64,000 nucleotides of DNA from Bacteroidota bacterium (GTDB taxonomy: Bacteria; Bacteroidota; Bacteroidia; Chitinophagales; Saprospiraceae), in the NCBI GenBank assembly GCA_020160935.1, contig JAIUPL010000019.1:62001-126000 (forward strand), read 5' to 3'. The translations under genes and the position numbers were made by a program. The notes below the pieces were generated by a model that ran no database searches, was not told where the DNA came from, and saw nothing but the letters and a program-made list of their open reading frames with translations. Positions 1 to 64,000 of the stretch are shown one piece after another (the first letter of the stretch is position 1; every line of letters begins with the position of its first letter).

Positions 1-608
1 ATGGTATCTCCTGCCTGTAGATTGTATTGATTTCGAAGTTGGTCAATTTGGGAGGCAGCGCCGCCCGGGAGTTCAAAAGATACATCCATAGGAGAGTATT
101 CCACTTCCGTCGCACTTGTGCGCCACGAATGATGCAAGGTGAGCAAAGGCAGGCGGATATTGCTATTATCGGTATCCAGCACATAGTTGATAGTGGCCGT
201 CCCAAAACTAATGGATACCTTGTTATCGTCCAGGGTGTAGGGAAGGATAGTGTCGGAAGGCGCGATATTGAGGTAATCGAAAAACGAAACCTTTGCTGTT
301 TGATCGTCCAATAGTTCTAATTTTTCAATTTCAAACTCGGTACTATTTATTTCAAGAATGTCTTTCAGGATATTATCAAACTCAAGATAATTACCGCTTG
401 CTGCAATTTCATTGTAGGAATTGGTTGTCAGGACATAATATTTGGTAGTCTGAAACTCGAGTTCCTGGTATTGATAGGCACTCGGAAAAGTGAGTGGTTC
501 TTGCTCTTCTCCGGGGTTACAACTGTATTGTAATGTTGCAGATACGAATACAAAGCATACCAAAAAGCGGTATTTACTTACAGAGGGTAATCTGTTGTGA
601 ATGTGCAT
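1..608 (-). CDS. Putative lipoprotein, C-terminus beyond window edge
   Basis: The reading frame opens at an ATG (606-608) and runs without a stop to the window edge, so about 202 residues are visible and the C-terminus is missing. The N-terminus has a basic start (MHIHNR), a hydrophobic stretch (FLVCFVFVSATL) and a Cys at about residue 30 after QYS, which resembles a Bacteroidota lipoprotein signal. The mature part is acidic and rich in Tyr, Asn and Thr, as in surface or periplasmic beta proteins. I do not recognise the family. A TATTTTTG promoter box lies 32-39 nt upstream of the start. Inference: exported lipoprotein of unknown function. Confidence 0.7.
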   Translation of the reverse strand, partial: MHIHNRLPSVSKYRFLVCFVFVSATLQYSCNPGEEQEPLTFPSAYQYQELEFQTTKYYVLTTNSYNEIAASGNYLEFDNILKDILEINSTEFEIEKLELLDDQTAKVSFFDYLNIAPSDTILPYTLDDNKVSISFGTATINYVLDTDNSNIRLPLLTLHHSWRTSATEVEYSPMDVSFELPGGAASQIDQLRNQYNLQAGDT

Positions 609-639
609 AACGATTGGATTTTGATGATACATGACACAA

Positions 640-674
640 CAAAAATAAACAAGCCCCCTGTCCAATACCACAAA
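640..674 (-). promoter_or_regulatory. Bacteroidota-type promoter for the edge lipoprotein gene
   Basis: On the minus strand a TATTTTTG box (640-647) matches the TAnnTTTG -7 consensus of Bacteroidota. A TTTG (671-674) lies 23 nt upstream, at the long end of the usual spacing. The start codon at 608 follows about 32 nt downstream. Confidence 0.5.
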
Positions 675-765
675 TATCTAGCCCAAGCCCCCCTACCAAC
701 AAGTATTTGCAGCGCCCAAACGAGTAAGCGCAGCATCCACCGCCCGGCATCTGCCTCACCAACAC

Positions 766-798
766 AAAAAAAGCCGGGCGCCTTCATAGACGCCCGGC
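766..798 (-). terminator. Rho-independent terminator without an assigned gene
   Basis: GCCGGGCG (773-780) pairs with CGCCCGGC (791-798) across a 10-nt loop. Read on the minus strand, the 8-bp GC-rich stem is followed by seven T (766-772). It should end a minus-strand transcript arriving from above position 800, but no convincing gene lies there. Confidence 0.7.
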
Positions 799-1055
799 CA
801 GGAATTCCAGGGGATATCGAACTCCAAGAGTCCGGGTACTTTGGGATAAAAGTCACACTTGGGAAACGTGAGGGTACGCGCTTAACTGGGATCCGCTCAT
901 TGGTTTCTCCGACTTATACAAGGGAGCACTGTAAATATGGTTGCTGCAAAGGTCGGGCAGGTAAACGGCTTGTTTTTATCGATTTTTGCAACAAACACAA
1001 TTTTATTTATTGGATATGAGGAAGAGATGAACCCGCTTACGCGGGCCGGGGGCCT
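799..1055. other. Unassigned stretch upstream of an orphan terminator
   Basis: No convincing gene was found. Minus-strand frames give short plausible peptides that are interrupted by stops and continue in different frames, for example one containing LPDLCSNHIYSAPLYK (about 850-965) and another containing FPKCDFYPKVPG just before the terminator. This could be a decayed gene end or a structured RNA. A small hairpin CCCGC-TTAC-GCGGG sits near 1031-1044. Neither reading is supported strongly. Confidence 0.25.
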
Positions 1056-1257
1056 GGGATTGGGCGGATGATGCGGATAAAGCGGATTTTTTGTGGCCTG
1101 ACGGCCACTGGTATTCGGATTTTAAGAGGACTCTACGGTCTTTGTGTCCCTTGTGCACTTCGTGGTTTATTATAACAACCACGAAGGACACAAGGGACAC
1201 AAAGACCGTAGAGTCCTCCTTTATATGAAAAAATCCGTTTCATCCGTTAGTCCATCC
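1056..1257. repeat. Composite intergenic inverted repeat (families H and J)
   Basis: The inner palindrome 1126-1218 has about 40-bp arms (GACTCTACGGTC... against ...GACCGTAGAGTC). The flanks carry GCGGAT-type words on the left (1056-1092) and matching ATCCG words on the right (1229-1257), giving an outer, less perfect arm pair. A nested GTGGCC-TGAC-GGCCAC hairpin lies at 1093-1108. The element occupies the gap downstream of the peroxidase gene, whose stop is at 1270. Confidence 0.8.
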
Positions 1258-1269
1258 TGTCACAAGGGC

Positions 1270-2433
1270 TCATTTAAACGGATTCGAAAAACGTTTGTCC
1301 GTACGAATCGACTCATCCGTCAGGGTGTACAGGAATGCGATCAAATCCTGTTGGGCAGTTTCCGACAGGTTCATGCGTTTGGGCGTTCCGTCGGCGGTTT
1401 TCAGCATTGGGTTCAGGTTGGGGTGGTTTTGAACGCCGGAATTGTAGTGTTCTATCACCTGTTCGAGCGTTTGGAAACGGCCGTCGTGCATGTAGGGCGC
1501 CGTGAGGGAAATGTTGCGCAGGGTCGGCACTTTGAAAGTTCCCATATCAGCGGTATTGCCGGTAATGCCGCCCACGCCGGGGTCGGTGCTCGCTTCCGCG
1601 TCGAGGCCATTGCAGGCATTGGGCAAGGCGCCGATGGTCATGCGGGACGAGTGGCAGCAGGCGCAGTTTTGCAGGTAGATGGTTTTACCCCGGTTTTCGG
1701 CGGCCGTAAAATCGGGGAAATCATATTCTATGTACTCAAATGGATTTTTGGAAAAAGCCTGGTCGAATTTGCTTTGGAAAGAACCGATAGAATTGATAAA
1801 GTTGGCGACAGACTCTGTGATGCGTTTGGGTGTAACCCTTGCATCGCCATAGGCTTTTTCAAACAGCACGGAATAGAAAGGCTGACTCTCCACTGCCGCT
1901 ACGATCTCGCCCATATCCATATTCATTTCCTTCGGATTGCTCATAGACGCCATAATCTGTGCTTCCGCCGATTCACTGCGGTTGTCCCAGAAAAAGCGGG
2001 AACCCATTTGGCAGTTTTCATCACCATATTGGGAGGCAAAACTGACCACCGACGACAGTGGCAAGGAGTTGCGTTCGCCAAGCCTTCCAAACACGCCCGT
2101 GCTGACTGCTTTGTCGTCGCCAAACCCGCGTTCCTGCTTGTGGCAACTCGCGCAGGAAATGGTACCGTCTTTCGACAGACTCTGATCGTAAAACAACACG
2201 CGCCCCAGCACCGCCTTCCGTCGGTCGATGCGCGGGCGCTCTACGCCTGCTACCACCATATTGTACAGAAACTTCGGGTCGTACACATCCATTTCATCGG
2301 GCAGATTCAGGTACTGATCCAGGATGGCTTTTTCTTCCGGCAAATAGTCCGACAGCACCACCTCGGGTTTTTCATGGCATGCCACAAACAGGATACCACT
2401 CAAAAGCAGCGACAGGAGAGCAAGTTTTTGCAT
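1270..2433 (-). CDS. Di-haem cytochrome c peroxidase family lipoprotein
   Basis: A 387-residue protein of the bacterial di-haem cytochrome c peroxidase/MauG family, which reduces hydrogen peroxide or oxidises protein or small substrates using two c-type haems. The first haem site is CASCH (residues 94-98) and the second is CACCH (257-261). A YMHDG motif (314-318) lies in the C-terminal haem domain, where the family has a Met ligand. The signal sequence ends in FVAC, with Cys19 as the likely lipid-anchored residue, so the enzyme should be membrane-attached outside the cytoplasm. It is monocistronic and is flanked by intergenic palindromes on both sides. The electron donor and physiological substrate cannot be told from the sequence. 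Confidence 0.92.
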   Translation of the reverse strand: MQKLALLSLLLSGILFVACHEKPEVVLSDYLPEEKAILDQYLNLPDEMDVYDPKFLYNMVVAGVERPRIDRRKAVLGRVLFYDQSLSKDGTISCASCHKQERGFGDDKAVSTGVFGRLGERNSLPLSSVVSFASQYGDENCQMGSRFFWDNRSESAEAQIMASMSNPKEMNMDMGEIVAAVESQPFYSVLFEKAYGDARVTPKRITESVANFINSIGSFQSKFDQAFSKNPFEYIEYDFPDFTAAENRGKTIYLQNCACCHSSRMTIGALPNACNGLDAEASTDPGVGGITGNTADMGTFKVPTLRNISLTAPYMHDGRFQTLEQVIEHYNSGVQNHPNLNPMLKTADGTPKRMNLSETAQQDLIAFLYTLTDESIRTDKRFSNPFK

Positions 2434-2505
2434 GTTTTCAAATTTTAACAGGTGAATAATTGGGAAGATGCAGTGAGATGGGGAAATGCGGCAAAGAAGG
2501 AGGTA

Positions 2506-2614
2506 GGAGTTATGAGTTATGAGTTATGAGTTTTACTCACTTTGCTTTTGGCCACTCTATTAAAAAAGCCATGAGCAACGCGAATATAACTCATAACTCA
2601 TAACTCATAACTCC
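2506..2614. repeat. Intergenic inverted repeat, family E (GAGTTAT heptads)
   Basis: The left arm is built of GAGTTAT heptads and the right arm of ATAACTC heptads. The loop holds an asymmetric core (TTGCTTTTGGCCACTCTATT). The same core recurs in reverse orientation at 31253-31376. Confidence 0.85.
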
Positions 2615-2635
2615 CAAACTCTTTTTCTCAAACCC

Positions 2636-2666
2636 TTTGCTACTTCAATCAATCATCGTACCTTTG
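2636..2666 (+). promoter_or_regulatory. Promoter of rpsO
   Basis: TTTG (2636-2639), a 19-nt spacer and TACCTTTG (2659-2666) match the Bacteroidota TTTG-N19-21-TAnnTTTG promoter exactly. Transcription would begin near 2672. That gives an rpsO leader of about 155 nt containing the palindrome 2729-2820. Confidence 0.75.
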
Positions 2667-2728
2667 CCGCGCTAAAATCGGATGGATAGGCAAAAACTGC
2701 CGTTTGACCCTCTGAAATCCCATTTTGG

Positions 2729-2820
<92 letters not shown>

Positions 2821-2827
2821 AAGAAAA

Positions 2828-3103
2828 ATGGCAGTCTACTACAACAAAGAGAAAATCGCCGAGATCGTAAAGCAGTATGCTGGCGATGAAAAAAACACCG
2901 GTAACACCGAAGCACAGATCGCGTTGCTCACGTACCGCATCGAAAGCCTGTCGGCACACCTGCGCGCCAACAAGAAAGACCACTCTACCCGCCGCTCCCT
3001 GCTCACCATGGTAGGTCAGCGCAAGAGCCTGCTTTCCTACTACGCGAAAAAAGACATTTACAAGTACCGCGCCCTGATCGAAAAACTCGGTCTGCGTAAG
3101 TAA
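2828..3103 (+). CDS. rpsO: 30S ribosomal protein S15
   Basis: A 91-residue S15 of normal family length. It carries the S15 core with NTGNTEAQIALLTYRI, then ANKKDHSTRRSLLTMVGQR and the SLLSYY segment. S15 binds 16S rRNA early in assembly of the small-subunit platform. It has its own promoter (2636-2666) and terminator (3113-3186), so rpsO and the downstream pnp look like separate transcripts here, although the rpsO-pnp order common in bacteria is kept. The start codon follows the palindromic leader element by 7 nt, with AAGAAAA and no strong Shine-Dalgarno sequence. Confidence 0.98.
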   Translation: MAVYYNKEKIAEIVKQYAGDEKNTGNTEAQIALLTYRIESLSAHLRANKKDHSTRRSLLTMVGQRKSLLSYYAKKDIYKYRALIEKLGLRK

Positions 3104-3112
3104 AAGTAATGC

Positions 3113-3186
3113 GAAGTCGTCCGTACGAAATCGCCGGTCTGCCCATGCAGCAAGGTGTTTCGTTGCGGACGACTTCTTTGTTTTAT
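3113..3186 (+). terminator. Terminator after rpsO
   Basis: GAAGTCGTCCG (3113-3123) pairs with CGGACGACTTC (3166-3176). An inner CGAAA/TTTCG pair extends the stem. TTTGTTTT follows. It begins 9 nt after the rpsO stop codon. Confidence 0.75.
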
Positions 3187-3408
3187 CCCAAATCCCATCC
3201 ACATGAAAACACCTCTCCTCCATTTATTGCGCCGCCGATGACAAGGCATTTTTGCCTTTCAACATATACAACCTGACTCGAAACGTCGGTTTCTTTCAGG
3301 CAAATCAATCATTTTTTACCCGCTCCTGATGTTGTAACGAAGGTGATGTCCGGGAACAAAATCGGAAGCAGGAACAGTACATTTCAAAAACGGGGACGTT
3401 ATTTCCCC
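3187..3408. other. Non-coding stretch between rpsO terminator and palindrome
   Basis: I see no credible gene here. A weak AAGGCA-TTTT-TGCCTT hairpin occurs near 3241-3256 without a T tract. The pnp promoter may lie here or after the next palindrome, but no full TTTG/TAnnTTTG pair was found. Confidence 0.4.
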
Positions 3409-3567
3409 CACACAAAGAGGGCAGGAGTGAGTGGTGAGTAGTGAGTGGTGAGTGGTGAGTGGTGAGTAGTGAGTAGTCAGTGAGAGAAATCACTACTCAC
3501 CATTCACTACTCACTACTCACTACTCACCACTCACTACTCACCACTCACTCCTGCCCTCTTTGTGTG
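3409..3567. repeat. Intergenic inverted repeat, family F (GAGTGGT/GAGTAGT heptads)
   Basis: The outer arms are CACACAAAGAGGGCAGG (3409-3425) and its exact complement ending at 3567. Inside lie about eight GAGTGGT/GAGTAGT heptads facing ACTCACC/ACTCACT heptads. The total is 159 bp. It ends about 100 nt before the pnp start, so it may be part of the pnp leader. Confidence 0.88.
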
Positions 3568-3666
3568 ATTTTTTCGGTTTTTGAAACTGTTGCCTGCTAC
3601 ATTCGGCAAATGTTTCCGGCAAACAGCCTGTTTTGCAACGAAAAGGAGCACAAATGCTCTTTACAT

Positions 3667-5967
3667 ATGGGAAAACAAATCCCGCTCCGTACCACGTTCA
3701 ACCTTCCGGATGGACGTGAAGTTGCGCTTGAGACCGGCAAACTCGCTGCTCAGGCCGATGGCTCCGTTATGCTTCGCATGGGCGACACGATGCTGCTTTG
3801 CACCGTAGTCAGCATGAAAAAAGCGAAGGAAGGCCAGCCTTTTTTCCCGCTTTCCGTGGATTACCAGGAAAAATTTGCGGCAGTAGGCCGTATTCCCGGT
3901 AACTTTTTCCGCCGCGAAAGCAAACTGTCCGACTATGAGGTGTTGATCAGCCGCCTCGTCGACCGTGCCCTGCGCCCGCTGTTCCCCGACGGTTACATGA
4001 ACGAAACCCAGGTGATCATCAACCTGATTTCTGCCGACAAGGACGTGATGCCCGATGCACTGGCCGGTCTGGCCTGCTCGGCTGCCATGGCCGTGAGCGA
4101 TATTCCGCTCGAAGGCCTGTTCTCGGAAGTACGCGTGGCCCGCATCGACGGCAAATTCGTGATCAACCCCGGTCGCGCCGAACTCGAACGCGCCGATATG
4201 GACTTCATCGTAGCCGCCACCAAACACGACATTACCATGGTGGAAGGGGAAGCCGATGAATGCCAGGAAGAAGAACTCGTGGAAGCCATGAAACTGGCCC
4301 ATGAAGCCATTAAGGTGCAGATTGCCGCGCAAGAACGCCTGGCAGAAATGGTAGGTGAAAAAGCGCTGGTGAAACGCGCCCTGCCCGAAATTCCTGAAAA
4401 CGAGGAATTGAAAAAACGCATTGAAGCGCTTATTTCCGATGACATTTATGCCCTTGCCCGCAGCGCCTCCAACAAAGACGCCCGCAAAACGCGTATCGAG
4501 GAAATCAAGGAAGCCGCTATTGCCAAAGTAACCGAAGAATTCGGCGAAGAAGTGATGGCAGAATGGGGCGCCGCAGCCGATCGCTATTTCGAAAAAGCAA
4601 AAAAACGCATCATCCGCGATGTCGTTTTGAGCGACACGAAACGCCTCGACGGCCGCAAAACCGACGAAATTCGTCCGATCTGGTGCGAAGTAGACTACCT
4701 GCCTACCACGCACGGCTCTTCAATCTTTACCCGTGGCGAAACGCAGTCGCTCACTTCGCTCACGCTCGGCACGAAAGAAGACCAGGCGCTGATCGATATT
4801 GCGCTTGATCCGCACGACGACAAGTTTATCCTGCACTACAATTTCCCGCCATACAGCACCGGCGAGGTAAAACCCATGCGCGGTCCGGGCCGCCGCGAAA
4901 TCGGCCACGCCAACCTGGCCGGCCGTTCGCTGCGCAAGGTGATGCCAACCGATTTCCCGTACACGGTGCGCCTGGTGTCCGATATCCTCGAATCCAACGG
5001 CTCGTCTTCTATGGCGACTGTATGCGCCGGTACGCTGGCGCTGCTCGATGGTGGTGTGAACATCAAAGCCCCGGTGGCTGGTATCGCTATGGGCGCTATC
5101 GCCGACGAGGCCGGCCGCATTGCCATTCTCTCCGACATCCTCGGTGACGAAGACGCACTCGGCGATATGGACTTCAAAGTGACGGGTACTGCCAAAGGTA
5201 TCACTGGCACGCAGATGGACATCAAAATCGACGGCATGCCGTACGAAATGCTGACCAAAGCACTGCTGCAGGCCCGCGAAGGCCGTCTGCACATCCTCGG
5301 CGAAATGGCCAAAGCGATCGCAGAACCTCGCACCGACCTGAAACCGCACGCACCGCGTGTGATGGAGTTCCGCATTCCGCGCGACTTCATCGGCGCTGTG
5401 ATCGGCCCGGGTGGCAAGGTTATCCAGGAAATGCAGCGCAATACCGGTACCACGATCTCCATCTCGGAAGACGAACAAGGCGGTATCGTGGCCATCTTCA
5501 GCCCCGACAAAAAAGCCATCGACGCTGCATACGCACAGATTCAGGGTATCGTATTTATGCCGGAAGTGGGCGCTGTGTACGAAGGCGTAGTGGAAGAATT
5601 GGCTGAGTACGGTGCATTCGTCAAGTTTAAGGGTAAAACCGGCTTGTTGCACGTGTCAGAATTCGATCACCGCCGCATCGAAAACATCGCCGATGTGTTG
5701 AAAGTCGGCGATCCGGTTTCGTTCAAAATCCTCGACGTGGATCCGAAAACCGGCAAGATGAAACTGTCTCGCCGCGCCATCGTAGCCAAACCCGACGGCA
5801 CTATGCCGACCGACGAAGAAAACGCAGCCCGCGCTCAACGCGGCGGCGGTGGCGGCGGTGGCCGTGACGGCGGCGGACGTGGTCGCGATGACCGTCGTGG
5901 CGGCGGACGTGATGATCGTCGCGGTGGCGGCGGCGGACGCGATGGCGGCCGTGGAGGAAGACACTAA
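3667..5967 (+). CDS. pnp: Polyribonucleotide nucleotidyltransferase (PNPase)
   Basis: A 766-residue 3'-5' phosphorolytic exoribonuclease acting in mRNA decay. The visible order is RNase PH domain 1 (start MGKQIPLRTTFNLPDG), the helical linker, RNase PH domain 2 (DGRKTDEIRPI, then FPYTVRLVSDILESNGSSSMA), a KH domain with GPGGKVI (about 565-625) and an S1 domain (about 634-704). The last roughly 45 residues are an Arg/Gly/Asp-rich tail made of RGGG and RDDRRGGG units. The ATG at 3667 was chosen because homology begins there; the same frame is open upstream to 3565 but is not PNPase-like. A short GAGCA-CAAA-TGCTC hairpin directly precedes the start. Confidence 0.97.
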   Translation: MGKQIPLRTTFNLPDGREVALETGKLAAQADGSVMLRMGDTMLLCTVVSMKKAKEGQPFFPLSVDYQEKFAAVGRIPGNFFRRESKLSDYEVLISRLVDRALRPLFPDGYMNETQVIINLISADKDVMPDALAGLACSAAMAVSDIPLEGLFSEVRVARIDGKFVINPGRAELERADMDFIVAATKHDITMVEGEADECQEEELVEAMKLAHEAIKVQIAAQERLAEMVGEKALVKRALPEIPENEELKKRIEALISDDIYALARSASNKDARKTRIEEIKEAAIAKVTEEFGEEVMAEWGAAADRYFEKAKKRIIRDVVLSDTKRLDGRKTDEIRPIWCEVDYLPTTHGSSIFTRGETQSLTSLTLGTKEDQALIDIALDPHDDKFILHYNFPPYSTGEVKPMRGPGRREIGHANLAGRSLRKVMPTDFPYTVRLVSDILESNGSSSMATVCAGTLALLDGGVNIKAPVAGIAMGAIADEAGRIAILSDILGDEDALGDMDFKVTGTAKGITGTQMDIKIDGMPYEMLTKALLQAREGRLHILGEMAKAIAEPRTDLKPHAPRVMEFRIPRDFIGAVIGPGGKVIQEMQRNTGTTISISEDEQGGIVAIFSPDKKAIDAAYAQIQGIVFMPEVGAVYEGVVEELAEYGAFVKFKGKTGLLHVSEFDHRRIENIADVLKVGDPVSFKILDVDPKTGKMKLSRRAIVAKPDGTMPTDEENAARAQRGGGGGGGRDGGGRGRDDRRGGGRDDRRGGGGGRDGGRGGRH

Positions 5968-5970
5968 CAG

Positions 5971-6022
5971 AGAGTGAGAGAGGTGAGAGAGTGAGAGAGT
6001 GAGAGAGTGAGAGAGTGAGAGA
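5971..6022. repeat. Single-arm GTGAGAGA octad run
   Basis: About six tandem GTGAGAGA-type 8-mers lie right after the pnp stop without a facing complementary arm. The same word builds both arms of the elements at 40629 and 44019. Confidence 0.8.
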
Positions 6023-6057
6023 TAATTTGATTTTTTTGGAATAATGCGAAATACCAG

Positions 6058-6091
6058 CCGGTTGGGGTTTGTCCCCAGCCGGTTTTTTTTT
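6058..6091 (+). terminator. Terminator after pnp
   Basis: CCGGTTGGGG (6058-6067) pairs with CCCCAGCCGG (6073-6082) around a 5-nt loop, with one G-T pair. Nine T follow. This is a canonical rho-independent terminator. Confidence 0.9.
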
Positions 6092-6236
6092 GGTTATTGA
6101 TTATCGGTTATTAGTTATTAGGGCTTGGTAAGGGTTTATTTTCACAAAGGTTTGGCTGCACAACAAGGAAGCCAAACCTTTGTGAAAATAAACCCTTATC
6201 CACCCCTAATAACCAATAACTGATAACTGATAACCA
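6091..6236. repeat. Intergenic inverted repeat, family A copy 1
   Basis: The outer arms consist of TTATTAG/TTATCGG-type heptads. The inner conserved arm contains GGGTTTATTTTCACAAAGG and its complement. The loop is GCTGCACAACAAGGAAGC. The right arm ends 2 nt before the dacB ATG at 6239. Confidence 0.92.
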
Positions 6237-6238
6237 AG

Positions 6239-7564
6239 ATGGCTTTTCGCTCTTTCACCCTTCTCTTCTCAGGCCTTTTACTTTGTTTTTCCTGCACAAC
6301 GCCACGCCGGATCGCACGGAAAATGGAAAAAGAAGTGCGTCATTCTCCAGTTTTCAGTCGCGCATTTACGGGATTTACGGTAATCGACCCTGAAACAGGT
6401 AAAATACTCGCCGATGTAAACGGCGATCATTATTTTACACCTGCTTCGACTACCAAAATACTGACGCTGTATACCTGCCTGAACATGCTGGGCGATTCGG
6501 TGCCTGCCCTGCAAATACAACGGCGTGTCCTCGATGAAAGCGCCCGACAATACGCCCTGTTGCTGCGCGGAACCGGCGATCCCACTTTTTTGAGTCCTTT
6601 TTTTCAACACTGGCAAGGAACCTTCACAACCTTAAAAAACCGGCCGGAAGTATTGCAATTGCTGGCCCGCGAGCCAGCGCCCGAACGTTTCGGCCCCGGC
6701 TGGGCATGGGATGACTATCCGTACGGATTTCAGGCCGAGCGCACAGTTTTTCCGATGTATGGCGGCGTGGTGCGATATGTGCCTACTTCGGGTTTTCAAT
6801 ACGAGATTCAGCCGCCTGTTTTCAGGGAGCATTTCATCAATGTGTTCCAGAAAGGCGGTTTTGCCGATCATATCATTCGCAGCGAATTTGAAAACGAATG
6901 GCGCGTTCCAGGCCTGAATGCGCCAAAAGGGGAAAAATGGTTGCCTTTTACAGCACCCGACCGCGCTGCCTTGCTGGCCGATACGCTCGGTAAATCCGTG
7001 GAAAAATACACACCCTACCCTTACGAATTGATCCCGAACGAGTGGCAAACCCTCTACTCCACCCCACTCGATACCGTGCTGCGCCGCATGATGTACCAGA
7101 GCGACAATTTTATTGCCGAGCAAATGCTCTTGCTCTGTGCGGGCAAAAAATTCGACCTGCTGCAACAGGATACGCTCATCAACTGGATGCTCGATTCGGT
7201 GCTCAATGACCTTCCTCAGCGCCCCCGCTGGGTGGATGGCTCCGGACTTTCTCGCTATAATCTTATCAGTCCGCAAGACCTGTCCGCTGTCCTGCTTCGC
7301 CTCTGGCGCGAACAGCCGCACGAACGCCTTTTGTCTCTTTTCCCGAAAGGCGGTGTCGATGGCACATTGTCAGACTGGTATGCCGGAAAAGACGGAAAGC
7401 CGTACGTTTTTGCCAAAAGCGGCTCCATGAGCGGCGTCACCTGCCTGAGCGGCTATGTGCGCACCAAACACGGCAAATTCCTGATTTTCACCTTTATGAC
7501 CAATCATTTTGTGGGAAGTAGCCGTGCGTGGAAAGAGGAAATGCAGAAGGTTATTGGTTATTAG
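6239..7564 (+). CDS. dacB: D-alanyl-D-alanine carboxypeptidase/endopeptidase, PBP4 family (S13)
   Basis: A 441-residue class C low-molecular-mass penicillin-binding protein that trims or cleaves peptidoglycan peptides in the periplasm. The three active-site motifs are present: S70-T-T-K73, S288-D-N290 and K393-S-G395. The signal sequence ends in LCFSC, with Cys19 a likely lipidation site. The start codon lies 2 nt after a family A palindrome, and the last residues VIGY plus the TAG stop are encoded inside the next one (7550-7692). The gene is thus bracketed by two copies of the same element in the same orientation. Its closeness to a BlaI/BlaR1 pair may reflect a shared cell-wall theme, but the palindrome and a new promoter separate them. 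Confidence 0.93.
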   Translation: MAFRSFTLLFSGLLLCFSCTTPRRIARKMEKEVRHSPVFSRAFTGFTVIDPETGKILADVNGDHYFTPASTTKILTLYTCLNMLGDSVPALQIQRRVLDESARQYALLLRGTGDPTFLSPFFQHWQGTFTTLKNRPEVLQLLAREPAPERFGPGWAWDDYPYGFQAERTVFPMYGGVVRYVPTSGFQYEIQPPVFREHFINVFQKGGFADHIIRSEFENEWRVPGLNAPKGEKWLPFTAPDRAALLADTLGKSVEKYTPYPYELIPNEWQTLYSTPLDTVLRRMMYQSDNFIAEQMLLLCAGKKFDLLQQDTLINWMLDSVLNDLPQRPRWVDGSGLSRYNLISPQDLSAVLLRLWREQPHERLLSLFPKGGVDGTLSDWYAGKDGKPYVFAKSGSMSGVTCLSGYVRTKHGKFLIFTFMTNHFVGSSRAWKEEMQKVIGY

Positions 7565-7692
7565 TTATTGGTTATTAGGGCTTGGTAAGGGTTTGTTTTC
7601 ACAGAAGTTTGGCCGCACAAACTGGGAAGCCAAACTTCTGTGAAAACAAACCCTTACCAAGCCCTAATAACCAATAACTGATAACTAATAAC
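7550..7692. repeat. Intergenic inverted repeat, family A copy 2
   Basis: TTATTGG/TTATTAG heptads face CTAATAA/CCAATAA/CTGATAA heptads. The inner core is GGGTTTGTTTTCACAGAAG. The left arm overlaps the last 15 nt of dacB, including its TAG stop. Confidence 0.93.
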
Positions 7693-7698
7693 AAACAA

Positions 7699-7744
7699 GT
7701 AGGAAAAATTTCGTAGGAAAGTTTTCGTACGAAATTTTTCCTAC
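7699..7744. promoter_or_regulatory. Triple 17-bp operator of the BlaI-like repressor
   Basis: Three overlapping 17-mers fit one pattern. GTAGGAAAAATTTCGTA is at 7699-7715, GTAGGAAAGTTTTCGTA at 7713-7729, and the first sequence recurs in inverted form at 7728-7744. Copies 1 and 3 are exact inverted repeats, and neighbouring copies share 2-3 bases at each junction. The block ends 1 nt before the -7 box of the blaI-like gene, so binding there should block its promoter. Autoregulation by the encoded repressor is inference. Confidence 0.75.
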
Positions 7745-7745
7745 T

Positions 7746-7753
7746 TATATTTG
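7746..7753 (+). promoter_or_regulatory. Promoter -7 box of the blaI-blaR1-like operon
   Basis: TATATTTG matches TAnnTTTG exactly and ends 4 nt before the ATG at 7758. A transcript starting at the usual distance would be leaderless or nearly so. A weak -33 candidate lies within the operator near 7721-7726. Confidence 0.6.
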
Positions 7754-7757
7754 CCCC

Positions 7758-8168
7758 ATGAAACAGCAAAACGATCCATCCGGCGCCCTGCCGGAACCTA
7801 CCAAATCAGAACTGGAGATACTCCAGGTTCTATGGCAGAATGGCCCCAGCACAGTCAGGTTTGTCAATGACACCCTGAATGAGCAAATGCGGGAGGTGAA
7901 TTACTCTTCTACGCTGAAACTCATGCAGATCATGCTCGACAAAGGTCTGCTGGTGCGTGCAATTGACGGCAAGAATCACATTTATAGGCCGGCCGAAAAA
8001 CAGGAAGTGACGCAGGCGCGGGTCATCCGTGGTCTGGCCACCATTGCTTTTGGAGGTTCGCCTGCTACGCTGGCCTTACGGGCGCTGGGCTCGGGAAGCA
8101 CCTCGGCAGAAGAACTGGAGCAAATCAAGTTATTGATTCAACAACTTGAAAATCAGCAAAATAAATAA
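7758..8168 (+). CDS. BlaI/MecI/CopY-family transcriptional repressor
   Basis: A 136-residue winged-helix repressor. The N-terminal part holds the family pattern (PTKSELEILQVLWQNGPSTV, then VNYSSTLKLMQIMLDKGLL), followed by a dimerisation helix region. Family members bind palindromic operators and are cleaved when the partner BlaR1/MecR1 protease is activated. The partner gene follows after 11 nt, and a triple 17-bp operator precedes the start, so the arrangement fits an autoregulated operon. In Bacteroidota such pairs usually respond to envelope stress or unknown ligands rather than carrying a beta-lactamase, and no beta-lactamase gene is nearby. The inducer is unknown. Confidence 0.93.
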   Translation: MKQQNDPSGALPEPTKSELEILQVLWQNGPSTVRFVNDTLNEQMREVNYSSTLKLMQIMLDKGLLVRAIDGKNHIYRPAEKQEVTQARVIRGLATIAFGGSPATLALRALGSGSTSAEELEQIKLLIQQLENQQNK

Positions 8169-8179
8169 ACTCATTTGCC

Positions 8180-10489
8180 ATGGAAACGATCCCGTTTTTT
8201 ATCCCCAGTTCGCTGGGTGAAGCATTGGGCTGGATGGTACTGCACAGTATCTGGCAGGCCGGGTTAATTGCCTTGCTCACTGGTGTTTTGCTCATCGTTT
8301 TGCGCCGTAAATCGGCAAAAATGCGGTACTGGATTACCAATGCCGCCCTATTGCTGGTATTGCTGGCGGCGGCAGGCACGTTTGCTTATTACTTCCAGAA
8401 TTCGGATCTATCTGCCAGAAACGTCCCTACTTCGACTGAAAGCAGGCTGCTGCCCCACGGCGACGTTATTCCTGTAGTTGCGTTTCAGCAGGCAGAAAAG
8501 CCGATTGCATTCAACATGGGCGCTTATTTCAACCGAAACCTGCCGCTGGTAGTCGCATGCTGGTTTTTAGGGTTGTGCGTCTTTTTGCTGCGCCTGCTCG
8601 GCAATGTGGGGTATGTATACTACCTGAGAAACCACTTGAATTTCCCTGCCGAAGAATACTGGGACGATTTGCTTCAAGAATTGTTGCGCAGCGCCCACCT
8701 GCAACAACCGGTGCGCCTCGTCGAATCGGCGCTGGTGCGCACACCTTTGGTCATCGGCCATCTCAAGCCCCTGATTCTGTTTCCCATTGGCCTCATCAAC
8801 CGGCTCGATCCACACCATGTGGAAGCCATTCTGGCACACGAACTGGCACACATACTGCACCGCGACTATCTATTTAACCTGCTTCAAAGTGTAGTGGAAA
8901 CACTGTTCTATTACCACCCTGCCGTGTGGTGGTTGTCGGCCCGGGTGCGGCATGAACGCGAAATAGCAGCAGATGACGCTGCGGTACAACTTACCGGAAA
9001 ATCAATGGAATACGCCAAATCGCTGGTGCTGATTCAGGACTTTGCGCTGATGCCCATGAGCGCGTTCCCTGCCTTTTCCGGCCCTCGAAAAAACCAATTA
9101 CTCCACCGGATTCAACACATTTTACGAGTACCACAAACAACAAATTTAGCTATGGAAAAAATCATCGGAACCTGTGCCATTCTCCTGGTCATCATCGGAC
9201 TGGGAATGGCACAAAACAAAAACGACACCAACATTTCCTACCAGCATGTCGAAACCATTGCCAATGGAAACGAACTGAGCGGCGTGTGGGAAGCAAGTAT
9301 CGAAAACGACAAAGTGTGCGTCAATTTCAGCAGCCGACGCGAACATTTCTCCTGGAACAATGGCAATTGTTATCAAAAATCGGATTTTTCGGCGCTGCCA
9401 ACGGTGGAATCGGAGTTTACCCTCACACGGCCTGCCGGCGTCATGACCCTCAAGGGAAAATTTGAAAACAAGGAAGGCTATGGTCGTTTTCGCTTTGTAG
9501 CAGACGCCTCGTTTTCATCGTGGTTGAGCGAGCAGGGAATCAACGGCATCGACGAAATGGCTATGCTGAACCTGTTTCTTGCCAATATCGGAAAAGACTA
9601 CGTTCAGTCCCTGCAAAAATCCGGTCTGGGTGACATTTCCGGCGACGACCTGCAAAGCCTCGCCGTCCAGGGCGTCGATCAAAAACGCATCGGGGCAGTG
9701 CGCGAAATTTCCCAATCCCTCGACGCGGGCGATCCATCTATCGAGACCATCCTCAACCTGACGATTCACGACATCGACGAGGCGTATGTAAAAAGCCTCA
9801 GCCAGGCCGGCTTCGGGAAATTGTCGCTGGAAGACGTCATGAATGCGAAAATTCACGAAATTACACCGGAATACGCCAAACAAGTGAATGAACTGGGCTT
9901 TGGAAAACTCTCGTTTGAAGACATCCTTAATTTCAAAATCCACGAAATCACACCCGAATTTCTCAGTGGCCTGAAAAAGGCAGGTATCAACCCGGAATCG
10001 GCCGAAGACGCTATCAACCTGCGCATTCATGACATGTCGCCCGAAACCATTGCCGAGTTCAAAAAAATGGGCTTCAAAGACTTGTCTACCGAGGAAATGT
10101 TGAACCTGAAAATTCAGGACGTAACGCCTGCCTTTCTCGACGACATGCGCAAGGCGGGTTTCACCAACCTGTCGGCTGAAGACGCCCTCAACCTGAAAAT
10201 TCAGGATGTTACTCCCGAATTTGTAAAGGAAATGGAAAAAGCAGGGTTCAAAAACCTGTCTGTAGAAGACGCCCTCAACCTGAAAATACAGGACGTCCAG
10301 GCTGCCGATCTGGAAGGTTTTGCCAAACTCGGCTTTACAAAAATTAACGTCGAGGACGCTGTCAACCTGAAAATCCACGATGTTACCCCGGAATTTATCC
10401 AGTCCATGCGCAGCAAAGGCTTCGTCGATCTGGATCTGGAAGAGTATGTGAATTTGAAGGTGCAGTACGGGGATAAGATTAAGAAATAA
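8180..10489 (+). CDS. BlaR1/MecR1-like M56 membrane metallopeptidase with ten 29-residue repeats
   Basis: A 769-residue signal-transducing peptidase. The N-terminal half has several membrane segments (about 15-42, 52-72, 120-145) and a zinc motif H220-E-L-A-H224 typical of family M56. Another hydrophobic segment follows (MEKIIGTCAILLVIIGLG, about 325-343). There is no penicillin-binding sensor domain. The exported C-terminal half instead ends in ten tandem repeats of about 29 residues, of the pattern VTPEF-x8-AGF-x-x-LS-x-EDALNLKIQD (about residues 475-769). Family knowledge: BlaR1 cleaves the partner repressor on ligand sensing. Inference: the repeats form the sensor. The TAA stop is the first three bases of the following palindrome. 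Confidence 0.9.
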   Translation: METIPFFIPSSLGEALGWMVLHSIWQAGLIALLTGVLLIVLRRKSAKMRYWITNAALLLVLLAAAGTFAYYFQNSDLSARNVPTSTESRLLPHGDVIPVVAFQQAEKPIAFNMGAYFNRNLPLVVACWFLGLCVFLLRLLGNVGYVYYLRNHLNFPAEEYWDDLLQELLRSAHLQQPVRLVESALVRTPLVIGHLKPLILFPIGLINRLDPHHVEAILAHELAHILHRDYLFNLLQSVVETLFYYHPAVWWLSARVRHEREIAADDAAVQLTGKSMEYAKSLVLIQDFALMPMSAFPAFSGPRKNQLLHRIQHILRVPQTTNLAMEKIIGTCAILLVIIGLGMAQNKNDTNISYQHVETIANGNELSGVWEASIENDKVCVNFSSRREHFSWNNGNCYQKSDFSALPTVESEFTLTRPAGVMTLKGKFENKEGYGRFRFVADASFSSWLSEQGINGIDEMAMLNLFLANIGKDYVQSLQKSGLGDISGDDLQSLAVQGVDQKRIGAVREISQSLDAGDPSIETILNLTIHDIDEAYVKSLSQAGFGKLSLEDVMNAKIHEITPEYAKQVNELGFGKLSFEDILNFKIHEITPEFLSGLKKAGINPESAEDAINLRIHDMSPETIAEFKKMGFKDLSTEEMLNLKIQDVTPAFLDDMRKAGFTNLSAEDALNLKIQDVTPEFVKEMEKAGFKNLSVEDALNLKIQDVQAADLEGFAKLGFTKINVEDAVNLKIHDVTPEFIQSMRSKGFVDLDLEEYVNLKVQYGDKIKK

Positions 10490-10623
10490 GTCGTAAGTCC
10501 TGAGTCCTAAGTCCTAAGTCCGTAGAGTACACCTGATTACCCTTCAACCTCTTTTTATTAAAGCCAATGGTAATCAGGTGTACTCTACGGACTCAGGACT
10601 CAGGACTTAGGACTCAAGACTAA
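10487..10623. repeat. Intergenic inverted repeat, family C copy 1 (TAAGTCC heptads)
   Basis: TAAGTCC/TGAGTCC heptads lead into the inner motif CCGTAGAGTACACCTG, and the right arm is complementary. It lies between convergent genes. The blaR1-like stop TAA opens the left arm and the psd stop TAG lies in the outermost heptad of the right arm. Confidence 0.93.
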
Positions 10624-11273
10624 AGTCTGGCAATCACCGTCTTATTCCCCTTCACCATTTCATCCATTTTCACCTCCACTTTCGCATCGAGCGGGAGATA
10701 GAGGTCGACGCGGGAGCCAAATTTAATAAATCCCATTTCACCGCCCTGCTGCACTTCCTGGCCTTCGCCGATATACCATTTGATCCGTTTGGCCAGCGCG
10801 CCTGCAATCTGGCGCATCAAAATTTCGGCATTCCCCATGCCGTACACCACAGTGGTACGTTCATTCTCCGTGCTGCTTTTCGGGTGCCAGGCCACCAGGT
10901 ATTTCCCTTTGTGATAGCGAAAATACTGCACTTTCCCGCTCACCGGATTTCGATTCACATGCACATTGAATGGCGACATAAAGATCGACACTTGCAATCT
11001 TTTGTCTTTAAAGTATTCATTTTCAACAGTTTCTTCAATGACGCATACCTTGCCGTCGGCAGGAGCGTACACGAGGTGGTTGTCGGTGACTGCGATACTG
11101 CGTACCGGATTTCGGAAAAATTGCAGGATGATGCCGTACAGTATGACCGACAAAATAAGCAGTGGCCAGAATGCGATCGGCAGCAGTTGAAAAATGGCGT
11201 AATTGAGTCCTATCAGGACGATCGCCGAAATAGCCAGCAGGGAGTAACCTTCTCTATGAATTCGGAAGAGCAT
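10620..11273 (-). CDS. psd: Phosphatidylserine decarboxylase, short (archaeal-type) form
   Basis: Converts phosphatidylserine to phosphatidylethanolamine at the membrane. From the ATG at 11273 (MLFRIHREGYS) the protein has 217 residues, the size of the short PSD class. Two adjacent membrane helices lie near the N-terminus (LLAISAIVLIGLNYAIF and FWPLLILSVILYGIIL). The body includes FFRNPVR, APADGKV and FMSPFNVHVNR-type motifs. FGSRVD near the C-terminus contains the Gly-Ser self-cleavage site that yields the pyruvoyl cofactor. The frame stays open to 11345, but family proteins start at the inner Met. The stop codon lies in the arm of the palindrome shared with the convergent blaR1-like gene. 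Confidence 0.93.
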   Translation of the reverse strand: MLFRIHREGYSLLAISAIVLIGLNYAIFQLLPIAFWPLLILSVILYGIILQFFRNPVRSIAVTDNHLVYAPADGKVCVIEETVENEYFKDKRLQVSIFMSPFNVHVNRNPVSGKVQYFRYHKGKYLVAWHPKSSTENERTTVVYGMGNAEILMRQIAGALAKRIKWYIGEGQEVQQGGEMGFIKFGSRVDLYLPLDAKVEVKMDEMVKGNKTVIARL

Positions 11274-11330
11274 TTTCTTTTTTGAAAAACGTGAGGAAAT
11301 AAAAGGCAGGTCAAAAAGTGATAATGATTT

Positions 11331-11366
11331 TTTGAAAGTGCGCAAAAGTAAAAATTCCTATTTTTG
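11331..11366 (+). promoter_or_regulatory. Candidate promoter of asd
   Basis: TATTTTTG (11359-11366) matches TAnnTTTG. TTTG (11331-11334) lies 24 nt upstream, slightly beyond the usual spacing. A transcript from here would carry the family D palindrome in the asd leader. Confidence 0.45.
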
Positions 11367-11388
11367 CGGCCAATTTCAGTGGGAAATT

Positions 11389-11546
11389 GTGTTTTGGTGT
11401 TTTTGTGTTTTAGTGTTTTGGTGGTGCGTTGCTTTTGGCATTTGCAGTTAAGGGAATCCTTGTCATCAATTGTACCAAGGAATGCACTACAAAAACACCA
11501 AAACACAAAAACACTAAAACACCAAAACACTAAAACACCAAAACAC
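11389..11546. repeat. Intergenic inverted repeat, family D copy 1 (GTGTTTTG octads)
   Basis: GTGTTTTG/GTGTTTTA octads (11389-11424) face about six ACACCAAA/ACACTAAA octads ending at 11546. The spacer contains TGGCATTTG, shared with the copy at 47917-48065. It ends 18 nt before the asd start. Confidence 0.9.
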
Positions 11547-11564
11547 TCTAACACATAAAAAAGC

Positions 11565-12587
11565 ATGAAAGTAGCGGTTGTAGGCGCTACCGGTCTGGTA
11601 GGCTCAAAAATGTTGCAGGTGCTCGAAGAGCGCAATTTCCCGATCACCAAACTGCTGGTGGTTGCTTCCGAGCGTTCGGTTGGGAAAACCATCAAATTTC
11701 GGGGCAAACGCCACAAAATTATCAGCATGACGGACGCAGTGGCCAAAAAGCCTCAGGTGGCTATTTTTTCGGCAGGCGGCAGCGTATCCAAGGAATGGGC
11801 GCCGCGTTTTGCCGAAGTAGGTACAGTCGTGATCGACAATTCTTCGGCCTGGCGCATGGACCCCGAGAAAAAACTCGTGGTGCCGGAAGTGAATGCCGAT
11901 GTGCTGACGAAAAAAGACAAGATCATCGCCAATCCCAACTGCTCTACCATTCAAATGGTGGTAGCACTCAAGCCACTTCACGATAAATATAAAATCAAAC
12001 GCGTAGTGGTGAGCACCTACCAGTCGGTCACTGGCACTGGCGTTAAAGCCGTCAACCAGTTGATGAACGAGCGCAAGGGCAAACAAGGCGACCGCGCCTA
12101 TCCCTACCAGATCGACCTAAACCTGCTGCCGCATATCGATGTATTTACCGAAAACGGCTACACAAAAGAGGAGATGAAAATGGTCAACGAGACCAAAAAA
12201 ATAATGGGCGACGACTCGATCCGCGTGACGGCTACCACCGTTCGCGTGCCCGTTATTGGCGGCCACTCCGAGTCGGTGAACGTGGAATTTGAACGCGATT
12301 TTGATCTCGATGAAGTGCGCAATTTGCTGGCCGCAGCCCCAGGTGTTGTCATTACCGACAACCCGGCGGAACTGCAATACCCCATGCCATTGTTTGCACA
12401 CGACAAAGACGAGGTGTTCGTAGGTCGTCTTCGCCGCGATGAAAGCCAGCCTAATACCCTGAATATGTGGGTAGTATCTGATAATTTGCGCAAAGGCGCC
12501 GCTACCAACGCCGTTCAGATTGCCGAATACCTGCTCGAAAAAGGGATTTTGAAATTAAAAAAGAAAAAAGCGGAAGCCGCACTCTAA
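11565..12587 (+). CDS. asd: Aspartate-semialdehyde dehydrogenase
   Basis: A 340-residue NADP-dependent enzyme that reduces aspartyl phosphate to aspartate semialdehyde, the branch point to lysine/diaminopimelate, threonine and methionine. The nucleotide-binding loop is GATGLVGSKML (residues 7-17). The catalytic Cys126 sits in NPNCST, and the catalytic His234 in GGHSES. Length and motif order are normal for the bacterial family. The start is preceded by the family D palindrome. The next gene follows after 123 nt of plain sequence. Confidence 0.97.
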   Translation: MKVAVVGATGLVGSKMLQVLEERNFPITKLLVVASERSVGKTIKFRGKRHKIISMTDAVAKKPQVAIFSAGGSVSKEWAPRFAEVGTVVIDNSSAWRMDPEKKLVVPEVNADVLTKKDKIIANPNCSTIQMVVALKPLHDKYKIKRVVVSTYQSVTGTGVKAVNQLMNERKGKQGDRAYPYQIDLNLLPHIDVFTENGYTKEEMKMVNETKKIMGDDSIRVTATTVRVPVIGGHSESVNVEFERDFDLDEVRNLLAAAPGVVITDNPAELQYPMPLFAHDKDEVFVGRLRRDESQPNTLNMWVVSDNLRKGAATNAVQIAEYLLEKGILKLKKKKAEAAL

Positions 12588-12710
12588 TTTTGCTCCCGCA
12601 TCCGGATCATGGCAACGGGCGAACGGCAGACAACGCCCCCTACCCCACGACCGGAAATCAAAACAAGCGTTTAACGTCTGTCGTCACCACTGTCAATCGT
12701 AAAGTAAGAC

Positions 12711-14381
12711 ATGAAGAACAAAGTTGTCGTTTGGGGCACCAACGCAGAGAATGAAAAGGTACTGATCGCACTCGAATTGCAGGCAGAAGCCAACAAAGTG
12801 ATGCTTTACACATTCCCGGAAGCCATCGCACCCGAAGAATTTGTCAATAAAATGATGAACGAATGGCGCGACGGCAAACCTGTGGACTTTCCCGAAGGCC
12901 ACACCAGCCTCGAACGGGAACTCAGCGTCACGGAAAGCCTGCTGCCCGACAACCTCAAGGTGGAACGTGGCGACCTGATCCAGCGCGCCCAGACGGAGTG
13001 GCATTTCGCCGTTCTTTCCGCCAAACTGCACACCGTATATCAACAGGAACTGGCCGAATTCAAGGAAAAGGTCCAGGCACTCAGCACCTACGACAACAAA
13101 CTCTGGGATGGTCTGAAATCGTTCTGGGACAAAGTTCAATCGCAGTCGCGCGAACGCAACCTGTTCCGCGAACACGCCGACCACCTGCGTGACAATATCA
13201 ATGCGCTGTTTGACGACCTGAAAAAACTGCGCTCACAGGTGCAAAGTGAGTTCATGGAGAGTTCCAAATCCGTGTATGAAGATTTCAGCAAAGCCCTCGA
13301 CGACGTAGAAGCGCGTATCGCTGCCGGCGGCGCCAAACTCAATAGCGTGTTCGAAGACCTCAAACAAATGCAGCGCCGCTACCGCGATGCCCGCATGAGC
13401 AATGAGCACCGCAATCAGTTGTGGGATCGCCTCGACGGCGCTTTCAAAAAAGCCAAAGAACGCAAATTTGGCCCCGGCGCCAATGAAGGTTCCATCGCAG
13501 ACCGCCATGAAAGCCGCATGAAAGGCCTTAATGAAGCGATCAAACGCATGGAAGACAGCGTACGCCGTGATGAAGAAGACCTGCAATTCCAGCAGAAAAA
13601 GGTAAGCAATACCGAAGGCCAACTCGAAGCGCAAATCCGCATGGCCAAAATCAAAATGATCGAGGAGCGCCTCTCCTCCAAACGCGATAAACTGGCTGAA
13701 ATGAACCAGACACGTTCGGACGTGGAACGCCAGATCAACAGCGCCCGCGACAAGGAAGCCAAACGCGCCGAGAAAGAAGTGGAAAAACAGAAACTCGATG
13801 CGGCCCGCGAAGCCGCCAAATCGGAAATCGCCGCTTCTATCAAAACCAAAGGCGAAAAAGAAGACTCCCTGTTTGAAGCCGCCTCCAATGTCATTGGCGA
13901 CCTGCTGATGGATGCGCTGGATACGGCTAAAGCAGTAGCCTCTGTAGTAGCCGATAAAGCAGAAGAAGCCTACGACAAAGCCTCGGACAAAGCCGAAGAA
14001 GTGTACGAAAAGGCTAAAGACAAAGCCGGTGAAGCGTATGAAAAGGCTTCCGATAAAGCGGAAGAACTGGTAGACAAAGCAAAAGACAAAGCCGGTGAAG
14101 TGTACGAAAAGGCTTCCGACAAAGCAGAAGAACTGATGGACAAGGCTAAGGAAACGGCAGCCAATGCGCTGGAAGCAGTGAAAACCAAAGCCGAAGATGC
14201 CGGTGAAAAAGCGGAAGAAGTTGTTGAAAAAACCGAAGAAGCAGTAGAAGAAACTGCCGAAAAAGTAGAAGAAACACCCCTTGAATCCACCCCTGGTGAT
14301 GAAAAGAAAGACATCATCATCGATGTGGTGGTTCACAAGGATGATGAAAAGAAGGTGGACGACACGAGCAACGAGGGGTGA
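12711..14381 (+). CDS. Large coiled-coil protein with LEA-like 11-residue repeats
   Basis: A 556-residue charged protein with no signal peptide or membrane helix. Residues 1 to about 110 look like a small globular domain (KVVVWGTNAENEKVLIALELQ). Residues 110-410 are predicted long coiled coils. From about residue 418 the protein repeats an 11-residue unit of the form DKAEEAYEKAS/DKAKDKAGEVY at least seven times. That is the hendecad pattern of group 3 LEA and apolipoprotein-like amphipathic helices. A Glu-rich acidic tail follows. Homologues are annotated only as hypothetical. Inference: a cytoplasmic structural, desiccation or membrane-surface protein. It ends upstream of two plus-strand terminators. 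Confidence 0.85.
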   Translation: MKNKVVVWGTNAENEKVLIALELQAEANKVMLYTFPEAIAPEEFVNKMMNEWRDGKPVDFPEGHTSLERELSVTESLLPDNLKVERGDLIQRAQTEWHFAVLSAKLHTVYQQELAEFKEKVQALSTYDNKLWDGLKSFWDKVQSQSRERNLFREHADHLRDNINALFDDLKKLRSQVQSEFMESSKSVYEDFSKALDDVEARIAAGGAKLNSVFEDLKQMQRRYRDARMSNEHRNQLWDRLDGAFKKAKERKFGPGANEGSIADRHESRMKGLNEAIKRMEDSVRRDEEDLQFQQKKVSNTEGQLEAQIRMAKIKMIEERLSSKRDKLAEMNQTRSDVERQINSARDKEAKRAEKEVEKQKLDAAREAAKSEIAASIKTKGEKEDSLFEAASNVIGDLLMDALDTAKAVASVVADKAEEAYDKASDKAEEVYEKAKDKAGEAYEKASDKAEELVDKAKDKAGEVYEKASDKAEELMDKAKETAANALEAVKTKAEDAGEKAEEVVEKTEEAVEETAEKVEETPLESTPGDEKKDIIIDVVVHKDDEKKVDDTSNEG

Positions 14382-14450
14382 TTATCAGGGAAAATGTGAT
14401 AGAATGAGTTGGTCTCACAAGCACCTGACTCGTTTGTTTTCATGGATATC

Positions 14451-14488
14451 AAACCTATGAGGTTTTAAAAACCTCATAGGTTTTTTTT
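14451..14488 (+). terminator. Terminator after the coiled-coil gene
   Basis: AAACCTATGAGGTTTT and its exact complement form a 32-bp perfect palindrome (14451-14482). A run of T continues to 14488. Confidence 0.88.
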
Positions 14489-14540
14489 ATGGCGAAACCC
14501 CAAAAAAGTCCGGCCCGATTCGGTGTAAGATACCTGCTTC

Positions 14541-14581
14541 AAAAGGTCTACAGCGCTTCAAGCGCTGCAGACCTTTTTTTT
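14541..14581. terminator. Bidirectional terminator between convergent genes
   Basis: AGGTCTACAGCGCTT pairs with AAGCGCTGCAGACCT with one mismatch. It is flanked by A-rich sequence on the left and eight T on the right. The T run overlaps the stop codon of the minus-strand PolX-like gene. It can serve both strands. Confidence 0.8.
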
Positions 14582-16217
14582 ACTTCTTCCAGTCTTGCGC
14601 ATTCAAACATTGCGCCACCGTCAGCCCGCCTTTTCGGGCAGCAAAAACGCCATACCGCAAATCGTGCACGCCGTCTTTGCTGTGTGCATCGGGATTGATA
14701 CTGATTGCAATTCCGCGTCGTACGGCTTCCTGAATAAGCGTCCATTCGATGTCGAGCCGATACGGGTTGGCATTGAGTTCGACCGCCACGCCATGTTTGG
14801 CGCAGGCGTCGAGAATCACATCCCAGTCGAGCGGGTAGCCTTCCCTGCTGAGCAGCAGTCGGCCCGTCGGGTGGCCCAGAATGGTGGTGTATGGATTTTC
14901 GACAGCGCGCAGCACCCGCTCCGTGGCTTTTTCCTTCGACATTTTCAGGTTGGTATGCACCGAAGCGATCACGAAATCGAGTTGCTGCAAAATTTCAGGT
15001 TCGTAATCCAACGAGCCGTCGTTCAAGATGTCACTTTCAATGCCTTTCAGGATGCGAAAAGGCGCCATTTCTACATTGAGTTGGTCTATTTCCGCCATTT
15101 GAGCAAGCAGGCGGTCGGGTTTGAGGCCATTGGCATAAAACGCGGCCTGGCTGTGATCGGTAATACCGATGTAATCATAACCCATTGAGCGCACATATTC
15201 GCACATTTCCCGCAGGCTGTGCAGCCCGTCACTCCAGGTAGTATGTACGTGCAGCACCCCTTTAATATCCTGTTCTTCAATAAGTTGCGGCAGTTTTTGT
15301 TGTTTTGCCAAATCCAGGTATCGGGCATCTTCACGTAGTTCAGGCGCGATAAAAGGCAAGCCCGCACGCTCGAACACCTCATATTCGCTGCGCAGGTTTT
15401 TGAACGACACGCCGGGGGCTGCTGCCACGAAAGCATCCAGAAAAACCTGGCTGCCAGTATGCTGAAACAGTTTGGAACCAAACTCTTCCGTCATACAGCG
15501 ATGCACCGTCACCAACGTATTGTTTTGCAAGCGCACTTCATACCGAACCGTGCTTTCCGCTTTTTCGAGGGTAATCGTGGAGCCATCAAAAACAGCGCTC
15601 AGGTCGCCATTGTAGCCCACCAGAATTTCGATGTGCTCGACAACCGGACAGCGGCGGCGCAGTTCGCCAACGGGCGAGACATAGGCGCCGGGCAGTTTTC
15701 CCGTAAGCCATACGCATACAAAATCTGCTTCCTCTTCTGCGACATCGATGTGCACCTTGTCGCGGCTCCTGAAAAAATATTCGAGTTTCTGGCGCAAGTC
15801 TTCCTGGGTTTTCAGTCCGAAACCCTTGTATTCGATCAGGCGGTTTTCATTGCAGGCATACCAGAGTTCGCCGACCGTTTCCAGGCCCATTTCCTTCCAA
15901 ACGACCCGCACTTTTTTGGGGCCGAAACCATTCACTTCCAGCATTTCCACCACACCAGGCGGTGTCTCGTTGCGGTATTTCTCCAGCGTCGACATTTTGC
16001 CGCTACCAATAAGTTCGCGGATTTTACCAGCAATCGCAGGCCCCACGCCCTTGATTCCCTTGATCTCAGGGTCGGTCATGTCGGCCAGCGGTCGATCGAG
16101 TTTGCGCAAGGTCAGGTAGGCATTCCGGTAAGAGCGAATGCGAAAATCATCCTCCTCATGCAGCTCCATAAGGTTGGCCAGTTCGTCGAAGGTATTGGCG
16201 ATTTGTTTGTTGGTCAT
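14580..16217 (-). CDS. PolX-family protein: HhH, degenerate polymerase domain, intact PHP domain
   Basis: A 545-residue protein with the bacterial PolX layout. A helix-hairpin-helix N-terminal part (IKGVGPAIAGKI, 55-66; VNGFGPKKVRVV, 95-106) precedes a polymerase-beta-like palm and a C-terminal PHP phosphoesterase. In active PolX the palm carries GSxRR then DxD; here the region reads PVGELRRRCPVVEHIEILV (182-200), so the catalytic Asp pair is replaced by His195 and Glu197. The PHP metal motifs look intact: H323-V-H325, GITDHSQ, GIESD, SVHTN, GHPTG and DAHSKDG. Inference: a nuclease or phosphoesterase that has probably lost polymerase activity. It ends against a bidirectional terminator. Confidence 0.9.
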   Translation of the reverse strand: MTNKQIANTFDELANLMELHEEDDFRIRSYRNAYLTLRKLDRPLADMTDPEIKGIKGVGPAIAGKIRELIGSGKMSTLEKYRNETPPGVVEMLEVNGFGPKKVRVVWKEMGLETVGELWYACNENRLIEYKGFGLKTQEDLRQKLEYFFRSRDKVHIDVAEEEADFVCVWLTGKLPGAYVSPVGELRRRCPVVEHIEILVGYNGDLSAVFDGSTITLEKAESTVRYEVRLQNNTLVTVHRCMTEEFGSKLFQHTGSQVFLDAFVAAAPGVSFKNLRSEYEVFERAGLPFIAPELREDARYLDLAKQQKLPQLIEEQDIKGVLHVHTTWSDGLHSLREMCEYVRSMGYDYIGITDHSQAAFYANGLKPDRLLAQMAEIDQLNVEMAPFRILKGIESDILNDGSLDYEPEILQQLDFVIASVHTNLKMSKEKATERVLRAVENPYTTILGHPTGRLLLSREGYPLDWDVILDACAKHGVAVELNANPYRLDIEWTLIQEAVRRGIAISINPDAHSKDGVHDLRYGVFAARKGGLTVAQCLNAQDWKK

Positions 16218-16235
16218 GGTGAGGAGGGTTGGTAA

Positions 16236-16455
16236 GTAGTGATGATGGTTGAGGGGTTGAGAGTTGAAGGGGTTGAGAGGTTGAGGGGTTGAGAGGTTGA
16301 GGGGTTGAGGGGTTGAGGGGTTGAGAGGTTGAGGGGTTGAGAGTTGAGGGGTTGAGAGGCTTGGGAAGGGCCAATCTAAAGGGCCTCAACTATTCAACTT
16401 CTCAACCCCTCAACCCCTCAACTCCTCAACTTCTCAACCCCATCCTCATCAACCT
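16236..16455. repeat. Intergenic inverted repeat, family G (GGTTGAGG octads)
   Basis: About fifteen GGTTGAGG/GGTTGAGA octads (16247-16360) face about seven CCTCAACC-type octads (16384-16440), so the arms are unequal. It lies between the PolX-like start and the stop of the UbiA-family gene, both on the minus strand. Confidence 0.85.
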
Positions 16456-17330
16456 TTTCCCGCCCCATACAACAGCCATGCGAACGCGCCAATCCATGCC
16501 AAAAGTACCAATTGCAGGAACAGGTCACGCAGCAAAGCCCGTGTGGGTGATTCCGTTTTATTAAAAACCAGCGTCAGTTGCAGGTATCGCAGGATCCCCA
16601 GAATGACAAAAAATGCGGTGAAATATATTCGGTCACTTCCAATACGTCCGGTCACTTCCGGTGAAAAACAGTACATCAAATACGCCACAATGGCAACCGT
16701 GGAACACACTGTAATACTCACATCCAGAAACGGCAGGTTGTAGCCTTCCAGCGCCTTGCGAAAATTATTTTCTCCCATGGCAATCACATACTCCCCGCGC
16801 CGTTTGGCTAGCCCAAGTATCAGCGCCAGCAGGAACGTCAGCACAATCAGCCATTGCGATACCGGTACGCCGGTAACGGCGCCTCCCGCAAAAACCCGCA
16901 GCAGAAACCCCAAACCTATCAGCGACACATCAATCAGGGCAATGTGTTTGAGCGAAAAAGAGTAAAACACATTAACCAGAAAATACAACAAGGTAAAAAC
17001 CAGCAGGTGTACACTTAGGTATATCGACAAGACAGCACTGCTTCCAAACAACACCAGTAAAATCACTATTGCCTGCGTTACAGTGATTGCCCTGCTCGCA
17101 ATCGGACGCTTGCATTTATCGGGGTGGTTGCGGTCTTGCGGGGCATCCACCATATCGTTGAGCACATACACCGCCGATGCCATGAGACAAAAAGCCAGAA
17201 ACCCCAGCAGCGCATCGCGCATAACCACAGGGTCGTTCAGCCGGGCTGCAAAAAATGCAGGAATAAAGATGAACAGGTTTTTTACCCAGTGTTCCGGTCG
17301 TAGCAGGGAAATGATCTGACGAGGAGCCAT
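16449..17330 (-). CDS. UbiA-family prenyltransferase, decaprenyl-phosphate phosphoribosyltransferase-like
   Basis: A 293-residue integral membrane protein with about eight helices. It has the UbiA Asp motif LNDMVDAPQDRNHPDKCKRP near residues 56-75, which binds Mg2+ and the prenyl phosphate. The N-terminal ISLLRPEHWVKNLFIF and the KRP segment resemble the subgroup annotated as decaprenyl-phosphate phosphoribosyltransferase, which makes a prenyl-linked sugar phosphate. Substrate specificity cannot be read with certainty, and a quinone-pathway role is less likely. The start at 17330 (MAPRQIISLL) was chosen because the upstream extension is not family-like and overlaps the next gene. It follows the PLP-enzyme gene by 22 nt, so co-transcription is likely. 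Confidence 0.85.
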   Translation of the reverse strand: MAPRQIISLLRPEHWVKNLFIFIPAFFAARLNDPVVMRDALLGFLAFCLMASAVYVLNDMVDAPQDRNHPDKCKRPIASRAITVTQAIVILLVLFGSSAVLSIYLSVHLLVFTLLYFLVNVFYSFSLKHIALIDVSLIGLGFLLRVFAGGAVTGVPVSQWLIVLTFLLALILGLAKRRGEYVIAMGENNFRKALEGYNLPFLDVSITVCSTVAIVAYLMYCFSPEVTGRIGSDRIYFTAFFVILGILRYLQLTLVFNKTESPTRALLRDLFLQLVLLAWIGAFAWLLYGAGKG

Positions 17331-17352
17331 ATCGGCAAAGGTAGCACATGCA

Positions 17353-18522
17353 TCACAAAACCTCCATGGCTTGCAACAAATCTTCCCACAGCCAGTCGGC
17401 ATCTTCCAGACCAATATAAAAACGAACAAAATTCCAGGGAAGGTCAGGGTCGGGACGACCCGGAATATTGTAAAAACCCACCATCGGGATTATGAGCGAT
17501 TCGTGACCACCCCAACTTACTGCCATGAGAAACCTGCGCAAGCGATGTACAAATGCCTCCATTTTTTCCATTGATCCAGCGCGAAACTGCACCGAAAACA
17601 ATCCGCTACATCCCCGCATCTGACTCATGGCCAGTTCGCGCTGTGGAAAACTATCGTGAAATGGATACCAAATGCGCTCCACTTTAGGATGTGCGTCCAA
17701 ACGAGCCACGATTTTCTGCGCGCTTTCACTACTTCTTTGCAGGCGCAGGGGCAAGGTGCGCAAGCCGCGAATGATCAGTGCCGCATCATGCGGGGCCAAC
17801 GCCGCACCAATGGTCATGAGTTCGGAACTGAATATTTTTTGCACCATTTCGCTGGAAGCACACAGCACACCTGCTACCACATCCGAATGCCCGTTGAGGT
17901 ATTTGGAAGCCGAATGCAACACGATATCGATGCCGAATGCCGCCGGATTCTGGTACAGCGGCGAATTGTAGGAGTTGTCTATCATCGACACCAGTCCGTG
18001 TTTTTTGGCCAGCGCAGCACAGGCTGCCAAATCCTGACATTCAAAGGTCATGGTATTCGGGCTTTCCAGGTACAGCACCCGCGTATTCGGGCGAATCGCG
18101 GCAGCAATATTGTCCGTATCGGTACCATCCACAAACGTGTGCTCCACACCAAAGCGTCCCAGCAGTTTTCGCAACAACGACGACGTCCAGGAATAAGGCA
18201 TTTGCTGACAAACCACATGGTCGCCAGCCTTCACATTTCCGATCACAGCCGCTGCAATGGCTGCAGCGCCACTGGAAAACACGAGGGCATCTTCGGTCCC
18301 TTCCAGGGCTGCCAGTTTTTTGCGCAGAATTTCCACGGTCGGGTTATTGCCACGGCTGTACACGTGCTGATGGAGTTCATCGGCAAATCCGGTGCGGAAA
18401 CTGTGCAAATCCGGGAAAACGAAATTGCTGCTTTGCACCACCGGCGGCGCAACGGCATGGAAATATTCGGCCCGCTCTTCGCCGAGGTGATTGAGGATGT
18501 GGGAAAGGGAAGTATCTTGCAT
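17353..18522 (-). CDS. Cys/Met metabolism PLP-dependent enzyme (trans-sulfuration family)
   Basis: A 389-residue fold-type I PLP enzyme of the cystathionine gamma-synthase/gamma-lyase/methionine gamma-lyase family. The PLP lysine is K207 in HSASKYLNGHSDVVAG. YSRGNNPT (55-62) and SSGAAAI (83-89) match the phosphate-binding and cofactor-contact regions, and ESPNT (153-157) and DNSYNSP (182-188) match further family motifs. The exact reaction (cystathionine synthesis, cleavage or homocysteine formation) cannot be assigned from motifs alone. The start lies 5 nt from a family A palindrome that fills the divergent intergenic region. Confidence 0.9.
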   Translation of the reverse strand: MQDTSLSHILNHLGEERAEYFHAVAPPVVQSSNFVFPDLHSFRTGFADELHQHVYSRGNNPTVEILRKKLAALEGTEDALVFSSGAAAIAAAVIGNVKAGDHVVCQQMPYSWTSSLLRKLLGRFGVEHTFVDGTDTDNIAAAIRPNTRVLYLESPNTMTFECQDLAACAALAKKHGLVSMIDNSYNSPLYQNPAAFGIDIVLHSASKYLNGHSDVVAGVLCASSEMVQKIFSSELMTIGAALAPHDAALIIRGLRTLPLRLQRSSESAQKIVARLDAHPKVERIWYPFHDSFPQRELAMSQMRGCSGLFSVQFRAGSMEKMEAFVHRLRRFLMAVSWGGHESLIIPMVGFYNIPGRPDPDLPWNFVRFYIGLEDADWLWEDLLQAMEVL

Positions 18523-18527
18523 AGCGA

Positions 18528-18678
18528 ATTGGTTATCAGTTATTAGTTATTGGTTATCAGGGCTGGGTAAGGGATTATTTTCACAAAAGTTTGGTTTCCT
18601 TATCTGAAAGACCAAACTTTTGTGAAAATAATCCCTTACCCAGCCCTGATAACCAATAACTAATAACTGATAACCAAT
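18528..18678. repeat. Intergenic inverted repeat, family A copy 3 (between divergent genes)
   Basis: The arms are TTATCAG/TTATTAG/TTATTGG heptads with an inner GGGATTATTTTCACAAAAG arm. The loop is in the reverse orientation relative to copies 1 and 2. It sits between two divergent starts, so it cannot be a terminator for either flanking gene. Confidence 0.93.
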
Positions 18679-18696
18679 AAGGCTCAAATTCCTTTC

Positions 18697-19830
18697 GTGT
18701 CTACTGTTAAAAAAATAGTGATCGTATCGCCTGCGCATCCTTTGCGGGGCGGTATTGCCGCCTCGTCGGAGCGGCTGGCGCAGGCCTTGCAGTCCATGGG
18801 CCATGAGGTGGTGCTGTATTCTTTTTCACTGCAATACCCCGCTTTTTTATTTCCCGGAAAAACGCAATACACCGACGACCCGCCACCTGCCGGGTTGCTC
18901 ATCAAAACCCGCATCAATGCCATCCATCCCATCAACTGGATTTTGACAGGCCGGGCCATTGCGCTCGAACGGGCAGATCAGATCATGGTGCGTTTCTGGC
19001 TGCCGTTCATGGGGCCGTGCCTGGGTACGGTGCTGCGGGTAGCGCGTTTTTTTTCGCGCAAAAAACTACAAATCACCGCACTGGTCGACAACATCATACC
19101 GCATGAAAAACGCTTTGGCGACCGACCATTTGCGCAGTATTTTGTAGGGGCTTGCGACGACTTCGTTGCCATGTCGCATTCGGTGCAGGAGGAAATCGGC
19201 ACGTTTTCCAGCAGCAAACCAGTACGTTTTGCCCCGCACCCGGTGTATGATAATTATGGTTCCTCCATGAAAAAATCGGAAGCACGGCAACTCCTTCAAC
19301 TTCCTGAAAACACGCCGCTGGTGTTGTTTTTTGGCTTTATCCGTCGCTACAAGGGGCTCGATTTACTGCTGGAAGCACTGGCGCTTTCGCCCGGCGTACA
19401 TGCAGTGATAGCCGGAGAGTGCTACGAGGACTGGTCGTTTTATCAGCAAATTATCGACCGGCACGGCCTGGCGAACCGGCTTCATTTGCACGTGGATTTC
19501 ATCGCGACCGATCAGGTACGGGTATTTTTTTCGGCAGCAGATTTGATTGTACAGCCTTATCGGACGGCGACCCAAAGCGGCATTTCCCAGATCGCGTACT
19601 ACTTCGAACAACCAATGGTGGTGACCAATGTGGGTGGTCTTCCGGAAATTGTTACCGACGGGATTTCAGGTTATGTAGTAGAACCAAAGCCGGAAGCCAT
19701 CGCAGCAGCCATGTCAGATTTCTTTGATAATCAAAGAGATGCATCTTTTCAGGAAGGCATCCGGAAAGAGAAACAACGGTTTACCTGGGAGTATCTGGCA
19801 GAGCGGCTGCTGGAAACAGGAGCAGCATAA
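18697..19830 (+). CDS. Glycosyltransferase family 4 (GT-B fold)
   Basis: A 377-residue cytoplasmic or membrane-associated sugar transferase. The N-terminal Rossmann part starts VKKIVIVSPAHPLRGGIAASSERLAQAL with the Gly-rich acceptor loop. The C-terminal part has LVLFFGFIRRYKGLDLLLEAL, the nucleotide-sugar region VQPYRTATQSGISQIAYYFEQPMVVTNVGGLPE and a late GTSEGF-like Gly/Val pattern typical of GT4. It probably adds a hexose to a polysaccharide, lipid or glycan carrier. The start is GTG at 18697, directly before the first homologous residues and 18 nt after the palindrome. No other polysaccharide genes adjoin it. Confidence 0.85.
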   Translation: MSTVKKIVIVSPAHPLRGGIAASSERLAQALQSMGHEVVLYSFSLQYPAFLFPGKTQYTDDPPPAGLLIKTRINAIHPINWILTGRAIALERADQIMVRFWLPFMGPCLGTVLRVARFFSRKKLQITALVDNIIPHEKRFGDRPFAQYFVGACDDFVAMSHSVQEEIGTFSSSKPVRFAPHPVYDNYGSSMKKSEARQLLQLPENTPLVLFFGFIRRYKGLDLLLEALALSPGVHAVIAGECYEDWSFYQQIIDRHGLANRLHLHVDFIATDQVRVFFSAADLIVQPYRTATQSGISQIAYYFEQPMVVTNVGGLPEIVTDGISGYVVEPKPEAIAAAMSDFFDNQRDASFQEGIRKEKQRFTWEYLAERLLETGAA

Positions 19831-19890
19831 GCAACCCGGGATGAATCCTGAGCATCAGAAGAACATCATCAAAAACAAAACCGGACTCCT

Positions 19891-20517
19891 ATGCTCAACA
19901 GAATTCTTTACTCGTTCCTCCTGCTCGCTTGCGCCTTTCCCGCATCTGCCCAATGGCATCTGGGCGTACAAGCAGGCCCCAACATTAGTGCTGCGCCCCT
20001 CAAAGGCGAACCTGCAGGTAGCAACCTGCAAACGACCAGCCGCGTATACTATTTCGCAGGAATTACCGGCGAATATCACTTTTCCAACAGGTGGGGCGCT
20101 GCACTCGGTGTGCAGTATGCTGTTCGGGGAAATGGCTACAGGGTACGAGAAAATCCGGTAGCCGTAGAGTCGTTCCGCCGTCAATACATCGATGTTACGC
20201 CTGTACTGGTGTATCGCGTACTAGACCGCCTTGATCTCCAGGCCGGCGTCTATTTGGCTTCCAAACTGGGCGAACAGTTTCAGACCGGAAACTCCGAGGA
20301 CTGGAATACAGGAATTGGGAATATTTATTCAGGCTCCGACTTCGGCCTGGCGCCAGGCCTACGTTTTCACGCAGGAAAATGGGTATTTATGGCCAATGCC
20401 CAGTTGGGCTTGAAGCGCATTTCTCAATTCGAGTTTACGAATGAATTGGGCGAGCCTTCCTTTGTCAGCGAGCGAAACAGATCGTTTCAGGTTGGACTAG
20501 GGTATTGTATTTTTTAA
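19891..20517 (+). CDS. Outer-membrane beta-barrel protein (PorT-like)
   Basis: A 208-residue protein with a signal peptide ending FPASAQ (cleavage near residue 21). The body alternates hydrophobic and polar residues in about eight strand-like segments (YYFAGITGEYHF, GAALGVQYAVRGNGY, LDLQAGVYLASKLG). It ends in GLGYCIF with the C-terminal aromatic residue common to barrels. This matches the small outer-membrane beta-barrel family widespread in Bacteroidota. Function is unknown. It follows the glycosyltransferase gene by 60 nt and may be co-transcribed. Confidence 0.85.
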   Translation: MLNRILYSFLLLACAFPASAQWHLGVQAGPNISAAPLKGEPAGSNLQTTSRVYYFAGITGEYHFSNRWGAALGVQYAVRGNGYRVRENPVAVESFRRQYIDVTPVLVYRVLDRLDLQAGVYLASKLGEQFQTGNSEDWNTGIGNIYSGSDFGLAPGLRFHAGKWVFMANAQLGLKRISQFEFTNELGEPSFVSERNRSFQVGLGYCIF

Positions 20518-20538
20518 TATTTAGTGTACCCGGCGGAA

Positions 20539-20779
20539 CAGGATGGGACAACGGATGAAACGGATTCACCGCTGATTGGTTTTTTATAATTTTTTAGTGG
20601 AACAGGTGTACTCTACGCATTGTGTACTTTGTGAAACCGTAGTGAACTTGGTGGTTAAAATTTTTTACCACAAGGGGCACCAAGGTTTCACAAAGTACAC
20701 AATGCGTAGAGTACGCTTGTTTCAATCTTAGAGAAGTACTATATAGACAAAAATCCGTTTTCTCAGTTGTCCCATCCTG
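20539..20779. repeat. Composite intergenic inverted repeat, family H
   Basis: The outer arms are CAGGATGGGACAAC... (20539 on) and GTTGTCCCATCCTG (ending 20779). The inner arms are GTACTCTACGCATTGTGTAC (from 20608) and its complement ending at 20714. It lies between convergent genes (barrel protein plus, argH minus). The inner motif contains CTCTACG, the complement of CGTAGAG. Confidence 0.87.
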
Positions 20780-20800
20780 CCACGACGGGTAAAATCGCAC

Positions 20801-22096
20801 CTATCGCCCCAGCACCTTCTGCATTTCCCTGCGAATATCTTCCGTACACAAATTTCCAATACTGCCCGCATGCGTGTGGTGCAGTCCTGCGGAAATATCG
20901 AACTGAAAAGTACCCGCTTCGATGGATTCCCCAACCTGCCGATAGGCTTCCCGGAAAGGCAAGCCCTGCTTCACTTTTTCATTGACGGCCTCCACGCTGA
21001 ACAGGTAGCGGTATTTTTCGTCCTGTAGAATATTGTTTTTCACCTCGATATAGCCCAGCGCATGGGTCATCATGGCAAAACAGCCTTGTAACTCGCCAAA
21101 CGCCGGAAACAGAATTTCCTTGGTCAGTTGCAAATCGCGGTGGTAGCCCGAGGGCAAATTGGCCAGTAGCAACGTCAGTTCGTTCGGCAGCGCCTGCAAG
21201 CGGTTGCAACGCGCCCGAATGAGTTCAAAAATATCCGGGTTCTTTTTGTGCGGCATGATGCTGCTGCCCGTTGTGAGTTCGGAAGGAAAACTGATAAAGC
21301 CGAAATTCTGACTGAGGTACAGGCAAATGTCCATCGACATTCGGCCGAGGGTGGCTGCCAGGTTGGCCAGGCTTTGCGCCACGATTTTTTCCGTTTTCCC
21401 ACGGCTCATTTGTGCATAAACGGCATTAAAATGTAAGGTGTCAAAACCGAGCAATTCCGTTGTCATGCGCCGGTCGAGCGGGAAAGAAGAGCCATAACCT
21501 GCGCCACTGCCGAGCGGGTTTTTATTGACGATGCGTGCGGCGGCTGTCACGGTTTCCATATCGTCGACCAGGCTTTCCGCATACGCGCCAAACCACAGTC
21601 CGAAGGAAGACGGCATGGCTATTTGCAGGTGGGTGTAGCCCGGCAACAGGTGGTTTTTGTTTCGCTCGCTCAGGTCGAGTAGCAGGTCGAACAAGGTTTG
21701 AACCGATTGCGTAATGCCTTGTAATTCAGCGCGCAAGAACAATTTTATATCCACCGCCACCTGATCGTTTCGGCTGCGGCCTGCGTGTATTTTTTTGCCG
21801 GCATCGCCGATGCGTTGCGTCAGCAGGTATTCCACCTGAGAATGCACATCTTCCATGTCGGGGTCGATGCGAAAATTACCGGCACGGATATCGACCAGCA
21901 AGTTGTTGAGTTCGCGGTGCACCAGCGTTTTTTCTTCGGGCGTCAACAGACCTGCTTTTTCAAGCATAGCGGTGTGTGCCAGCGAACCCAACACATCGTA
22001 TTCCGCCAGCAGCAGATCGAACACGCGGTCGTTGCCGACGGTAAATGTTTCCACCATTTCGTGGGTGGATGTATTGTTTTTACTCCAGAGTTTCAT
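20801..22096 (-). CDS. argH: Argininosuccinate lyase
   Basis: A 431-residue enzyme of the fumarase/aspartase superfamily that splits argininosuccinate into arginine and fumarate, the last step of arginine synthesis. The superfamily signature GSSIMPHKKNPD is present, as are the N-terminal RSRNDQVAVD and YTHLQIAMP motifs. The length is slightly shorter than the usual 450-470. Its ATG overlaps the stop of the upstream deacylase gene in an ATGA arrangement, so it is translationally coupled in an argB-argE-argH operon. The stop is followed by the family H palindrome. Confidence 0.97.
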   Translation of the reverse strand: MKLWSKNNTSTHEMVETFTVGNDRVFDLLLAEYDVLGSLAHTAMLEKAGLLTPEEKTLVHRELNNLLVDIRAGNFRIDPDMEDVHSQVEYLLTQRIGDAGKKIHAGRSRNDQVAVDIKLFLRAELQGITQSVQTLFDLLLDLSERNKNHLLPGYTHLQIAMPSSFGLWFGAYAESLVDDMETVTAAARIVNKNPLGSGAGYGSSFPLDRRMTTELLGFDTLHFNAVYAQMSRGKTEKIVAQSLANLAATLGRMSMDICLYLSQNFGFISFPSELTTGSSIMPHKKNPDIFELIRARCNRLQALPNELTLLLANLPSGYHRDLQLTKEILFPAFGELQGCFAMMTHALGYIEVKNNILQDEKYRYLFSVEAVNEKVKQGLPFREAYRQVGESIEAGTFQFDISAGLHHTHAGSIGNLCTEDIRREMQKVLGR

Positions 22097-23193
22097 GGAT
22101 GCGTGGTTTGGGTAAATTTGCCGAATTGCTCCAACAATCGGATGTACAATTCAATTCCTTCCTCTATTTCTTTTACATAAATAAATTCGTCGGCCGTGTG
22201 GCTGCGCGCGCTGTCGCCGGGCCCCATTTTCAGCGTCCGAAACGGCATCAACGCCTTGTCGGACGTGGTAGGCGAGCCATAACTGCTGCGACCCAGCGCA
22301 GCCCCGGCGCGCACCAGCGGATGTTCGGCCGGAATACCCGAAGAGCGGATGCGCAGGCTGCGGGGTTGTACATCGCATTGCACGTGTTGGCGCACGGTGT
22401 CGACCACTTCTTCCAGCGTGTAACACTCATTGACGCGCACATCTACCGTAAAACGGCACACGTCGGGCACCACATTGTGTTGCGTACCGGCCTGAATGAT
22501 GGTAACCGACATTTTCACCGGCCCCAGCATCTCCGATTCATTTGGAAACCTGTAGGTGCGAAACCACTCGATGTCGGTCAAAGCCTTGTACAACGCGTTG
22601 TCGCCTTCTTCGCGTGCGGCGTGGCCCGAGCGCCCGTGGACCGTACAATCGAGCACCACCAGGCCTTTTTCAGCCACAGCCATTTGCATCTGGGTGGGTT
22701 CGCCGACGATACCACAGTCGATGCGACCCAATTCAGGCAAGAGCAGTTCCACGCCGTTTTTTCCCGAAATTTCCTCTTCGGCTGTGGCGGCAAATACCAG
22801 GTTGAAAGGCAGGTTTTCTGCTTCATAAAAGTATAGAAAGGCGGCCATCAGCGATACCAGCGGGCCACCGGCGTCGTTGCTGCCCAGTCCGTACAGTTTG
22901 CCGTCGGAAATTTCAGGTACAAACGGATCGCGGGTATAGCCTGCATTCGGCTTCACGGTATCGTGGTGCGAATTGAGCAAAACAGTGGGCCGGGATTCGT
23001 CAAAATGCTTGTTACGCGCCCAGACATTGTGCAACAACCGTCGGGTTTCAATACCTTTTTCCTGCAAAAAAGCATCGATCAGCGCAGCCGTTTCCGCTTC
23101 TTCGCGGCTGAAAGAAGGAATAGCGATCAGGCGGCCAAGCAGGTCGACAGCCTGTGCCGATAAGCCCTGAACGATGGCCGCATCAGGCTTCAT
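22093..23193 (-). CDS. argE: M20 family deacylase, ArgE-like (N-acyl-ornithine/citrulline deacylase)
   Basis: A 366-residue zinc-dependent amidohydrolase of peptidase family M20. Metal and catalytic motifs are NSHHDTVKP, GLGSNDAGGP, ATAEEEISG and VGEPT in the expected order. The operon order argB-argE-argH supports an arginine role. In Bacteroidota the deacylase often acts on N-acetyl- or N-succinyl-citrulline after transcarbamylation, rather than on acetylornithine, so placement next to argH fits late deacylation; this is inference. The start at 23193 (MKPDAAIVQGL) overlaps the end of argB by 11 nt, and the longer frame upstream encodes no family sequence. Confidence 0.9.
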   Translation of the reverse strand: MKPDAAIVQGLSAQAVDLLGRLIAIPSFSREEAETAALIDAFLQEKGIETRRLLHNVWARNKHFDESRPTVLLNSHHDTVKPNAGYTRDPFVPEISDGKLYGLGSNDAGGPLVSLMAAFLYFYEAENLPFNLVFAATAEEEISGKNGVELLLPELGRIDCGIVGEPTQMQMAVAEKGLVVLDCTVHGRSGHAAREEGDNALYKALTDIEWFRTYRFPNESEMLGPVKMSVTIIQAGTQHNVVPDVCRFTVDVRVNECYTLEEVVDTVRQHVQCDVQPRSLRIRSSGIPAEHPLVRAGAALGRSSYGSPTTSDKALMPFRTLKMGPGDSARSHTADEFIYVKEIEEGIELYIRLLEQFGKFTQTTHP

Positions 23194-23983
23194 CGTACAT
23201 CTCGATGAGGGTGCCGTTTCGCCCGGCCACCAGATCGGGCAGTTTCTCGGCTTGCCCGATGATGACTTTTCGCACACCTTTTTTCAACGCAGCGAATGCG
23301 TTGTCCAGTTTGGGAATCATACCTGCCGTGATGACCTGCTCTAAGCGAAGTTGCTGATATTGAGCAAGATGCAGGGTTTGCATGCGGCTGTTTTCGTCGT
23401 TGACATCGAGCAGGACGCCGCTTTTTTCAAAACCAAAAATCAGTTGCACTGCAAAAGCCGTACTCATGGCCTGCGCTATTTCCTGCGCAATGGTATCGGC
23501 ATTTGTATTCAGCAGTTGTCCTGCGCCGTCGTGAGACAGGGGCGCTACCACTGGTGTAAGTCCTTGTCCGATCCAGCGGTCAAGCAGCGGAATATTTACG
23601 GAATCGATATCGCCCACCCAGCCGTAGTCGATGCTGGGGTGGCGGCGTTTGTGCGCACGCAGCAGGTCGCCGTCGGCGCCACATACACCAATCGACAGGC
23701 AACCCAGGGCATGGAGCCGCGCAACGATCTGTTTGTTGACCAGCCCGCCGTACACCATGGTGGCAATACGAAGGGTTTCGGCGTCGGTGATACGCCGGCC
23801 ATCGATCATTTGCTGTGGGACGCCCAGTTTTTCGGCGAGTTGGGTGGCTTGTTTGCCGCCGCCGTGTACCAGAATTTTGGCGCCGGGAAGCGCTGCAAAA
23901 TCTGTTAGAAAAGCATTCAGCCGCCCTTCATCGTCGATAATGTTACCGCCGATTTTTACCACATTCAAGGTGATTTTTTTCAT
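23183..23983 (-). CDS. argB: Acetylglutamate kinase
   Basis: A 266-residue amino-acid kinase that phosphorylates N-acetyl- (or N-succinyl-) glutamate, the second step of arginine synthesis. It begins with VVKIGGNIID and has LVHGGGKQATQLAEKLG (the substrate and phosphate loop) and FEKSGVL/NADTIAQEIA-type segments. It is the first gene of the arg operon in this window and overlaps the deacylase gene. A TACTTTTG box lies 53-60 nt upstream on the minus strand. Confidence 0.96.
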   Translation of the reverse strand: MKKITLNVVKIGGNIIDDEGRLNAFLTDFAALPGAKILVHGGGKQATQLAEKLGVPQQMIDGRRITDAETLRIATMVYGGLVNKQIVARLHALGCLSIGVCGADGDLLRAHKRRHPSIDYGWVGDIDSVNIPLLDRWIGQGLTPVVAPLSHDGAGQLLNTNADTIAQEIAQAMSTAFAVQLIFGFEKSGVLLDVNDENSRMQTLHLAQYQQLRLEQVITAGMIPKLDNAFAALKKGVRKVIIGQAEKLPDLVAGRNGTLIEMYDEA

Positions 23984-24035
23984 GGACCGTTTTAAACGAT
24001 GATGGAAAAAATGCTCGGAACATTGGTTAGGGCGC

Positions 24036-24043
24036 CAAAAGTA
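24036..24043 (-). promoter_or_regulatory. Candidate -7 box of the arg operon
   Basis: On the minus strand the sequence reads TACTTTTG, a full TAnnTTTG match, 53-60 nt upstream of the argB start. No TTTG is seen at the expected -33 distance, so support is partial. Confidence 0.4.
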
Positions 24044-24084
24044 TGGAATAGTGGGACCTTGGTGTAATATTGGGGGAATTAAAT

Positions 24085-24117
24085 AACGCCGGCAGGGTTT
24101 GGAACCCTGCCGGCGTT
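24085..24117. repeat. 33-bp perfect palindrome with CCGGCAGGG core
   Basis: AACGCCGGCAGGGTT pairs with AACCCTGCCGGCGTT around TGG. A partial third copy (CCTGCCGGCATT) follows at 24125. It lies downstream of the minus-strand FG-GAP gene and may end its transcript, although no clear T run follows on that strand. A near-identical palindrome forms the terminator at 42021-42058. Confidence 0.75.
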
Positions 24118-24140
24118 TGGAAACCTGCCGGCATTATCTA

Positions 24141-25904
24141 TTATTTTACCACTTTCACCGCGCCCGACACACCGGCATCACTGACCACACGCAAAGCATA
24201 CACACCTCCGGGCAACTGCCCTGCCGACAACTGGAAAGGGTGTTTTCCTGCCTCTACATGCGCCAAACCTTTGGAAAGCACCACTTTCCCTTGTGCATCC
24301 AGCAATTCTACGCGCCCCAGCCGGACGGGTTTTGTATTGGTCAGTACAATATTGATCGTATCGTGTACCGGATTGGGTGCTACCTGTACACCCAGGGCGG
24401 GGTTAGAGTCGGCTGCATAGGCGCCCGATGACTGGCCTTCTACCACCGTAATCGTCTGATTTACAGATGTAATGCCCAGCGTTTGAACCAGTCCGGAAGG
24501 CCAGCGAATGGAAATACTGTCGATTTGAGCAGATGCGCCCGTACCGAAATGGGCGGTCAGGCTGTTTTGCCCACAGTAACCCGATTGTGCGCTGATCTCG
24601 CGTATCTGCTGCAGAGCCTGGCCACCGATGGTCGTACTTACCCGAATCCGCGCCCCAATGGCACTCATATTGGAGGTGACGCCGATCAGTTTGATTTTCA
24701 ACCAGTTATTATCGTTTCCATTGTTGATAAATACACTGTGGGTGGGCTGAGGCGCCACATTGGTCTTTTTGCAATTAGCGACCACCAGATCGGGGAACCC
24801 GTCTTCATTCAGGTCGCCCCAGGCTGTGCCGTAGGAGCAGGGCGTGATGAAAGAGGGCAGCGCATCCTGGTCGCGCACAAAACTTCCGGCGCCGTCATTT
24901 TTATATAAAAAATTGACGATCAGGCCATTGCAGAAACCATTGGCAACAAAAAGGTCGAGATCGCCATCATTGTCATAATCTTCAAAAGCGCTGCCGAAAG
25001 TGCAGCCACCATCGGTGTTGATCGGGCCGGGCGCCGCTGCCACGAAGCCGCCTGCGCCGTTGTTGAGGAACAAGCGGTTGTTGTCGGGCACAAAGTTGCC
25101 GGTATTGCCCACAAACAGGTCGAGAAAGCCGTCGTTGTTCACATCGCCCCAACTGGCGGTGATCGAACTCTGGCTTTCCATCACAGTGGGGTCGTCGGTT
25201 ATTTTGGTAAAGGTGCCGTTGCCGTTGTTGCGCAGCAGGTTGTTTTTGTTTTGTTCTTCATTGGTGACGTACAGGTCGAGGTCGCCGTCGTTGTCGTAGT
25301 CAGCCCAGTTGGCCGAGCGGCTGGGTACCTGTTCGTTCATCCACGCAGCATTAATTTTTGCAAAGGTGTTGTTGCCCGTATTGTGGTAAAGGAAATTGCG
25401 CAGGTCGTTGCCGCCACTGTTGGTGATAAACACATCGACGAGGCCATCCTGGTCGTAATCGCCGAAGGCTGCCGTTTCGGAGTGGGTGCCTGTGTTGCCG
25501 GTTACGGCGTCTGTGAGGTGGGTAAATGCGCCATTTCCTTCATTTCTGTAAAAAAAATTGGGTTGTCCGAACCAGGTTACCATGTAGGCATCCAGGTCGC
25601 CATCATTGTCGGTATCGGCAAAGGTGGTGCCGTCGGAGGGGCTGTTGTCCGACACGATCGGGTCGCCTTCTACCTGCAAAAAACTGCCATTGCCTTCGTT
25701 CAGGTACAGTTCGTTGTTTTGCCCTGATTGAAGGCCATTGGAAATAAACACGTCGTCGAGGCCGTCGCCGTTGACATCCACGAGGTTGACGCTGCGGCTG
25801 TCGCCCGGTGTGGTGACGAGTGGGGAATTGGTGAGTGCCGTAAATTGCTGGGCAGCACCGGCCATGCCGATGACGACTAAAAAACAAGTTATCAGAATAC
25901 GCAT
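24141..25904 (-). CDS. T9SS-secreted FG-GAP/VCBS repeat protein with UnbV-type domain
   Basis: A 587-residue exported protein. After the signal peptide (ending GMAGAAQQ) come at least seven FG-GAP/VCBS-type blades with calcium-binding DxNxDGxxD loops (DVNGDGLDD, DTDNDGDLD, DYDQDGLVD, DYDNDGDLD, DVNNDGFLD). They suggest a beta-propeller. An ASPIC/UnbV-like domain follows, with NWLKIKLIG, GARIRV and QSGYCGQNSLTAHFG. The last roughly 80 residues (APNPVHDTINIVL to GAVKVVK) are a type A T9SS sorting domain, so the protein should be secreted through the type IX system and anchored or released. The ligand is unknown. Confidence 0.93.
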   Translation of the reverse strand: MRILITCFLVVIGMAGAAQQFTALTNSPLVTTPGDSRSVNLVDVNGDGLDDVFISNGLQSGQNNELYLNEGNGSFLQVEGDPIVSDNSPSDGTTFADTDNDGDLDAYMVTWFGQPNFFYRNEGNGAFTHLTDAVTGNTGTHSETAAFGDYDQDGLVDVFITNSGGNDLRNFLYHNTGNNTFAKINAAWMNEQVPSRSANWADYDNDGDLDLYVTNEEQNKNNLLRNNGNGTFTKITDDPTVMESQSSITASWGDVNNDGFLDLFVGNTGNFVPDNNRLFLNNGAGGFVAAAPGPINTDGGCTFGSAFEDYDNDGDLDLFVANGFCNGLIVNFLYKNDGAGSFVRDQDALPSFITPCSYGTAWGDLNEDGFPDLVVANCKKTNVAPQPTHSVFINNGNDNNWLKIKLIGVTSNMSAIGARIRVSTTIGGQALQQIREISAQSGYCGQNSLTAHFGTGASAQIDSISIRWPSGLVQTLGITSVNQTITVVEGQSSGAYAADSNPALGVQVAPNPVHDTINIVLTNTKPVRLGRVELLDAQGKVVLSKGLAHVEAGKHPFQLSAGQLPGGVYALRVVSDAGVSGAVKVVK

Positions 25905-26078
25905 ATGGAGGTATTTTTGGGGAAAATTAGGGGCGCAGAACGGGTCTGGCCTATTTTTTCAATCCTTTGTGTGGCTGCTCCGGTTAAAGGGCTGTTTGCT
26001 ACCGTATGAATGGCAACTATATTCTGGAAGATTGCATGGACTTTTGTGGGCGCGATTTTCCATTAACCCATATACAAC

Positions 26079-27107
26079 ATGAAATGGACCGACAACTACC
26101 TCGTACGCCACAGCATATTCTGGCTGGTTTACTGGCTGGTGATGGGCTTCATCGGCGGCAGGTACGACTTGCAGTTTGCCCGCGCATACACGCACGAGGC
26201 TATGGAATTGCCCTTGCGCATGGCCATGGTATATGCAGTGCTGGCACGCACACCCGTGCTGGGCAAAGGCAACTGGTGGCGCTGGCTGGCCGAGGTGATG
26301 GCAATACTCGTGGTGGCCACCCTCCTCGGCAGACTTCAGTTATACCTGCTTATACACCCGATGCTATATGCGCAGGATTACACGATGGAATACTGGGCCA
26401 CGACGCGCATTTTGCTCAATTTTCTGGATTTTGCGCTCACCCTGTTTTTGGTGCTTTCGCTTCGATTTGCCCGACAATACATGGAATTTTCGGCCCAGAA
26501 ACAACAATTAATGCTGGAAAAAGCCACTGCCGAACTGCACGCCCTGCGTAGCCAGACCAACCCGCATTTTTTGTTTAACACGCTCACCAACATATACGTG
26601 CTGGCTCGAAAAAACGCCCCGGAAACAGCCGATGTAGTGCATCGGCTCTCGCAACTGCTGCGCTATATGTTGTACGAATGCGCGGCGCCGACCATTCCGC
26701 TCGAAAAAGAACTGCATATTGCAGAAACCTATATCGGTCTTGAAAAACTGCGTTTTGGCGATCGGCTTTCCATAAAAAGCCAGCAGGAAATCGACCAGCC
26801 GCAGCAACCCGTTCCGCCGCTCCTGTTGTTGCCGTTATTTGAAAACGCTTTCAAACATGGCGCCGGAGAAAGTCGTTTTTCCATTGAAATAGAATGGCTT
26901 GTACGACTTCAGCAGGGAAGTCTTTTTTTCCATATCCGCAACAGCAAGGAAAACAGCCCGACCAGCGCATCAGACAACACTCCGGCAGGTATCGGCCTCA
27001 GCAACCTGCGCAAACAACTCAATTTGCTGTATCCGGGCGCATACAGTCTCGACATTGAGGAAACTGCCCATCAATTTTCAGTAACCCTGCACATTCGCCA
27101 TGTCTGA
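26079..27107 (+). CDS. LytS-type sensor histidine kinase (His_kinase family PF06580)
   Basis: A 342-residue membrane kinase. Four membrane segments (about 8-27, 40-58, 68-92, 108-130) lead into a coiled linker. The phosphoacceptor is H163 in QTNPHFLFNTL, and the ATPase part includes LLLLPLFENAFKHG and GIGLSNLRKQL. No large extracytoplasmic domain is visible, so the signal may be sensed within the membrane. The gene overlaps the following LytTR regulator by 8 nt, so the pair should form one two-component system. Confidence 0.94.
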   Translation: MKWTDNYLVRHSIFWLVYWLVMGFIGGRYDLQFARAYTHEAMELPLRMAMVYAVLARTPVLGKGNWWRWLAEVMAILVVATLLGRLQLYLLIHPMLYAQDYTMEYWATTRILLNFLDFALTLFLVLSLRFARQYMEFSAQKQQLMLEKATAELHALRSQTNPHFLFNTLTNIYVLARKNAPETADVVHRLSQLLRYMLYECAAPTIPLEKELHIAETYIGLEKLRFGDRLSIKSQQEIDQPQQPVPPLLLLPLFENAFKHGAGESRFSIEIEWLVRLQQGSLFFHIRNSKENSPTSASDNTPAGIGLSNLRKQLNLLYPGAYSLDIEETAHQFSVTLHIRHV

Positions 27108-27783
27108 CCCCCTGCGCTGCCTGATTGTGGAAGATGAATCGCTCCCGGCCGAGTTGCTGGCCGAATACGTTCGGCAGACGCCAGGTCTGGTGCTGTCGGG
27201 TATTTGCCCCGATGCTATTTTTGCCCTGGAATGGCTGAACCGCGAGCCAGTCGATGTGCTGTTTCTCGACATCCACCTGCCGCAGTTGAAAGGACTGGAT
27301 ATGCTGGCGCTCCTGTCAGATCCGCCATTGGTGGTTATTACGACGGCCTACCACGAATACGCGCTGCAAGGCTATCGTTTCGAAGTAGTAGATTACCTGC
27401 TGAAACCCGTCGACTACCCGCGTTTTCTGGAAGCCGCCGACAAACTGCGCCGCCGCCTTATGCCTCCAACGCCGCCGCCTCAAGTGCTGGTGGTGAATGT
27501 CAACAAACGGAAGGTGCGCATTCCGCTGTCGGACATCATTTACATGGAAAGCCTGAAAGAGTATTGTAGAATCTACACATCCGAGCGATCCTGGCTCACC
27601 CAGGCGACTCTCACGCAGATGGAACAACGGCTTCCGGCAGCGCGTTTTTTGCGCATTCACCGCTCGTATATTGTTCATTTGGAACACATTACGACATACA
27701 ATGCTGCGGAGGTGATATTGGGGGAGGTAGTGCTGCCGATTGGGAGGACTTATAAGTCGGTAGTCCTAAGTCCTAAGTCCTGA
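27100..27783 (+). CDS. LytTR-family response regulator
   Basis: A 227-residue regulator. The receiver domain has the acidic pair E11-D12, phosphoacceptor D57 in FLDIHLP and K102 in LLKPVD. The C-terminal LytTR DNA-binding domain includes DIIYMESLKEYCRIYT and FLRIHRSYIVHLEHI. It is the partner of the overlapping LytS-type kinase. The normal LytTR end is reached near RTYKS; the last residues (VVLSPKS) and the TGA stop are encoded by the left arm of a palindrome, which suggests the native 3' end was replaced or extended by the repeat. Confidence 0.95.
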   Translation: MSDPLRCLIVEDESLPAELLAEYVRQTPGLVLSGICPDAIFALEWLNREPVDVLFLDIHLPQLKGLDMLALLSDPPLVVITTAYHEYALQGYRFEVVDYLLKPVDYPRFLEAADKLRRRLMPPTPPPQVLVVNVNKRKVRIPLSDIIYMESLKEYCRIYTSERSWLTQATLTQMEQRLPAARFLRIHRSYIVHLEHITTYNAAEVILGEVVLPIGRTYKSVVLSPKS

Positions 27784-27890
27784 GTCCGTAGCGTACACGT
27801 TGTTACCCTTGATAACCTTATATAAATTATGCAAGAGTAACAACGTGTACGCTACGGACTCAGGACTCAGGACTTAGGACTCAAGACTTA
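27761..27890. repeat. Intergenic inverted repeat, family C copy 2
   Basis: TAAGTCC/TGAGTCC heptads precede the inner arm CCGTAGCGTACACG, with a complementary right arm. It lies between convergent genes. The regulator stop TGA lies in the left arm, and the Smr-gene stop TAA is the outermost heptad of the right arm. Confidence 0.93.
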
Positions 27891-28940
27891 CTCCAGAACC
27901 ACTTCCGTCGCCCCGTACCCATACTTATGGTGAAACTCATTTTTAAACTTCACCACATGAGGGTTGGAACGCAGGGCAGCGGCGATGCTGTCGCGGAGTT
28001 TGCCCTCTCCTACCCCATGGATCACGAATACACGCGGGGCGCCGAGGCGAATGGCTTTATCGAGAAACTGCTGAAAATGAACCATTTGCAGGCGCAGGAT
28101 TTCACCTTTATCGATGCGGTTGTGGCCTGGCAGCAGTTTTTCCACATGCAGGTCGATTTCCGGCTCGAAGCGGGCGAACTCCTCCACGTTGAATGAACTG
28201 AATGGCCGGGAGTTGGAATTACCAGTCGATTTGGGTTTGCGGGCTTTCTGGCGGGTGTAGTTTTTCAGGTCTTCTTCCGTTTCGGGTTTTGCTACAGGTT
28301 CGAACGAGTCGAGCAATACGAAATGGTGGGCCGGCAGGTTCAGAAACGGTACCGTGTGCAGGTTGTTGAAAAACTGTTTCGGGCGAATTTTATGCGAGTG
28401 TTCGATGGCTGTATCCGGCCCGGCAGTGGTGAGGCGCTGCACGCTGATCCAGGCTTCGAGGCCTTCGTTGAGGTCGTCGTACAGGATATCGCCCAGTTCG
28501 AGGGCCGCGTGGGTGCTGATCTTTTCATCGATCGACAGGATATCGCGGTTTTGGGTAAACAAGTCGAATTCGAACAAAAATTCGTGGGATGTATCGTTGA
28601 GCAGCCAGGATTTATAACGCGTCACGGTGCCATCGCGGCCCGGCATGGGCTCGAATACCAATTGCAGGCCTTTGGGTTTCAGAATCTGATACGGAATGCG
28701 CAGTTCGCGGCGTGGCGGCGCTTCGGGCAGTTTTTCCATTTTCCCTTGCACAAATTTGGCGCCTGCCGACAGGGGTTCAGCCATTTCGTCGCGTTGCAGG
28801 TCCTCCTCAAATGCCGGAATTTCAAAATCAGGGTCGCTGTCGAGGCGCACCTGAAGCATGCCGTCTTCCAGCATGGCAGTAATGGAACCGGTTTCACCGG
28901 TATATCGAAAACGCACCCTCGTTCCTATTGCAAAAAGCAT
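27888..28940 (-). CDS. DUF2027/Smr-domain protein
   Basis: A 350-residue protein. It has an N-terminal beta-rich part (GTRVRFRYTGETGSITAM), a middle DUF2027-like domain (VFEPMPGRDGTVTRYKSWLLNDTSHEFLFEF region) and a C-terminal Smr domain. The Smr domain has EIDLHVEKLLPG (about 262-273) and VFVIHGVGEGKLR (about 310-322), the motifs of MutS2-type nicking nucleases and related RNA-acting enzymes. This architecture is common in Bacteroidota, where its role is unproven. The stop codon is formed by the edge of a family C palindrome. The start overlaps nothing on its own strand. Confidence 0.88.
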   Translation of the reverse strand: MLFAIGTRVRFRYTGETGSITAMLEDGMLQVRLDSDPDFEIPAFEEDLQRDEMAEPLSAGAKFVQGKMEKLPEAPPRRELRIPYQILKPKGLQLVFEPMPGRDGTVTRYKSWLLNDTSHEFLFEFDLFTQNRDILSIDEKISTHAALELGDILYDDLNEGLEAWISVQRLTTAGPDTAIEHSHKIRPKQFFNNLHTVPFLNLPAHHFVLLDSFEPVAKPETEEDLKNYTRQKARKPKSTGNSNSRPFSSFNVEEFARFEPEIDLHVEKLLPGHNRIDKGEILRLQMVHFQQFLDKAIRLGAPRVFVIHGVGEGKLRDSIAAALRSNPHVVKFKNEFHHKYGYGATEVVLE

Positions 28941-29080
28941 ACAATGAATGTTTTAAAAAAATTTCCCTGCGAAATGGCACTGATTTGCCGCAAGTCTCTA
29001 CATTTCGCAAAAGTAAGAAGTTGTGTGTTTTAATTTGCAGGCAACTTCGAGGAACAAGGCGAACACCAACCGTAAAAGAA

Positions 29081-30211
29081 ATGAATCAATCTACTGTCAG
29101 CGACCGCTACCTTGCCGTCGACTTTTTCCGTGGGCTCACCATCGCGTTTATGATTATTGTGAATACCGCAGGCGACTGGGAGCATATTTATCCGCCTTTG
29201 CGGCATGCGGTATGGCATGGATGTACGCCAACCGATCTGGTGTTTCCTTCCTTTATGTTTATCATTGGGGTATCGATGTGGTTTGCCTTTGCCAAATACG
29301 GCCGGAAATGGTCGCCCGAAATTGGTTGGAAAATCCTGCGTCGTACGGTCATCCTTTTTATGATCGGCGTTTTGCTCAATAAATTCCCTTACTACTGGAA
29401 AGACTTCGAAAGTTGGCGCATCCTGGGCGTACCGCAACGCCTGGCGCTGGGCTACGGGCTGGGCTCCGTGCTGGCGCTCACCCTGAATCGACGCGCATTG
29501 ATCTGGGTATCGGCAGGGATTCTGCTGTTGTACTGGGCTATTTTATGGAAATTCCCAATCATGGATCATGCCGATCCGTACGGACTGCATACCAATGCGG
29601 TGCGGGTACTCGACCGCATGTTGTTTGGCGACAGCCACTTGTATCATGGCGACGGCATTGCCTTCGATCCGGAAGGATTGCTGAGCACCCTGCCCGCCAT
29701 TGTCACTGTATTGCTGGGCTGGCTGAGTGGCGAATTGCTCACGAGCCGTGCACAACAAAAAGACTTGCTGGTGCGCGACCTGCTGGTTTTTGGGCTCATT
29801 TGCGGGTTTATCGGGCTTGCCTGGGATCTGTTTTTCCCGATCAACAAAAAACTCTGGACGAGTTCCTACGTGCTGTATGCCGGAGGTATTTCCATGGTTT
29901 TGCTGGCAGCCAGTGTGTGGGTCATCGACGTGAAAGGCTGGCGCAATGGCACGGGCTTTTTCCTGGCATTCGGCGCCAATGCACTGTTTGCCTATGTGCT
30001 GTCGGAGGCGCTGATTATGACCTTGTCGGCCATCCGTTGGGAAACGGCTGCCGGGGAAAGCACCAGCGTTGCTCGTTGGATATACGATACGATTTTCAGA
30101 CCCATTGAGGGCGCTGAATTCAGTTCCTTCCTTTTTGCTTTCACCTACATGCTGCTTTGTTGGGCCATTTGCAGGTGGTTGTATGTGCGAAAAATTTACA
30201 TCAAAATCTGA
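29081..30211 (+). CDS. Acyltransferase-like membrane protein (HGSNAT/DUF5009 family)
   Basis: A 376-residue polytopic protein with about ten helices, related to heparan-alpha-glucosaminide N-acetyltransferase and bacterial NagX-like proteins. The family start SDRYLAVDFFRGLTIAFMIIVN is followed by the conserved PPLRHAVWHGCTPTDLVFPSFMFIIGVS containing the candidate active histidine. The family is thought to move acetyl groups onto amino sugars across the membrane, which would fit recycling of cell-wall or chitin-derived glucosamine; the substrate here is unproven. The start at 29081 fits the family start. The next gene follows after only 6 nt, implying an operon with the LD-carboxypeptidase. 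Confidence 0.9.
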   Translation: MNQSTVSDRYLAVDFFRGLTIAFMIIVNTAGDWEHIYPPLRHAVWHGCTPTDLVFPSFMFIIGVSMWFAFAKYGRKWSPEIGWKILRRTVILFMIGVLLNKFPYYWKDFESWRILGVPQRLALGYGLGSVLALTLNRRALIWVSAGILLLYWAILWKFPIMDHADPYGLHTNAVRVLDRMLFGDSHLYHGDGIAFDPEGLLSTLPAIVTVLLGWLSGELLTSRAQQKDLLVRDLLVFGLICGFIGLAWDLFFPINKKLWTSSYVLYAGGISMVLLAASVWVIDVKGWRNGTGFFLAFGANALFAYVLSEALIMTLSAIRWETAAGESTSVARWIYDTIFRPIEGAEFSSFLFAFTYMLLCWAICRWLYVRKIYIKI

Positions 30212-30217
30212 TTGGAC

Positions 30218-31255
30218 ATGCAAAGGCGTACGTTTCTGTCGGCTGCCGGTCTGTCTGCGCTGGCATGGCGTACGCCCTTGTTTCGACATATGGAAACAGC
30301 AGACACTCTCAAACTGCACAAAGCGCCGCGCCTCCAGGCGGGCATGACGGTGGGGCTTATTGCGCCCGCCAGTTCATTTACACCTGAAAAATATGAGGCT
30401 GCGAGAAAAAACCTGACAGACCTGGGACTCAAAATTGTGGAGTCGCCGCACCTGCACGAAAAAAACGGGTACCTCGCCGGCACCGACGAGCAGCGTTTGT
30501 CGGACCTGTACTGGGCATTTGAAACGCCCGATATCGACGCCGTGTGGTGCATCCGGGGAGGGTATGGTTGCAGCCGCTTGCTGCCTATGATTGATTTCGC
30601 CCGCATTCGCCGCCACCGCAAGGTATTTATTGGATACAGTGACGTAACGGCATTGCACCTGGCCATTCAGCAGCATACCGGACTGGTCACTTTTCATGGC
30701 CCGGTGGCGGCTTCGGAATTTCCGGCCAATACCCTGCAACATTTTCGTTCGGTGCTGATGGAACCGGTTACACCTTATATAGTACGCATTCCGGAATTGG
30801 CCAGTTTGCCGGAAGAAGAACTGTATCAGCCATTTATCATCACACCCGGCAAGGCTTCCGGGCCGCTTTGCGGCGGCAACCTGACACTGCTGGCAGCCCT
30901 CGTGGGGACTCCTTTTGCGCCGTCATTTCGCAACAAACTCGTTTTTATGGAAGATGTGGGCGAGCAGCCCTATCGCATCGACCGCATGCTCACCCAGATG
31001 CTGCAAGGTTCTGATCTACGCCATGCTGCGGGTATTGCGCTGGGTGTTTTCGCCGATTGCAAGGCCAAAGGCAACGACCCTTCCCAAACCCTGGCCGACA
31101 CCTTGCGCGACCGGCTTGGTCCGCTTGGGATTCCGGTTCTGTATGGTTTGCCGTTCGGGCACGTGGCGCACCAGATGACCTTTCCTTATGGTATTCCCGC
31201 AGAAATGGACACCACAGCAGGGAGCCTGACGTTGATGGAAAGAGGGGTTATTTGA
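30218..31255 (+). CDS. LD-carboxypeptidase (peptidase S66), Tat-type signal
   Basis: A 345-residue serine peptidase that removes D-Ala from murein tetrapeptides, in peptidoglycan recycling. The Ser-Glu-His set fits S141 in GYSDVTAL, E245 in FMEDVGEQPYRIDRML and H315 in LPFGHVAHQ. Unlike the cytoplasmic LdcA, it starts MQRRTFLSAAGLSALAW, a twin-arginine-like signal, so it may be exported folded. It sits 6 nt after an amino-sugar acyltransferase-like gene, and both fit cell-wall turnover. The TGA stop is the first three bases of the following family E palindrome. Confidence 0.92.
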   Translation: MQRRTFLSAAGLSALAWRTPLFRHMETADTLKLHKAPRLQAGMTVGLIAPASSFTPEKYEAARKNLTDLGLKIVESPHLHEKNGYLAGTDEQRLSDLYWAFETPDIDAVWCIRGGYGCSRLLPMIDFARIRRHRKVFIGYSDVTALHLAIQQHTGLVTFHGPVAASEFPANTLQHFRSVLMEPVTPYIVRIPELASLPEEELYQPFIITPGKASGPLCGGNLTLLAALVGTPFAPSFRNKLVFMEDVGEQPYRIDRMLTQMLQGSDLRHAAGIALGVFADCKAKGNDPSQTLADTLRDRLGPLGIPVLYGLPFGHVAHQMTFPYGIPAEMDTTAGSLTLMERGVI

Positions 31256-31376
31256 GTTATGAGTTGTAGAGTTATGAGTTATGAGTTATACTCACACTGC
31301 TCATGGCTTATTCAATAGAGTGGCTAAAAGCAAAGTGAGTATAACTCATAACTCATAACTCTAAAACTCATAACTC
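31253..31376. repeat. Intergenic inverted repeat, family E copy 2
   Basis: TGAGTTA-type heptads face ATAACTC heptads. The loop core (CTCATGGCTTATTCAATAGA then GTGGCTAAAAGCAAAGTGAG) is the reverse complement of that in 2506-2614 with few changes. The left arm begins with the LD-carboxypeptidase stop codon. Confidence 0.9.
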
Positions 31377-31480
31377 CCAAAAACTGTCCTCTGTCTGTCA
31401 AAAAAACAGCAATCCTGGCCCTGTCTCCTCAGTAGGCACGCATGATCCAAACATTCTGCTGTTATTTTCTTCCGAAAACC

Positions 31481-31509
31481 TTTGATTTCCCTCAATCTCT
31501 CTATATTTG
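31481..31509 (+). promoter_or_regulatory. Candidate promoter of secDF
   Basis: TTTG (31481-31484), a 17-nt spacer and TATATTTG (31502-31509). The -7 box is perfect; the spacer is 2 nt shorter than typical. The start codon is about 88 nt downstream. Confidence 0.55.
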
Positions 31510-31596
31510 CGCACTTTTTTTGGAAAGTACGGGAAGTCCTGTGCTTTCAGTCATTATGTGTATCACCTTATTCGGTCAATTTTTTACGAACGAAGT

Positions 31597-34500
31597 ATGC
31601 AAAGCAAAGGCGTTGTCAGATTTTTCTTTATCGCCCTTACATTAGTTTGCCTGTATCAATTTGCACTCGTCATCCCGACGAACAACATTGAAAGCCAGGC
31701 ACGGGGTTATGCCGACCAGATGTTGGCCAAAGAACCCAATGTAAGTTGGCGCACCCATTACAGCGAATACCTGGACTCACTGTCCACAGAAACGGTTTTT
31801 ACCATTCCGCTGATCAAAAAATTCACTTATCTCGACCTGAAGAAGAGCCAGTTGGCCATGGGTCTTGACCTGAAAGGTGGTATGAACGTGTTGTTGCAGG
31901 TTGACCTGCGCGACTTTCTGAAAAACCTGTCCGGTAATTCGCCCGACCCTGCTTTTGCAAAAGCACTCGATAAAGCAACAGAACGCCAGAAAACGGAGCA
32001 GGCCGACTATATCACGCTCTTTGCCCAGGCATGGCAGGAAGAAAGCGGCGGCAAAACGCTGGCTTCTCTGTTTGCCCGCAACGAAAGCCTGAAAGGTCAG
32101 GTCAATTTCGATTCTCCGAATGCCGATGTGGTGCGCACCATCCGCAAACTCGCCGACAATACGGTAGACGAAACCTTCAAGCGCCTGAAACAGCGTATCG
32201 ACAAACTCGGTGTGGTACAGCCCAATATCAGCCTGGATGCTGCCCGCGACCTGATCCTGGTTGAACTTCCTGGTATCGACAACCCCGAGCGTGCACGTGA
32301 AATGCTCTCCCGCTCGGCAAAACTCGAATTCTGGGACACTTATCGCATCAGCGATGACGGTATTTCGCAGGGTTTCATGGCTGCCGATCAAAAACTGAAA
32401 GCATTGGCTGCCGGCGATACTTCGCTGACGCAAGCCGTGCAGACAGTAAAAGATACGACTTACGAATATCCTCTGGGCGCCAATGGCCAGCCGGATACGA
32501 CCAAGCCGAAAGAAATGCGCATCACCGACCGCCCTGTTGATCCAACTCAACAGACAGGCGGCCCGCTGCTGTCCAACCTGACGATGAACGCTCAGGGTGG
32601 CGGCGCACTGCTGGCTTATGCCGATAAAAACAAAATGCGCGTAATTTCCGAGTACCTGAGCCGTCCGGAAATCAAAGCCTTGTTCCCGGCCGACCTGGAA
32701 TTCCGCTGGAGCCAAAAACCGGTGGAAGACAAAGGTGTGGAAGGCAATACGATGGTAGGAAAATACGAACTGTATGCCATCAAAAAAGTGCGCAACTCCG
32801 AACTGGCTCCTCTCGATGGTTCGGTAGTTACCAACGCCAGCGAGCAACCCGACCCAAGTTCCGGTGAAGTAACCGTTAGTCTGTCGATGAACAACGACGG
32901 TGCTAAAATCTGGGCCGACCTCACGAAAAAAGCCGCTGAAAACGGCAACCGTGAAATCGCAATCGTACTCGACGACGAGGTGGTAAGTGCTCCACGCGTA
33001 ATCAACCCGATTACGGGCGGCAACTCTTCCATCACCGGTAATTTCACCGTAGATGAAGCCAAAGACCTTGCCAGCATCCTGCAGGTAGGTAAACTGCCGG
33101 CCGGTACGCACATCGTACAGGAAAGCCAGGTAGGTCCTTCGCTGGGCGCCGACAACATCAACAAGTCGCTGATTACCATGATTTTGTCTGTGCTGCTGTT
33201 GTGCGCATTCATGGTAGCCTACTACAACAAAGGTGGCTGGGTGAGCGTCATTGCCCTGCTTGCCAACATCTTCTTCATGCTCGGCACCCTGGCTTCGCTG
33301 GGTACGGTCCTGACCCTCCCGGGTATCGCCGGTATCGTGCTGACGCTGGCTTCTGCCGTCGACGCCAACGTAATCATCTACGAAAGGATACGCGAAGAAT
33401 TGCGGGCAGGATTGTCGTTGAATAAAGCCGTGGAAACCGGTTTTGGTCGCGCACTCCCTGCTATCCTCGACGCCAATACCACTCACTTGCTGGTGGCTGG
33501 TGTACTGGTGTACTTCGGTCTGGGCCCGATCAAAGGCTTCGGTACCGTACTGATCGTGGGTGTTCTCACTTCGCTGTTCACTGCCGTATTGGTAGGTCGC
33601 TATATCACAGAATGGTGGCTGGAACGTGGCAAAGACCTGAGTTACAGTTTCCCATGGTCGGAAAAATGGCTGGTGGGTTTCCACTACGACTGGATTGGCA
33701 AACGCAAATACGCTTACATCTTCTCGCTGATTCTTACCGTTATCGGCGTTGCATCGTTCTTCACACGTGGTTTCGAACTGGGTGTGGATTTCAAAGGTGG
33801 TTACTCTTACAATGTGAAGTTTGAGAACCCGGTTGAAATTGAACAATTGCGCGGCCCGCTGACCGAAGCGCTGGAAGGCAATCCGATCATCAAAGCCGTT
33901 AACACAGACAATACTTACAACATCACAACTTCGTACCTGATTAACGAACGTGGCGCCGATGTTGCTGATCGTGTTGTTACCAAACTGCACGAAGGCCTGA
34001 CCAAAGCAGGCGTGAATACCGACCTGAGCAACTTTAAAAAGACCGACGGTTCGGGTACGCACATCACTTCTTCAAGCCAGGTAGGTCCAACAGTTGCGGA
34101 TGATATTCGTACTTCGTCGTTCAAGGCAGGCTTCTGGGCGCTGATCATGATCTTCCTGTATCTGTTGATTCGTTTCCGCCGCTGGCAGTTCTCGTTGGGC
34201 GCTGTATTGGCTTTGTTCCACGACGTACTGATTACGCTGACATTCTTCACGCTGTTGCACGGTATTGTACCATTCTCTCTGGAAATCGACCAGGCCATTA
34301 TCGCCTGTATCCTGACGGTTATCGGTTTCTCGGTGAATGATACGGTAATCGTTTACGACCGTATTCGTGAGTTTATCCACAAATACGCGGGCCAGCCGAA
34401 AGAAGATGTACTGAACATGGCGATCAACACCACCCTGAGCCGTACCCTGATTACCTCGGGTACCATCCTGGCCGTGGTACTGATGCTGCTGCTGTTCGGC

Positions 34501-34686
34501 GGTGGTGCTATCCGCGGTTTCGCCTTCGGTATGTTTGTAGGTATCCTGTTTGGTACTTACTCTTCTATCTTCATCGCTTCTGCACTGGTGGTAGACTTCA
34601 CCAAAGAAGCAGTGATCGAGGAAGGCAAAATCACAGCAACCAAACCTGCAGAACCTGCCCCAGCCAAAACGGCTAAAGCAAAATAA
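31597..34686 (+). CDS. secDF: Fused protein-export membrane protein SecDF
   Basis: A 1029-residue fusion of SecD and SecF, as in many Bacteroidota. It uses the proton gradient to help the Sec translocon finish export. The SecD half starts [16 protein letters not shown] and has [16 protein letters not shown]. A long extracytoplasmic P1 region follows, then the membrane block with [29 protein letters not shown]. The SecF half has [16 protein letters not shown] and [16 protein letters not shown]. The start at 31597 was chosen because the upstream in-frame sequence is not SecD-like. The gene has its own promoter and a strong terminator. Confidence 0.97.
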   Translation: [1029 protein letters not shown]

Positions 34687-34710
34687 GATCAGGTTCTTTC
34701 TGAATACTCA

Positions 34711-34748
34711 AAACCTCCTTTCGGCAGTGCTCGAAAGGAGGTTTTTTT
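34711..34748 (+). terminator. Terminator after secDF
   Basis: AAACCTCCTTTCG (34711-34723) pairs with CGAAAGGAGGTTT (34732-34744) around an 8-nt loop, followed by a T run. Canonical rho-independent form, 24 nt after the stop. Confidence 0.92.
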
Positions 34749-34760
34749 ATTGTGAAAAAT

Positions 34761-34922
34761 AGACTTGTTGCGGTGGGAGTCTTTGGCGGTAAAAAAGCCA
34801 TTTTCCCGCCTGGCTTCGTTAAATTTTTCGCCGAATATACCCGATTTCGACTGCAAAATTTGCCTAACCAGTCGAAAAAATGGCATTTTTTTCCACTCAA
34901 AGCCTCCCACCGCAACAAGTCT
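34761..34922. repeat. Single-copy long inverted repeat upstream of glpF
   Basis: AGACTTGTTGCGGTGGGAG (34761 on) and CTCCCACCGCAACAAGTCT (ending 34922) are the outer arms. The imperfect pairing continues inward through AAAAAAGCCATTTT against AAAATGGCATTTTTTT. It has no 7/8-mer word structure and no second copy in the window. The loop carries CGCCGAATATACCCGATTTCG. Confidence 0.85.
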
Positions 34923-35022
34923 AATAAATTGTTGCCAAACGCCCCCTATCTTTCCGTCGCAGCGCAGGCCACCTTCTCCAGCCTCGCCCTGTTCAGTTTT
35001 TTATCAAAACGAAAAAGCAACC

Positions 35023-35730
35023 ATGAACAATTTTCTAGCAGAATTCCTGGGTACGGCTTTGCTCATTTTACTGGGCGATGGTGTGGTGGCAGGTGTGGTA
35101 CTCAAAGACACCAAAAGTGAAAATGCCGGCTGGATAGTCATTACTGTCGGCTGGGCAATGGCCGTCACGTTTGCCATTTATGCTGTCGGGGGTATCAGCG
35201 GCGCCCACCTCAACCCGGCCGTTACGCTCGGGCTGGCGGCTGCCGGGAAGTTTGCCTGGGCCGACGCAGGCACCTATATTCTGGCACAGGTAGCGGGTGC
35301 TATGTTGGGAGCCGCACTGGTTTGGTTGCAATACCTGCCGCACTGGTCACGTACGACCGATCCGGGCGCCAAACTGGCTGTATTCTGTACAGGACCGGCC
35401 ATTCGCCACACCACGGCCAATGTGATCAGCGAGTTTTTGGGAACCTTCGTGCTCTTGTTTGGAATTATGGCACTGGGCGCCAACAGATTTGCCGAAGGAC
35501 TGAATCCTTTGGTCGTAGGCGGCCTGGTATTGTCCATCGGTTTGTCGCTGGGTGGCACTACCGGTTATGCTATCAATCCCGCGCGCGACCTGGGCCCACG
35601 TATTGCACATGCCCTTTTACCTATTCCCGGAAAAGGCGATTCCGACTGGTCATATGCCTGGATTCCGGTAGTAGGGCCGATTCTGGGCGGCATTTGTGGA
35701 GCACTGACCTACCAGGCCCTGCTCATGTAG
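35023..35730 (+). CDS. glpF: Glycerol facilitator, aquaglyceroporin (MIP family)
   Basis: A 235-residue channel protein with six membrane helices and two NPA half-helices: HLNPAVTLG in the first half and INPARDLGPR in the second. The Asp after the second NPAR is the mark of glycerol-conducting GlpF channels, as opposed to water-only AqpZ. GDGVVAGVVLKDTKSENAGW is likewise GlpF-like. It should pass glycerol or similar small solutes into the cytoplasm. No glycerol kinase lies beside it. The TAG stop sits at the outer edge of the family A palindrome shared with the convergent pfkA. Confidence 0.93.
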   Translation: MNNFLAEFLGTALLILLGDGVVAGVVLKDTKSENAGWIVITVGWAMAVTFAIYAVGGISGAHLNPAVTLGLAAAGKFAWADAGTYILAQVAGAMLGAALVWLQYLPHWSRTTDPGAKLAVFCTGPAIRHTTANVISEFLGTFVLLFGIMALGANRFAEGLNPLVVGGLVLSIGLSLGGTTGYAINPARDLGPRIAHALLPIPGKGDSDWSYAWIPVVGPILGGICGALTYQALLM

Positions 35731-35874
35731 TTATTGGTTATTAGTTATTGGTTATTAGGGGTTGGTAAGGGTTTATTTTCAGCGATGCTTGGCTGCACAA
35801 TTAATGAAGCCATGTATTTGTGAAAATAAACCCTTACCAACCCCTAATAACCAATAACTAATAACCAATAACTA
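35728..35874. repeat. Intergenic inverted repeat, family A copy 4 (between convergent genes)
   Basis: TTATTGG/TTATTAG heptads with inner GGGTTTATTTTCA... and its complement. The inner core is the least perfect of the family A copies (GCGATGCTTGGC against GCCATGTATTTG). The glpF TAG (35728-35730) and the pfkA TAG (35872-35874) are its two ends. Confidence 0.93.
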
Positions 35875-36861
35875 TTGCGCGAGGATATGCGCCATCCGCA
35901 GCAGTTCCTTGTTCACGTTTTTGCTCTTGTTGATGGCTTCGGCAAAGGGGGTGAATGCGACATTGTTGTTTCGAATGCCTACCATCACGCCTGATTTTCC
36001 GTTGAGCAATGCTTCTACTGCATTAAAACCGAGGATACTGGCCAGCACACGGTCGAACGAACTGGGCGATCCGCCGCGCTGGAGGTGACCGATCACGCTG
36101 ACTTTTATGTCGTCGTAGAAGTCGATTTTACCTTCCACCAGTTTGGCGATATCGTACACGGTGCCCATATGGTTGCCTTCCGCTACAATCACGATACTGA
36201 ATAATTTGGAGCGTTTGGCGCTGCGTTTCAGCAATTTTATCACATCGTCGATGGAAGAATCTTCCTCCGGAATCATGACGCCGCCTGCGCCGCCAGCGAT
36301 GGCTGTATGCAGGGCGATAAACCCAGAATGACGTCCCATTACCTCCACAAAAAACAGGCGATTGTGCGAGTCGGCTGTATCACGGATTTTATCGACGGCC
36401 TGCACGGCAGTATTAACGGCAGTATCGAAGCCGATGGTGAAATCGGTGCCAAAGAGGTCGTTGTCGATGGTGCCCGGAATGCCGATTACAGGAATATCCG
36501 GAAATTCCTTCATGAAATAGGTAGCCCCGGTAAATGTACCATTGCCGCCGATAGCAATGAGGGCATCGATGTCGTTGTCGACCAGATTTTCGTATGCCTG
36601 TTTGCGGCCCTCCGGCGTCATGAAACGTTGGCTGCGCGCCGTTTTGAGCACTGTACCGCCTCTGTGGATGATATTACTGACATCGCTGGTTTCCAGTCGT
36701 TTAATCGTTCCGTCGATCATCCCCTCGTAACCACGCATGATGCCATATATGTGCAGGTCATTGTTGAACGCATTGCGCACAATAGCCCTGACGGCGGCGT
36801 TCATACCTGGCGCATCACCACCGGAAGTAAACACCGCTATTCTTTTTATTTCCTTGTTCAT
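35872..36861 (-). CDS. pfkA: ATP-type 6-phosphofructokinase
   Basis: A 329-residue glycolytic enzyme phosphorylating fructose 6-phosphate. FTSGGDAPGMNAA (11-23) forms the ATP loop, TIDND (131-135) holds the catalytic Asp, and VEVMGRHSGFIAL is the sugar-binding region. One position is odd: the family's Mg-binding GGDG motif reads GGNG (105-108), so the Asp equivalent to E. coli Asp103 is Asn107. Overall length and the remaining motifs argue for a folded, probably active enzyme. It follows the GlcNAc-kinase-like gene by 13 nt, so the two are likely co-transcribed. The stop codon lies in a palindrome arm. Confidence 0.95.
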   Translation of the reverse strand: MNKEIKRIAVFTSGGDAPGMNAAVRAIVRNAFNNDLHIYGIMRGYEGMIDGTIKRLETSDVSNIIHRGGTVLKTARSQRFMTPEGRKQAYENLVDNDIDALIAIGGNGTFTGATYFMKEFPDIPVIGIPGTIDNDLFGTDFTIGFDTAVNTAVQAVDKIRDTADSHNRLFFVEVMGRHSGFIALHTAIAGGAGGVMIPEEDSSIDDVIKLLKRSAKRSKLFSIVIVAEGNHMGTVYDIAKLVEGKIDFYDDIKVSVIGHLQRGGSPSSFDRVLASILGFNAVEALLNGKSGVMVGIRNNNVAFTPFAEAINKSKNVNKELLRMAHILAQ

Positions 36862-36874
36862 GATTTACTGTAAA

Positions 36875-37720
36875 TTAGTCAGTTGGATGCATGTGATAGT
36901 CGGCCAACTGGTAAATCGGCTTCCTGATAATGGAGCCGAGTTTGAGTTTGCGTTCTTCCATGCATTTGGAAAGTACATCCTGAAAATGGTAGGCAATAGA
37001 GCCTACAAAATGCACTGGAACGTATTGATAGCCATTGTATTTGCATACCTGACGATCGAGAAATTCTCCCAGGCAGTTGGATACCATTTCACGGACGAAA
37101 GGGTGTTGCAGGTTATCACCAAGAAAGCGGGTAAAAGTTGCCAGATAAGCATTAGCGCCTTTTTCGTACACACGGTCCTTGATGGCGTCCATACCTTCAG
37201 GGTAGGCTTCATCGAAAGCAGCATTGAGGTCGGTCGGCAATTCCCGGTAGAATTTGGCACGTAGCAAGGCCTTGCCCAGGTGCGTACCGCTACCTTCATC
37301 GCCGAGCAACCAGCCCAGAGAAGGTACATTGTCCAGAATATCTGTGCCATCGTAGTAGCAACTGTTGGAACCCGTACCCAGGATACAGCAAATGCCCGCA
37401 CTGCGCCCGCAGGTAGCGCGTGCAGCCGCCAGCAAATCGTGTTCTACTTCCACTTTTGCTTTGGGAAATACCGCTCGCAGGGCTTTCGCTACGATTTCGG
37501 CGCGATGCTCGTCGTGTACGCCGGTACCATAGAAAAATATTTCCTTCACGTCTTTCGGAGTGAGTTTCGACGCCAGTTGTCCCTCCACAATGGCCTGAAT
37601 TTCTTCAGTTGTATGAAAAAACGGGCTGAATCCTACCGTGTTTTCCAGGCGCTGATCACGTCCGCCATTCAGCAGAAGCCAATCGCATTTGGTAGAGCCA
37701 CAATCTGCTATAATAACCAT
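36875..37720 (-). CDS. N-acetylglucosamine kinase-like protein (BadF/BcrA ATPase family)
   Basis: A 281-residue ASKHA-fold kinase. The phosphate-1 loop is ADCGSTKCDWLLL at the N-terminus. FYGTGVHDEHRAEI and CCILGTGSNSCYYDG match the second phosphate and sugar regions, and LGWLLGDEGSGTHLGKALL is typical of the GlcNAc kinase/BadF family. It probably phosphorylates an amino sugar in the cytoplasm, feeding products into the glycolysis gene pfkA that follows 13 nt downstream. The exact substrate is inferred from family only. Confidence 0.88.
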   Translation of the reverse strand: MVIIADCGSTKCDWLLLNGGRDQRLENTVGFSPFFHTTEEIQAIVEGQLASKLTPKDVKEIFFYGTGVHDEHRAEIVAKALRAVFPKAKVEVEHDLLAAARATCGRSAGICCILGTGSNSCYYDGTDILDNVPSLGWLLGDEGSGTHLGKALLRAKFYRELPTDLNAAFDEAYPEGMDAIKDRVYEKGANAYLATFTRFLGDNLQHPFVREMVSNCLGEFLDRQVCKYNGYQYVPVHFVGSIAYHFQDVLSKCMEERKLKLGSIIRKPIYQLADYHMHPTD

Positions 37721-37845
37721 AACTAAATTCTAAAAGATTGACAATGAACGGCCTGTGGACACTTGAATGCCGCTCTGCCGTAAAAAATTCAAGTTCGGGT
37801 ACTATTTGTAAAAAATACACGAATGCCGCAAAAATAGACTATTCC

Positions 37846-38022
37846 GGTTATTATTTAGGTATTAGTTATCAGTTATTAGTTATTGGTTATTAGGGGTGGG
37901 TAAGGGTTTATTTTCACGGAAGTTTGGCTTCTCTATTTGTGTGGCCAAACTTTTGTGAAAGTAAACCCTTACCAGCCCTGATAACCAATAACTAATAACC
38001 AATAACTAATAACTGATAACCA
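37846..38022. repeat. Intergenic inverted repeat, family A copy 5 (divergent region)
   Basis: Long runs of TTATTAG/TTATCAG/TTATTGG heptads on both sides. The inner arm is GGGTTTATTTTCACGGAAG and the loop CTTCTCTATTTGTGTGG is in reverse orientation. That loop is the exact reverse complement of the one in the copy at 38423-38581. The element separates divergent genes. The rest of the 37721-38101 gap shows nothing further that I recognise. Confidence 0.92.
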
Positions 38023-38101
38023 ACAGGCAAGGCAGCGAAATCATCGTTTTGTCGTTTCCTGTAAAAAGCATTCATCTTTTCACCTTTAATTTTTCGCGCC
38101 G

Positions 38102-38437
38102 ATGTATCCATTTATTACGCTGGGTATACTTTGGCTGGCTGCACCGTTTGTCGCCTATTTTTACCAGAAACAATCCGTTCATTTCGTCAAATCACTGGCG
38201 CTGTGGAGTGGAATATTGCTGGCCTGGTATTACCTGATGGGCGCCCTTGGATACAAGGCAATGGGCGAAGAAGGCGATTACAACGCCTGGACAGTCGTCT
38301 GGTGGATGCTGAATTTTCTGGTTTTTCAGGCACTGCGCCTCCCGCCGCATCCGGCACGCACCATACTCATTGCGCCGCTGCTCCTCTTTATTTGTTGTGT
38401 ATGCCTTTGGGTGACGATGATCGTTATCAGTTATTAG
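38102..38437 (+). CDS. Small hypothetical membrane protein
   Basis: A 111-residue protein with three to four predicted membrane helices (FITLGILWLAAPFVAYFY, FVKSLALWSGILLAWYYL, VVWWMLNFLVFQAL, TILIAPLLLFICCVCLWVTM). I recognise no family. It is flanked by two family A palindromes whose loops are exact reverse complements. The last residues VISY and the TAG stop are encoded inside the downstream copy. The ATG at 38102 is the first in a frame that starts with a hydrophobic stretch. Function unknown; the flanking repeats raise the chance of a mobile cassette. Confidence 0.7.
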   Translation: MYPFITLGILWLAAPFVAYFYQKQSVHFVKSLALWSGILLAWYYLMGALGYKAMGEEGDYNAWTVVWWMLNFLVFQALRLPPHPARTILIAPLLLFICCVCLWVTMIVISY

Positions 38438-38581
38438 TTATTGGTTATTGGTTATCAGGGGTGGGTAAGGGTTTATTTTCACAAAAGTTTGGCCACACAA
38501 ATAGAGAAGCCAAACTTTTGTGAAAATAAACCCTTACCCACCCCTAATAACCAATAACCAATAACCAATAACTGATAACTA
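38423..38581. repeat. Intergenic inverted repeat, family A copy 6 (between convergent genes)
   Basis: TTATCAG/TTATTAG/TTATTGG heptads, with a near-perfect inner arm GGGTTTATTTTCACAAAAG and its complement. It contains the stop of the small membrane protein in one arm and the stop of prfC at the other end. Confidence 0.94.
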
Positions 38582-40162
38582 TATATCCGAAGTAAAATGG
38601 AACTGCACTTTCGGGAAGTTTTCCTGGGCGGTTTGCAGTACCCAGGCGGTTTCTGCCAGGAAAACGATGTTTCCATCATTGTCTTTTGCGATATCGCGTT
38701 TTCTGCGGTCGAGGAATTCGGCCATGGCCTTGGGATCGTCTGAGGTAACCCAGCAGGCTTTGTGCAGGTTGACGGGTTCGTAGCGGCATTTGGAGCCGTA
38801 TTCGCTTTCCAGGCGGTGCTGGATCACCTCGAATTGCAATTGGCCAACAGTACCAATGATGCGGCGGCCATCGCTTTGGCGAACAAACATTTGCGCCACA
38901 CCTTCGTCCATGAGTTGTTCCAGGCCTTTGGCAAACTGCTTTTGTTTGAGCGGGTCGGCATTTTCCACGTACCGGAACTGTTCGGGCGAGAACGATGGGA
39001 TGCCTTTAAAATGCAGCATTTCCCCTTCGGTGAGGGTATCGCCAATTTTAAAGTTGCCCGAATCGTAGAGTCCGACCACGTCGCCCGGATAGGCTTCTTC
39101 CAACAGCGTTTTTTTGGAGGCCATAAACATAGTCGGGTTGGGGAATTTCATGTCGCGCCCGAGGCGGATGTGGCGATAGTTCTTGTTGCGCTCGAATTTT
39201 CCGGAACAAATGCGCAGAAACGCGATACGGTCGCGGTGACGGGGGTCCATATTGGCAAAAATCTTGAACACGAAGCCGCTGAATTTCTCTTCTTCCGGCG
39301 TTACCAGGCGCTCTTCCGTTTGGCGTGGAAGCGGAGTGGGGGCAATTTCCACAAAGCAATCGAGCATTTCCTTCACCCCGAAATTATTGACCGCCGAACC
39401 AAAAAACACGGGGCAGATGTTGCCATTCCGGTAATCGTCTCTTTTAAATTCCGGATAAACCGTTTCCACCACTTCCACTTCTTCCCGGAGTTCGCGGGCA
39501 GCCGTATCGCCGATGTGTTTTTCCAGGTCGGGGCTGGCGAGGTCTTCAAAAACGATGATGTCCTCCTCTTCCTGTTTGCTGTGCGGGTTGAACAACACCA
39601 GTTTGCGTTCGTAGAGGTTGTACACGCCTTTGAAACGTTGACCCATGCCGATAGGCCACGACAGCGGGCGGACTTTCACATCCAGTTTTTGTTCAATTTC
39701 ATCGAGCAGGTCGAAAGCGTCCTTGCCCTCGCGGTCCATTTTATTGACAAAGAAAATGATGGGCGTATCGCGCATACGGCACACTTTGGTGAGTTTTTCC
39801 GTCTGCTTTTCCACACCATTGGCTACGTCGACCACTACAATGGCCGAGTCGACCGCCGTGAGGGTGCGGTAGGTATCTTCTGCAAAATCTTCGTGACCCG
39901 GTGTATCCAGGATGTTGATTTGCAGGTTTCTGTATTCAAACCCCATTACCGAGGTACTCACCGAGATACCACGCTGGCGCTCGATCTCCATGAAGTCGGA
40001 CACCGTGCTTTTTTTGATCTTGTTGCTTTTTACCGCTCCGGCCGTTTGAATGGCGCCACCAAAAAGCAGCAGTTTTTCCGTCAGGGTGGTTTTACCGGCG
40101 TCGGGGTGGGCTACAATGGCAAAGGTGCGGCGGCGGTGGAGTTCGGAAATATATTCGGACAT
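38579..40162 (-). CDS. prfC: Peptide chain release factor 3
   Basis: A 527-residue translational GTPase that removes RF1/RF2 from the ribosome after termination. The G1 loop is [15 protein letters not shown], the switch region [13 protein letters not shown]3 DTPGHEDF and G4 NKMDRE. Domain II/III sequences such as [10 protein letters not shown] follow. The ATG at 40162 ([24 protein letters not shown]) gives the standard RF3 length; the frame is open further upstream without homology. The TAG stop lies in the arm of a palindrome shared with the convergent small membrane protein gene. A run of GAGGTGA heptads lies directly upstream of the start. Confidence 0.97.
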
Positions 40163-40167
40163 GAAAC

Positions 40168-40198
40168 AGAGGTGAGAGGTGAGAGGTGAGATGTGAGA
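40168..40198. repeat. Single-arm GAGGTGA heptad run
   Basis: Four tandem GAGGTGA/GATGTGA heptads upstream of prfC without a complementary arm. They resemble half of the palindromic intergenic elements. Confidence 0.7.
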
Positions 40199-40329
40199 GC
40201 GGGTGAGTACTCCCACAGTCTGCAAAACGGGCGCAAAGGTAGGACTTTACGTTCAATTTTTGGCGCCAGTGGTATAATTTGAAGGCTTGTGTACTTTTGC
40301 CTGCTTCTACTCACCCTAAATTTGGAAAC

Positions 40330-40629
40330 ATGACTTTTCTGTTGAAAATCGTCTACTACGGGCTTATGGCGGCCACCTGCCTGGGCAACCTGTTTTTCTT
40401 TGGCTCCTCGTTGATTGGCGTGGGAAATGGCAGTGTAAAAATCGGCGAACGGCTATGTATGCTCGTCGCGTCTTTGGTGGCGGGCGCCATTTTGTATCAG
40501 GCCTACCGGGTCGGGCACGTCGCAGAGGCCTGGGGCACCGGTATCGCATATGTATTTGCGGCCCTCGTGGCTTTTCTGGTGATATATATCGGGGGAATTT
40601 TTGCTTTTGTGAAAGTACACTGGCAGTAG
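40330..40629 (+). CDS. Small hypothetical membrane protein
   Basis: A 99-residue protein with three predicted membrane helices (FLLKIVYYGLMAATCLGNLFF, LCMLVASLVAGAILYQAY, GIAYVFAALVAFLVIYIGGIFAFV). No family recognised. The ATG at 40330 directly precedes the first helix. A TACTTTTG box (40292-40299) lies about 30 nt upstream and could be its promoter. The stop codon is followed at once by the GTGAGAGA-type palindrome. Confidence 0.7.
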   Translation: MTFLLKIVYYGLMAATCLGNLFFFGSSLIGVGNGSVKIGERLCMLVASLVAGAILYQAYRVGHVAEAWGTGIAYVFAALVAFLVIYIGGIFAFVKVHWQ

Positions 40630-40875
40630 AGAGAGGTGAGAGGGTGAGAGAGTGAGAAGGTGAGAGAGTGAGAAGGTGAGAGAGTGAGAAGGTGAGAGAG
40701 TGAGAGTTCGTAGAGTGGACCGCTTCGCTCCTAAATTTTTAAAATGAGTCATTCACATAATTCAAACAGTTACTTTTGCCCCCTAATTATCTCATCCTCT
40801 CACTCTCTCACACCTCTCACTCTCTCACTCTCTCACACTCTCACTCTCTCACTCTCTCACTCTCTCACTCTCTGT
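40629..40875. repeat. Intergenic inverted repeat, family B copy 1 (GTGAGAGA octads)
   Basis: The left arm (40629-40707) and right arm (40797-40875) are built of GTGAGAGA/GTGAGAAG octads and their complements. An inner CGTAGAGTGGACC motif is present. The unpaired middle holds a TACTTTTG promoter-like box (40771-40778). The right arm ends 1 nt before the nspC ATG. Confidence 0.9.
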
Positions 40876-40876
40876 G

Positions 40877-42016
40877 ATGTTGATCAATAAAATCCCTTCC
40901 CCTTGTTTTGTGCTGGATGAGACACGCTTCCGCCAGAACCTGTCGCTCATAGCGCGTGTACAAAAAGAAGCAGGCGTACAAATCATTCTGGCTTTTAAAG
41001 GATTCGCCATGTGGAGTGCATTTCCGATTGTTCGGGAGTATGTGCAAGGCGCTACGGCTTCTTCTTTGAGTGAGGCGCGCTTGTGTTTTGAGGAAATGAA
41101 AACCAAAGCGCACACGTATTCCGTAGCGTATGCACCGCGTGAGTTTGGCAAAATATTAGGCTATTCGAGTCATATTACCTTCAATTCCATTGGACAATAC
41201 CGCCGTTTCCGCAAGAAAGTACAGGCAGCCAAAGAACCGGTGAGCCCTGGCATTCGGGTAAATCCGGGATGGTCGCCAGTCGGAACAGCGTTGTACAACC
41301 CTGCCTCGCCGGGGTCGCGGCTGGGCGAACCCGTCGAAAATTTTAAAGGAAAACTGCCCGAAGGTATCGAAGGCCTGCATTTCCACACCCTTTGTGAAAG
41401 CAGCAGTTACGACCTGGAAAAAACGCTGGAATACTTCGAAGGACAGTTCGGCGCTTTTTTGCCACAGGTGAAATGGGTGAACTTTGGCGGCGGCCATCTG
41501 ATGACACGCAAAGGTTATGACGTAGAGCACCTGATCAGCGTTTTGAAAGCCTTCAAAAAAAGACATCCCCATTTGCATGTGCTGCTCGAACCGGGCAGCG
41601 CCTTTGCCTGGGATACCGGCGTACTGGTATCGAGCGTGCTCGATATTGTGCACAACAAAAAGGTAAAAACGGCGATCCTGGATGTGTCGTTTACGGCTCA
41701 TATGCCCGACACCCTGGAAATGCCATATCGTCCGCGGGTACAGGGAGCGTCGGAAGAACCGGTTGCCGGCCAGCCGCAATACAGACTGGGCGGCGTGAGT
41801 TGCCTGAGCGGCGATTTTCTGGAAGCGTACTCTTTTGAAAAACCCTTAAAAGTGGGGCAGAAAGTCGTTTTCGAAGATATGATCCACTACACTATGGTAA
41901 AAACGACCACTTTTAATGGCGTTACACACCCGTCTATCGCCATTTGGCGACAGGATGGCACGCTGGATGTGGTGCGCCGATTTGGGTACAATGACTACAA
42001 ACGGCGGTTGTCCTGA
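40877..42016 (+). CDS. nspC: Carboxynorspermidine/carboxyspermidine decarboxylase
   Basis: A 379-residue PLP enzyme of the alanine-racemase-like fold that makes norspermidine or spermidine by the carboxy-polyamine route common in Bacteroidota. The PLP lysine is K41 in AFKGFAMW. HFHTLCES, NFGGGH and LEPGSAF are cofactor and substrate loops, and CLSGDFLEAY holds the dimer-interface Cys/Asp. The ATG at 40877 follows the palindrome arm directly; a GTG 3 nt earlier is also possible. The gene ends in a strong terminator (42021-42058). No carboxynorspermidine synthase gene is adjacent. Confidence 0.95.
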   Translation: MLINKIPSPCFVLDETRFRQNLSLIARVQKEAGVQIILAFKGFAMWSAFPIVREYVQGATASSLSEARLCFEEMKTKAHTYSVAYAPREFGKILGYSSHITFNSIGQYRRFRKKVQAAKEPVSPGIRVNPGWSPVGTALYNPASPGSRLGEPVENFKGKLPEGIEGLHFHTLCESSSYDLEKTLEYFEGQFGAFLPQVKWVNFGGGHLMTRKGYDVEHLISVLKAFKKRHPHLHVLLEPGSAFAWDTGVLVSSVLDIVHNKKVKTAILDVSFTAHMPDTLEMPYRPRVQGASEEPVAGQPQYRLGGVSCLSGDFLEAYSFEKPLKVGQKVVFEDMIHYTMVKTTTFNGVTHPSIAIWRQDGTLDVVRRFGYNDYKRRLS

Positions 42017-42020
42017 TTTT

Positions 42021-42058
42021 AACGTCGGCAGGGTTTGGAACCCTGCCGACGTTTTTTT
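42021..42058 (+). terminator. Terminator after nspC (CCGGCAGGG-type palindrome)
   Basis: AACGTCGGCAGGGTT pairs with AACCCTGCCGACGTT around TGG, followed by seven T. It differs from the palindrome at 24085-24117 by one base pair in the stem. Confidence 0.9.
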
Positions 42059-42062
42059 CCCC

Positions 42063-42203
42063 TTATTTCACAAAGAAGAAGTACATCAACACCATCAGCG
42101 CGATGGTAGCGATCACGAGCACGGTAACGAACTTACGCCGGTCTTCGGAATCCTGTGCAGCATATTTGTTCGACGGTTTGCCTCCTTTCGACTTAGTAGA
42201 CAT
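42063..42203 (-). CDS. 46-residue single-pass membrane protein
   Basis: A short reading frame from an ATG (42201-42203) to TAA (42063-42065). The product begins MSTKSKGGKPSNKYAAQDSE, a basic polar segment, followed by DRRKF and one hydrophobic helix (VTVLVIATIALMVLMYFFF) and ends VK. This layout is typical of small tail-anchored membrane proteins. The frame sits between a terminator and a promoter-like pair on the same strand (42290-42320), which supports a real transcript. No family is recognised. Confidence 0.75.
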   Translation of the reverse strand: MSTKSKGGKPSNKYAAQDSEDRRKFVTVLVIATIALMVLMYFFFVK

Positions 42204-42289
42204 GGTGTAGAATTTTTTATGGTGAAGGTTAAGAAGTAGTCTTGTTTCGTATTCGGCGTTTGGTTTAAAAACGGGTTGTTTTCAGATTG

Positions 42290-42320
42290 CAAATATCATT
42301 GTTCCGGGGAATTTTCAAAA
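42290..42320 (-). promoter_or_regulatory. Candidate promoter of the 46-residue protein gene
   Basis: On the minus strand TTTTG (42316-42320) is followed after 18 nt by GATATTTG (42290-42297), one mismatch from TAnnTTTG. The start codon lies about 87 nt downstream. Confidence 0.5.
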
Positions 42321-42373
42321 TGATGCCCGTCAGTAGTTCAGGTTGATTGGGATATTTATTTTTTGCAACAATA

Positions 42374-44017
42374 TTAATGCAGCCCCTGCTCTCTGAAAAT
42401 CCGGTTCAGCCATTTGATCATCAGCGACAGAGCCAGTGTTGCCAGTCCCAGCAGTGCAAAATTGACCCAGAAAAAGGCCGCTTTGTCATCATATCGATCC
42501 CACATGGTAGCCAGTACGCCGCTTAATTTATTGCCCAACGAAGTAGCCAGTTGCCAGCCGCCCATCATCAGGCCGGTGAGGTGGCGGGGCGACATTTTGG
42601 ACACCATCGACAAGCCCATGGGGCTCAAGCACAACTCGCCGACGGTGATGACCCCGTAAGAGCCCACCAGCCACCAGGCCGAGGCTTTTTCGGCGCCATT
42701 GTGGCACATGTACACAGCAGTTACCATGACAAGGGTGGACAGCGCAGAAATGGCCAGGCCCCACCAGATTTTCCCGGGAGTGGTGGGTTCTTTACCTCGT
42801 TTTCTCAGCCAGGAGAAGGCAAAAATGATCAGCGGCGTGAGCGCCACCACAAAAAACGGGTTGACGGATTGGTAGATTTCTGTAGAAATCAGCGCCACTT
42901 CCTGCCCTTGGGGTGGCCTTTCAGCCTCCGGCACATTTTTAAAATAGGGGTTTATCGTGGCAATTTTTACAATTTTATTGTCAGCATCCCGCTCTGTTCG
43001 GAATTGTTCGTCATATTTTGGATACTGCGCCGTATCGGTCGATACCATTTGTGCCATTTTCAGATCAGTAGCGGCCCCTTTTGCCCAGGTTGGCATAGCG
43101 CGGTCGGTGTAAAACTCCGCCCAGGTGGTAAGTGCAGTACCATTTTGTTTGAAAATGGCCCAAAACATAATTACCACGGCATACACCGATAAGAGGGCTT
43201 TGATGCGGGGCTTGTCTTCCACCGATGCATTGCGGAGTGTCCAGATATAAAACCCTATGACCGGCAGGCTGCCGAACAGGAACGCATCCGTAGAGTCGGA
43301 ACCAAAAATATCGCCCGGAATCATCCAGGCCAACACACCTGTGGCAACCGCGGGCAACAAGACAGAACTCAACAGGCGCCCTACCCCAAACTGGTCGTCC
43401 GGACTTTTCTCTTTCACTACATCTGCATGTGCATAGTGTTTCATACCTACCAAAAAGACCACCACGCCGATAAACATTCCTATGCCTGCCGCCGCAAAGG
43501 CAGCACCCCAGCCAATGTTCCAGCGCAACCAGGCCGCAAAAAAGTTGCACACCAGCGCACCGATATTGATGCCCATGTAAAAAATGTTGTAGCCCGTGTC
43601 TTTGAGTTCCTTATACCGTTCTTCATTGTACAAATTGCCCAGCAAGACGGAAATATTCGGTTTGAAAAAGCCGTTTCCCAATATCATGATGGCCAGCGAG
43701 GTGTAAAACGAAGCAAAATTGTTGGGAATAGCCAGCAATAAATACCCCGCTCCCATCAACACCCCTCCCAGTACGATGCTCACTCTATACCCCAACACCC
43801 GGTCGGCTATCAAACCTCCAATAAAAGGCGTGAGGTACACCAGCGCGATAAAAGTGCCGAAAATATCGGATGCTTGCGCACGATCCAGCGACAGCCCGCC
43901 ACGTTGCGAATCGGTCATGTACAATACAAAAATGCCGATCATCAAATAGTAACCAAAACGTTCCCACATTTCGGTGAAAAAAAGAAAGGGCAGGCCGGAC
44001 GGGTGTTTTTTGAACAT
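42374..44017 (-). CDS. POT/PTR2 family proton-coupled peptide transporter
   Basis: A 547-residue transporter of the major facilitator superfamily that brings di- and tripeptides into the cell with protons. It has the POT signature FFTEMWERFGYYLMIG near the N-terminus and about 12-14 membrane helices. A conserved GNGFFKPNIS-type motif lies in helix 4. A longer soluble insertion (about residues 300-380) interrupts the helices. The ATG at 44017 (MFKKHPSGLPFLFF) fits family starts; upstream codons are made of palindrome words. The palindrome begins 2 nt upstream of the start codon. Confidence 0.93.
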   Translation of the reverse strand: MFKKHPSGLPFLFFTEMWERFGYYLMIGIFVLYMTDSQRGGLSLDRAQASDIFGTFIALVYLTPFIGGLIADRVLGYRVSIVLGGVLMGAGYLLLAIPNNFASFYTSLAIMILGNGFFKPNISVLLGNLYNEERYKELKDTGYNIFYMGINIGALVCNFFAAWLRWNIGWGAAFAAAGIGMFIGVVVFLVGMKHYAHADVVKEKSPDDQFGVGRLLSSVLLPAVATGVLAWMIPGDIFGSDSTDAFLFGSLPVIGFYIWTLRNASVEDKPRIKALLSVYAVVIMFWAIFKQNGTALTTWAEFYTDRAMPTWAKGAATDLKMAQMVSTDTAQYPKYDEQFRTERDADNKIVKIATINPYFKNVPEAERPPQGQEVALISTEIYQSVNPFFVVALTPLIIFAFSWLRKRGKEPTTPGKIWWGLAISALSTLVMVTAVYMCHNGAEKASAWWLVGSYGVITVGELCLSPMGLSMVSKMSPRHLTGLMMGGWQLATSLGNKLSGVLATMWDRYDDKAAFFWVNFALLGLATLALSLMIKWLNRIFREQGLH

Positions 44018-44018
44018 G

Positions 44019-44157
44019 CTAGAGAGAGTGTGAGAGAGTGAGAAAAGTGAGAGAGTGAGAGTTCGAAGAGTGTACTGCTTCTCAACCAATATCTCAAGAG
44101 TAATACCGTACACTCTACGGACTCTCACTCTCTCACTTCTCTCACTCTCTCACTTCT
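44019..44157. repeat. Intergenic inverted repeat, family B copy 2 (divergent region)
   Basis: GTGAGAGA octads (44019-44076) face CTCTCACT octads (44117-44157). The inner motifs are TTCGAAGAGTGTAC and GTACACTCTACGG. It lies between the divergent peptide-transporter and secreted-protein genes. Confidence 0.88.
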
Positions 44158-44201
44158 GATAAAGCGCAAATGTAAAAAATGATTTGTATGCCGCTCCTTC
44201 C

Positions 44202-44209
44202 TATCTTTG
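44202..44209 (+). promoter_or_regulatory. Candidate -7 box upstream of the small secreted protein gene
   Basis: TATCTTTG is a full TAnnTTTG match 47 nt upstream of the ATG at 44256. A TTTG (44183-44186) lies only 15 nt upstream, which is short for the -33 element. Confidence 0.4.
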
Positions 44210-44255
44210 CCGGACAATTACAGTAATAAAATTTTTCAGCAATCAGATTCGACGC

Positions 44256-44699
44256 ATGTTACAAAAAGTTTTGTTGACGATTCTCCTTTCAATGATATGT
44301 GCGGCCAGCGTGATGGCCCAGCAACCTGCCACACCACCTGAAGGTCCCTCCTTTACGCCGCCGGCGGCTCAACACGCCGACAGTGTCATGGTGACCATTA
44401 TTTTAAAACACCAGCAGGATAAAAACCTGGCCGAAATTCGCCGCATCCTCGAAGCGCAGGGTTTCTGGGATATGTTCCCGCCGGAAGATGCCCGGGTGGT
44501 ATCCTGGACGCTGGCCATGGGCGTAGGCCATATCATTACGCTGCAAGTGCCCGCAGGCGCCGTACGCCGCCTCAACCTGGCCATAGAAAACGGCGCGTGG
44601 GGCGCTTACGACTCGGAAATTTACCTTTCATACGACTACATGCCCGTCTGGAAAGACTATGTGGAAAAGCGCGAAGACGCCAAGGCCGACCGGAATTAA
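44256..44699 (+). CDS. Small secreted protein of unknown function
   Basis: A 147-residue protein with a signal peptide (MLQKVLLTILLSMICAASVMAQ, cleavage near residue 22). A Pro-rich linker (PATPPEGPSFTPPAA) follows, then a compact alpha/beta domain with ILKHQQDKNLAEIRRILEAQGFWDMFPPED and a Trp/Tyr-rich end. I recognise no family. The ATG at 44256 directly precedes the signal peptide. It lies 113 nt upstream of the AsmA-like gene and may share its envelope context. Confidence 0.75.
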   Translation: MLQKVLLTILLSMICAASVMAQQPATPPEGPSFTPPAAQHADSVMVTIILKHQQDKNLAEIRRILEAQGFWDMFPPEDARVVSWTLAMGVGHIITLQVPAGAVRRLNLAIENGAWGAYDSEIYLSYDYMPVWKDYVEKREDAKADRN

Positions 44700-44812
44700 G
44701 GGAAACTTAAAAGAATTCTAACATTTGTAGTGGCAACTTTTGCCCTCCCCGTTCGTTCTGTTACAAATGTTGCCAGGCCAAACGACCTCGCACGGACGAC
44801 TCTATTATTTCT

Positions 44813-47800
44813 ATGAAAAAGATACTTTTCGGCATCGCCATTACCCTGCTGCTGTTGCTCGTAGCATTGATTTCGCTTCCTTATTTCTTCAAGGACGAGA
44901 TCATTGCACAGGTCAAAACGGCAGCCAATGAAAGCCTGACGGCCACTGTGGATTTCAAAGACGTCGACATCTCTGTGTTCCGTCATTTCCCGAAATTGTC
45001 AGTCGGACTCGAAGGGCTGGAAGTGACCAATGGCCCCGGGCCTTTCGAAGGTGTTAAACTCGTTCAATGCCCTCGGCTCGATGTAACCGTCGATCTGTGG
45101 TCGGCACTGTTTGGCAGTTCGGTCGTGGTCAACGGCCTGTTTTTCGACCAGCCTGATATCAAAGTGTACGTACTCAGCAATGGCGCGGCCAATTATGATA
45201 TTACCAAACCGGAACCTGCCGGCGCCGAAACGGCTTCTTCTGAAAGCAGCCCAGTCCAACTTGAAAAATACGGCATTTCCAACGGTAAAATCCTCTATGA
45301 CGACCGCGGACTCGATATGAAAGCCGAAATGGCCGGGCTGGATCATACAGGCTCCGGTGAATTCACGTCCGATCTGTACGATTTCGTCATGGAAACAGCC
45401 GTGCAACAATTGTCGGTCAACTACGGCGGCATTCAATACCTGCGCAATGCCCGCGCCGACTGGAAAGCCACGCTGGGCGCCGATATGAAAAACATGAAGT
45501 TTACTTTCAAGGACAATGACCTGAAAGTGAACGACCTGAAATTTATGCTCGACGGATGGGTGCAAATGCCTGAAAATACGGAAGATATCCGCATGGACCT
45601 GACCTTCGGAACGCCGGCCAATACCTTTAAAAGTCTCTTGAGCATTGTTCCTGGCGCCTACACGCAGGATTTTTCCGATGTGCAGGCCAATGGTACCGTA
45701 CAGTTCGCCGGATTTGCCAAAGGCACTTACAACGAAACCACTTACCCTGCTTTCAAACTCGATTTTAAGGTGGGTAATGCCGATTTCAAATATCCTTCGC
45801 TGCCCCTCGGCGTGAGCAATATCAATGTGGACGCTTCCATTAACAGCCCCACCTCGCGCATGAACGATATGACGGTCAATATTCCGAAATTCAGCCTGCG
45901 CATCGGCTCCAATCCGCTGGAAGGTTATTTCAATCTGAAAACGCCGGAAACCAACCCTACTGTCGATACGAAAATCAACGGCACCCTCAACCTCGGCGAA
46001 CTGTCCAAGGCTTTCCCCGTGGAAGGCGTGCAGGAACTGGCCGGTATCATCCGCGCCAATATGACCATCAAAGCCTCCATGAACCAGATCGATCAGCAAC
46101 AATACGATCAGGTAAACATGGCTGGCGACTTCGGCATGACCGGCATTTCGTACCGCGCCGAGGGTATGCCGCCGGTAAAGATCAATCAACTGAGCACGAC
46201 ACTTACGCCGCAACGTGTTGACATTCAAACATTTGATGCCAAATTAGGCAAAAGCGACCTGCGCGCTTCGGGTTCCATCGACAACCTGCTGGCATATTTC
46301 AGCACTACCAAAACCATGCGCGGCAACCTTCAGTTTTCTTCTTCCTACTTCGATGCCAATGAGTGGATGGAAGAGCCCGAACCAAGTGCCACAACCTCCA
46401 AAGTGCCCAGCGACGTGCCGCCAGCCGCTTCGGAAAAGGTGTTCGACCGCTGGGATTTCACCATGGACGGACGTATCAACAAACTGAAATACGATGTGTA
46501 CGACCTGAGCGACCTGACCATGAAAGGCCATTTTATGCCGAACAAAATGAGCATCGACGACTTTGGCATGAAAATCGGCGGCACCAGCGACCTGCGCGGC
46601 TCGGGGCAAATTTTGAATGCCTGGAACTATCTGTTTGACAACCAAACTGTTGCAGGTACCGTCAACCTTCAGTCTTCGTATTTCGACCTGAATCAGTTTA
46701 TGACGGAAGACGCAGCCACGACCACTGCGGCAGCGGCTTCCTCTACAGCACCGCCAGCAGAGTCGATCGTACCGGTTCCGGAAAACATGGACATGACGCT
46801 GAACGCCAATTTCGCCAAAGTCAAATACACGACGTACGACCTCAACAACCTCAATGGCGCCATTGTCGTGAAAAACGAGGTGGCCAAATTGCAGGATTGC
46901 ACGGCCGACCTGCTGGGCGGTCAGGTGGCACTGAATGGTACGTACGACACCCGCGACTTGTCAAAACCGGCCTTCAACATGGATATGGCCCTGCAAAACA
47001 TGGGCTTCAAGGAGTCGTTCCAGAATTTTGTGACGGTGAAGACACTCGCTCCGGTGGCCCAATTGATGGATGGCAAATTCAACACAACGTTGTCCATGAG
47101 CGGTTTGCTTGGAAAGGACATGACGCCTGATTTCAACACCTTGTCTGCCGCAGGGTTTCTGGAAACCATCAGCGCCGTGTTCAACAACTTCAAACCCATG
47201 AACAACATTGCCGACAAACTCAATGTCGAGTACCTGAAAAAACTGGAGTTGGGCAATACCAAAAACTGGTTTGAAATCAAAAACGGCCGTGTGAATGTCA
47301 AACCCTTCAACGTTCAGGTGCGCGATATTTCCATGCAAATTGGCGGCTCGCACAGCCTGACCGATGAAATGGAATACCAGATTTTGACCAAGACGCCCCG
47401 CAAAACCCTGGAAAAAAGCGGATTAGGCGCTGTCAACACCGGCTTGAATTTTCTTTCCAAGGAAGCCTCCAAAGCCGGTGTCAGCATCGCACAAGGCGAG
47501 TTTATCAACGTTCGTTTCGATCTCACGGGCACACTCTTCAATCCGAAAGTGGGTATGAAAATCCTGGGCTCCGATGGTCAAAGCACTATCAAGGAAGAAG
47601 CCGGCGCTACGGTACAGGCAACTGTCGACAAGGCAAAAGATTCGCTAACCAACGTAGCCAATCGCGAACTGGAGAAAGCCAAACAAAAGGCCAATGCAGT
47701 AGCGGACAGCCTCGCCAATGTAGCCATTCAAAAGGCCAAGGAAGCCGCTGATAAAGCCGCTCAGGAAGTAAAAAATCAGGTAGGTGAAAAAGCCAGCGAA

Positions 47801-47911
47801 AAAGTGACCGAAAAAGCCAACGAAGTACTCGGCACCGACGGCCAGAAAAAAGTGGAAGACGTGAAGAAGAAACTGAATGAGTGGGATCCGTTTAAGAAGA
47901 AGAAGAATTAG
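44813..47911 (+). CDS. AsmA family membrane-anchored protein
   Basis: A 1032-residue protein with one N-terminal membrane anchor (KKILFGIAITLLLLLVALISLPYFF) and a long periplasmic body. The start after the anchor (ATVDFKDVDISVFRHFPKLSVGLEGLEV) is the AsmA N-terminal pattern. Repeating beta segments and a C-terminal AsmA-like region (LLGGQVALNGTYDT, then ISMQIGGSHSLTDEMEYQ) follow. AsmA-like proteins are thought to bridge the periplasm and move or control lipids for the outer membrane. The last roughly 110 residues are an Ala/Lys/Glu-rich amphipathic helix similar in composition to the hendecad region of the coiled-coil protein at 12711-14381. Confidence 0.92.
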   Translation: MKKILFGIAITLLLLLVALISLPYFFKDEIIAQVKTAANESLTATVDFKDVDISVFRHFPKLSVGLEGLEVTNGPGPFEGVKLVQCPRLDVTVDLWSALFGSSVVVNGLFFDQPDIKVYVLSNGAANYDITKPEPAGAETASSESSPVQLEKYGISNGKILYDDRGLDMKAEMAGLDHTGSGEFTSDLYDFVMETAVQQLSVNYGGIQYLRNARADWKATLGADMKNMKFTFKDNDLKVNDLKFMLDGWVQMPENTEDIRMDLTFGTPANTFKSLLSIVPGAYTQDFSDVQANGTVQFAGFAKGTYNETTYPAFKLDFKVGNADFKYPSLPLGVSNINVDASINSPTSRMNDMTVNIPKFSLRIGSNPLEGYFNLKTPETNPTVDTKINGTLNLGELSKAFPVEGVQELAGIIRANMTIKASMNQIDQQQYDQVNMAGDFGMTGISYRAEGMPPVKINQLSTTLTPQRVDIQTFDAKLGKSDLRASGSIDNLLAYFSTTKTMRGNLQFSSSYFDANEWMEEPEPSATTSKVPSDVPPAASEKVFDRWDFTMDGRINKLKYDVYDLSDLTMKGHFMPNKMSIDDFGMKIGGTSDLRGSGQILNAWNYLFDNQTVAGTVNLQSSYFDLNQFMTEDAATTTAAAASSTAPPAESIVPVPENMDMTLNANFAKVKYTTYDLNNLNGAIVVKNEVAKLQDCTADLLGGQVALNGTYDTRDLSKPAFNMDMALQNMGFKESFQNFVTVKTLAPVAQLMDGKFNTTLSMSGLLGKDMTPDFNTLSAAGFLETISAVFNNFKPMNNIADKLNVEYLKKLELGNTKNWFEIKNGRVNVKPFNVQVRDISMQIGGSHSLTDEMEYQILTKTPRKTLEKSGLGAVNTGLNFLSKEASKAGVSIAQGEFINVRFDLTGTLFNPKVGMKILGSDGQSTIKEEAGATVQATVDKAKDSLTNVANRELEKAKQKANAVADSLANVAIQKAKEAADKAAQEVKNQVGEKASEKVTEKANEVLGTDGQKKVEDVKKKLNEWDPFKKKKN

Positions 47912-47916
47912 AGTAT

Positions 47917-48065
47917 GTGTTTTTGTGTTTTGGTGTTTTAGTAGGGCTTCGCTCATGGCATTTGAACGAAATGGCATAAGCCTCTTTCTAAAACCAAGAG
48001 TTATAAACACAAAAACACTAAAACACAAAAACACAAAAACACATAAACACCAAAACACCAAAACA
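47917..48065. repeat. Intergenic inverted repeat, family D copy 2
   Basis: GTGTTTTG/GTGTTTTA octads face ACACAAAA/ACACCAAA octads. The spacer shares TGGCATTTG with copy 1 at 11389-11546. It ends 9 nt before the next start codon. Confidence 0.9.
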
Positions 48066-48074
48066 CCCTTTCCC

Positions 48075-48758
48075 ATGCCCATCCCTCGCTGGAAAAAATG
48101 GTTATCGCACCTCACGCCGCTGACGCTGGAGGAAACCGCTTCGGAACACAACCCCGAACTGAGCGTAGTGCTCTCGCGCGGGCGGGTGCAACTGTTGAGC
48201 GGCGACGCCATCTACTCCTGGGACGACCTGTATAAAAATTTCCTGCTGGCATTCGACCGCCTGAAGATCGACGAAGAGTCTTTTCAGGATGTGCTCATTC
48301 TGGGGCTAGGGCTCGGCTCCATTCCTTTTATGCTGGAAAAAGTGTTTCACCGCGACTACTATTACACAGCGGTGGAATGGGATGAAACCATTTCGGAACT
48401 GGCAGCCAAATACACCCTTTCTAGGCTGAAAAGCCCTGTGGATGTGGTCACCGGCGATGCCGAAATTTTTGTGGAAATCACGGAAGAACAATACGATATG
48501 GTCATCATCGACATTTTCGAAGATGAAATCACGCCGCCGCAGTTCTGTACGCCGGAGTTTCTCGAAAACTGCAAAAACCTGCTGCGCCCCAACGGCCTCC
48601 TGCTGTTCAATCGCCTGCATGGCGAAGACAGTGCCGTGAGAACCGTCACCGAACGTTTTTTTGAACGCACTTTCAAAAAGGTATTTCCCCAAGCCGCGTA
48701 TATCGATACGACCGGCAACTGGATTTTGTGGAGCAGGAAGGAGAGGGAGGAGTTATGA
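48075..48758 (+). CDS. Spermidine-synthase-like Rossmann (SAM/dcSAM) protein
   Basis: A 227-residue protein of the spermine/spermidine synthase superfamily. The cofactor loop is LILGLGLGSIPFML, the acidic loop TAVEWDETISEL, and VVTGDAEIFVE with MVIIDIFEDEITPPQF fits the catalytic Asp region, though the full aminopropyltransferase motif set is not clear. It may be a polyamine enzyme or a methyltransferase-like relative. nspC lies 6 kb away, so a direct polyamine link is uncertain. Its TGA stop is formed by a GAGTTAT word of a single-arm repeat. Confidence 0.75.
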   Translation: MPIPRWKKWLSHLTPLTLEETASEHNPELSVVLSRGRVQLLSGDAIYSWDDLYKNFLLAFDRLKIDEESFQDVLILGLGLGSIPFMLEKVFHRDYYYTAVEWDETISELAAKYTLSRLKSPVDVVTGDAEIFVEITEEQYDMVIIDIFEDEITPPQFCTPEFLENCKNLLRPNGLLLFNRLHGEDSAVRTVTERFFERTFKKVFPQAAYIDTTGNWILWSRKEREEL

Positions 48759-48778
48759 GTTTAAGAGTTATGGGTTAA
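48753..48778. repeat. Single-arm family E run (GAGTTAT heptads)
   Basis: Three GAGTTAT-like words without a complementary arm. The first supplies the stop codon of the spermidine-synthase-like gene. Confidence 0.7.
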
Positions 48779-48848
48779 CATGCCACCACTACGGAACCAC
48801 CATGGCTCCTTACGCGTTTACATCCTGTCTAATTCGAACCGAATCCAC

Positions 48849-49469
48849 ATGAACGTACAACAATCCTATAACCTTTGGGCCTCCCAATACGATACGAACA
48901 AAAACAAAACCCGCGACCTCGAAGCCTATGCCCTCAGAACCACCCTGGAAGGCCGGTCTTTCCAGCATATTCTGGAAATTGGCTGTGGCACCGGTAAAAA
49001 CACCGAGTGGCTGCAAACTTGCGCCGAGCGCGTCACCGCCGTCGATCTTTCGGAAGGCATGCTGGCAGTAGCGCGTACCAAAATAACGGCGCCGCACGTC
49101 GAATTTCAGCAGGCGGATATCACACAAGAATGGCACTTTGGTGCGCAGCAATTCGACCTGATTACGTTCAGTCTGGTGCTGGAACATATCGAAGACCTGG
49201 AACCCATATTCAAGGAAGTGGCAAAAGCCCTTGCCCCGGGCGGAATCGTGTATGTAGGCGAATTGCACCCTTTCAAACAATACACTGGCACGCAGGCGCG
49301 CTTTGACACGCCGGAAGGAAGGCAACTGGTGCCTTGTTTTAGCCACCATATTTCCGATTTTTTGCGGGCTGCGGGGAGCAATGGTCTATCGTTGCAGCAA
49401 TTTGAGGAGTATTTTGATGAGGATGACCGCAATGGTATTCCAAGGCTGGCGCGATTTGTTTTTGGATAG
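48849..49469 (+). CDS. Class I SAM-dependent methyltransferase
   Basis: A 206-residue methyltransferase. Motif I is ILEIGCGTGKNTEWL, motif II AVDLSEGML, motif III VEFQQADIT and motif IV FDLITFSLVLEHIEDL, as in the methyltransferase-11/25 families. The ATG at 48849 (MNVQQSYNLWASQYD) matches family starts. The substrate is unknown. The TAG stop overlaps the outer edge of the next palindrome. Confidence 0.88.
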   Translation: MNVQQSYNLWASQYDTNKNKTRDLEAYALRTTLEGRSFQHILEIGCGTGKNTEWLQTCAERVTAVDLSEGMLAVARTKITAPHVEFQQADITQEWHFGAQQFDLITFSLVLEHIEDLEPIFKEVAKALAPGGIVYVGELHPFKQYTGTQARFDTPEGRQLVPCFSHHISDFLRAAGSNGLSLQQFEEYFDEDDRNGIPRLARFVFG

Positions 49470-49502
49470 ATGGTTCGGCTTCGCCTCACATTTAGATAAA
49501 GC

Positions 49503-49703
49503 GTTCGGCTTCGCCTCACAGGGGGATTTGGGATTTTGCGGATTAAGCGGATTATATAGATTTTTATGGCCTGACGGCCATTTATTTTTGATTTAATTTG
49601 ACTACAAAAAATCAAAAAGTATGGCCGTCAGGCCATAAAAATCTATATAATCCGCTTAATCCGCAAAATCCCAAATCCCTCTCGCCGTTAGGCGAAGCCG
49701 AAC
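49503..49703. repeat. Intergenic inverted repeat, family J (convergent region)
   Basis: The outer arms are GTTCGGCTTCGCCT and GGCGAAGCCGAAC. Next come GCGGATTAAGCGGATTATA words and their complement, then ATGGCCTGACGGCCAT and its counterpart around an AT-rich loop. A second copy of the GTTCGGCTTCGCCTCACA word lies just before it (49472-49490). GGCCTGACGGCC also occurs in the element at 1056-1257. Confidence 0.9.
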
Positions 49704-49716
49704 AGTCTATCTAACA

Positions 49717-52700
49717 TCACTCGATCACCACTTTCTCCACCCGTTTTTCACCTCCACATACTATTTCGAGCAGATACATTCCTTTGGGTGTGTTGTCCAG
49801 CCACACTTTCAGCGCCGATTCACCTGCTGCATTTTCAGCGGTCCATTCCTTCACCACCCGGCCCTGAAGATCGTACAGACGCAATTGTACGGGCGCCTGC
49901 CAGGGACTGGTAGTTTGCACCGTGAATTCACCGCCGGAAGGGTTCGGGATAATGAGGATGGTGCCGTCATCCTGAGCGGGCGAGAAACGCAGCGTTTTAC
50001 AGATTTCCACCGAACATTGCTGCCCCTGATCGTCGCTGCGGAAAATGTAGGCGCAAACGGTGTATTTGCCCAGGCCCGGGAAAGTATGCATCATGGCCTG
50101 GGTACCCGAGGATTGTTGCACGCCCGACACATCCGGCCAATACCAGTACACGTCGTCGCAAGGCAGGGCGCCATCCGGTGTAAAGGTGGCTGTATAGGGT
50201 ATATTGCCAGCCGTTACATATGAAATCCCGCTATTCAAAACACTGCCATGTAAATCCTCACAGGCACAATCCAGCGGAACCGCGCATTCAGGCAAGACAA
50301 TACAATCTTCGAAATTGCAGCAATTGGTATGCTGATCATTGTCGTCGAGGGCATGCAAGGCTACTGTGAAGCAAATTGTATCGCCCGGCGCAGCAGGTGG
50401 CCCCAATACGACGCTGAATGTTTGGGTGCCATTGGGCGGCAAACCGGCCCCCAGCGGGATCGTCTGGTTGTAGATGCTCAAACCGGCTGGTGAGGTAAAT
50501 ACGATATGCGCCTCGCCCATAGTGGTATTCGAAGTGTTTTTGATCGTTCCCTGATACACCCAGGTACCGGCAGCCGGATCGCATACAATGTTTTCACCGG
50601 AAATATAACCGCAAGGTGGCTCGCAGGTAAGTGGAATGGTGTCGCGACATACTATTGAGTCGCCTTGCATCCATTTGATTTCCAGCAATTGCGGTGGCGC
50701 CTGATCGGTGCGGATACAAATATCGGGCAACTGGAATACGCCCAGCGGCAGGCTAGTGCCCAATGGCGGCGCTGCATTCAACACGATCATGGTGGGCGTG
50801 TAGGACGCCGTCACCCAGCCCGAACCGAATGGATTGTTCATGGTGAGCACCGTTCCGCCCGACAACATACACAAGCCTATTCCGTCAAAATAGCCCGCCG
50901 CATAGTTGTTGAACAGGGAAATACTGTAACAGCACTGGTTGCTCGGCGACGTAGAAAACGGCAGCACTTCTTCCACACCAATGTCGTCGCAGGGGTTGCA
51001 ATCGGGAATGTCGATACAATAGATGGTATCCAGCGAGCAGCAATGCGTGGTATCGATCAATTCCGGTTTTTCATCATGCGCCATCAGGGTGAAACAGAAA
51101 GTCTGCTCTGCCAGGTTGGGCCCGCTGAGCAGGATGGTATAGGTTCTGCAGTCGCCCGGCGCTATCGGGTTGGCCGTTTCATCGATGGTGGAAGGAGTCA
51201 TGATCACCCCGGCCGGTGAAACAGGTTGCATAACGATATACCCCACGCTGAAATCGTTATCGATCGGATTGCAAACCGTCATGGTATACACCACCTGACC
51301 GCCATCGCAATAAATGGAATCGTGCTGCACGTAGAGACAGTCCGGTTCGTTCGGACAATTCAATTCCAGCGTATCCGAACAGGCAATATTGAAATCAAAG
51401 TCGTACCAGTCGAAAATGACCTGCTGGGGCGTATTTTGAATATTTTCCAGACAGAAACGCAGGAAAGTCGGTAAAGCCCCCGTTGGCAAAGGCGCATTGG
51501 TCGTGCTGTTGACCAGGCTGATCGTATTGGCGCCAATGGAAAATACGGACAGCGACGGATCGAGGCTGCCCAGATCAAAGTTGAAATCCGTATCGCTGCT
51601 GTGGATGACAACGCCGTACAACACAGCAGATGGGTTGCTGTAACTCAGCGTCCAGCAACAACTATCCGAAACCGGCTCTGCCGAAACGGTCAGGTTGCCG
51701 CAAGAGCAATCCATGAGCATCAGGATCAAGGAATCGGAAGTAGCAGAACACCCGAAAGACGTAGTACCCGTGAGCGTGTAGGTGCCGCTTTGGGTCACGA
51801 CCAGGCATTGTCCGTTTGCGCCGGTGATGGGTACACCGTTCAGGTTCCATTGATACCCCGCCAGCCCGTCGGGGCCACAGATTGTATCGGGGTTGCAGGC
51901 TTTGTAACACCCTGCCGGCACGAGGCACAAATCGGGTAATGGGTGAATCGTAGCACTCGCCGTGAAACTGCATCCGCTGGTCGTATCCGTTCCGATGGCG
52001 ATGTACGTTCCAGCCTGAATGACGGTGATGACGGGCCCGGAAGCGCCGTTGCTCCAGCCATATACTACATTGGGCTGTACGGGCGTCACGCTCAGGGTGA
52101 CAGGCATACCTTCACAATCGTCGGGTGAAATGGCTATGGAAAATGACGGAGACGTTTTTACCGACACCACAACGGGCGCCGACACGGCCGTACAGCCGTT
52201 CGCATCCGTCACCACCACCGAATACGATGGCAGGAGGTTAAAATCGCACACATTCAGGGTTTGAGATACCTCCCCCGGAATCGGATTGCCCAGGTTGTCC
52301 AACCATTGATAGGTATAGCCCTGGCCGGCCGTAGCACTTAAAGTGGTACACCCTGCATCACAAATGACAGGGTTGCCGGAAATGGCTGCCGTGGGGGGCG
52401 GGAGGATTACCACCGTCACCGGATCGAGTACACGCGAACAGCCGTTGACGTCGGTTATGATAACACTGTAAGTGCCCGCAACACTGGTAACGATGGATTG
52501 TGTAGTGGCAAAATTGGACCATACATAGGTGTATCCCGCCGGCGCAGTGAGTGTCACATTCGTGCCCGCACACACAATCAGGCTCGGCGCAACGCTGATT
52601 ACCGCTGGCGGCACAGCAGGATTCACCAGCAATGTCTGGGTGGCCATACTCTGGCACCCATTGGCATCCACCACCGTCAGCATCACATTGTAGGAGCCGG

Positions 52701-55700
52701 AAGAGAGATAGGAGTGAGACGGGTTTTGCGCACCATTGAAGGAGCCATCGCCGAATTTCCACAACCAGTTGATGATATTGGCGCCCGAGCCACTGAAACT
52801 GAACGGGTCGCCCACACAGGCGGGGCTCGGGTTGATGATGATGCCGGGAGGCACAGCGCCGCCTGCAAGAACAGTTTTCGTTATGCTTGCCTGGCAGCCG
52901 TTGGCATTGGTGACAGTGAGGGTAACGGAATATGCTCCCGGCCCGGGAAATACATGCATGGGATCTTGCTGCGTCGATCCGAAAGACCAGGCCCACGTTA
53001 CCGGGTTTTCACCAGGCAGGAATGTTGACTTATCAGTAAAGGTTACTTTCCCGCAACTGTCGGTGTATATAAAATCGGCCACCAGCGGTATACACACGCC
53101 ATCTGCGTATTCCACAGGGCACATGCCTGTTCCGGGCGCCTGTTCCGGTACCGATCCGTACAAATACACTTTTGTACAGCCTACTGTCTGGTAAACATGC
53201 TGCGCATTGGCAAGTGTTCCGGTATTTGCATTGCTGAGCGGGTCATTAAAATCCCAGCCGGTCAGGGTAACGTTTCCGCTGGCAGAAACCGTAAAATCTA
53301 CAATGTTGCAATTGGGCATTTGGTTGGCCGCAGTGAAAGACAAAGTGTATGGCTGAGGTACACACAGCGTATCGGCCTTACAACTGTCCTGTACCACCGG
53401 AATAACATTCGAGGTATTCATACATCCGTTGGCATCCGTCACCTTTACCCAATAGGCAAACGAGGCCTGCACATTGGTATTCGTATGGGTAAAGGTAGCC
53501 TGCGTGGGTGGCAGCACCTGCGGTGTTCCATTGCAAAACCAGTTGAACGTGTACCCTACCCCTGTTTGCGCCAAAATGGTTACTGTGTTGCTGTTGGGCG
53601 GTACAATACATAAATGGTTGGGATCGGGCGTTGAAATGGCTGCCACCGGGCCCGGTTGTGCCACTGCCTGATACGTATCGATAGCGGTGCATCCGTTGGC
53701 ATCGGTGGTAGTCACGAGATACGTGCCTCCGCTGCTGATCGAGATCGTTTGCGTGTTGCCGGAAGGCGACCATTGATAGGAAGTGAAGCCCGCGCCTGCA
53801 TTGAGCGTAGCCATCACGCCCGGGCACAAAATGCCGGTTTGGGTAATAACAGGCACTACCGGCGCATTCAGCGTAACAGGAATACTGATTGCCTGACTTC
53901 CGCTACACAACGACACATTCAGGATCAGGGTAGCGCTTCCCCCGGTGTTGTTCCATTGAATCTGGGCGTTCGGCGTGCCCTGACCACCAACCACACTGCC
54001 CATTGTGGCGGGGCTGACGGCCCAGTTGTAAGTAGCCTCCGGATGTTGGGCGGGCCCGGCAATGTAATTCTGTGTGGTGTTGATACAGGCCGGCGGGCCA
54101 GTGATGGTCAGCGGGCCATTGATCAATTTGGGTTTTATTTTCAGTTGAATGGAATCAGAAGGGCAAAAGGGCGCATTGAGCAGGCTGTTTTGCAAGCCAA
54201 TAGCATATGGCCCTGTAGGATTCCAGGTAATCATCACCGGATTACCGGTGGCGGAGGCGGGCGTGCCACCGGTGATCGTCCACACAAAGCCGACGCCTGT
54301 TTGGGTAGTTTGCCCAAAATACGTGTAGGAAATACCCGGGCATATTTCGATTGGGCCGGTAATCGCATCCGGTTTCTGTACTTCCACTACCCGCATGGTG
54401 GCGGTGGCAATGCCATTGCAGTAAGCGGCAGGGTTGGTCGGTACGGCCGTGATGACATAATTGCCGGGGCCGGTCGTCCAGTTCACGGTAATCGAGTTGG
54501 TTCCCTGACCCGTGAAAGGCGCTGTAGGCGTCACGGTCCAGGTATAGGTAGCGGAAGGCGTTGCCGTTGCAAAAAAAGTGGAACTCGTGTTTACACAAGT
54601 CGGGGAAGGAGGCGCCGTGATGTCGAATGCCGGTTTGATAGCAACGGTCAGCGAAGCCATACCGCCGCAATCTTCCGGGTCGTGGCCGGGCAATCCACCC
54701 AAAAAACTGCTGTAATACTGGAGGTTGATGATACCCGGGCCCGGCGCAGCGCCCCACTGAACGGTAATGGTATTGGTGCCCTGCCCCGTCCAACTGATGG
54801 CGCCCGACACCTGCCAGTTGTAATACACACTCATCCATTTGGGTACGGTGTAGGTGGCTACGCTGTTTTCGCACACGACATTGTCGCCGGAAATGGCTGT
54901 CGTTGGGGAAATAATCGGCACTGTGATCGACACAGGGCCGTCACAATAGGTGCTGTCGCAGTTGGCTACTTCCAACACAACGGTACCGAAAGGGCCTGTT
55001 CCCCATTGCACACAAATGGTATCAGTGCCTTGTCCGGTAAAGGGAAGCGGCAGACCATTTTCATCCAGCACGCTCCAGTTGTAGGTGCCGCAATTCGTCG
55101 CATCCGTCCAGTATTTGGAACTGTCGCCCGCACAAAGTGTTGACACACAATAGATATTGGGCCCCGGCAGCGAATCCACAACAATATCTACACAGGTAGT
55201 GTCCGAGCAACAACACAGTGCATTGCCCTCTGCATCAAAGTTGTTTCGGGTCACATACAGGCAGGCAGTGTAATTCCCCGGAGTGGTATAGGTATGCGTG
55301 GCATTGAACATGGTGGAGGTTCCGCCGTCGCCAAAATCCCAGAACCAGGTGCTGCCGCCTACGGAGTTGTTCATAAAATTCACCGGCGAATTCAGGCAAA
55401 TGCTGTCATCGGAAACTGTAAATGCCGCCACGGGACTTTGCAAAATATCCACACAGACATCGAGGTCAGTGACGACATTGTTCGCATCTGTCACTGTTAC
55501 GGATACCGACCCGCTGCCCATCGCGCCCCAGGTGACAAGGATGGCGGCAGGATTGGCGCCCGGAACAAACGTACCACCTGTTACATTCCACACATAGGTG
55601 CTATTCGGGTCGTAGCCTGTAAAATAGGTCGACGCAGAATGTTCACAGGCAAATGCACACTGCGGTGGCACACCCGCCCCGTCGGAGGACGCATAATCGT

Positions 55701-56082
55701 CCATATTCACGAAAAAGCAGTCGGGCTTCTGGCATTTTACAATAATCTTTATACGGGCAAAACACTTGGATGGCGGCTGGCAGCCTTCGTATCTGTATTG
55801 CAGGATATGCTCGCCGCAGCATTCTTCCAGGTTGCCGGAAAAGACGAGTTCACCCGTGTTTTTTAAATCAAAACAGACACTGTCGGGGGTTGTCAGGAAA
55901 ACAAAATGTGGGGCTGTCGGAGGAAGCACGTCGTTGCTCGTGACGTTGTACACCAGGTTCTGGCCCGGCATGATGCAGATGGAATCGTCGACTGCAATGG
56001 TCAAATTGCCGCCCTGGGATAACAATACAGCCGGTAAAAAGGCAAACGCGACGAGGATGCAGGAAGTAATCGGTGTTTTCAT
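49717..56082 (-). CDS. Giant T9SS-secreted PKD/Ig-like domain protein (2121 residues)
   Basis: A 2121-residue exported protein. The signal peptide is MKTPITSCILVAFAFLPAVLLSQ. PKD domains with the FGDG-type signature are visible as WFWDFGDGGTSTMF, TWAWSFGSTQQDP and WLWKFGDGSFNGAQ. Many Cys-containing Ig-like modules with GxYxVxVTDANGC endings (for example TYLVTTTDANGCTA, SYSVVVTDANGCTA) lie between them. A late section has repeated Cys-rich segments of the type NQCCYSISLFNN. The last roughly 85 residues (IPNPSGGEFTVQTT to EKVVIE) form a type A T9SS sorting domain. Inference: a large surface adhesin or filament. The ligand is unknown. A nested AT-rich palindrome lies just upstream of its start. 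Confidence 0.93.
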   Translation of the reverse strand: MKTPITSCILVAFAFLPAVLLSQGGNLTIAVDDSICIMPGQNLVYNVTSNDVLPPTAPHFVFLTTPDSVCFDLKNTGELVFSGNLEECCGEHILQYRYEGCQPPSKCFARIKIIVKCQKPDCFFVNMDDYASSDGAGVPPQCAFACEHSASTYFTGYDPNSTYVWNVTGGTFVPGANPAAILVTWGAMGSGSVSVTVTDANNVVTDLDVCVDILQSPVAAFTVSDDSICLNSPVNFMNNSVGGSTWFWDFGDGGTSTMFNATHTYTTPGNYTACLYVTRNNFDAEGNALCCCSDTTCVDIVVDSLPGPNIYCVSTLCAGDSSKYWTDATNCGTYNWSVLDENGLPLPFTGQGTDTICVQWGTGPFGTVVLEVANCDSTYCDGPVSITVPIISPTTAISGDNVVCENSVATYTVPKWMSVYYNWQVSGAISWTGQGTNTITVQWGAAPGPGIINLQYYSSFLGGLPGHDPEDCGGMASLTVAIKPAFDITAPPSPTCVNTSSTFFATATPSATYTWTVTPTAPFTGQGTNSITVNWTTGPGNYVITAVPTNPAAYCNGIATATMRVVEVQKPDAITGPIEICPGISYTYFGQTTQTGVGFVWTITGGTPASATGNPVMITWNPTGPYAIGLQNSLLNAPFCPSDSIQLKIKPKLINGPLTITGPPACINTTQNYIAGPAQHPEATYNWAVSPATMGSVVGGQGTPNAQIQWNNTGGSATLILNVSLCSGSQAISIPVTLNAPVVPVITQTGILCPGVMATLNAGAGFTSYQWSPSGNTQTISISSGGTYLVTTTDANGCTAIDTYQAVAQPGPVAAISTPDPNHLCIVPPNSNTVTILAQTGVGYTFNWFCNGTPQVLPPTQATFTHTNTNVQASFAYWVKVTDANGCMNTSNVIPVVQDSCKADTLCVPQPYTLSFTAANQMPNCNIVDFTVSASGNVTLTGWDFNDPLSNANTGTLANAQHVYQTVGCTKVYLYGSVPEQAPGTGMCPVEYADGVCIPLVADFIYTDSCGKVTFTDKSTFLPGENPVTWAWSFGSTQQDPMHVFPGPGAYSVTLTVTNANGCQASITKTVLAGGAVPPGIIINPSPACVGDPFSFSGSGANIINWLWKFGDGSFNGAQNPSHSYLSSGSYNVMLTVVDANGCQSMATQTLLVNPAVPPAVISVAPSLIVCAGTNVTLTAPAGYTYVWSNFATTQSIVTSVAGTYSVIITDVNGCSRVLDPVTVVILPPPTAAISGNPVICDAGCTTLSATAGQGYTYQWLDNLGNPIPGEVSQTLNVCDFNLLPSYSVVVTDANGCTAVSAPVVVSVKTSPSFSIAISPDDCEGMPVTLSVTPVQPNVVYGWSNGASGPVITVIQAGTYIAIGTDTTSGCSFTASATIHPLPDLCLVPAGCYKACNPDTICGPDGLAGYQWNLNGVPITGANGQCLVVTQSGTYTLTGTTSFGCSATSDSLILMLMDCSCGNLTVSAEPVSDSCCWTLSYSNPSAVLYGVVIHSSDTDFNFDLGSLDPSLSVFSIGANTISLVNSTTNAPLPTGALPTFLRFCLENIQNTPQQVIFDWYDFDFNIACSDTLELNCPNEPDCLYVQHDSIYCDGGQVVYTMTVCNPIDNDFSVGYIVMQPVSPAGVIMTPSTIDETANPIAPGDCRTYTILLSGPNLAEQTFCFTLMAHDEKPELIDTTHCCSLDTIYCIDIPDCNPCDDIGVEEVLPFSTSPSNQCCYSISLFNNYAAGYFDGIGLCMLSGGTVLTMNNPFGSGWVTASYTPTMIVLNAAPPLGTSLPLGVFQLPDICIRTDQAPPQLLEIKWMQGDSIVCRDTIPLTCEPPCGYISGENIVCDPAAGTWVYQGTIKNTSNTTMGEAHIVFTSPAGLSIYNQTIPLGAGLPPNGTQTFSVVLGPPAAPGDTICFTVALHALDDNDQHTNCCNFEDCIVLPECAVPLDCACEDLHGSVLNSGISYVTAGNIPYTATFTPDGALPCDDVYWYWPDVSGVQQSSGTQAMMHTFPGLGKYTVCAYIFRSDDQGQQCSVEICKTLRFSPAQDDGTILIIPNPSGGEFTVQTTSPWQAPVQLRLYDLQGRVVKEWTAENAAGESALKVWLDNTPKGMYLLEIVCGGEKRVEKVVIE

Positions 56083-56088
56083 ACAAAG

Positions 56089-56195
56089 GGATTTTCATGT
56101 ATTAAATAACAGTATTTTGTTTCATGTAAAATGTATAACAAAATCATACATTTTATCAAACAAAATTAAACTGAAACAAAAATACATGAAAATCC
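56089..56195. repeat. Nested AT-rich inverted repeat upstream of the giant gene
   Basis: Three nested arm pairs are present: GGATTTTCATGTATT with AATACATGAAAATCC, TTTTGTTTCA with TGAAACAAAA, and AAAATGTAT with ATACATTTT. The element ends 7 nt from the giant gene's start codon, so it would form a long hairpin in that mRNA leader or an operator site. It does not share the word-built arms of the other families. Confidence 0.85.
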
Positions 56196-56339
56196 ACTTT
56201 TTCAAACAATCGTTTTATCAGATGGGCGACATTTCAGGCAGGTCGAAAGAAACGATACATCACGCACCCTTGCTTTTCTGTTTCTTCCATAGTTGCCTGG
56301 TTTTCAATGTTCTACTGATAAAATTACAGTCGTCTGGAA

Positions 56340-58334
56340 TTATTCCTTCACCACCCGGGCCGAATATAGCGCTTCTTTTTCCATGATTTTCAGGAAGTAA
56401 GTACCCGCTGGGACGTTTGAGAGGTCGAGCGTACGCCCCGGCCGCGACTGTGCCAAAACCATCCGACCTGCCACATCGAACACCTGCACCATTTCCGCCT
56501 CTACATTTGCCAGCCGTACGATGCCCGTTGTGGGATTAGGGGAAATCCGAATATTGGTAAGGCCGATTTCAGTGACGGCACTGGGCGTCACGTTGGTTAC
56601 TTCCAGGCAGAATTCACCTTGCAGGCCACCATAGCCATCAACCAGCATCCGGTACGATTGGCCGACCTGAGTGGGGATGTTCACACTGAAATTGAGGATA
56701 TTGGTGTTCCCGTCTTCGTCGTCGTTGCAAGCCACCTGCGTCAGGTTGCCGCAGTCGCCAGAGAAGATAGCCACCTGTGTATCGCCGTTAGAAATGTAAT
56801 TCGTGGCGCTACCCTGCACGGAGCGGATGCGGTACGTGTTGCCATCTCCCGTAAAGGTGTACCAGATCGTATGCTGCAATGGATCATCCTGATAAAAGCA
56901 GCCGGAAGTAACTGCCGGGTCATTTGCTGTATTGTATCCGATGTTATTTTGCAGGGGAGATACCTGCGACACGTTTTGGGGGCCGCCCAGCAAATTGTTG
57001 ATGTCGGTAGCGCCGGCGCAGTCATCATTGGCCGGGGGCAACACCTGAATGGTACCGGTACCGGTGGCGCTGCAACCGTTGCCGTCCGTAAACGTATAGG
57101 TTAAAAGATGCACCCCTACACCTGCCAGTGCAGCATCGAAGATATTCCCTGGCAATACGCCCGTTCCGGCGTACACGCCACCTGCAGGGCCTGCTTCCGG
57201 GTCGGGAATTGGGGTGGCAGGGGTATTAATAGCGGTCAAAAACCCGAACACACCGATTACCGGCAAAGAGTTCACCGTGATCGTGGAAGTGGTAGATACG
57301 CCGCTGGGCAATGTATAAGTGAGGGTGTACACACCCAAACCGCCGGCTGCGTCGGGATCAAAGGTAAACGTCTGTCCATTGCCGTCGTCGGTCACACCGG
57401 CGCCACTGTAAACGCCACTACCAGGCGAGGCGCCGCCGAGGGTGGCAGTGGTATGTTCGCAGGCATTGAGTGGAGAAAGAACAGGCTGGTTGAGCACAAT
57501 CCGGGAAATTGTCCCGGCAATGGATTCAGCAAAATAGAAAGCCGTCCCGTCAAAAGATGTCAGGCTGGGACCGCTTAATCCGGAAGCCACCGTTTCCGCT
57601 ACGGGATTGGGTTGGGTAACGTCTATTCTGGAAACTCTACCCGCATCGTATTCCGAGATGTACAGGAAATTGCCGTTGAAGGTGAGACCATCCGGGCCAG
57701 CCAGACCCAAAATAACCGTTTCAGGAACGGGGTTGGAGATGGAAACATCCATCTTTTTAACTGCTGATCCACCATAATAACTGAAATACAAATCGTTTCC
57801 TATCATATTCATTCCGGAAACCTCTTCTGTCGAAAGAATCTGCACAGCGGTCCAGGGCAGCGGATCGGCAAGATTTATTTTATGGATCCCCTGATGCCCG
57901 GCATTGCCATTGGCCGCACTGATGTACAAATCATCTCCATTTTTCAGCAATACCTGCGCGCCATATGTTGCATCTACGTTTGTAGTCACTTCCTCTATGG
58001 TCGGGTTTGCTGAAGTCAGGTTTATTCTACCGACAGCGGTGGCGCCGCCTGGCAGGTTTCCCTCCATACAAAAATACAGGTAATCGCCGATGACTAAGAC
58101 GCCCGTAGGCTTTGTGAGTCCTTGCAGAACAGTCGTCACTGGTGCGGGTAAGGGTTGCGTAAGGTCGGCTTTTGATATTTTTCCACTATTGTATTCACTT
58201 GCATACAAACTGTTCCCGTTCAGCACCTGCCCAAGCGGGAAATTCAGGCCGGTGGCCACCGTTTCAACTGTCTGTGCGCGGGCGACAAAAGCCAGGAGGC
58301 AGAATGCTATTAAAAAAGTAATGCTGTTTCTCAT
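56340..58334 (-). CDS. T9SS-secreted protein with N-terminal beta-propeller
   Basis: A 664-residue exported protein. After the signal peptide (ending AFVARAQ) the first roughly 290 residues repeat a pattern like NPVAETVASGL-GP-LTSFDG-FYFAE about six times, which suggests an SMP-30/NHL-like beta-propeller. Two Ig-like modules with GVYSGAGVTDDGNGQTFTFDP and GGVYAGTGVLPG follow, then a DUF-like domain with NDDCAGATDINNLLGG. The C-terminal ISPNPTTGIVRLANVEAEMVQ... to SARVVKE is a T9SS sorting domain. It precedes the giant gene on the same strand by 257 nt. Function unknown; probably a surface or secreted binding protein. Confidence 0.92.
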   Translation of the reverse strand: MRNSITFLIAFCLLAFVARAQTVETVATGLNFPLGQVLNGNSLYASEYNSGKISKADLTQPLPAPVTTVLQGLTKPTGVLVIGDYLYFCMEGNLPGGATAVGRINLTSANPTIEEVTTNVDATYGAQVLLKNGDDLYISAANGNAGHQGIHKINLADPLPWTAVQILSTEEVSGMNMIGNDLYFSYYGGSAVKKMDVSISNPVPETVILGLAGPDGLTFNGNFLYISEYDAGRVSRIDVTQPNPVAETVASGLSGPSLTSFDGTAFYFAESIAGTISRIVLNQPVLSPLNACEHTTATLGGASPGSGVYSGAGVTDDGNGQTFTFDPDAAGGLGVYTLTYTLPSGVSTTSTITVNSLPVIGVFGFLTAINTPATPIPDPEAGPAGGVYAGTGVLPGNIFDAALAGVGVHLLTYTFTDGNGCSATGTGTIQVLPPANDDCAGATDINNLLGGPQNVSQVSPLQNNIGYNTANDPAVTSGCFYQDDPLQHTIWYTFTGDGNTYRIRSVQGSATNYISNGDTQVAIFSGDCGNLTQVACNDDEDGNTNILNFSVNIPTQVGQSYRMLVDGYGGLQGEFCLEVTNVTPSAVTEIGLTNIRISPNPTTGIVRLANVEAEMVQVFDVAGRMVLAQSRPGRTLDLSNVPAGTYFLKIMEKEALYSARVVKE

Positions 58335-58519
58335 TGTTCAAAAAATTATAGGGTGAAAGGGTTAATCCTGATTTCCAGGCGTGTTTGATTCCGCTTGGTG
58401 AGGGCAAAAGTGTGGCCCTCCCGAGTGGACTTTTACGTCAAACTGGTGGACAAATCCGTCAAAATGAAATGGGGAAAAAGGGGATATCTATCTCAACCCT
58501 GCGCGTATTGCACTGATAA

Positions 58520-61399
58520 TCAATTAACTAAAATATCAGAAGGTGATTTCCCGAATTGCTGCCGGAAAATCCGCGAGAAATACCTCGGATCATCGTACCC
58601 GGTTTTTAAAGCCACCTGGGCGATGGAATTGTAGGTCCCGTTTTCGAGCAAGGTACGCGCTTCGTGGAGCCGCACCTCCTGTATGTATTGCAAGGGAGAG
58701 AGACCTGTCAGGCGTTTCAACTGACGCAGCAGGGTGGATTCGCTCATGGTAAACTGGCGGGCCAACTCGGAAACCGTGAGCAGATCGCTGGCAAGGTGCC
58801 GGCGAATGTAGGCTTCAAATGTTTCCAGCCAGGTACGATCGGCGGCAGACAAAAGGGGCGTTTTTTCAGCGGGCTCGGCCTCCATGGCGCGATAAGCCAG
58901 TCGCATCGACTGGTTTTTCAGCAAATTTTCCATGCGCACCATTAACTCTTCCTCGTCGAAAGGTTTGAGCAGGTAGTCGTCTACGCCGATGCGCAGGGCC
59001 TTCAGTTTGTCCTGCACATCCACCCGGGCCGTGAGCATAATAACGGGTATGTGGCGGGTAGCGTCGTCGGATTTCAGTTTTTCGAGCAATTGGTAGCCAT
59101 CCATCACCGGCATCATCAGGTCGGAAAGAATGATGGCCGGCAAAGGAAGGCCGTTCGTTCGCTGCTGCAACAACCATTCACTCGCCACCTGGCCGTTTTC
59201 TGCGGTCACTACCTGGTATTTTTCAGCCAAAATCATCCGTAGATACTCTTGCAGTTCGGCTTTATCTTCCACAACCAGCACGGTGGGTTTGGATGCCTCG
59301 GATACATGGGCGACAGCCGCTCCGGCATCATTTGCGCCGACTATCCCAATGTCTTGTACTGGCGTAACATCCACATCTGCCATATGCTGCACAGACGCCG
59401 GGAGGCCATCGGCTACCGCAACCGGAAACTGCACCTGAAAAACCGACCCATTCCCTTCTGTGCTGTGCACTTCGATGGTTCCTCCGAAAAGATGCGCGTA
59501 TTCCTGGCAAAGATGCAGGCCTATGCCCGTGCCGCCTTCCACGGGTTTGTCGGGCCGGGTGGTCTGGAAAAATCGGTCGAATACATGCGGCAGGTCATCT
59601 GCATGAATGCCGGTTCCGGAATCCGCCACTGTGAGCAAAAGCCGGTCATTCTGTATCTGCACTTTTACCGAGATGTTTCCTTGTGGCGGGGTAAATTTGA
59701 AAGCGTTGGAGAGAAGGTTGTAGAGAATTTGTCGGCATTTGGTCTGGTCGATCCTGACGATCAGTCCATTTGCGGCATCGATGGTATAGGAGAAATCGAT
59801 TTGTTTGTGCTCGGCCAGCGACTCGAACTGTGCCAGGTAGGTCTGGAAAAAAGGCTGAATTTCGGTCGGTGTTTCATACAGTTTCATATTACCGGACTCC
59901 AGTTTTCGCAGGTCCAGTATTTCACCGATCAGTTGTTCCAGTTGTTGGCCGCTCTGGCTGGCGATGCGCAGTAAACGCTGCTGTTTTTCCGTCCAGTTTT
60001 TTTCTTTTAGCAGGGTGTGTACGGGGCTGAGCATCAAGGTGAGCGGCGTACGGAGTTCGTGGCTTACGTTGGCAAAAAAACGAGATTTGGCTACATCGAG
60101 CGATTTTAACTGCTCGGTCTGCTGCTGAATCAGGCTGTTTTGGGCAGCCAGGTGTTGCTTTTGTTTCCGCTGCCGGCGTAGGCCGACAAACAGAAAAGCA
60201 GCCAGCAAAAGAACCAGCAGCGTGCCGGCCAGCGCGCTCAGAAGTTGAATATTTTTGATCTGCAATTGCAGGTTCTTGTTTTTACTTTCCGTAGCCAGTT
60301 GGTCTTTTTCCAACTGGAGGTTGTAATTTCTCAGGTCGAAGCCGGTATTTTTGCCTTTCAGCCGCGCTTCATAGAAATACATTTTTTTTAGGTACAGGAG
60401 CGCATGCTCGAAGTCGCCATCCGCCTCGGCCATTTCCGCCTTCAATTTGAATATTGGCGCCAGCAAATCATCTAGTTTCAGGTTTTCAGCCTTCTGCTGC
60501 GCATTGGCGAGATAAGAGGTAGCCAGGTCGGTATTTTTGCGCCTCCATTCCAGCCTGGCCAGCAATCGCAACAGATCAACTTCCTGCCAGATGTCTGGCG
60601 CCGCTTCACAAAAGCGCAAGGTTTTTTGGTAGTAATATTCCGCTTCCACCAGATTATTTTGTGCTTCGGCCAACTGCCCACGTCCTCTGTTGAGCAGGAT
60701 CATTATTCCATAATCTGTGGGTAGCAGCGGCGTGGAGACCGGAACCTTTTCAAGATAAGCAATATGCGTGGCGGCTTCGTCATAATGCCCGGCTTCAATC
60801 GCTATATCAAGAAGGACTGTATACATATAATCTATACTCCGTCTATCGCCTGTCGCTACTATCTCTGTCAGTAAGGCATTCATTTCAGGGAGTATATCCT
60901 TGGCGCCACGTTCCTTGAGAGAAAGATTTAACCTGTTTATTTTCAGGAGGTTAACCTCAAATATTTTTCCGGTTTTATCGTAAAGTTCAAGCGCCTTATC
61001 AATCGCGGTGATGGCTTTCTGCGAGGCTCCCAACGCGTCGTAATAACGGCCAACATGTTTATATGCACGGGCTTCCAACTCCGTCGCATGGTGTTCATGT
61101 GCTGCTTTCCCCATTTCTTCTCCTACTATAATAGCAGCAGGCAAATCGAAACGTTGGCGTTCCAGTTTGTACATGATGCCCTCATAATTCCTTAGCATAC
61201 AGTCGGAATTCTGGCCACAATGCGTACGCACCAACGACACAATAAACTGGAAAGAGGTATCGGAAGGCTGCTGATCCAGGTGCTGCTCCACGAGTGGCCA
61301 GAGCGTGGTGTCAGGCCCCCCGGCTTGCTGGGCATTCAGGCCCGCGCAAAACAACAACAGAATAAAATGGAGACATTTTTTCAGCATAGATTGCAGCAA
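58520..61399 (-). CDS. Hybrid two-component sensor kinase/response regulator with AraC output
   Basis: A 959-residue single-polypeptide system. A signal peptide (FILLLFCAGLNAQ) and TPR-like helical repeats (about 80-350) form the periplasmic sensor, and a membrane helix lies at about 386-407. The kinase has H447 in NVSHELRTPLTL, NLLSNAFKFTPP and GGTGIGLHL. The receiver has D760 in LSDLMMPVMDG. An AraC-type helix-turn-helix domain (about 860-959) ends the protein. The TPR sensor differs from the propeller sensors of polysaccharide-utilisation hybrids. It starts 5 nt after the acetyltransferase stop. The second Met at 61387 is an alternative start. Confidence 0.94.
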   Translation of the reverse strand: MLQSMLKKCLHFILLLFCAGLNAQQAGGPDTTLWPLVEQHLDQQPSDTSFQFIVSLVRTHCGQNSDCMLRNYEGIMYKLERQRFDLPAAIIVGEEMGKAAHEHHATELEARAYKHVGRYYDALGASQKAITAIDKALELYDKTGKIFEVNLLKINRLNLSLKERGAKDILPEMNALLTEIVATGDRRSIDYMYTVLLDIAIEAGHYDEAATHIAYLEKVPVSTPLLPTDYGIMILLNRGRGQLAEAQNNLVEAEYYYQKTLRFCEAAPDIWQEVDLLRLLARLEWRRKNTDLATSYLANAQQKAENLKLDDLLAPIFKLKAEMAEADGDFEHALLYLKKMYFYEARLKGKNTGFDLRNYNLQLEKDQLATESKNKNLQLQIKNIQLLSALAGTLLVLLLAAFLFVGLRRQRKQKQHLAAQNSLIQQQTEQLKSLDVAKSRFFANVSHELRTPLTLMLSPVHTLLKEKNWTEKQQRLLRIASQSGQQLEQLIGEILDLRKLESGNMKLYETPTEIQPFFQTYLAQFESLAEHKQIDFSYTIDAANGLIVRIDQTKCRQILYNLLSNAFKFTPPQGNISVKVQIQNDRLLLTVADSGTGIHADDLPHVFDRFFQTTRPDKPVEGGTGIGLHLCQEYAHLFGGTIEVHSTEGNGSVFQVQFPVAVADGLPASVQHMADVDVTPVQDIGIVGANDAGAAVAHVSEASKPTVLVVEDKAELQEYLRMILAEKYQVVTAENGQVASEWLLQQRTNGLPLPAIILSDLMMPVMDGYQLLEKLKSDDATRHIPVIMLTARVDVQDKLKALRIGVDDYLLKPFDEEELMVRMENLLKNQSMRLAYRAMEAEPAEKTPLLSAADRTWLETFEAYIRRHLASDLLTVSELARQFTMSESTLLRQLKRLTGLSPLQYIQEVRLHEARTLLENGTYNSIAQVALKTGYDDPRYFSRIFRQQFGKSPSDILVN

Positions 61400-61404
61400 T
61401 CCGT

Positions 61405-62073
61405 TTAAGAAACCTCCCGAATCACCTTTGCAGGGCTTCCAAATGCGATAACGCCCGCCGGGATATCCTTTGTTACCACCGAGCCGGCGCCGATGACAGA
61501 ACCCGCGCCAATGGTAATTTGATCGATCACAGTAGCGCCCGCTCCTATAGTGACGCCTTCGCCAATACGGCAGGCGCCGGCTACATTGGCGCCGGGGTTG
61601 ACGGTGGCAAATCGTTCGAGCACTGTATGATGGCCCACGCTGGCATTTCTATTGATGACTACAAAATCGTCGAGCCGCGCATACGGCGCTACGACCGATA
61701 GCGGGCTGATGTGATTGCCTCTACCCATTTCGACACTTTTTGAAACGACTGCCGAAGGATGTATCGTGGTGTAGTACCGTTGTTCGTCGATCTGAAAATG
61801 CGCCTGAAAAAACTCGAAAATCGCTCTTCTGCCTTTGCCAATAGAACCAATCAGGCAAGGAATGGCGGCCTCCGGAGCCCAGTTCTGCCAATGGTGTACG
61901 GTACTCTGCACACCGGGCGCTTCATAGGCATATGCAAGCGAAGTATTCTGTTCAGGCGGCAGGTTGGCGATAATATCTGCCTGGATTCTTTCATCTGGAA
62001 ATAGACAAGAAAGACAATCCACGAGGACGGAGATGCCGAAATTGCTTTGCCCGAGCAGGTAGAAATGAGGCAT
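61405..62073 (-). CDS. NeuD/PglD-like acetyltransferase (left-handed beta-helix)
   Basis: A 222-residue enzyme. The N-terminal Rossmann-like part reads HFYLLGQSNFGISVLVDCL and the C-terminal half is hexapeptide repeats ((V/I)GAGATVIDQITIGAGSVIGAGSVV) that form a left-handed beta-helix trimer. PSAVVSKSVEMGRGNHISP and NASVGHHTVLE hold the family's catalytic His region. Such enzymes O- or N-acetylate nucleotide sugars or sialic acids. No other glycan genes adjoin it. It lies in an apparent operon with the hybrid sensor, with a 5-nt gap, so it may be regulated by or act with that sensor; this is inference. Confidence 0.88.
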   Translation of the reverse strand: MPHFYLLGQSNFGISVLVDCLSCLFPDERIQADIIANLPPEQNTSLAYAYEAPGVQSTVHHWQNWAPEAAIPCLIGSIGKGRRAIFEFFQAHFQIDEQRYYTTIHPSAVVSKSVEMGRGNHISPLSVVAPYARLDDFVVINRNASVGHHTVLERFATVNPGANVAGACRIGEGVTIGAGATVIDQITIGAGSVIGAGSVVTKDIPAGVIAFGSPAKVIREVS

Positions 62074-62103
62074 GGTGTGCTTTTTAGATATGACCTGTGA
62101 TGT

Positions 62104-62290
62104 ATTTCCCGCAGAGTCGTCTTCCGTAGAGTATTTTCCGGAGAGTAATTTCCCGCAGATTTCCGCAGATTTTCCCGCAGACCGTAGAGTACACTTTTTA
62201 CGATAATCATTTAGAGTAAGTGTACTCTACGATCTGCGGAAATCTGCGGGAAAATCTGCGCAATCTGCGGGAAAAATACTCTACGGGAAA
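62104..62290. repeat. Intergenic inverted repeat, family K (TTTCCCGCAGA words)
   Basis: TTTCCCGCAGA/TTTCCGCAGA words face TCTGCGGGAAA words. An inner arm CCGTAGAGTACACT pairs with AGTGTACTCTACG. An outer CCGTAGAGTATTTTCC also pairs with AATACTCTACGG. It lies between the BKACE and acetyltransferase genes on the minus strand. Confidence 0.9.
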
Positions 62291-62309
62291 GAAATCTATG
62301 GAAAATCCT

Positions 62310-63158
62310 CTAGTCCCGTATCCTGTACCGGTTATAAAATCCCAGCGCGCCGAATTCCGCAGGTGTCATGATCGGCCGTTCAAACATATGGGCCAGGTCG
62401 TGAACCTTTTTTATCAATTGAATATTCGTAGCCAGTTGTCGGCGTTCTCTGTCGAGGTAAAGATTATCTTCCAGGCCGATGCGCACCCCGCCCCCACTGG
62501 CCACAGCCATCGCCGCGGCCGTCATCTGGTGGCGCCCGATACCACCGAAGGCCCACCAGGCGCCCTGTGGAACCAGGTGCCGGGCCATGCCCAGTTCGGT
62601 CATATTGGCCTGAATACCGGCGATATTTCCCGCAATAATGTTGACGTAGTAGGGTGCTTGAATCAATCCTTTCTGAATCAGGTAATGCCCGTAGTGCATC
62701 ATACCCAGATCAAACACTTCCATTTCCGGATGTACGCCATTTTGAAGCATGGCTTCGGCCAGTTGGCGAATCATTTCTGGGGAGTTAACGCTGGCCTGTC
62801 CCGGGAAATTGAGCGAACTCAGGGTCAGGCTGCCCATATCCGGGCGCAGCGACAGCACTTCGGAACGTTTTTCAAATTCGTTGAAATTGCGGCCGCTCAG
62901 GCTGGCACACAACACCAGTTCTGGGCAATATTTGCGAATGCCTTCGAAAATACGGGCATAAATGCCGACCTCCCAGGTGGGCTGACCTGTCGTTTCAGAG
63001 CGCGCATGCAAGTGTACCAGTGTGATACCCAGTTCGGTGGCTTCGTGTACCTGCTCTACAATTTCGTGGACGGTAATCGGTACATGCGGCGTCATTTCCC
63101 TGGTAGGAACCATGCCAGTCGGGGTAAAATTGACGATTAAAGGTGAGGGGTGACTCAT
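62310..63158 (-). CDS. BKACE family beta-keto acid cleavage enzyme (DUF849/Kce-like)
   Basis: A 282-residue zinc enzyme of the family whose founder splits 3-keto-5-aminohexanoate with acetyl-CoA. HLHARSETTGQP holds the H49-x-H51 metal pair, and the late Glu is in RIGLEDNLYL. The start reads NFTPTGMVPTREMTPHVPIT, the variant subgroup in which the first-strand Glu of Kce is absent, so the substrate is probably not the lysine-fermentation intermediate. Homologues are widespread but mostly untested. A dicarboxylate symporter follows in the opposite 5' direction of reading, 92 nt upstream on the same strand. Confidence 0.9.
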   Translation of the reverse strand: MSHPSPLIVNFTPTGMVPTREMTPHVPITVHEIVEQVHEATELGITLVHLHARSETTGQPTWEVGIYARIFEGIRKYCPELVLCASLSGRNFNEFEKRSEVLSLRPDMGSLTLSSLNFPGQASVNSPEMIRQLAEAMLQNGVHPEMEVFDLGMMHYGHYLIQKGLIQAPYYVNIIAGNIAGIQANMTELGMARHLVPQGAWWAFGGIGRHQMTAAAMAVASGGGVRIGLEDNLYLDRERRQLATNIQLIKKVHDLAHMFERPIMTPAEFGALGFYNRYRIRD

Positions 63159-63250
63159 ACAGAAAGTTCAGAAGAAGGATAAAATGTAGCGTGTATTTAT
63201 ACCACAAAAGACGTTCCAACGATGCTAATCGATGCCAACAATCTTGCCCA

Positions 63251-64000
63251 TTAGCCCTGGTTCGCCATTTCGTCGTCAAACTCGCCTTCCCAGCGCGCTA
63301 CCACGGCCGAAGCCAGGCAATTGCCCATCAGATTGACACAGGTGCGGCCCATGTCCATCAGCGCATCCACGCCCAGGATGATAGCGATGGGCCATTCCGG
63401 AATGCCGAACTGATTGACGGTAGCCGCCAGGATCACCAGCGACGCGCGTGGTACGCCTGCTACGCCTTTGGAAGTGAGCAGGAGCGTGCCCATCAGTGCC
63501 AGTTGCGTTTCCCAGGAAAGGTGCATGCCTGCCGCCTGCGCGCAAAATACCGAAGCCAGCGAGAGGTACAGGGTAGAGCCATCGAGGTTGAAACTATAGC
63601 CGGTGGGCAAAACGAAGGAGACCACCTTGCGCGGCACTCCAAATTTTTCCATAGCAGACAGCGCCTTGGGCAAGGCCGCTTCAGAACTGGCTGTTGCGAA
63701 CGCCAGAGAAGCAGGCTCGTAGATGGCCGCAAAGAAGCGTCTGATCGGTATCCGGAAAATCAGCAGCACCGGAATAAATACCAGCAGTATAAAAATGAAC
63801 AGGGCAGCATACAGCGTACCCAGTAGTTTTATCAGGTTCCACACCACGTCGAAGCCCATCGTACCAATGGTGTAGGCCATGGCGCCACCCACTGCAATGG
63901 GAGCGAAATACATGATGATGCCCGTAAATTTGAACATCACTTCCGTGAGCGATTCCGCCCAGTCGAGCATGATTTTCCGATGGTGTTCCGACACTTGCCG
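63251..64000 (-). CDS. Dicarboxylate/amino acid:cation symporter (DAACS), N-terminus beyond window edge
   Basis: The visible 249 codons are the C-terminal two-thirds of a DctA/GltP-type symporter. The family signature SSEAALPKALSAMEKFGVP is followed by VLPTGYSFNLDGSTLYLSLA (hairpin and NMDGT-like region) and GVAGVPRASLVIL (HP2). DALMDMGRTCVNLMGN carries the conserved Asp/Arg/Asn substrate site. The frame continues through the window edge, so an internal GTG at 63994 is not the start. It should import dicarboxylates or glutamate/aspartate with protons or sodium. The BKACE-family gene lies 92 nt downstream on the same strand and may be co-transcribed. Confidence 0.93.
   Translation of the reverse strand, partial: RQVSEHHRKIMLDWAESLTEVMFKFTGIIMYFAPIAVGGAMAYTIGTMGFDVVWNLIKLLGTLYAALFIFILLVFIPVLLIFRIPIRRFFAAIYEPASLAFATASSEAALPKALSAMEKFGVPRKVVSFVLPTGYSFNLDGSTLYLSLASVFCAQAAGMHLSWETQLALMGTLLLTSKGVAGVPRASLVILAATVNQFGIPEWPIAIILGVDALMDMGRTCVNLMGNCLASAVVARWEGEFDDEMANQG

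What the first reader, a model, noticed from the sequence alone, without database searches (positions are those of the whole stretch)
1056..62290. Superfamily of long intergenic inverted repeats built from 7- and 8-bp words
At least twenty inverted repeats of 90-250 bp fill most gaps between genes, roughly one per 3 kb. Most arms are runs of a degenerate heptad or octad: TTATTAG (A, six copies), GAGTTAT (E), TAAGTCC (C), GAGTAGT (F), AATGATG (I), GTGAGAGA (B), GTGTTTTG (D) and GGTTGAGG (G). The words differ between families but the architecture is the same. They occur between convergent, tandem and divergent genes, and ordinary terminators exist as well, so a plain terminator role does not explain them. 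I know of no named repeat class with word-built palindromic arms. Inference: an undescribed intergenic element system, spread or maintained by an unknown mechanism.
Basis: partly seen in the sequence, partly recalled or inferred. Interest (0 to 1): 0.88.

Follow-up and report, generated by a model that had tools for sequence, protein, structure and literature searches.

The report
Self-copying palindromes between bacterial genes
A Saprospiraceae-type bacterium carries large numbers of long DNA palindromes, many built from short repeated words, in the spaces between its genes, and comparison with a sister species suggests that the two halves of a palindrome copy each other while it stays in its place.

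Summary
The window holds 24 inverted repeats scoring 21 or more (one shuffle: maximum 17). 856 kb of the same genome hold 149 (3% of the DNA); family A is also multi-copy in sister species. By an automatic test 85 of 151 elements show a word period; 66 do not. Convergent gaps are favoured (2.15 elements per intergenic kb; tandem 1.06, divergent 0.44).
Against the nearest genome (84-88% nt identity in most aligned blocks), 14 elements share gap and family. Arms agree with each other at about 90% within each genome, but orthologous arms at only 70%; for family A that is no better than non-orthologous copies. Word length or number changed in both arms together; the spacer is inverted at 4 of 10 testable loci. 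At one locus the palindrome has copied 27 nt of a neighbouring gene end, inverted, to its other side; the sister species lacks this. Wobble mismatches are not enriched (118 GU, 128 AC), so RNA pairing is probably not what keeps arms alike.
Best reading: small non-coding palindromic repeats whose arms are kept alike at DNA level by template switching. How they disperse is unresolved. Closest kinds: REP/BIME, MITE, heptad arrays.

The parts
1119..1226 (.). Family J palindrome (CTTTGTG-type motifs, CTCTACG near the base); G182 has only a 32-nt stretch between anchors here
2423..2698 (.). Family E palindrome (GAGTTAT heptads about 2507-2613; core ACTCACTTTGCTTTTGGC in the left arm)
   Evidence: same family at same gap in G182
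2724..2822 (.). Family I palindrome (AATGATG); spacer conserved, whole element 28 nt shorter than in G182
3409..3567 (.). Family F palindrome (GTGAGTAGTGAGTGG heptads); conserved outer CACACAAAGAGG, each arm 21 nt longer than in G182
5969..6022 (+). Single-sided octad array (family B word) just after the PNPase stop; not in a detected palindrome
6090..6237 (.). Family A palindrome (TTATTGG/TTATTAG/TTATCAG heptads); G182 has a family C element within family A sequence here
7550..7692 (.). Family A palindrome; 19 alignment columns changed in both arms relative to G182; spacer scored as inverted
7697..7746 (.). Short palindrome next to the family A element (score 21)
10431..10678 (.). Family C palindrome (TAAGTCC/GAGTCCT heptads 10487-10621; core CGTAGAGTACACC); in G182 one arm carries family B-like words outside a C core
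11389..11559 (.). Family D palindrome (GTGTTTTG octads)
16247..16459 (.). Family G palindrome (GGTTGAGG octads; 9-10 nt words GGTTGATGA/GGTTGATAAG at the same locus in G182)
18528..18678 (.). Family A palindrome, arms 68/68 identical
20527..20791 (.). Family J palindrome; absent in G182
27753..27890 (.). Family C palindrome; G182 has a 1.4-kb stretch here that ends in part of a family C arm
31232..31401 (.). Family E palindrome; a family C element sits in the same gap in G182
34760..34923 (.). MITE-like palindrome without words, absent in G182, candidate TA target duplication (read by eye)
35718..35884 (.). Family A palindrome between convergent genes
37844..38027 (.). Family A palindrome; spacer inverted relative to G182
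38420..38582 (.). Family A palindrome between convergent genes; a MITE-like element is inserted in its arm in G182
40630..40873 (.). Family B palindrome (GTGAGAGA octads; heptad word in G182)
43968..44218 (.). Family B palindrome (octads; heptad word in G182), core CGTAGAGTGTAC
47914..48066 (.). Family D palindrome; 74-nt spacer is in reverse orientation in G182
49492..49714 (.). Long palindrome without a clear 7-8 nt word (GGATTTTGCGGATTAAGCGG type) between convergent genes
56068..56215 (.). Weak palindrome, score 25
62104..62306 (.). Family H palindrome (TTTCCCGCAGA motifs; core CGTAGAGTACAC)

Best explanation
These are small non-coding palindromic repeats (median 154 bp, median spacer 15 nt) amplified in the intergenic DNA of one Saprospiraceae-type clade. 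At DNA level the two arms form a hairpin or cruciform during replication. The polymerase switches template from one arm to the other, so each arm is repeatedly rewritten from its partner. This keeps the arms alike, inverts the spacer, carries word-number and word-sequence changes into both arms, and now and then runs past the palindrome and copies flanking DNA in inverted form. Slippage within the 7-10 nt word arrays supplies variation. Shown: presence, copy number in the sample, placement, arm coupling at 13 compared loci, spacer inversion at some loci, one run-on copy. Inferred: the enzymology (template switching rather than RecA recombination between arms) and the role of slippage. Inferred and weaker: the core shared by the family A copies of a species means that sequence also moves between loci, by ectopic conversion or by insertion over old copies. 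The 3'-end placement most likely reflects tolerance: insertions near promoters are removed.
For: Arm coupling: over 13 shared loci mean arm-arm identity is 0.896 (window) and 0.901 (G182), mean orthologous identity 0.697. For family A, four orthologous pairs (0.68-0.76) are no closer than all own-by-G182 pairs (median 0.705, n=56); own copies agree at 0.818 (91 pairs of 14 copies, one of them doubtful), G182 copies at 0.757 (6 pairs of 4).
In place: at F 3409 and I 2724 outer edges and spacer are conserved while both arms gained or lost words.
Word change in both arms: B 8 to 7 nt at two loci, G 8 to 9-10 nt.
Columns: 112 changed in both arms with the pair kept, 62 in one arm, 22 otherwise, 421 invariant.
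Spacers: of 14 loci 4 could not be tested, 4 are inverted, 4 direct, 2 unclear; clearest is D 47914, inverted score 44, direct 11, null 95% 10.
Run-on copy: L200 (G000:C4) has 85/85 arms that include the last 24 coding nt and the stop of the left gene; the inverted copy lies in no called gene. In G182 the palindrome ends at the stop, the right flank differs, and the copy matches G000's own version of the gene end.
DNA not RNA: sense-strand mismatches in tandem gaps GU 118, AC 128, other 236, in 77 of 80 elements.
Tracts: longest perfect run p<=0.05 in 32 of 95 elements tested, 4.8 expected.
Insertion-like: gap minus element has median -2, 61, 198 nt (convergent, tandem, divergent); element-free gaps 36, 62, 229.
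Against: No strain-level pair was available, so single events were not seen; G182 differs by 12-16% in most aligned blocks. Gap-column counts are biased, because arms were defined by pairing. Of the four inverted spacers three are only 15-17 nt; the direct call at G 16247 rests partly on word sequence within the spacer. The run-on copy is one clear case. Arm-to-arm RecA recombination would leave similar marks. Likeness of cores across a genome needs a second process that was not identified. Insertions born perfect would also show high arm identity; conserved edges and spacers argue against that at only some loci. The GU/AC test has limited power for very long stems.
Confidence: 0.68

Rival explanations
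1. Ordinary MITEs: each copy arose by transposition as a fresh palindrome, moved by an unidentified transposase, and decays afterwards.
For: Presence/absence differences (20527-20791 and 34760-34923 absent in G182; other elements present only in G182) and nested copies in G182. Residual gaps resemble normal gaps. Seven of 140 elements with arms of 40 bp or more are perfect.
Against: 14 loci keep the same family in the same gap in both species while the sequence is replaced. Array length changed in place with conserved edges and spacer at F 3409 and I 2724. A candidate TA duplication was seen only for MITE-like copies without words. The two Y1 transposase-like genes have other palindromes beside them; other transposases were not sought.
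Confidence: 0.35
2. Selected RNA structures: bidirectional terminators or mRNA 3'-end stabilisers, with pairing kept by compensatory mutation.
For: Bias to 3' ends: 2.15, 1.06 and 0.44 elements per intergenic kb (convergent, tandem, divergent); stop codon to arm edge median 1 nt, start codon median 70 nt.
Against: No GU excess (118 against 128 AC). Canonical terminators are not clearly rarer where an element is present: convergent ends 8/98 with and 10/70 without, tandem 6/80 and 11/198 (gaps of 40 nt or more, first 400 nt, loops of 3-8 nt only). Four other genus members have 0-1 elements per 10 kb in the 13-20 kb examined of each, so the genus does not need them.
Confidence: 0.2
3. REP/BIME elements moved by a RAYT transposase.
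For: Small extragenic palindromes favouring 3' gaps, as described for REPs (PMC3733652, abstract). A RAYT-like Y1 gene lies at G000:C29.
Against: That gene is flanked by a different short palindrome, of which three patterns found 0, 3 and 2 matches in 856 kb. No conserved unpaired tag was seen at the feet of the word families (by eye).
Confidence: 0.08
4. Assembly artefact or chimeric inversion in a draft genome.
For: Palindromes are a known weak point of assembly (recalled); G000 is a 51-contig draft.
Against: The same families occur at the same gaps in separate assemblies with different arms.
Confidence: 0.02

Closest known systems
Heptanucleotide direct repeats (TAACTGA arrays of Beggiatoaceae, cyanobacteria and some Bacteroidetes; PMC4679880)
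   Same: Intergenic arrays of 7-nt words; family A arrays contain TAACTGA on one strand; indels mostly in 7-nt steps between two close Cyanothece strains are reported there.
   Different: In the main genome described there 169 sets are direct and one indirect, mostly just upstream of start codons; here 102 of 151 non-coding arrays lie in palindromes, words differ by family, and 3' ends are favoured.
REP / BIME elements (PMC3733652, abstract)
   Same: Short intergenic palindromes, several species-specific families, units often close in opposite orientation, mostly downstream of genes in unidirectional and convergent gaps.
   Different: REPs are 20-40 bp with an unpaired GTAG or CGTC motif at one end; these have a median length of 154 bp with word arrays plus core, and the genome's RAYT-like gene is not linked to them.
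MITEs and ERIC/RU-type elements (ERIC recalled; RU seen only as an abstract opening, PMC2759123)
   Same: 100-200 bp non-coding repeats amplified between genes, presence/absence between species, nested insertions.
   Different: Word-built arms, many families in one genome, both arms rewritten in place, no demonstrated target duplication or partner transposase for the word families.
Template switching at quasi-palindromes (PMC8604942, PMC8794818; abstracts)
   Same: Arm homogenisation, spacer inversion and reverse-complement copying.
   Different: Described as a mutation mechanism, shown in yeast genes and in RNA genes; here it would govern a repeat class spread through a bacterial genome.

Membership tests
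MITE | Terminal inverted repeats | tested here: met
   The whole element is an inverted repeat.
MITE | Target-site duplication | tested here: inconclusive
   Candidate TA at 34760-34923 and at the MITE-like insert in G182, read by eye; none clear for word families, whose flanks are diverged.
MITE | Autonomous partner transposase with matching ends | not tested
   Only Y1_Tnp genes were sought.
REP/BIME | 20-40 bp palindrome with unpaired GTAG or CGTC motif | tested here: not met
   Median length 154 bp; no such tag seen in the aligned elements (by eye).
REP/BIME | RAYT gene flanked by the same palindrome | tested here: not met
   The RAYT-like gene at G000:C29 is flanked by a different short palindrome, rare in the sample.
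Heptad tandem arrays (TAACTGA-type) | Intergenic tandem words of 7 nt | tested here: met
   Period 7 in 54 of 151 elements, periods 6 and 8-10 in 31, none in 66; arrays.
Intrinsic terminators | Short GC-rich hairpin followed by T-run | tested here: inconclusive
   A scan with loops of 3-8 nt found no clear difference between gaps with and without elements; the elements' own longer spacers were outside that scan.
Template-switch-evolving inverted repeat | Arm homogenisation | tested here: met
   Arm-arm 0.90 against orthologous 0.70 at 13 loci.
Template-switch-evolving inverted repeat | Spacer inversion | tested here: met
   Of 14 loci: 4 inverted, 4 direct, 2 unclear, 4 untestable.
Template-switch-evolving inverted repeat | Reverse-complement run-on copy | tested here: met
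   One locus, L200 against L227.
Known Rfam RNA | Match at curated threshold | tested here: not met
   0 matches in the window.

The most novel reading that the evidence does not exclude
A genome-wide class of bacterial DNA elements whose palindromic form is kept neither by a transposase nor by RNA-level selection but by replication itself: each hairpin rewrites its own two arms, and the whole family is further homogenised across loci, so that in each species words, cores and spacers turn over together while genomic positions stay fixed.
Probability: 0.45. Interest if true: 0.82.

Novelty: new variant of a known kind. Interest (0 to 1): 0.68.

Why it matters
Arm complementarity that covaries between species is normally read as evidence for a functional RNA. 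Here such covariation is seen at 13 compared loci, and mismatches across the sampled elements lack the wobble bias that RNA selection should leave. With roughly a thousand such palindromes expected in the genome (extrapolated), this species and its sister are a natural test bed for template switching as the force that makes and keeps hairpins. It also bears on how bacteria tolerate long palindromes, on how small repeats evolve in concert across a chromosome, and on how gene ends change: several predicted proteins end in peptides encoded by the words, such as VLSPES.

Tried and rejected
Cyanobacterial origin: first suspected from the heptads. The HIP1-type octamer occurs 60 times against 7 for its control, but protein families and RF3 relatives place the genome in Bacteroidota, Saprospiraceae type.

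RAYT/REP mobilisation: rejected for the word families.

Local spread: family A copies within 40 kb are more alike (0.859; same contig farther 0.758; other contigs 0.742; 4 of 2000 permutations), driven largely by the window's cluster. C, E, H and J show no such effect, H leaning the other way. So no general rule.

Loss of a hairpin nuclease as cause: the canonical SbcD model is over its cut-off in only 5 of 42 genus genomes, and G000 has no match at all. G182, at least as rich in elements, keeps a distant Mre11/Rad50-like gene pair; G000 shows only a 54-residue weak match to the Rad50-like protein. So the loss does not track the elements.

Elements as substitutes for terminators: no clear support.

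Stop codons as the reason for non-triplet words: arms read inward from the genes have more stops (0.079) than outward (0.045) or shuffled (0.060) (264 arms). The gene's own stop often lies in the arm, so this is not independent.

Orientation of unpaired arrays in tandem gaps: 18 with the genes, 17 against. Within 15 nt of the stop 17 with and 7 against; farther away 1 with and 10 against. This hints that arrays read inward from the nearer gene end; not pursued.

Copied promoter box at C14:125898: one element of 149 has it in both arms, but the genes are divergent and may each have their own box.

A wider search for a family A 19-mer found 34 copies in G000 and one each in 6 of 394 other Bacteroidota genomes.

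Literature: seven searches. Judged by titles and abstract openings, none of the listed papers describes word-built palindromes in Saprospiraceae; one search returned no paper. The library lacks most subscription journals, so absence from print is not claimed.

Mended since: occupancy figures (the earlier ones used only gaps of 60 bp or more, which the elements themselves lengthen), the word-period count (66 of 151 without), the G164 comparison (two regions, not three gaps), unpaired-array orientation, and the claim that hundreds of elements covary. 
Full report
WHAT IS THERE. A gapped inverted-repeat search of the window finds 24 hits with scores 21-78 and six with scores 16-18; one Markov shuffle of the window reached 17. 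Tandem Repeats Finder independently finds the 7- and 8-nt arrays. When the arms are aligned, 17 of the 24 show a word array by my reading, usually outermost, followed by an inner core that is not repetitive and an unpaired spacer. Family A is heptads (TTATTGG, TTATTAG, TTATCAG) followed by a core such as GGGGTGGGTAAGGGTTTATTTTCACAAAAGTTTGGC. Families C, H and B carry CGTAGAGTACAC (or CGTAGAGTGTAC) towards the spacer, and J carries it near the base in the opposite sense (by eye). In the larger sample an automatic test finds a period of 6-10 nt in 85 of 151 elements and none in 66. Some elements without words look like ordinary MITEs, for example 34760-34923.

WHERE IT COMES FROM. The window is 64 kb of a 5.84-Mb, 51-contig genome. 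Two of the 29 proteins scanned carry the Por secretion tail. The closest named RF3 relatives are uncultured Bacteroidetes and Saprospiraceae metagenome genomes at 85-91%. Rfam finds no known RNA in the window at its gathering scores.

HOW MANY. In 856,327 bp of this genome (the window plus stretches of three other contigs) 149 elements of score 25 or more could be assigned to a gap between called genes. They make up 25,505 bp; median length is 154 bp and median spacer 15 nt. Extrapolated, that is about a thousand per genome (inference; the window is denser than the rest). The 12-mer CGTAGAGTACAC occurs 191 times in this genome, once in each of 27 of the 149 other genomes of the family searched, and not in the remaining 122. 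In the stretches examined there are 3.34, 3.25 and 3.40 elements (score 22 or more) per 10 kb in G182, G164 and G188, and 0-1 in G195, G156, G158 and G186. RF3 and SecDF place G182, G164 and G188 nearest, with G155 close by. So this is mainly one clade's amplification. Palindromes with other words occur in more distant genomes too, such as L015 and L028.

PLACEMENT. Gene calls were made here from codon usage. Elements per intergenic kb are 2.15 in convergent, 1.06 in tandem and 0.44 in divergent gaps. By number of gaps, 49 of 121 convergent, 80 of 412 tandem and 19 of 120 divergent gaps hold an element; if only gaps of 60 bp or more are taken there are 50 elements for 78, 80 for 253 and 19 for 118 gaps, but the element itself lengthens the gap, so that count is biased. 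No element's midpoint lies inside a called gene. The median distance from stop codon to arm edge is 1 nt (n=180, 86 stops inside the arm), and from start codon 70 nt (n=118, 9 inside). If the element is subtracted, the rest of the gap has median -2, 61 and 198 nt for convergent, tandem and divergent gaps; element-free gaps have 36, 62 and 229. The elements therefore look like additions to compact gaps, better tolerated near 3' ends.

SAME PLACE, REWRITTEN SEQUENCE. Contig G182:C29 is collinear with the window from its start to about 53.9 kb, at 84-88% identity in most blocks, lower in a few. At 14 loci both genomes have the same family in the same gap by my reading; at one of them, C 10487, the G182 element has family B-like words in one arm. 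For 13 of these loci I measured identities. Arm against arm averages 0.896 in the window and 0.901 in G182. Orthologous arms average 0.697. For family A, the four orthologous pairs measured (0.68-0.76) are no closer than all own-by-G182 comparisons (median 0.705, n=56), whereas copies within the own genome agree at 0.818 (91 pairs) and within G182 at 0.757 (6 pairs). In G164 family A words with a different core, ending in CATTGC.(C/T)TTGGC-like sequence, occupy the gap of window 35728 and a gap in the region where the window has 37844 and 38420; at window 47914 (family D) G164 has family A instead. So position, and often word family, persist while the sequence is replaced in both arms.

SIGNS OF COPYING BETWEEN ARMS. 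(1) In alignments of the four arms per locus, 112 columns differ between species in both arms with the pair kept, 62 differ in one arm only, 22 otherwise, 421 are invariant; gap columns are not used because arms were defined by pairing. (2) At F 3409-3567 the outer 12 nt and part of the spacer are conserved, yet both arms are 21 nt longer than in G182; at I 2724-2822 the spacer is conserved and the element is 28 nt, four words, shorter, shared between both arms. (3) The word itself changed in both arms at B 40630 and B 44024 (octad to heptad) and at G 16247 (octad to 9-10 nt). (4) Spacers: of 14 loci, 4 had a spacer too short in one genome, 4 are inverted, 4 direct and 2 unclear; D 47914 is the clearest (inverted 44, direct 11, null 95th percentile 10 from 300 shuffles). 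(5) Mismatches are clustered: the longest perfect run is unusually long in 32 of 95 elements tested, 4.8 expected. (6) At G000:C4 (L200) both arms are 85/85 identical and include the last 24 coding nucleotides and stop of the left gene; the inverted copy lies on the right, in no called gene. In G182 the gene end is present in a diverged form, the palindrome ends at the stop, and the right flank is different sequence. The copy in G000 matches G000's own gene end, so it was made after the split.

NOT AN RNA EFFECT. If pairing were kept for RNA, mismatches on the transcribed strand should favour GU over AC. In 77 tandem-gap elements (three of 80 with more than 20% mismatches were dropped) there are 118 GU, 128 AC and 236 others among 5,118 positions. 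The test has limited power for very long stems, where single mismatches matter little.

MOBILITY. There is evidence of insertion as well as rewriting: 20527-20791 and 34760-34923 are absent in G182, several elements are present only in G182, and G182 has a family C element within family A sequence and a MITE-like element inside another family A arm. One gap has E in the window and C in G182. The two Y1 transposase-like genes of the genome have other palindromes beside them. The process that disperses word elements, or homogenises them between loci, is not identified.

INTERPRETATION. The set of signs (arms homogenised, spacer inverted, flank copied in reverse) is the one described for template switching between inverted repeats in yeast (PMC8604942, abstract and outline) and proposed for the origin and upkeep of RNA hairpins (PMC8794818, abstract, outline and opening lines). 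What is unusual here is scale: a whole repeat class in a bacterium. Word arrays of 7 nt have a precedent in TAACTGA repeats (PMC4679880, abstract and sections 3 and 10 read), and placement resembles REPs (PMC3733652, abstract and outline). I therefore call it a new variant of a known kind, small palindromic intergenic repeats, with a DNA-level upkeep mechanism that is supported at the loci compared but not proven.

Noticed in passing
G000:C29:2317-2838 (L180): RAYT-like Y1 gene with a short palindrome (GTAGTTGGCG...) on both sides that is rare elsewhere in the sample.
   Followed up: partly
G000:C42 (L181:9793-10245): IS200-type Y1 transposase-like gene beside its own hairpin (L181:9580-9680).
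   Followed up: no
L206:4902-8431 (G182): Adjacent Mre11-like and Rad50/SbcC-like genes in the sister genome. G000 has no SbcD-model match and only a 54-residue weak match to the Rad50-like protein; the SbcD model is over its cut-off in 5 of 42 genus genomes.
   Followed up: partly
window 6239-10489: Serine carboxypeptidase (S13, weaker beta-lactamase-fold match), BlaI-type repressor and BlaR1-type M56 protein in a row.
   Followed up: no
G000 C43:26334-26452, C43:34414-34546, C43:97499-97634 and others: Predicted proteins whose C-termini are encoded by family C words (VLSPES and similar), so elements appear to have altered gene ends.
   Followed up: partly
L224, L225, L226: Three Bacteroidota genomes of one other genus carry a short family A-word palindrome in one similar context (by eye; below the hairpin finder's threshold of 20). 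L222 and L223 carry direct arrays of such words.
   Followed up: partly
unpaired arrays in tandem gaps, own sample: Arrays within 15 nt of a stop read with the gene 17 to 7; those farther away read against it 10 to 1.
   Followed up: no
window 13951-14275: Coding tandem repeats in the gene at 12711-14381.
   Followed up: no
window 49717-56082: Very long ORF of 2121 aa on the minus strand, not scanned for domains.
   Followed up: no
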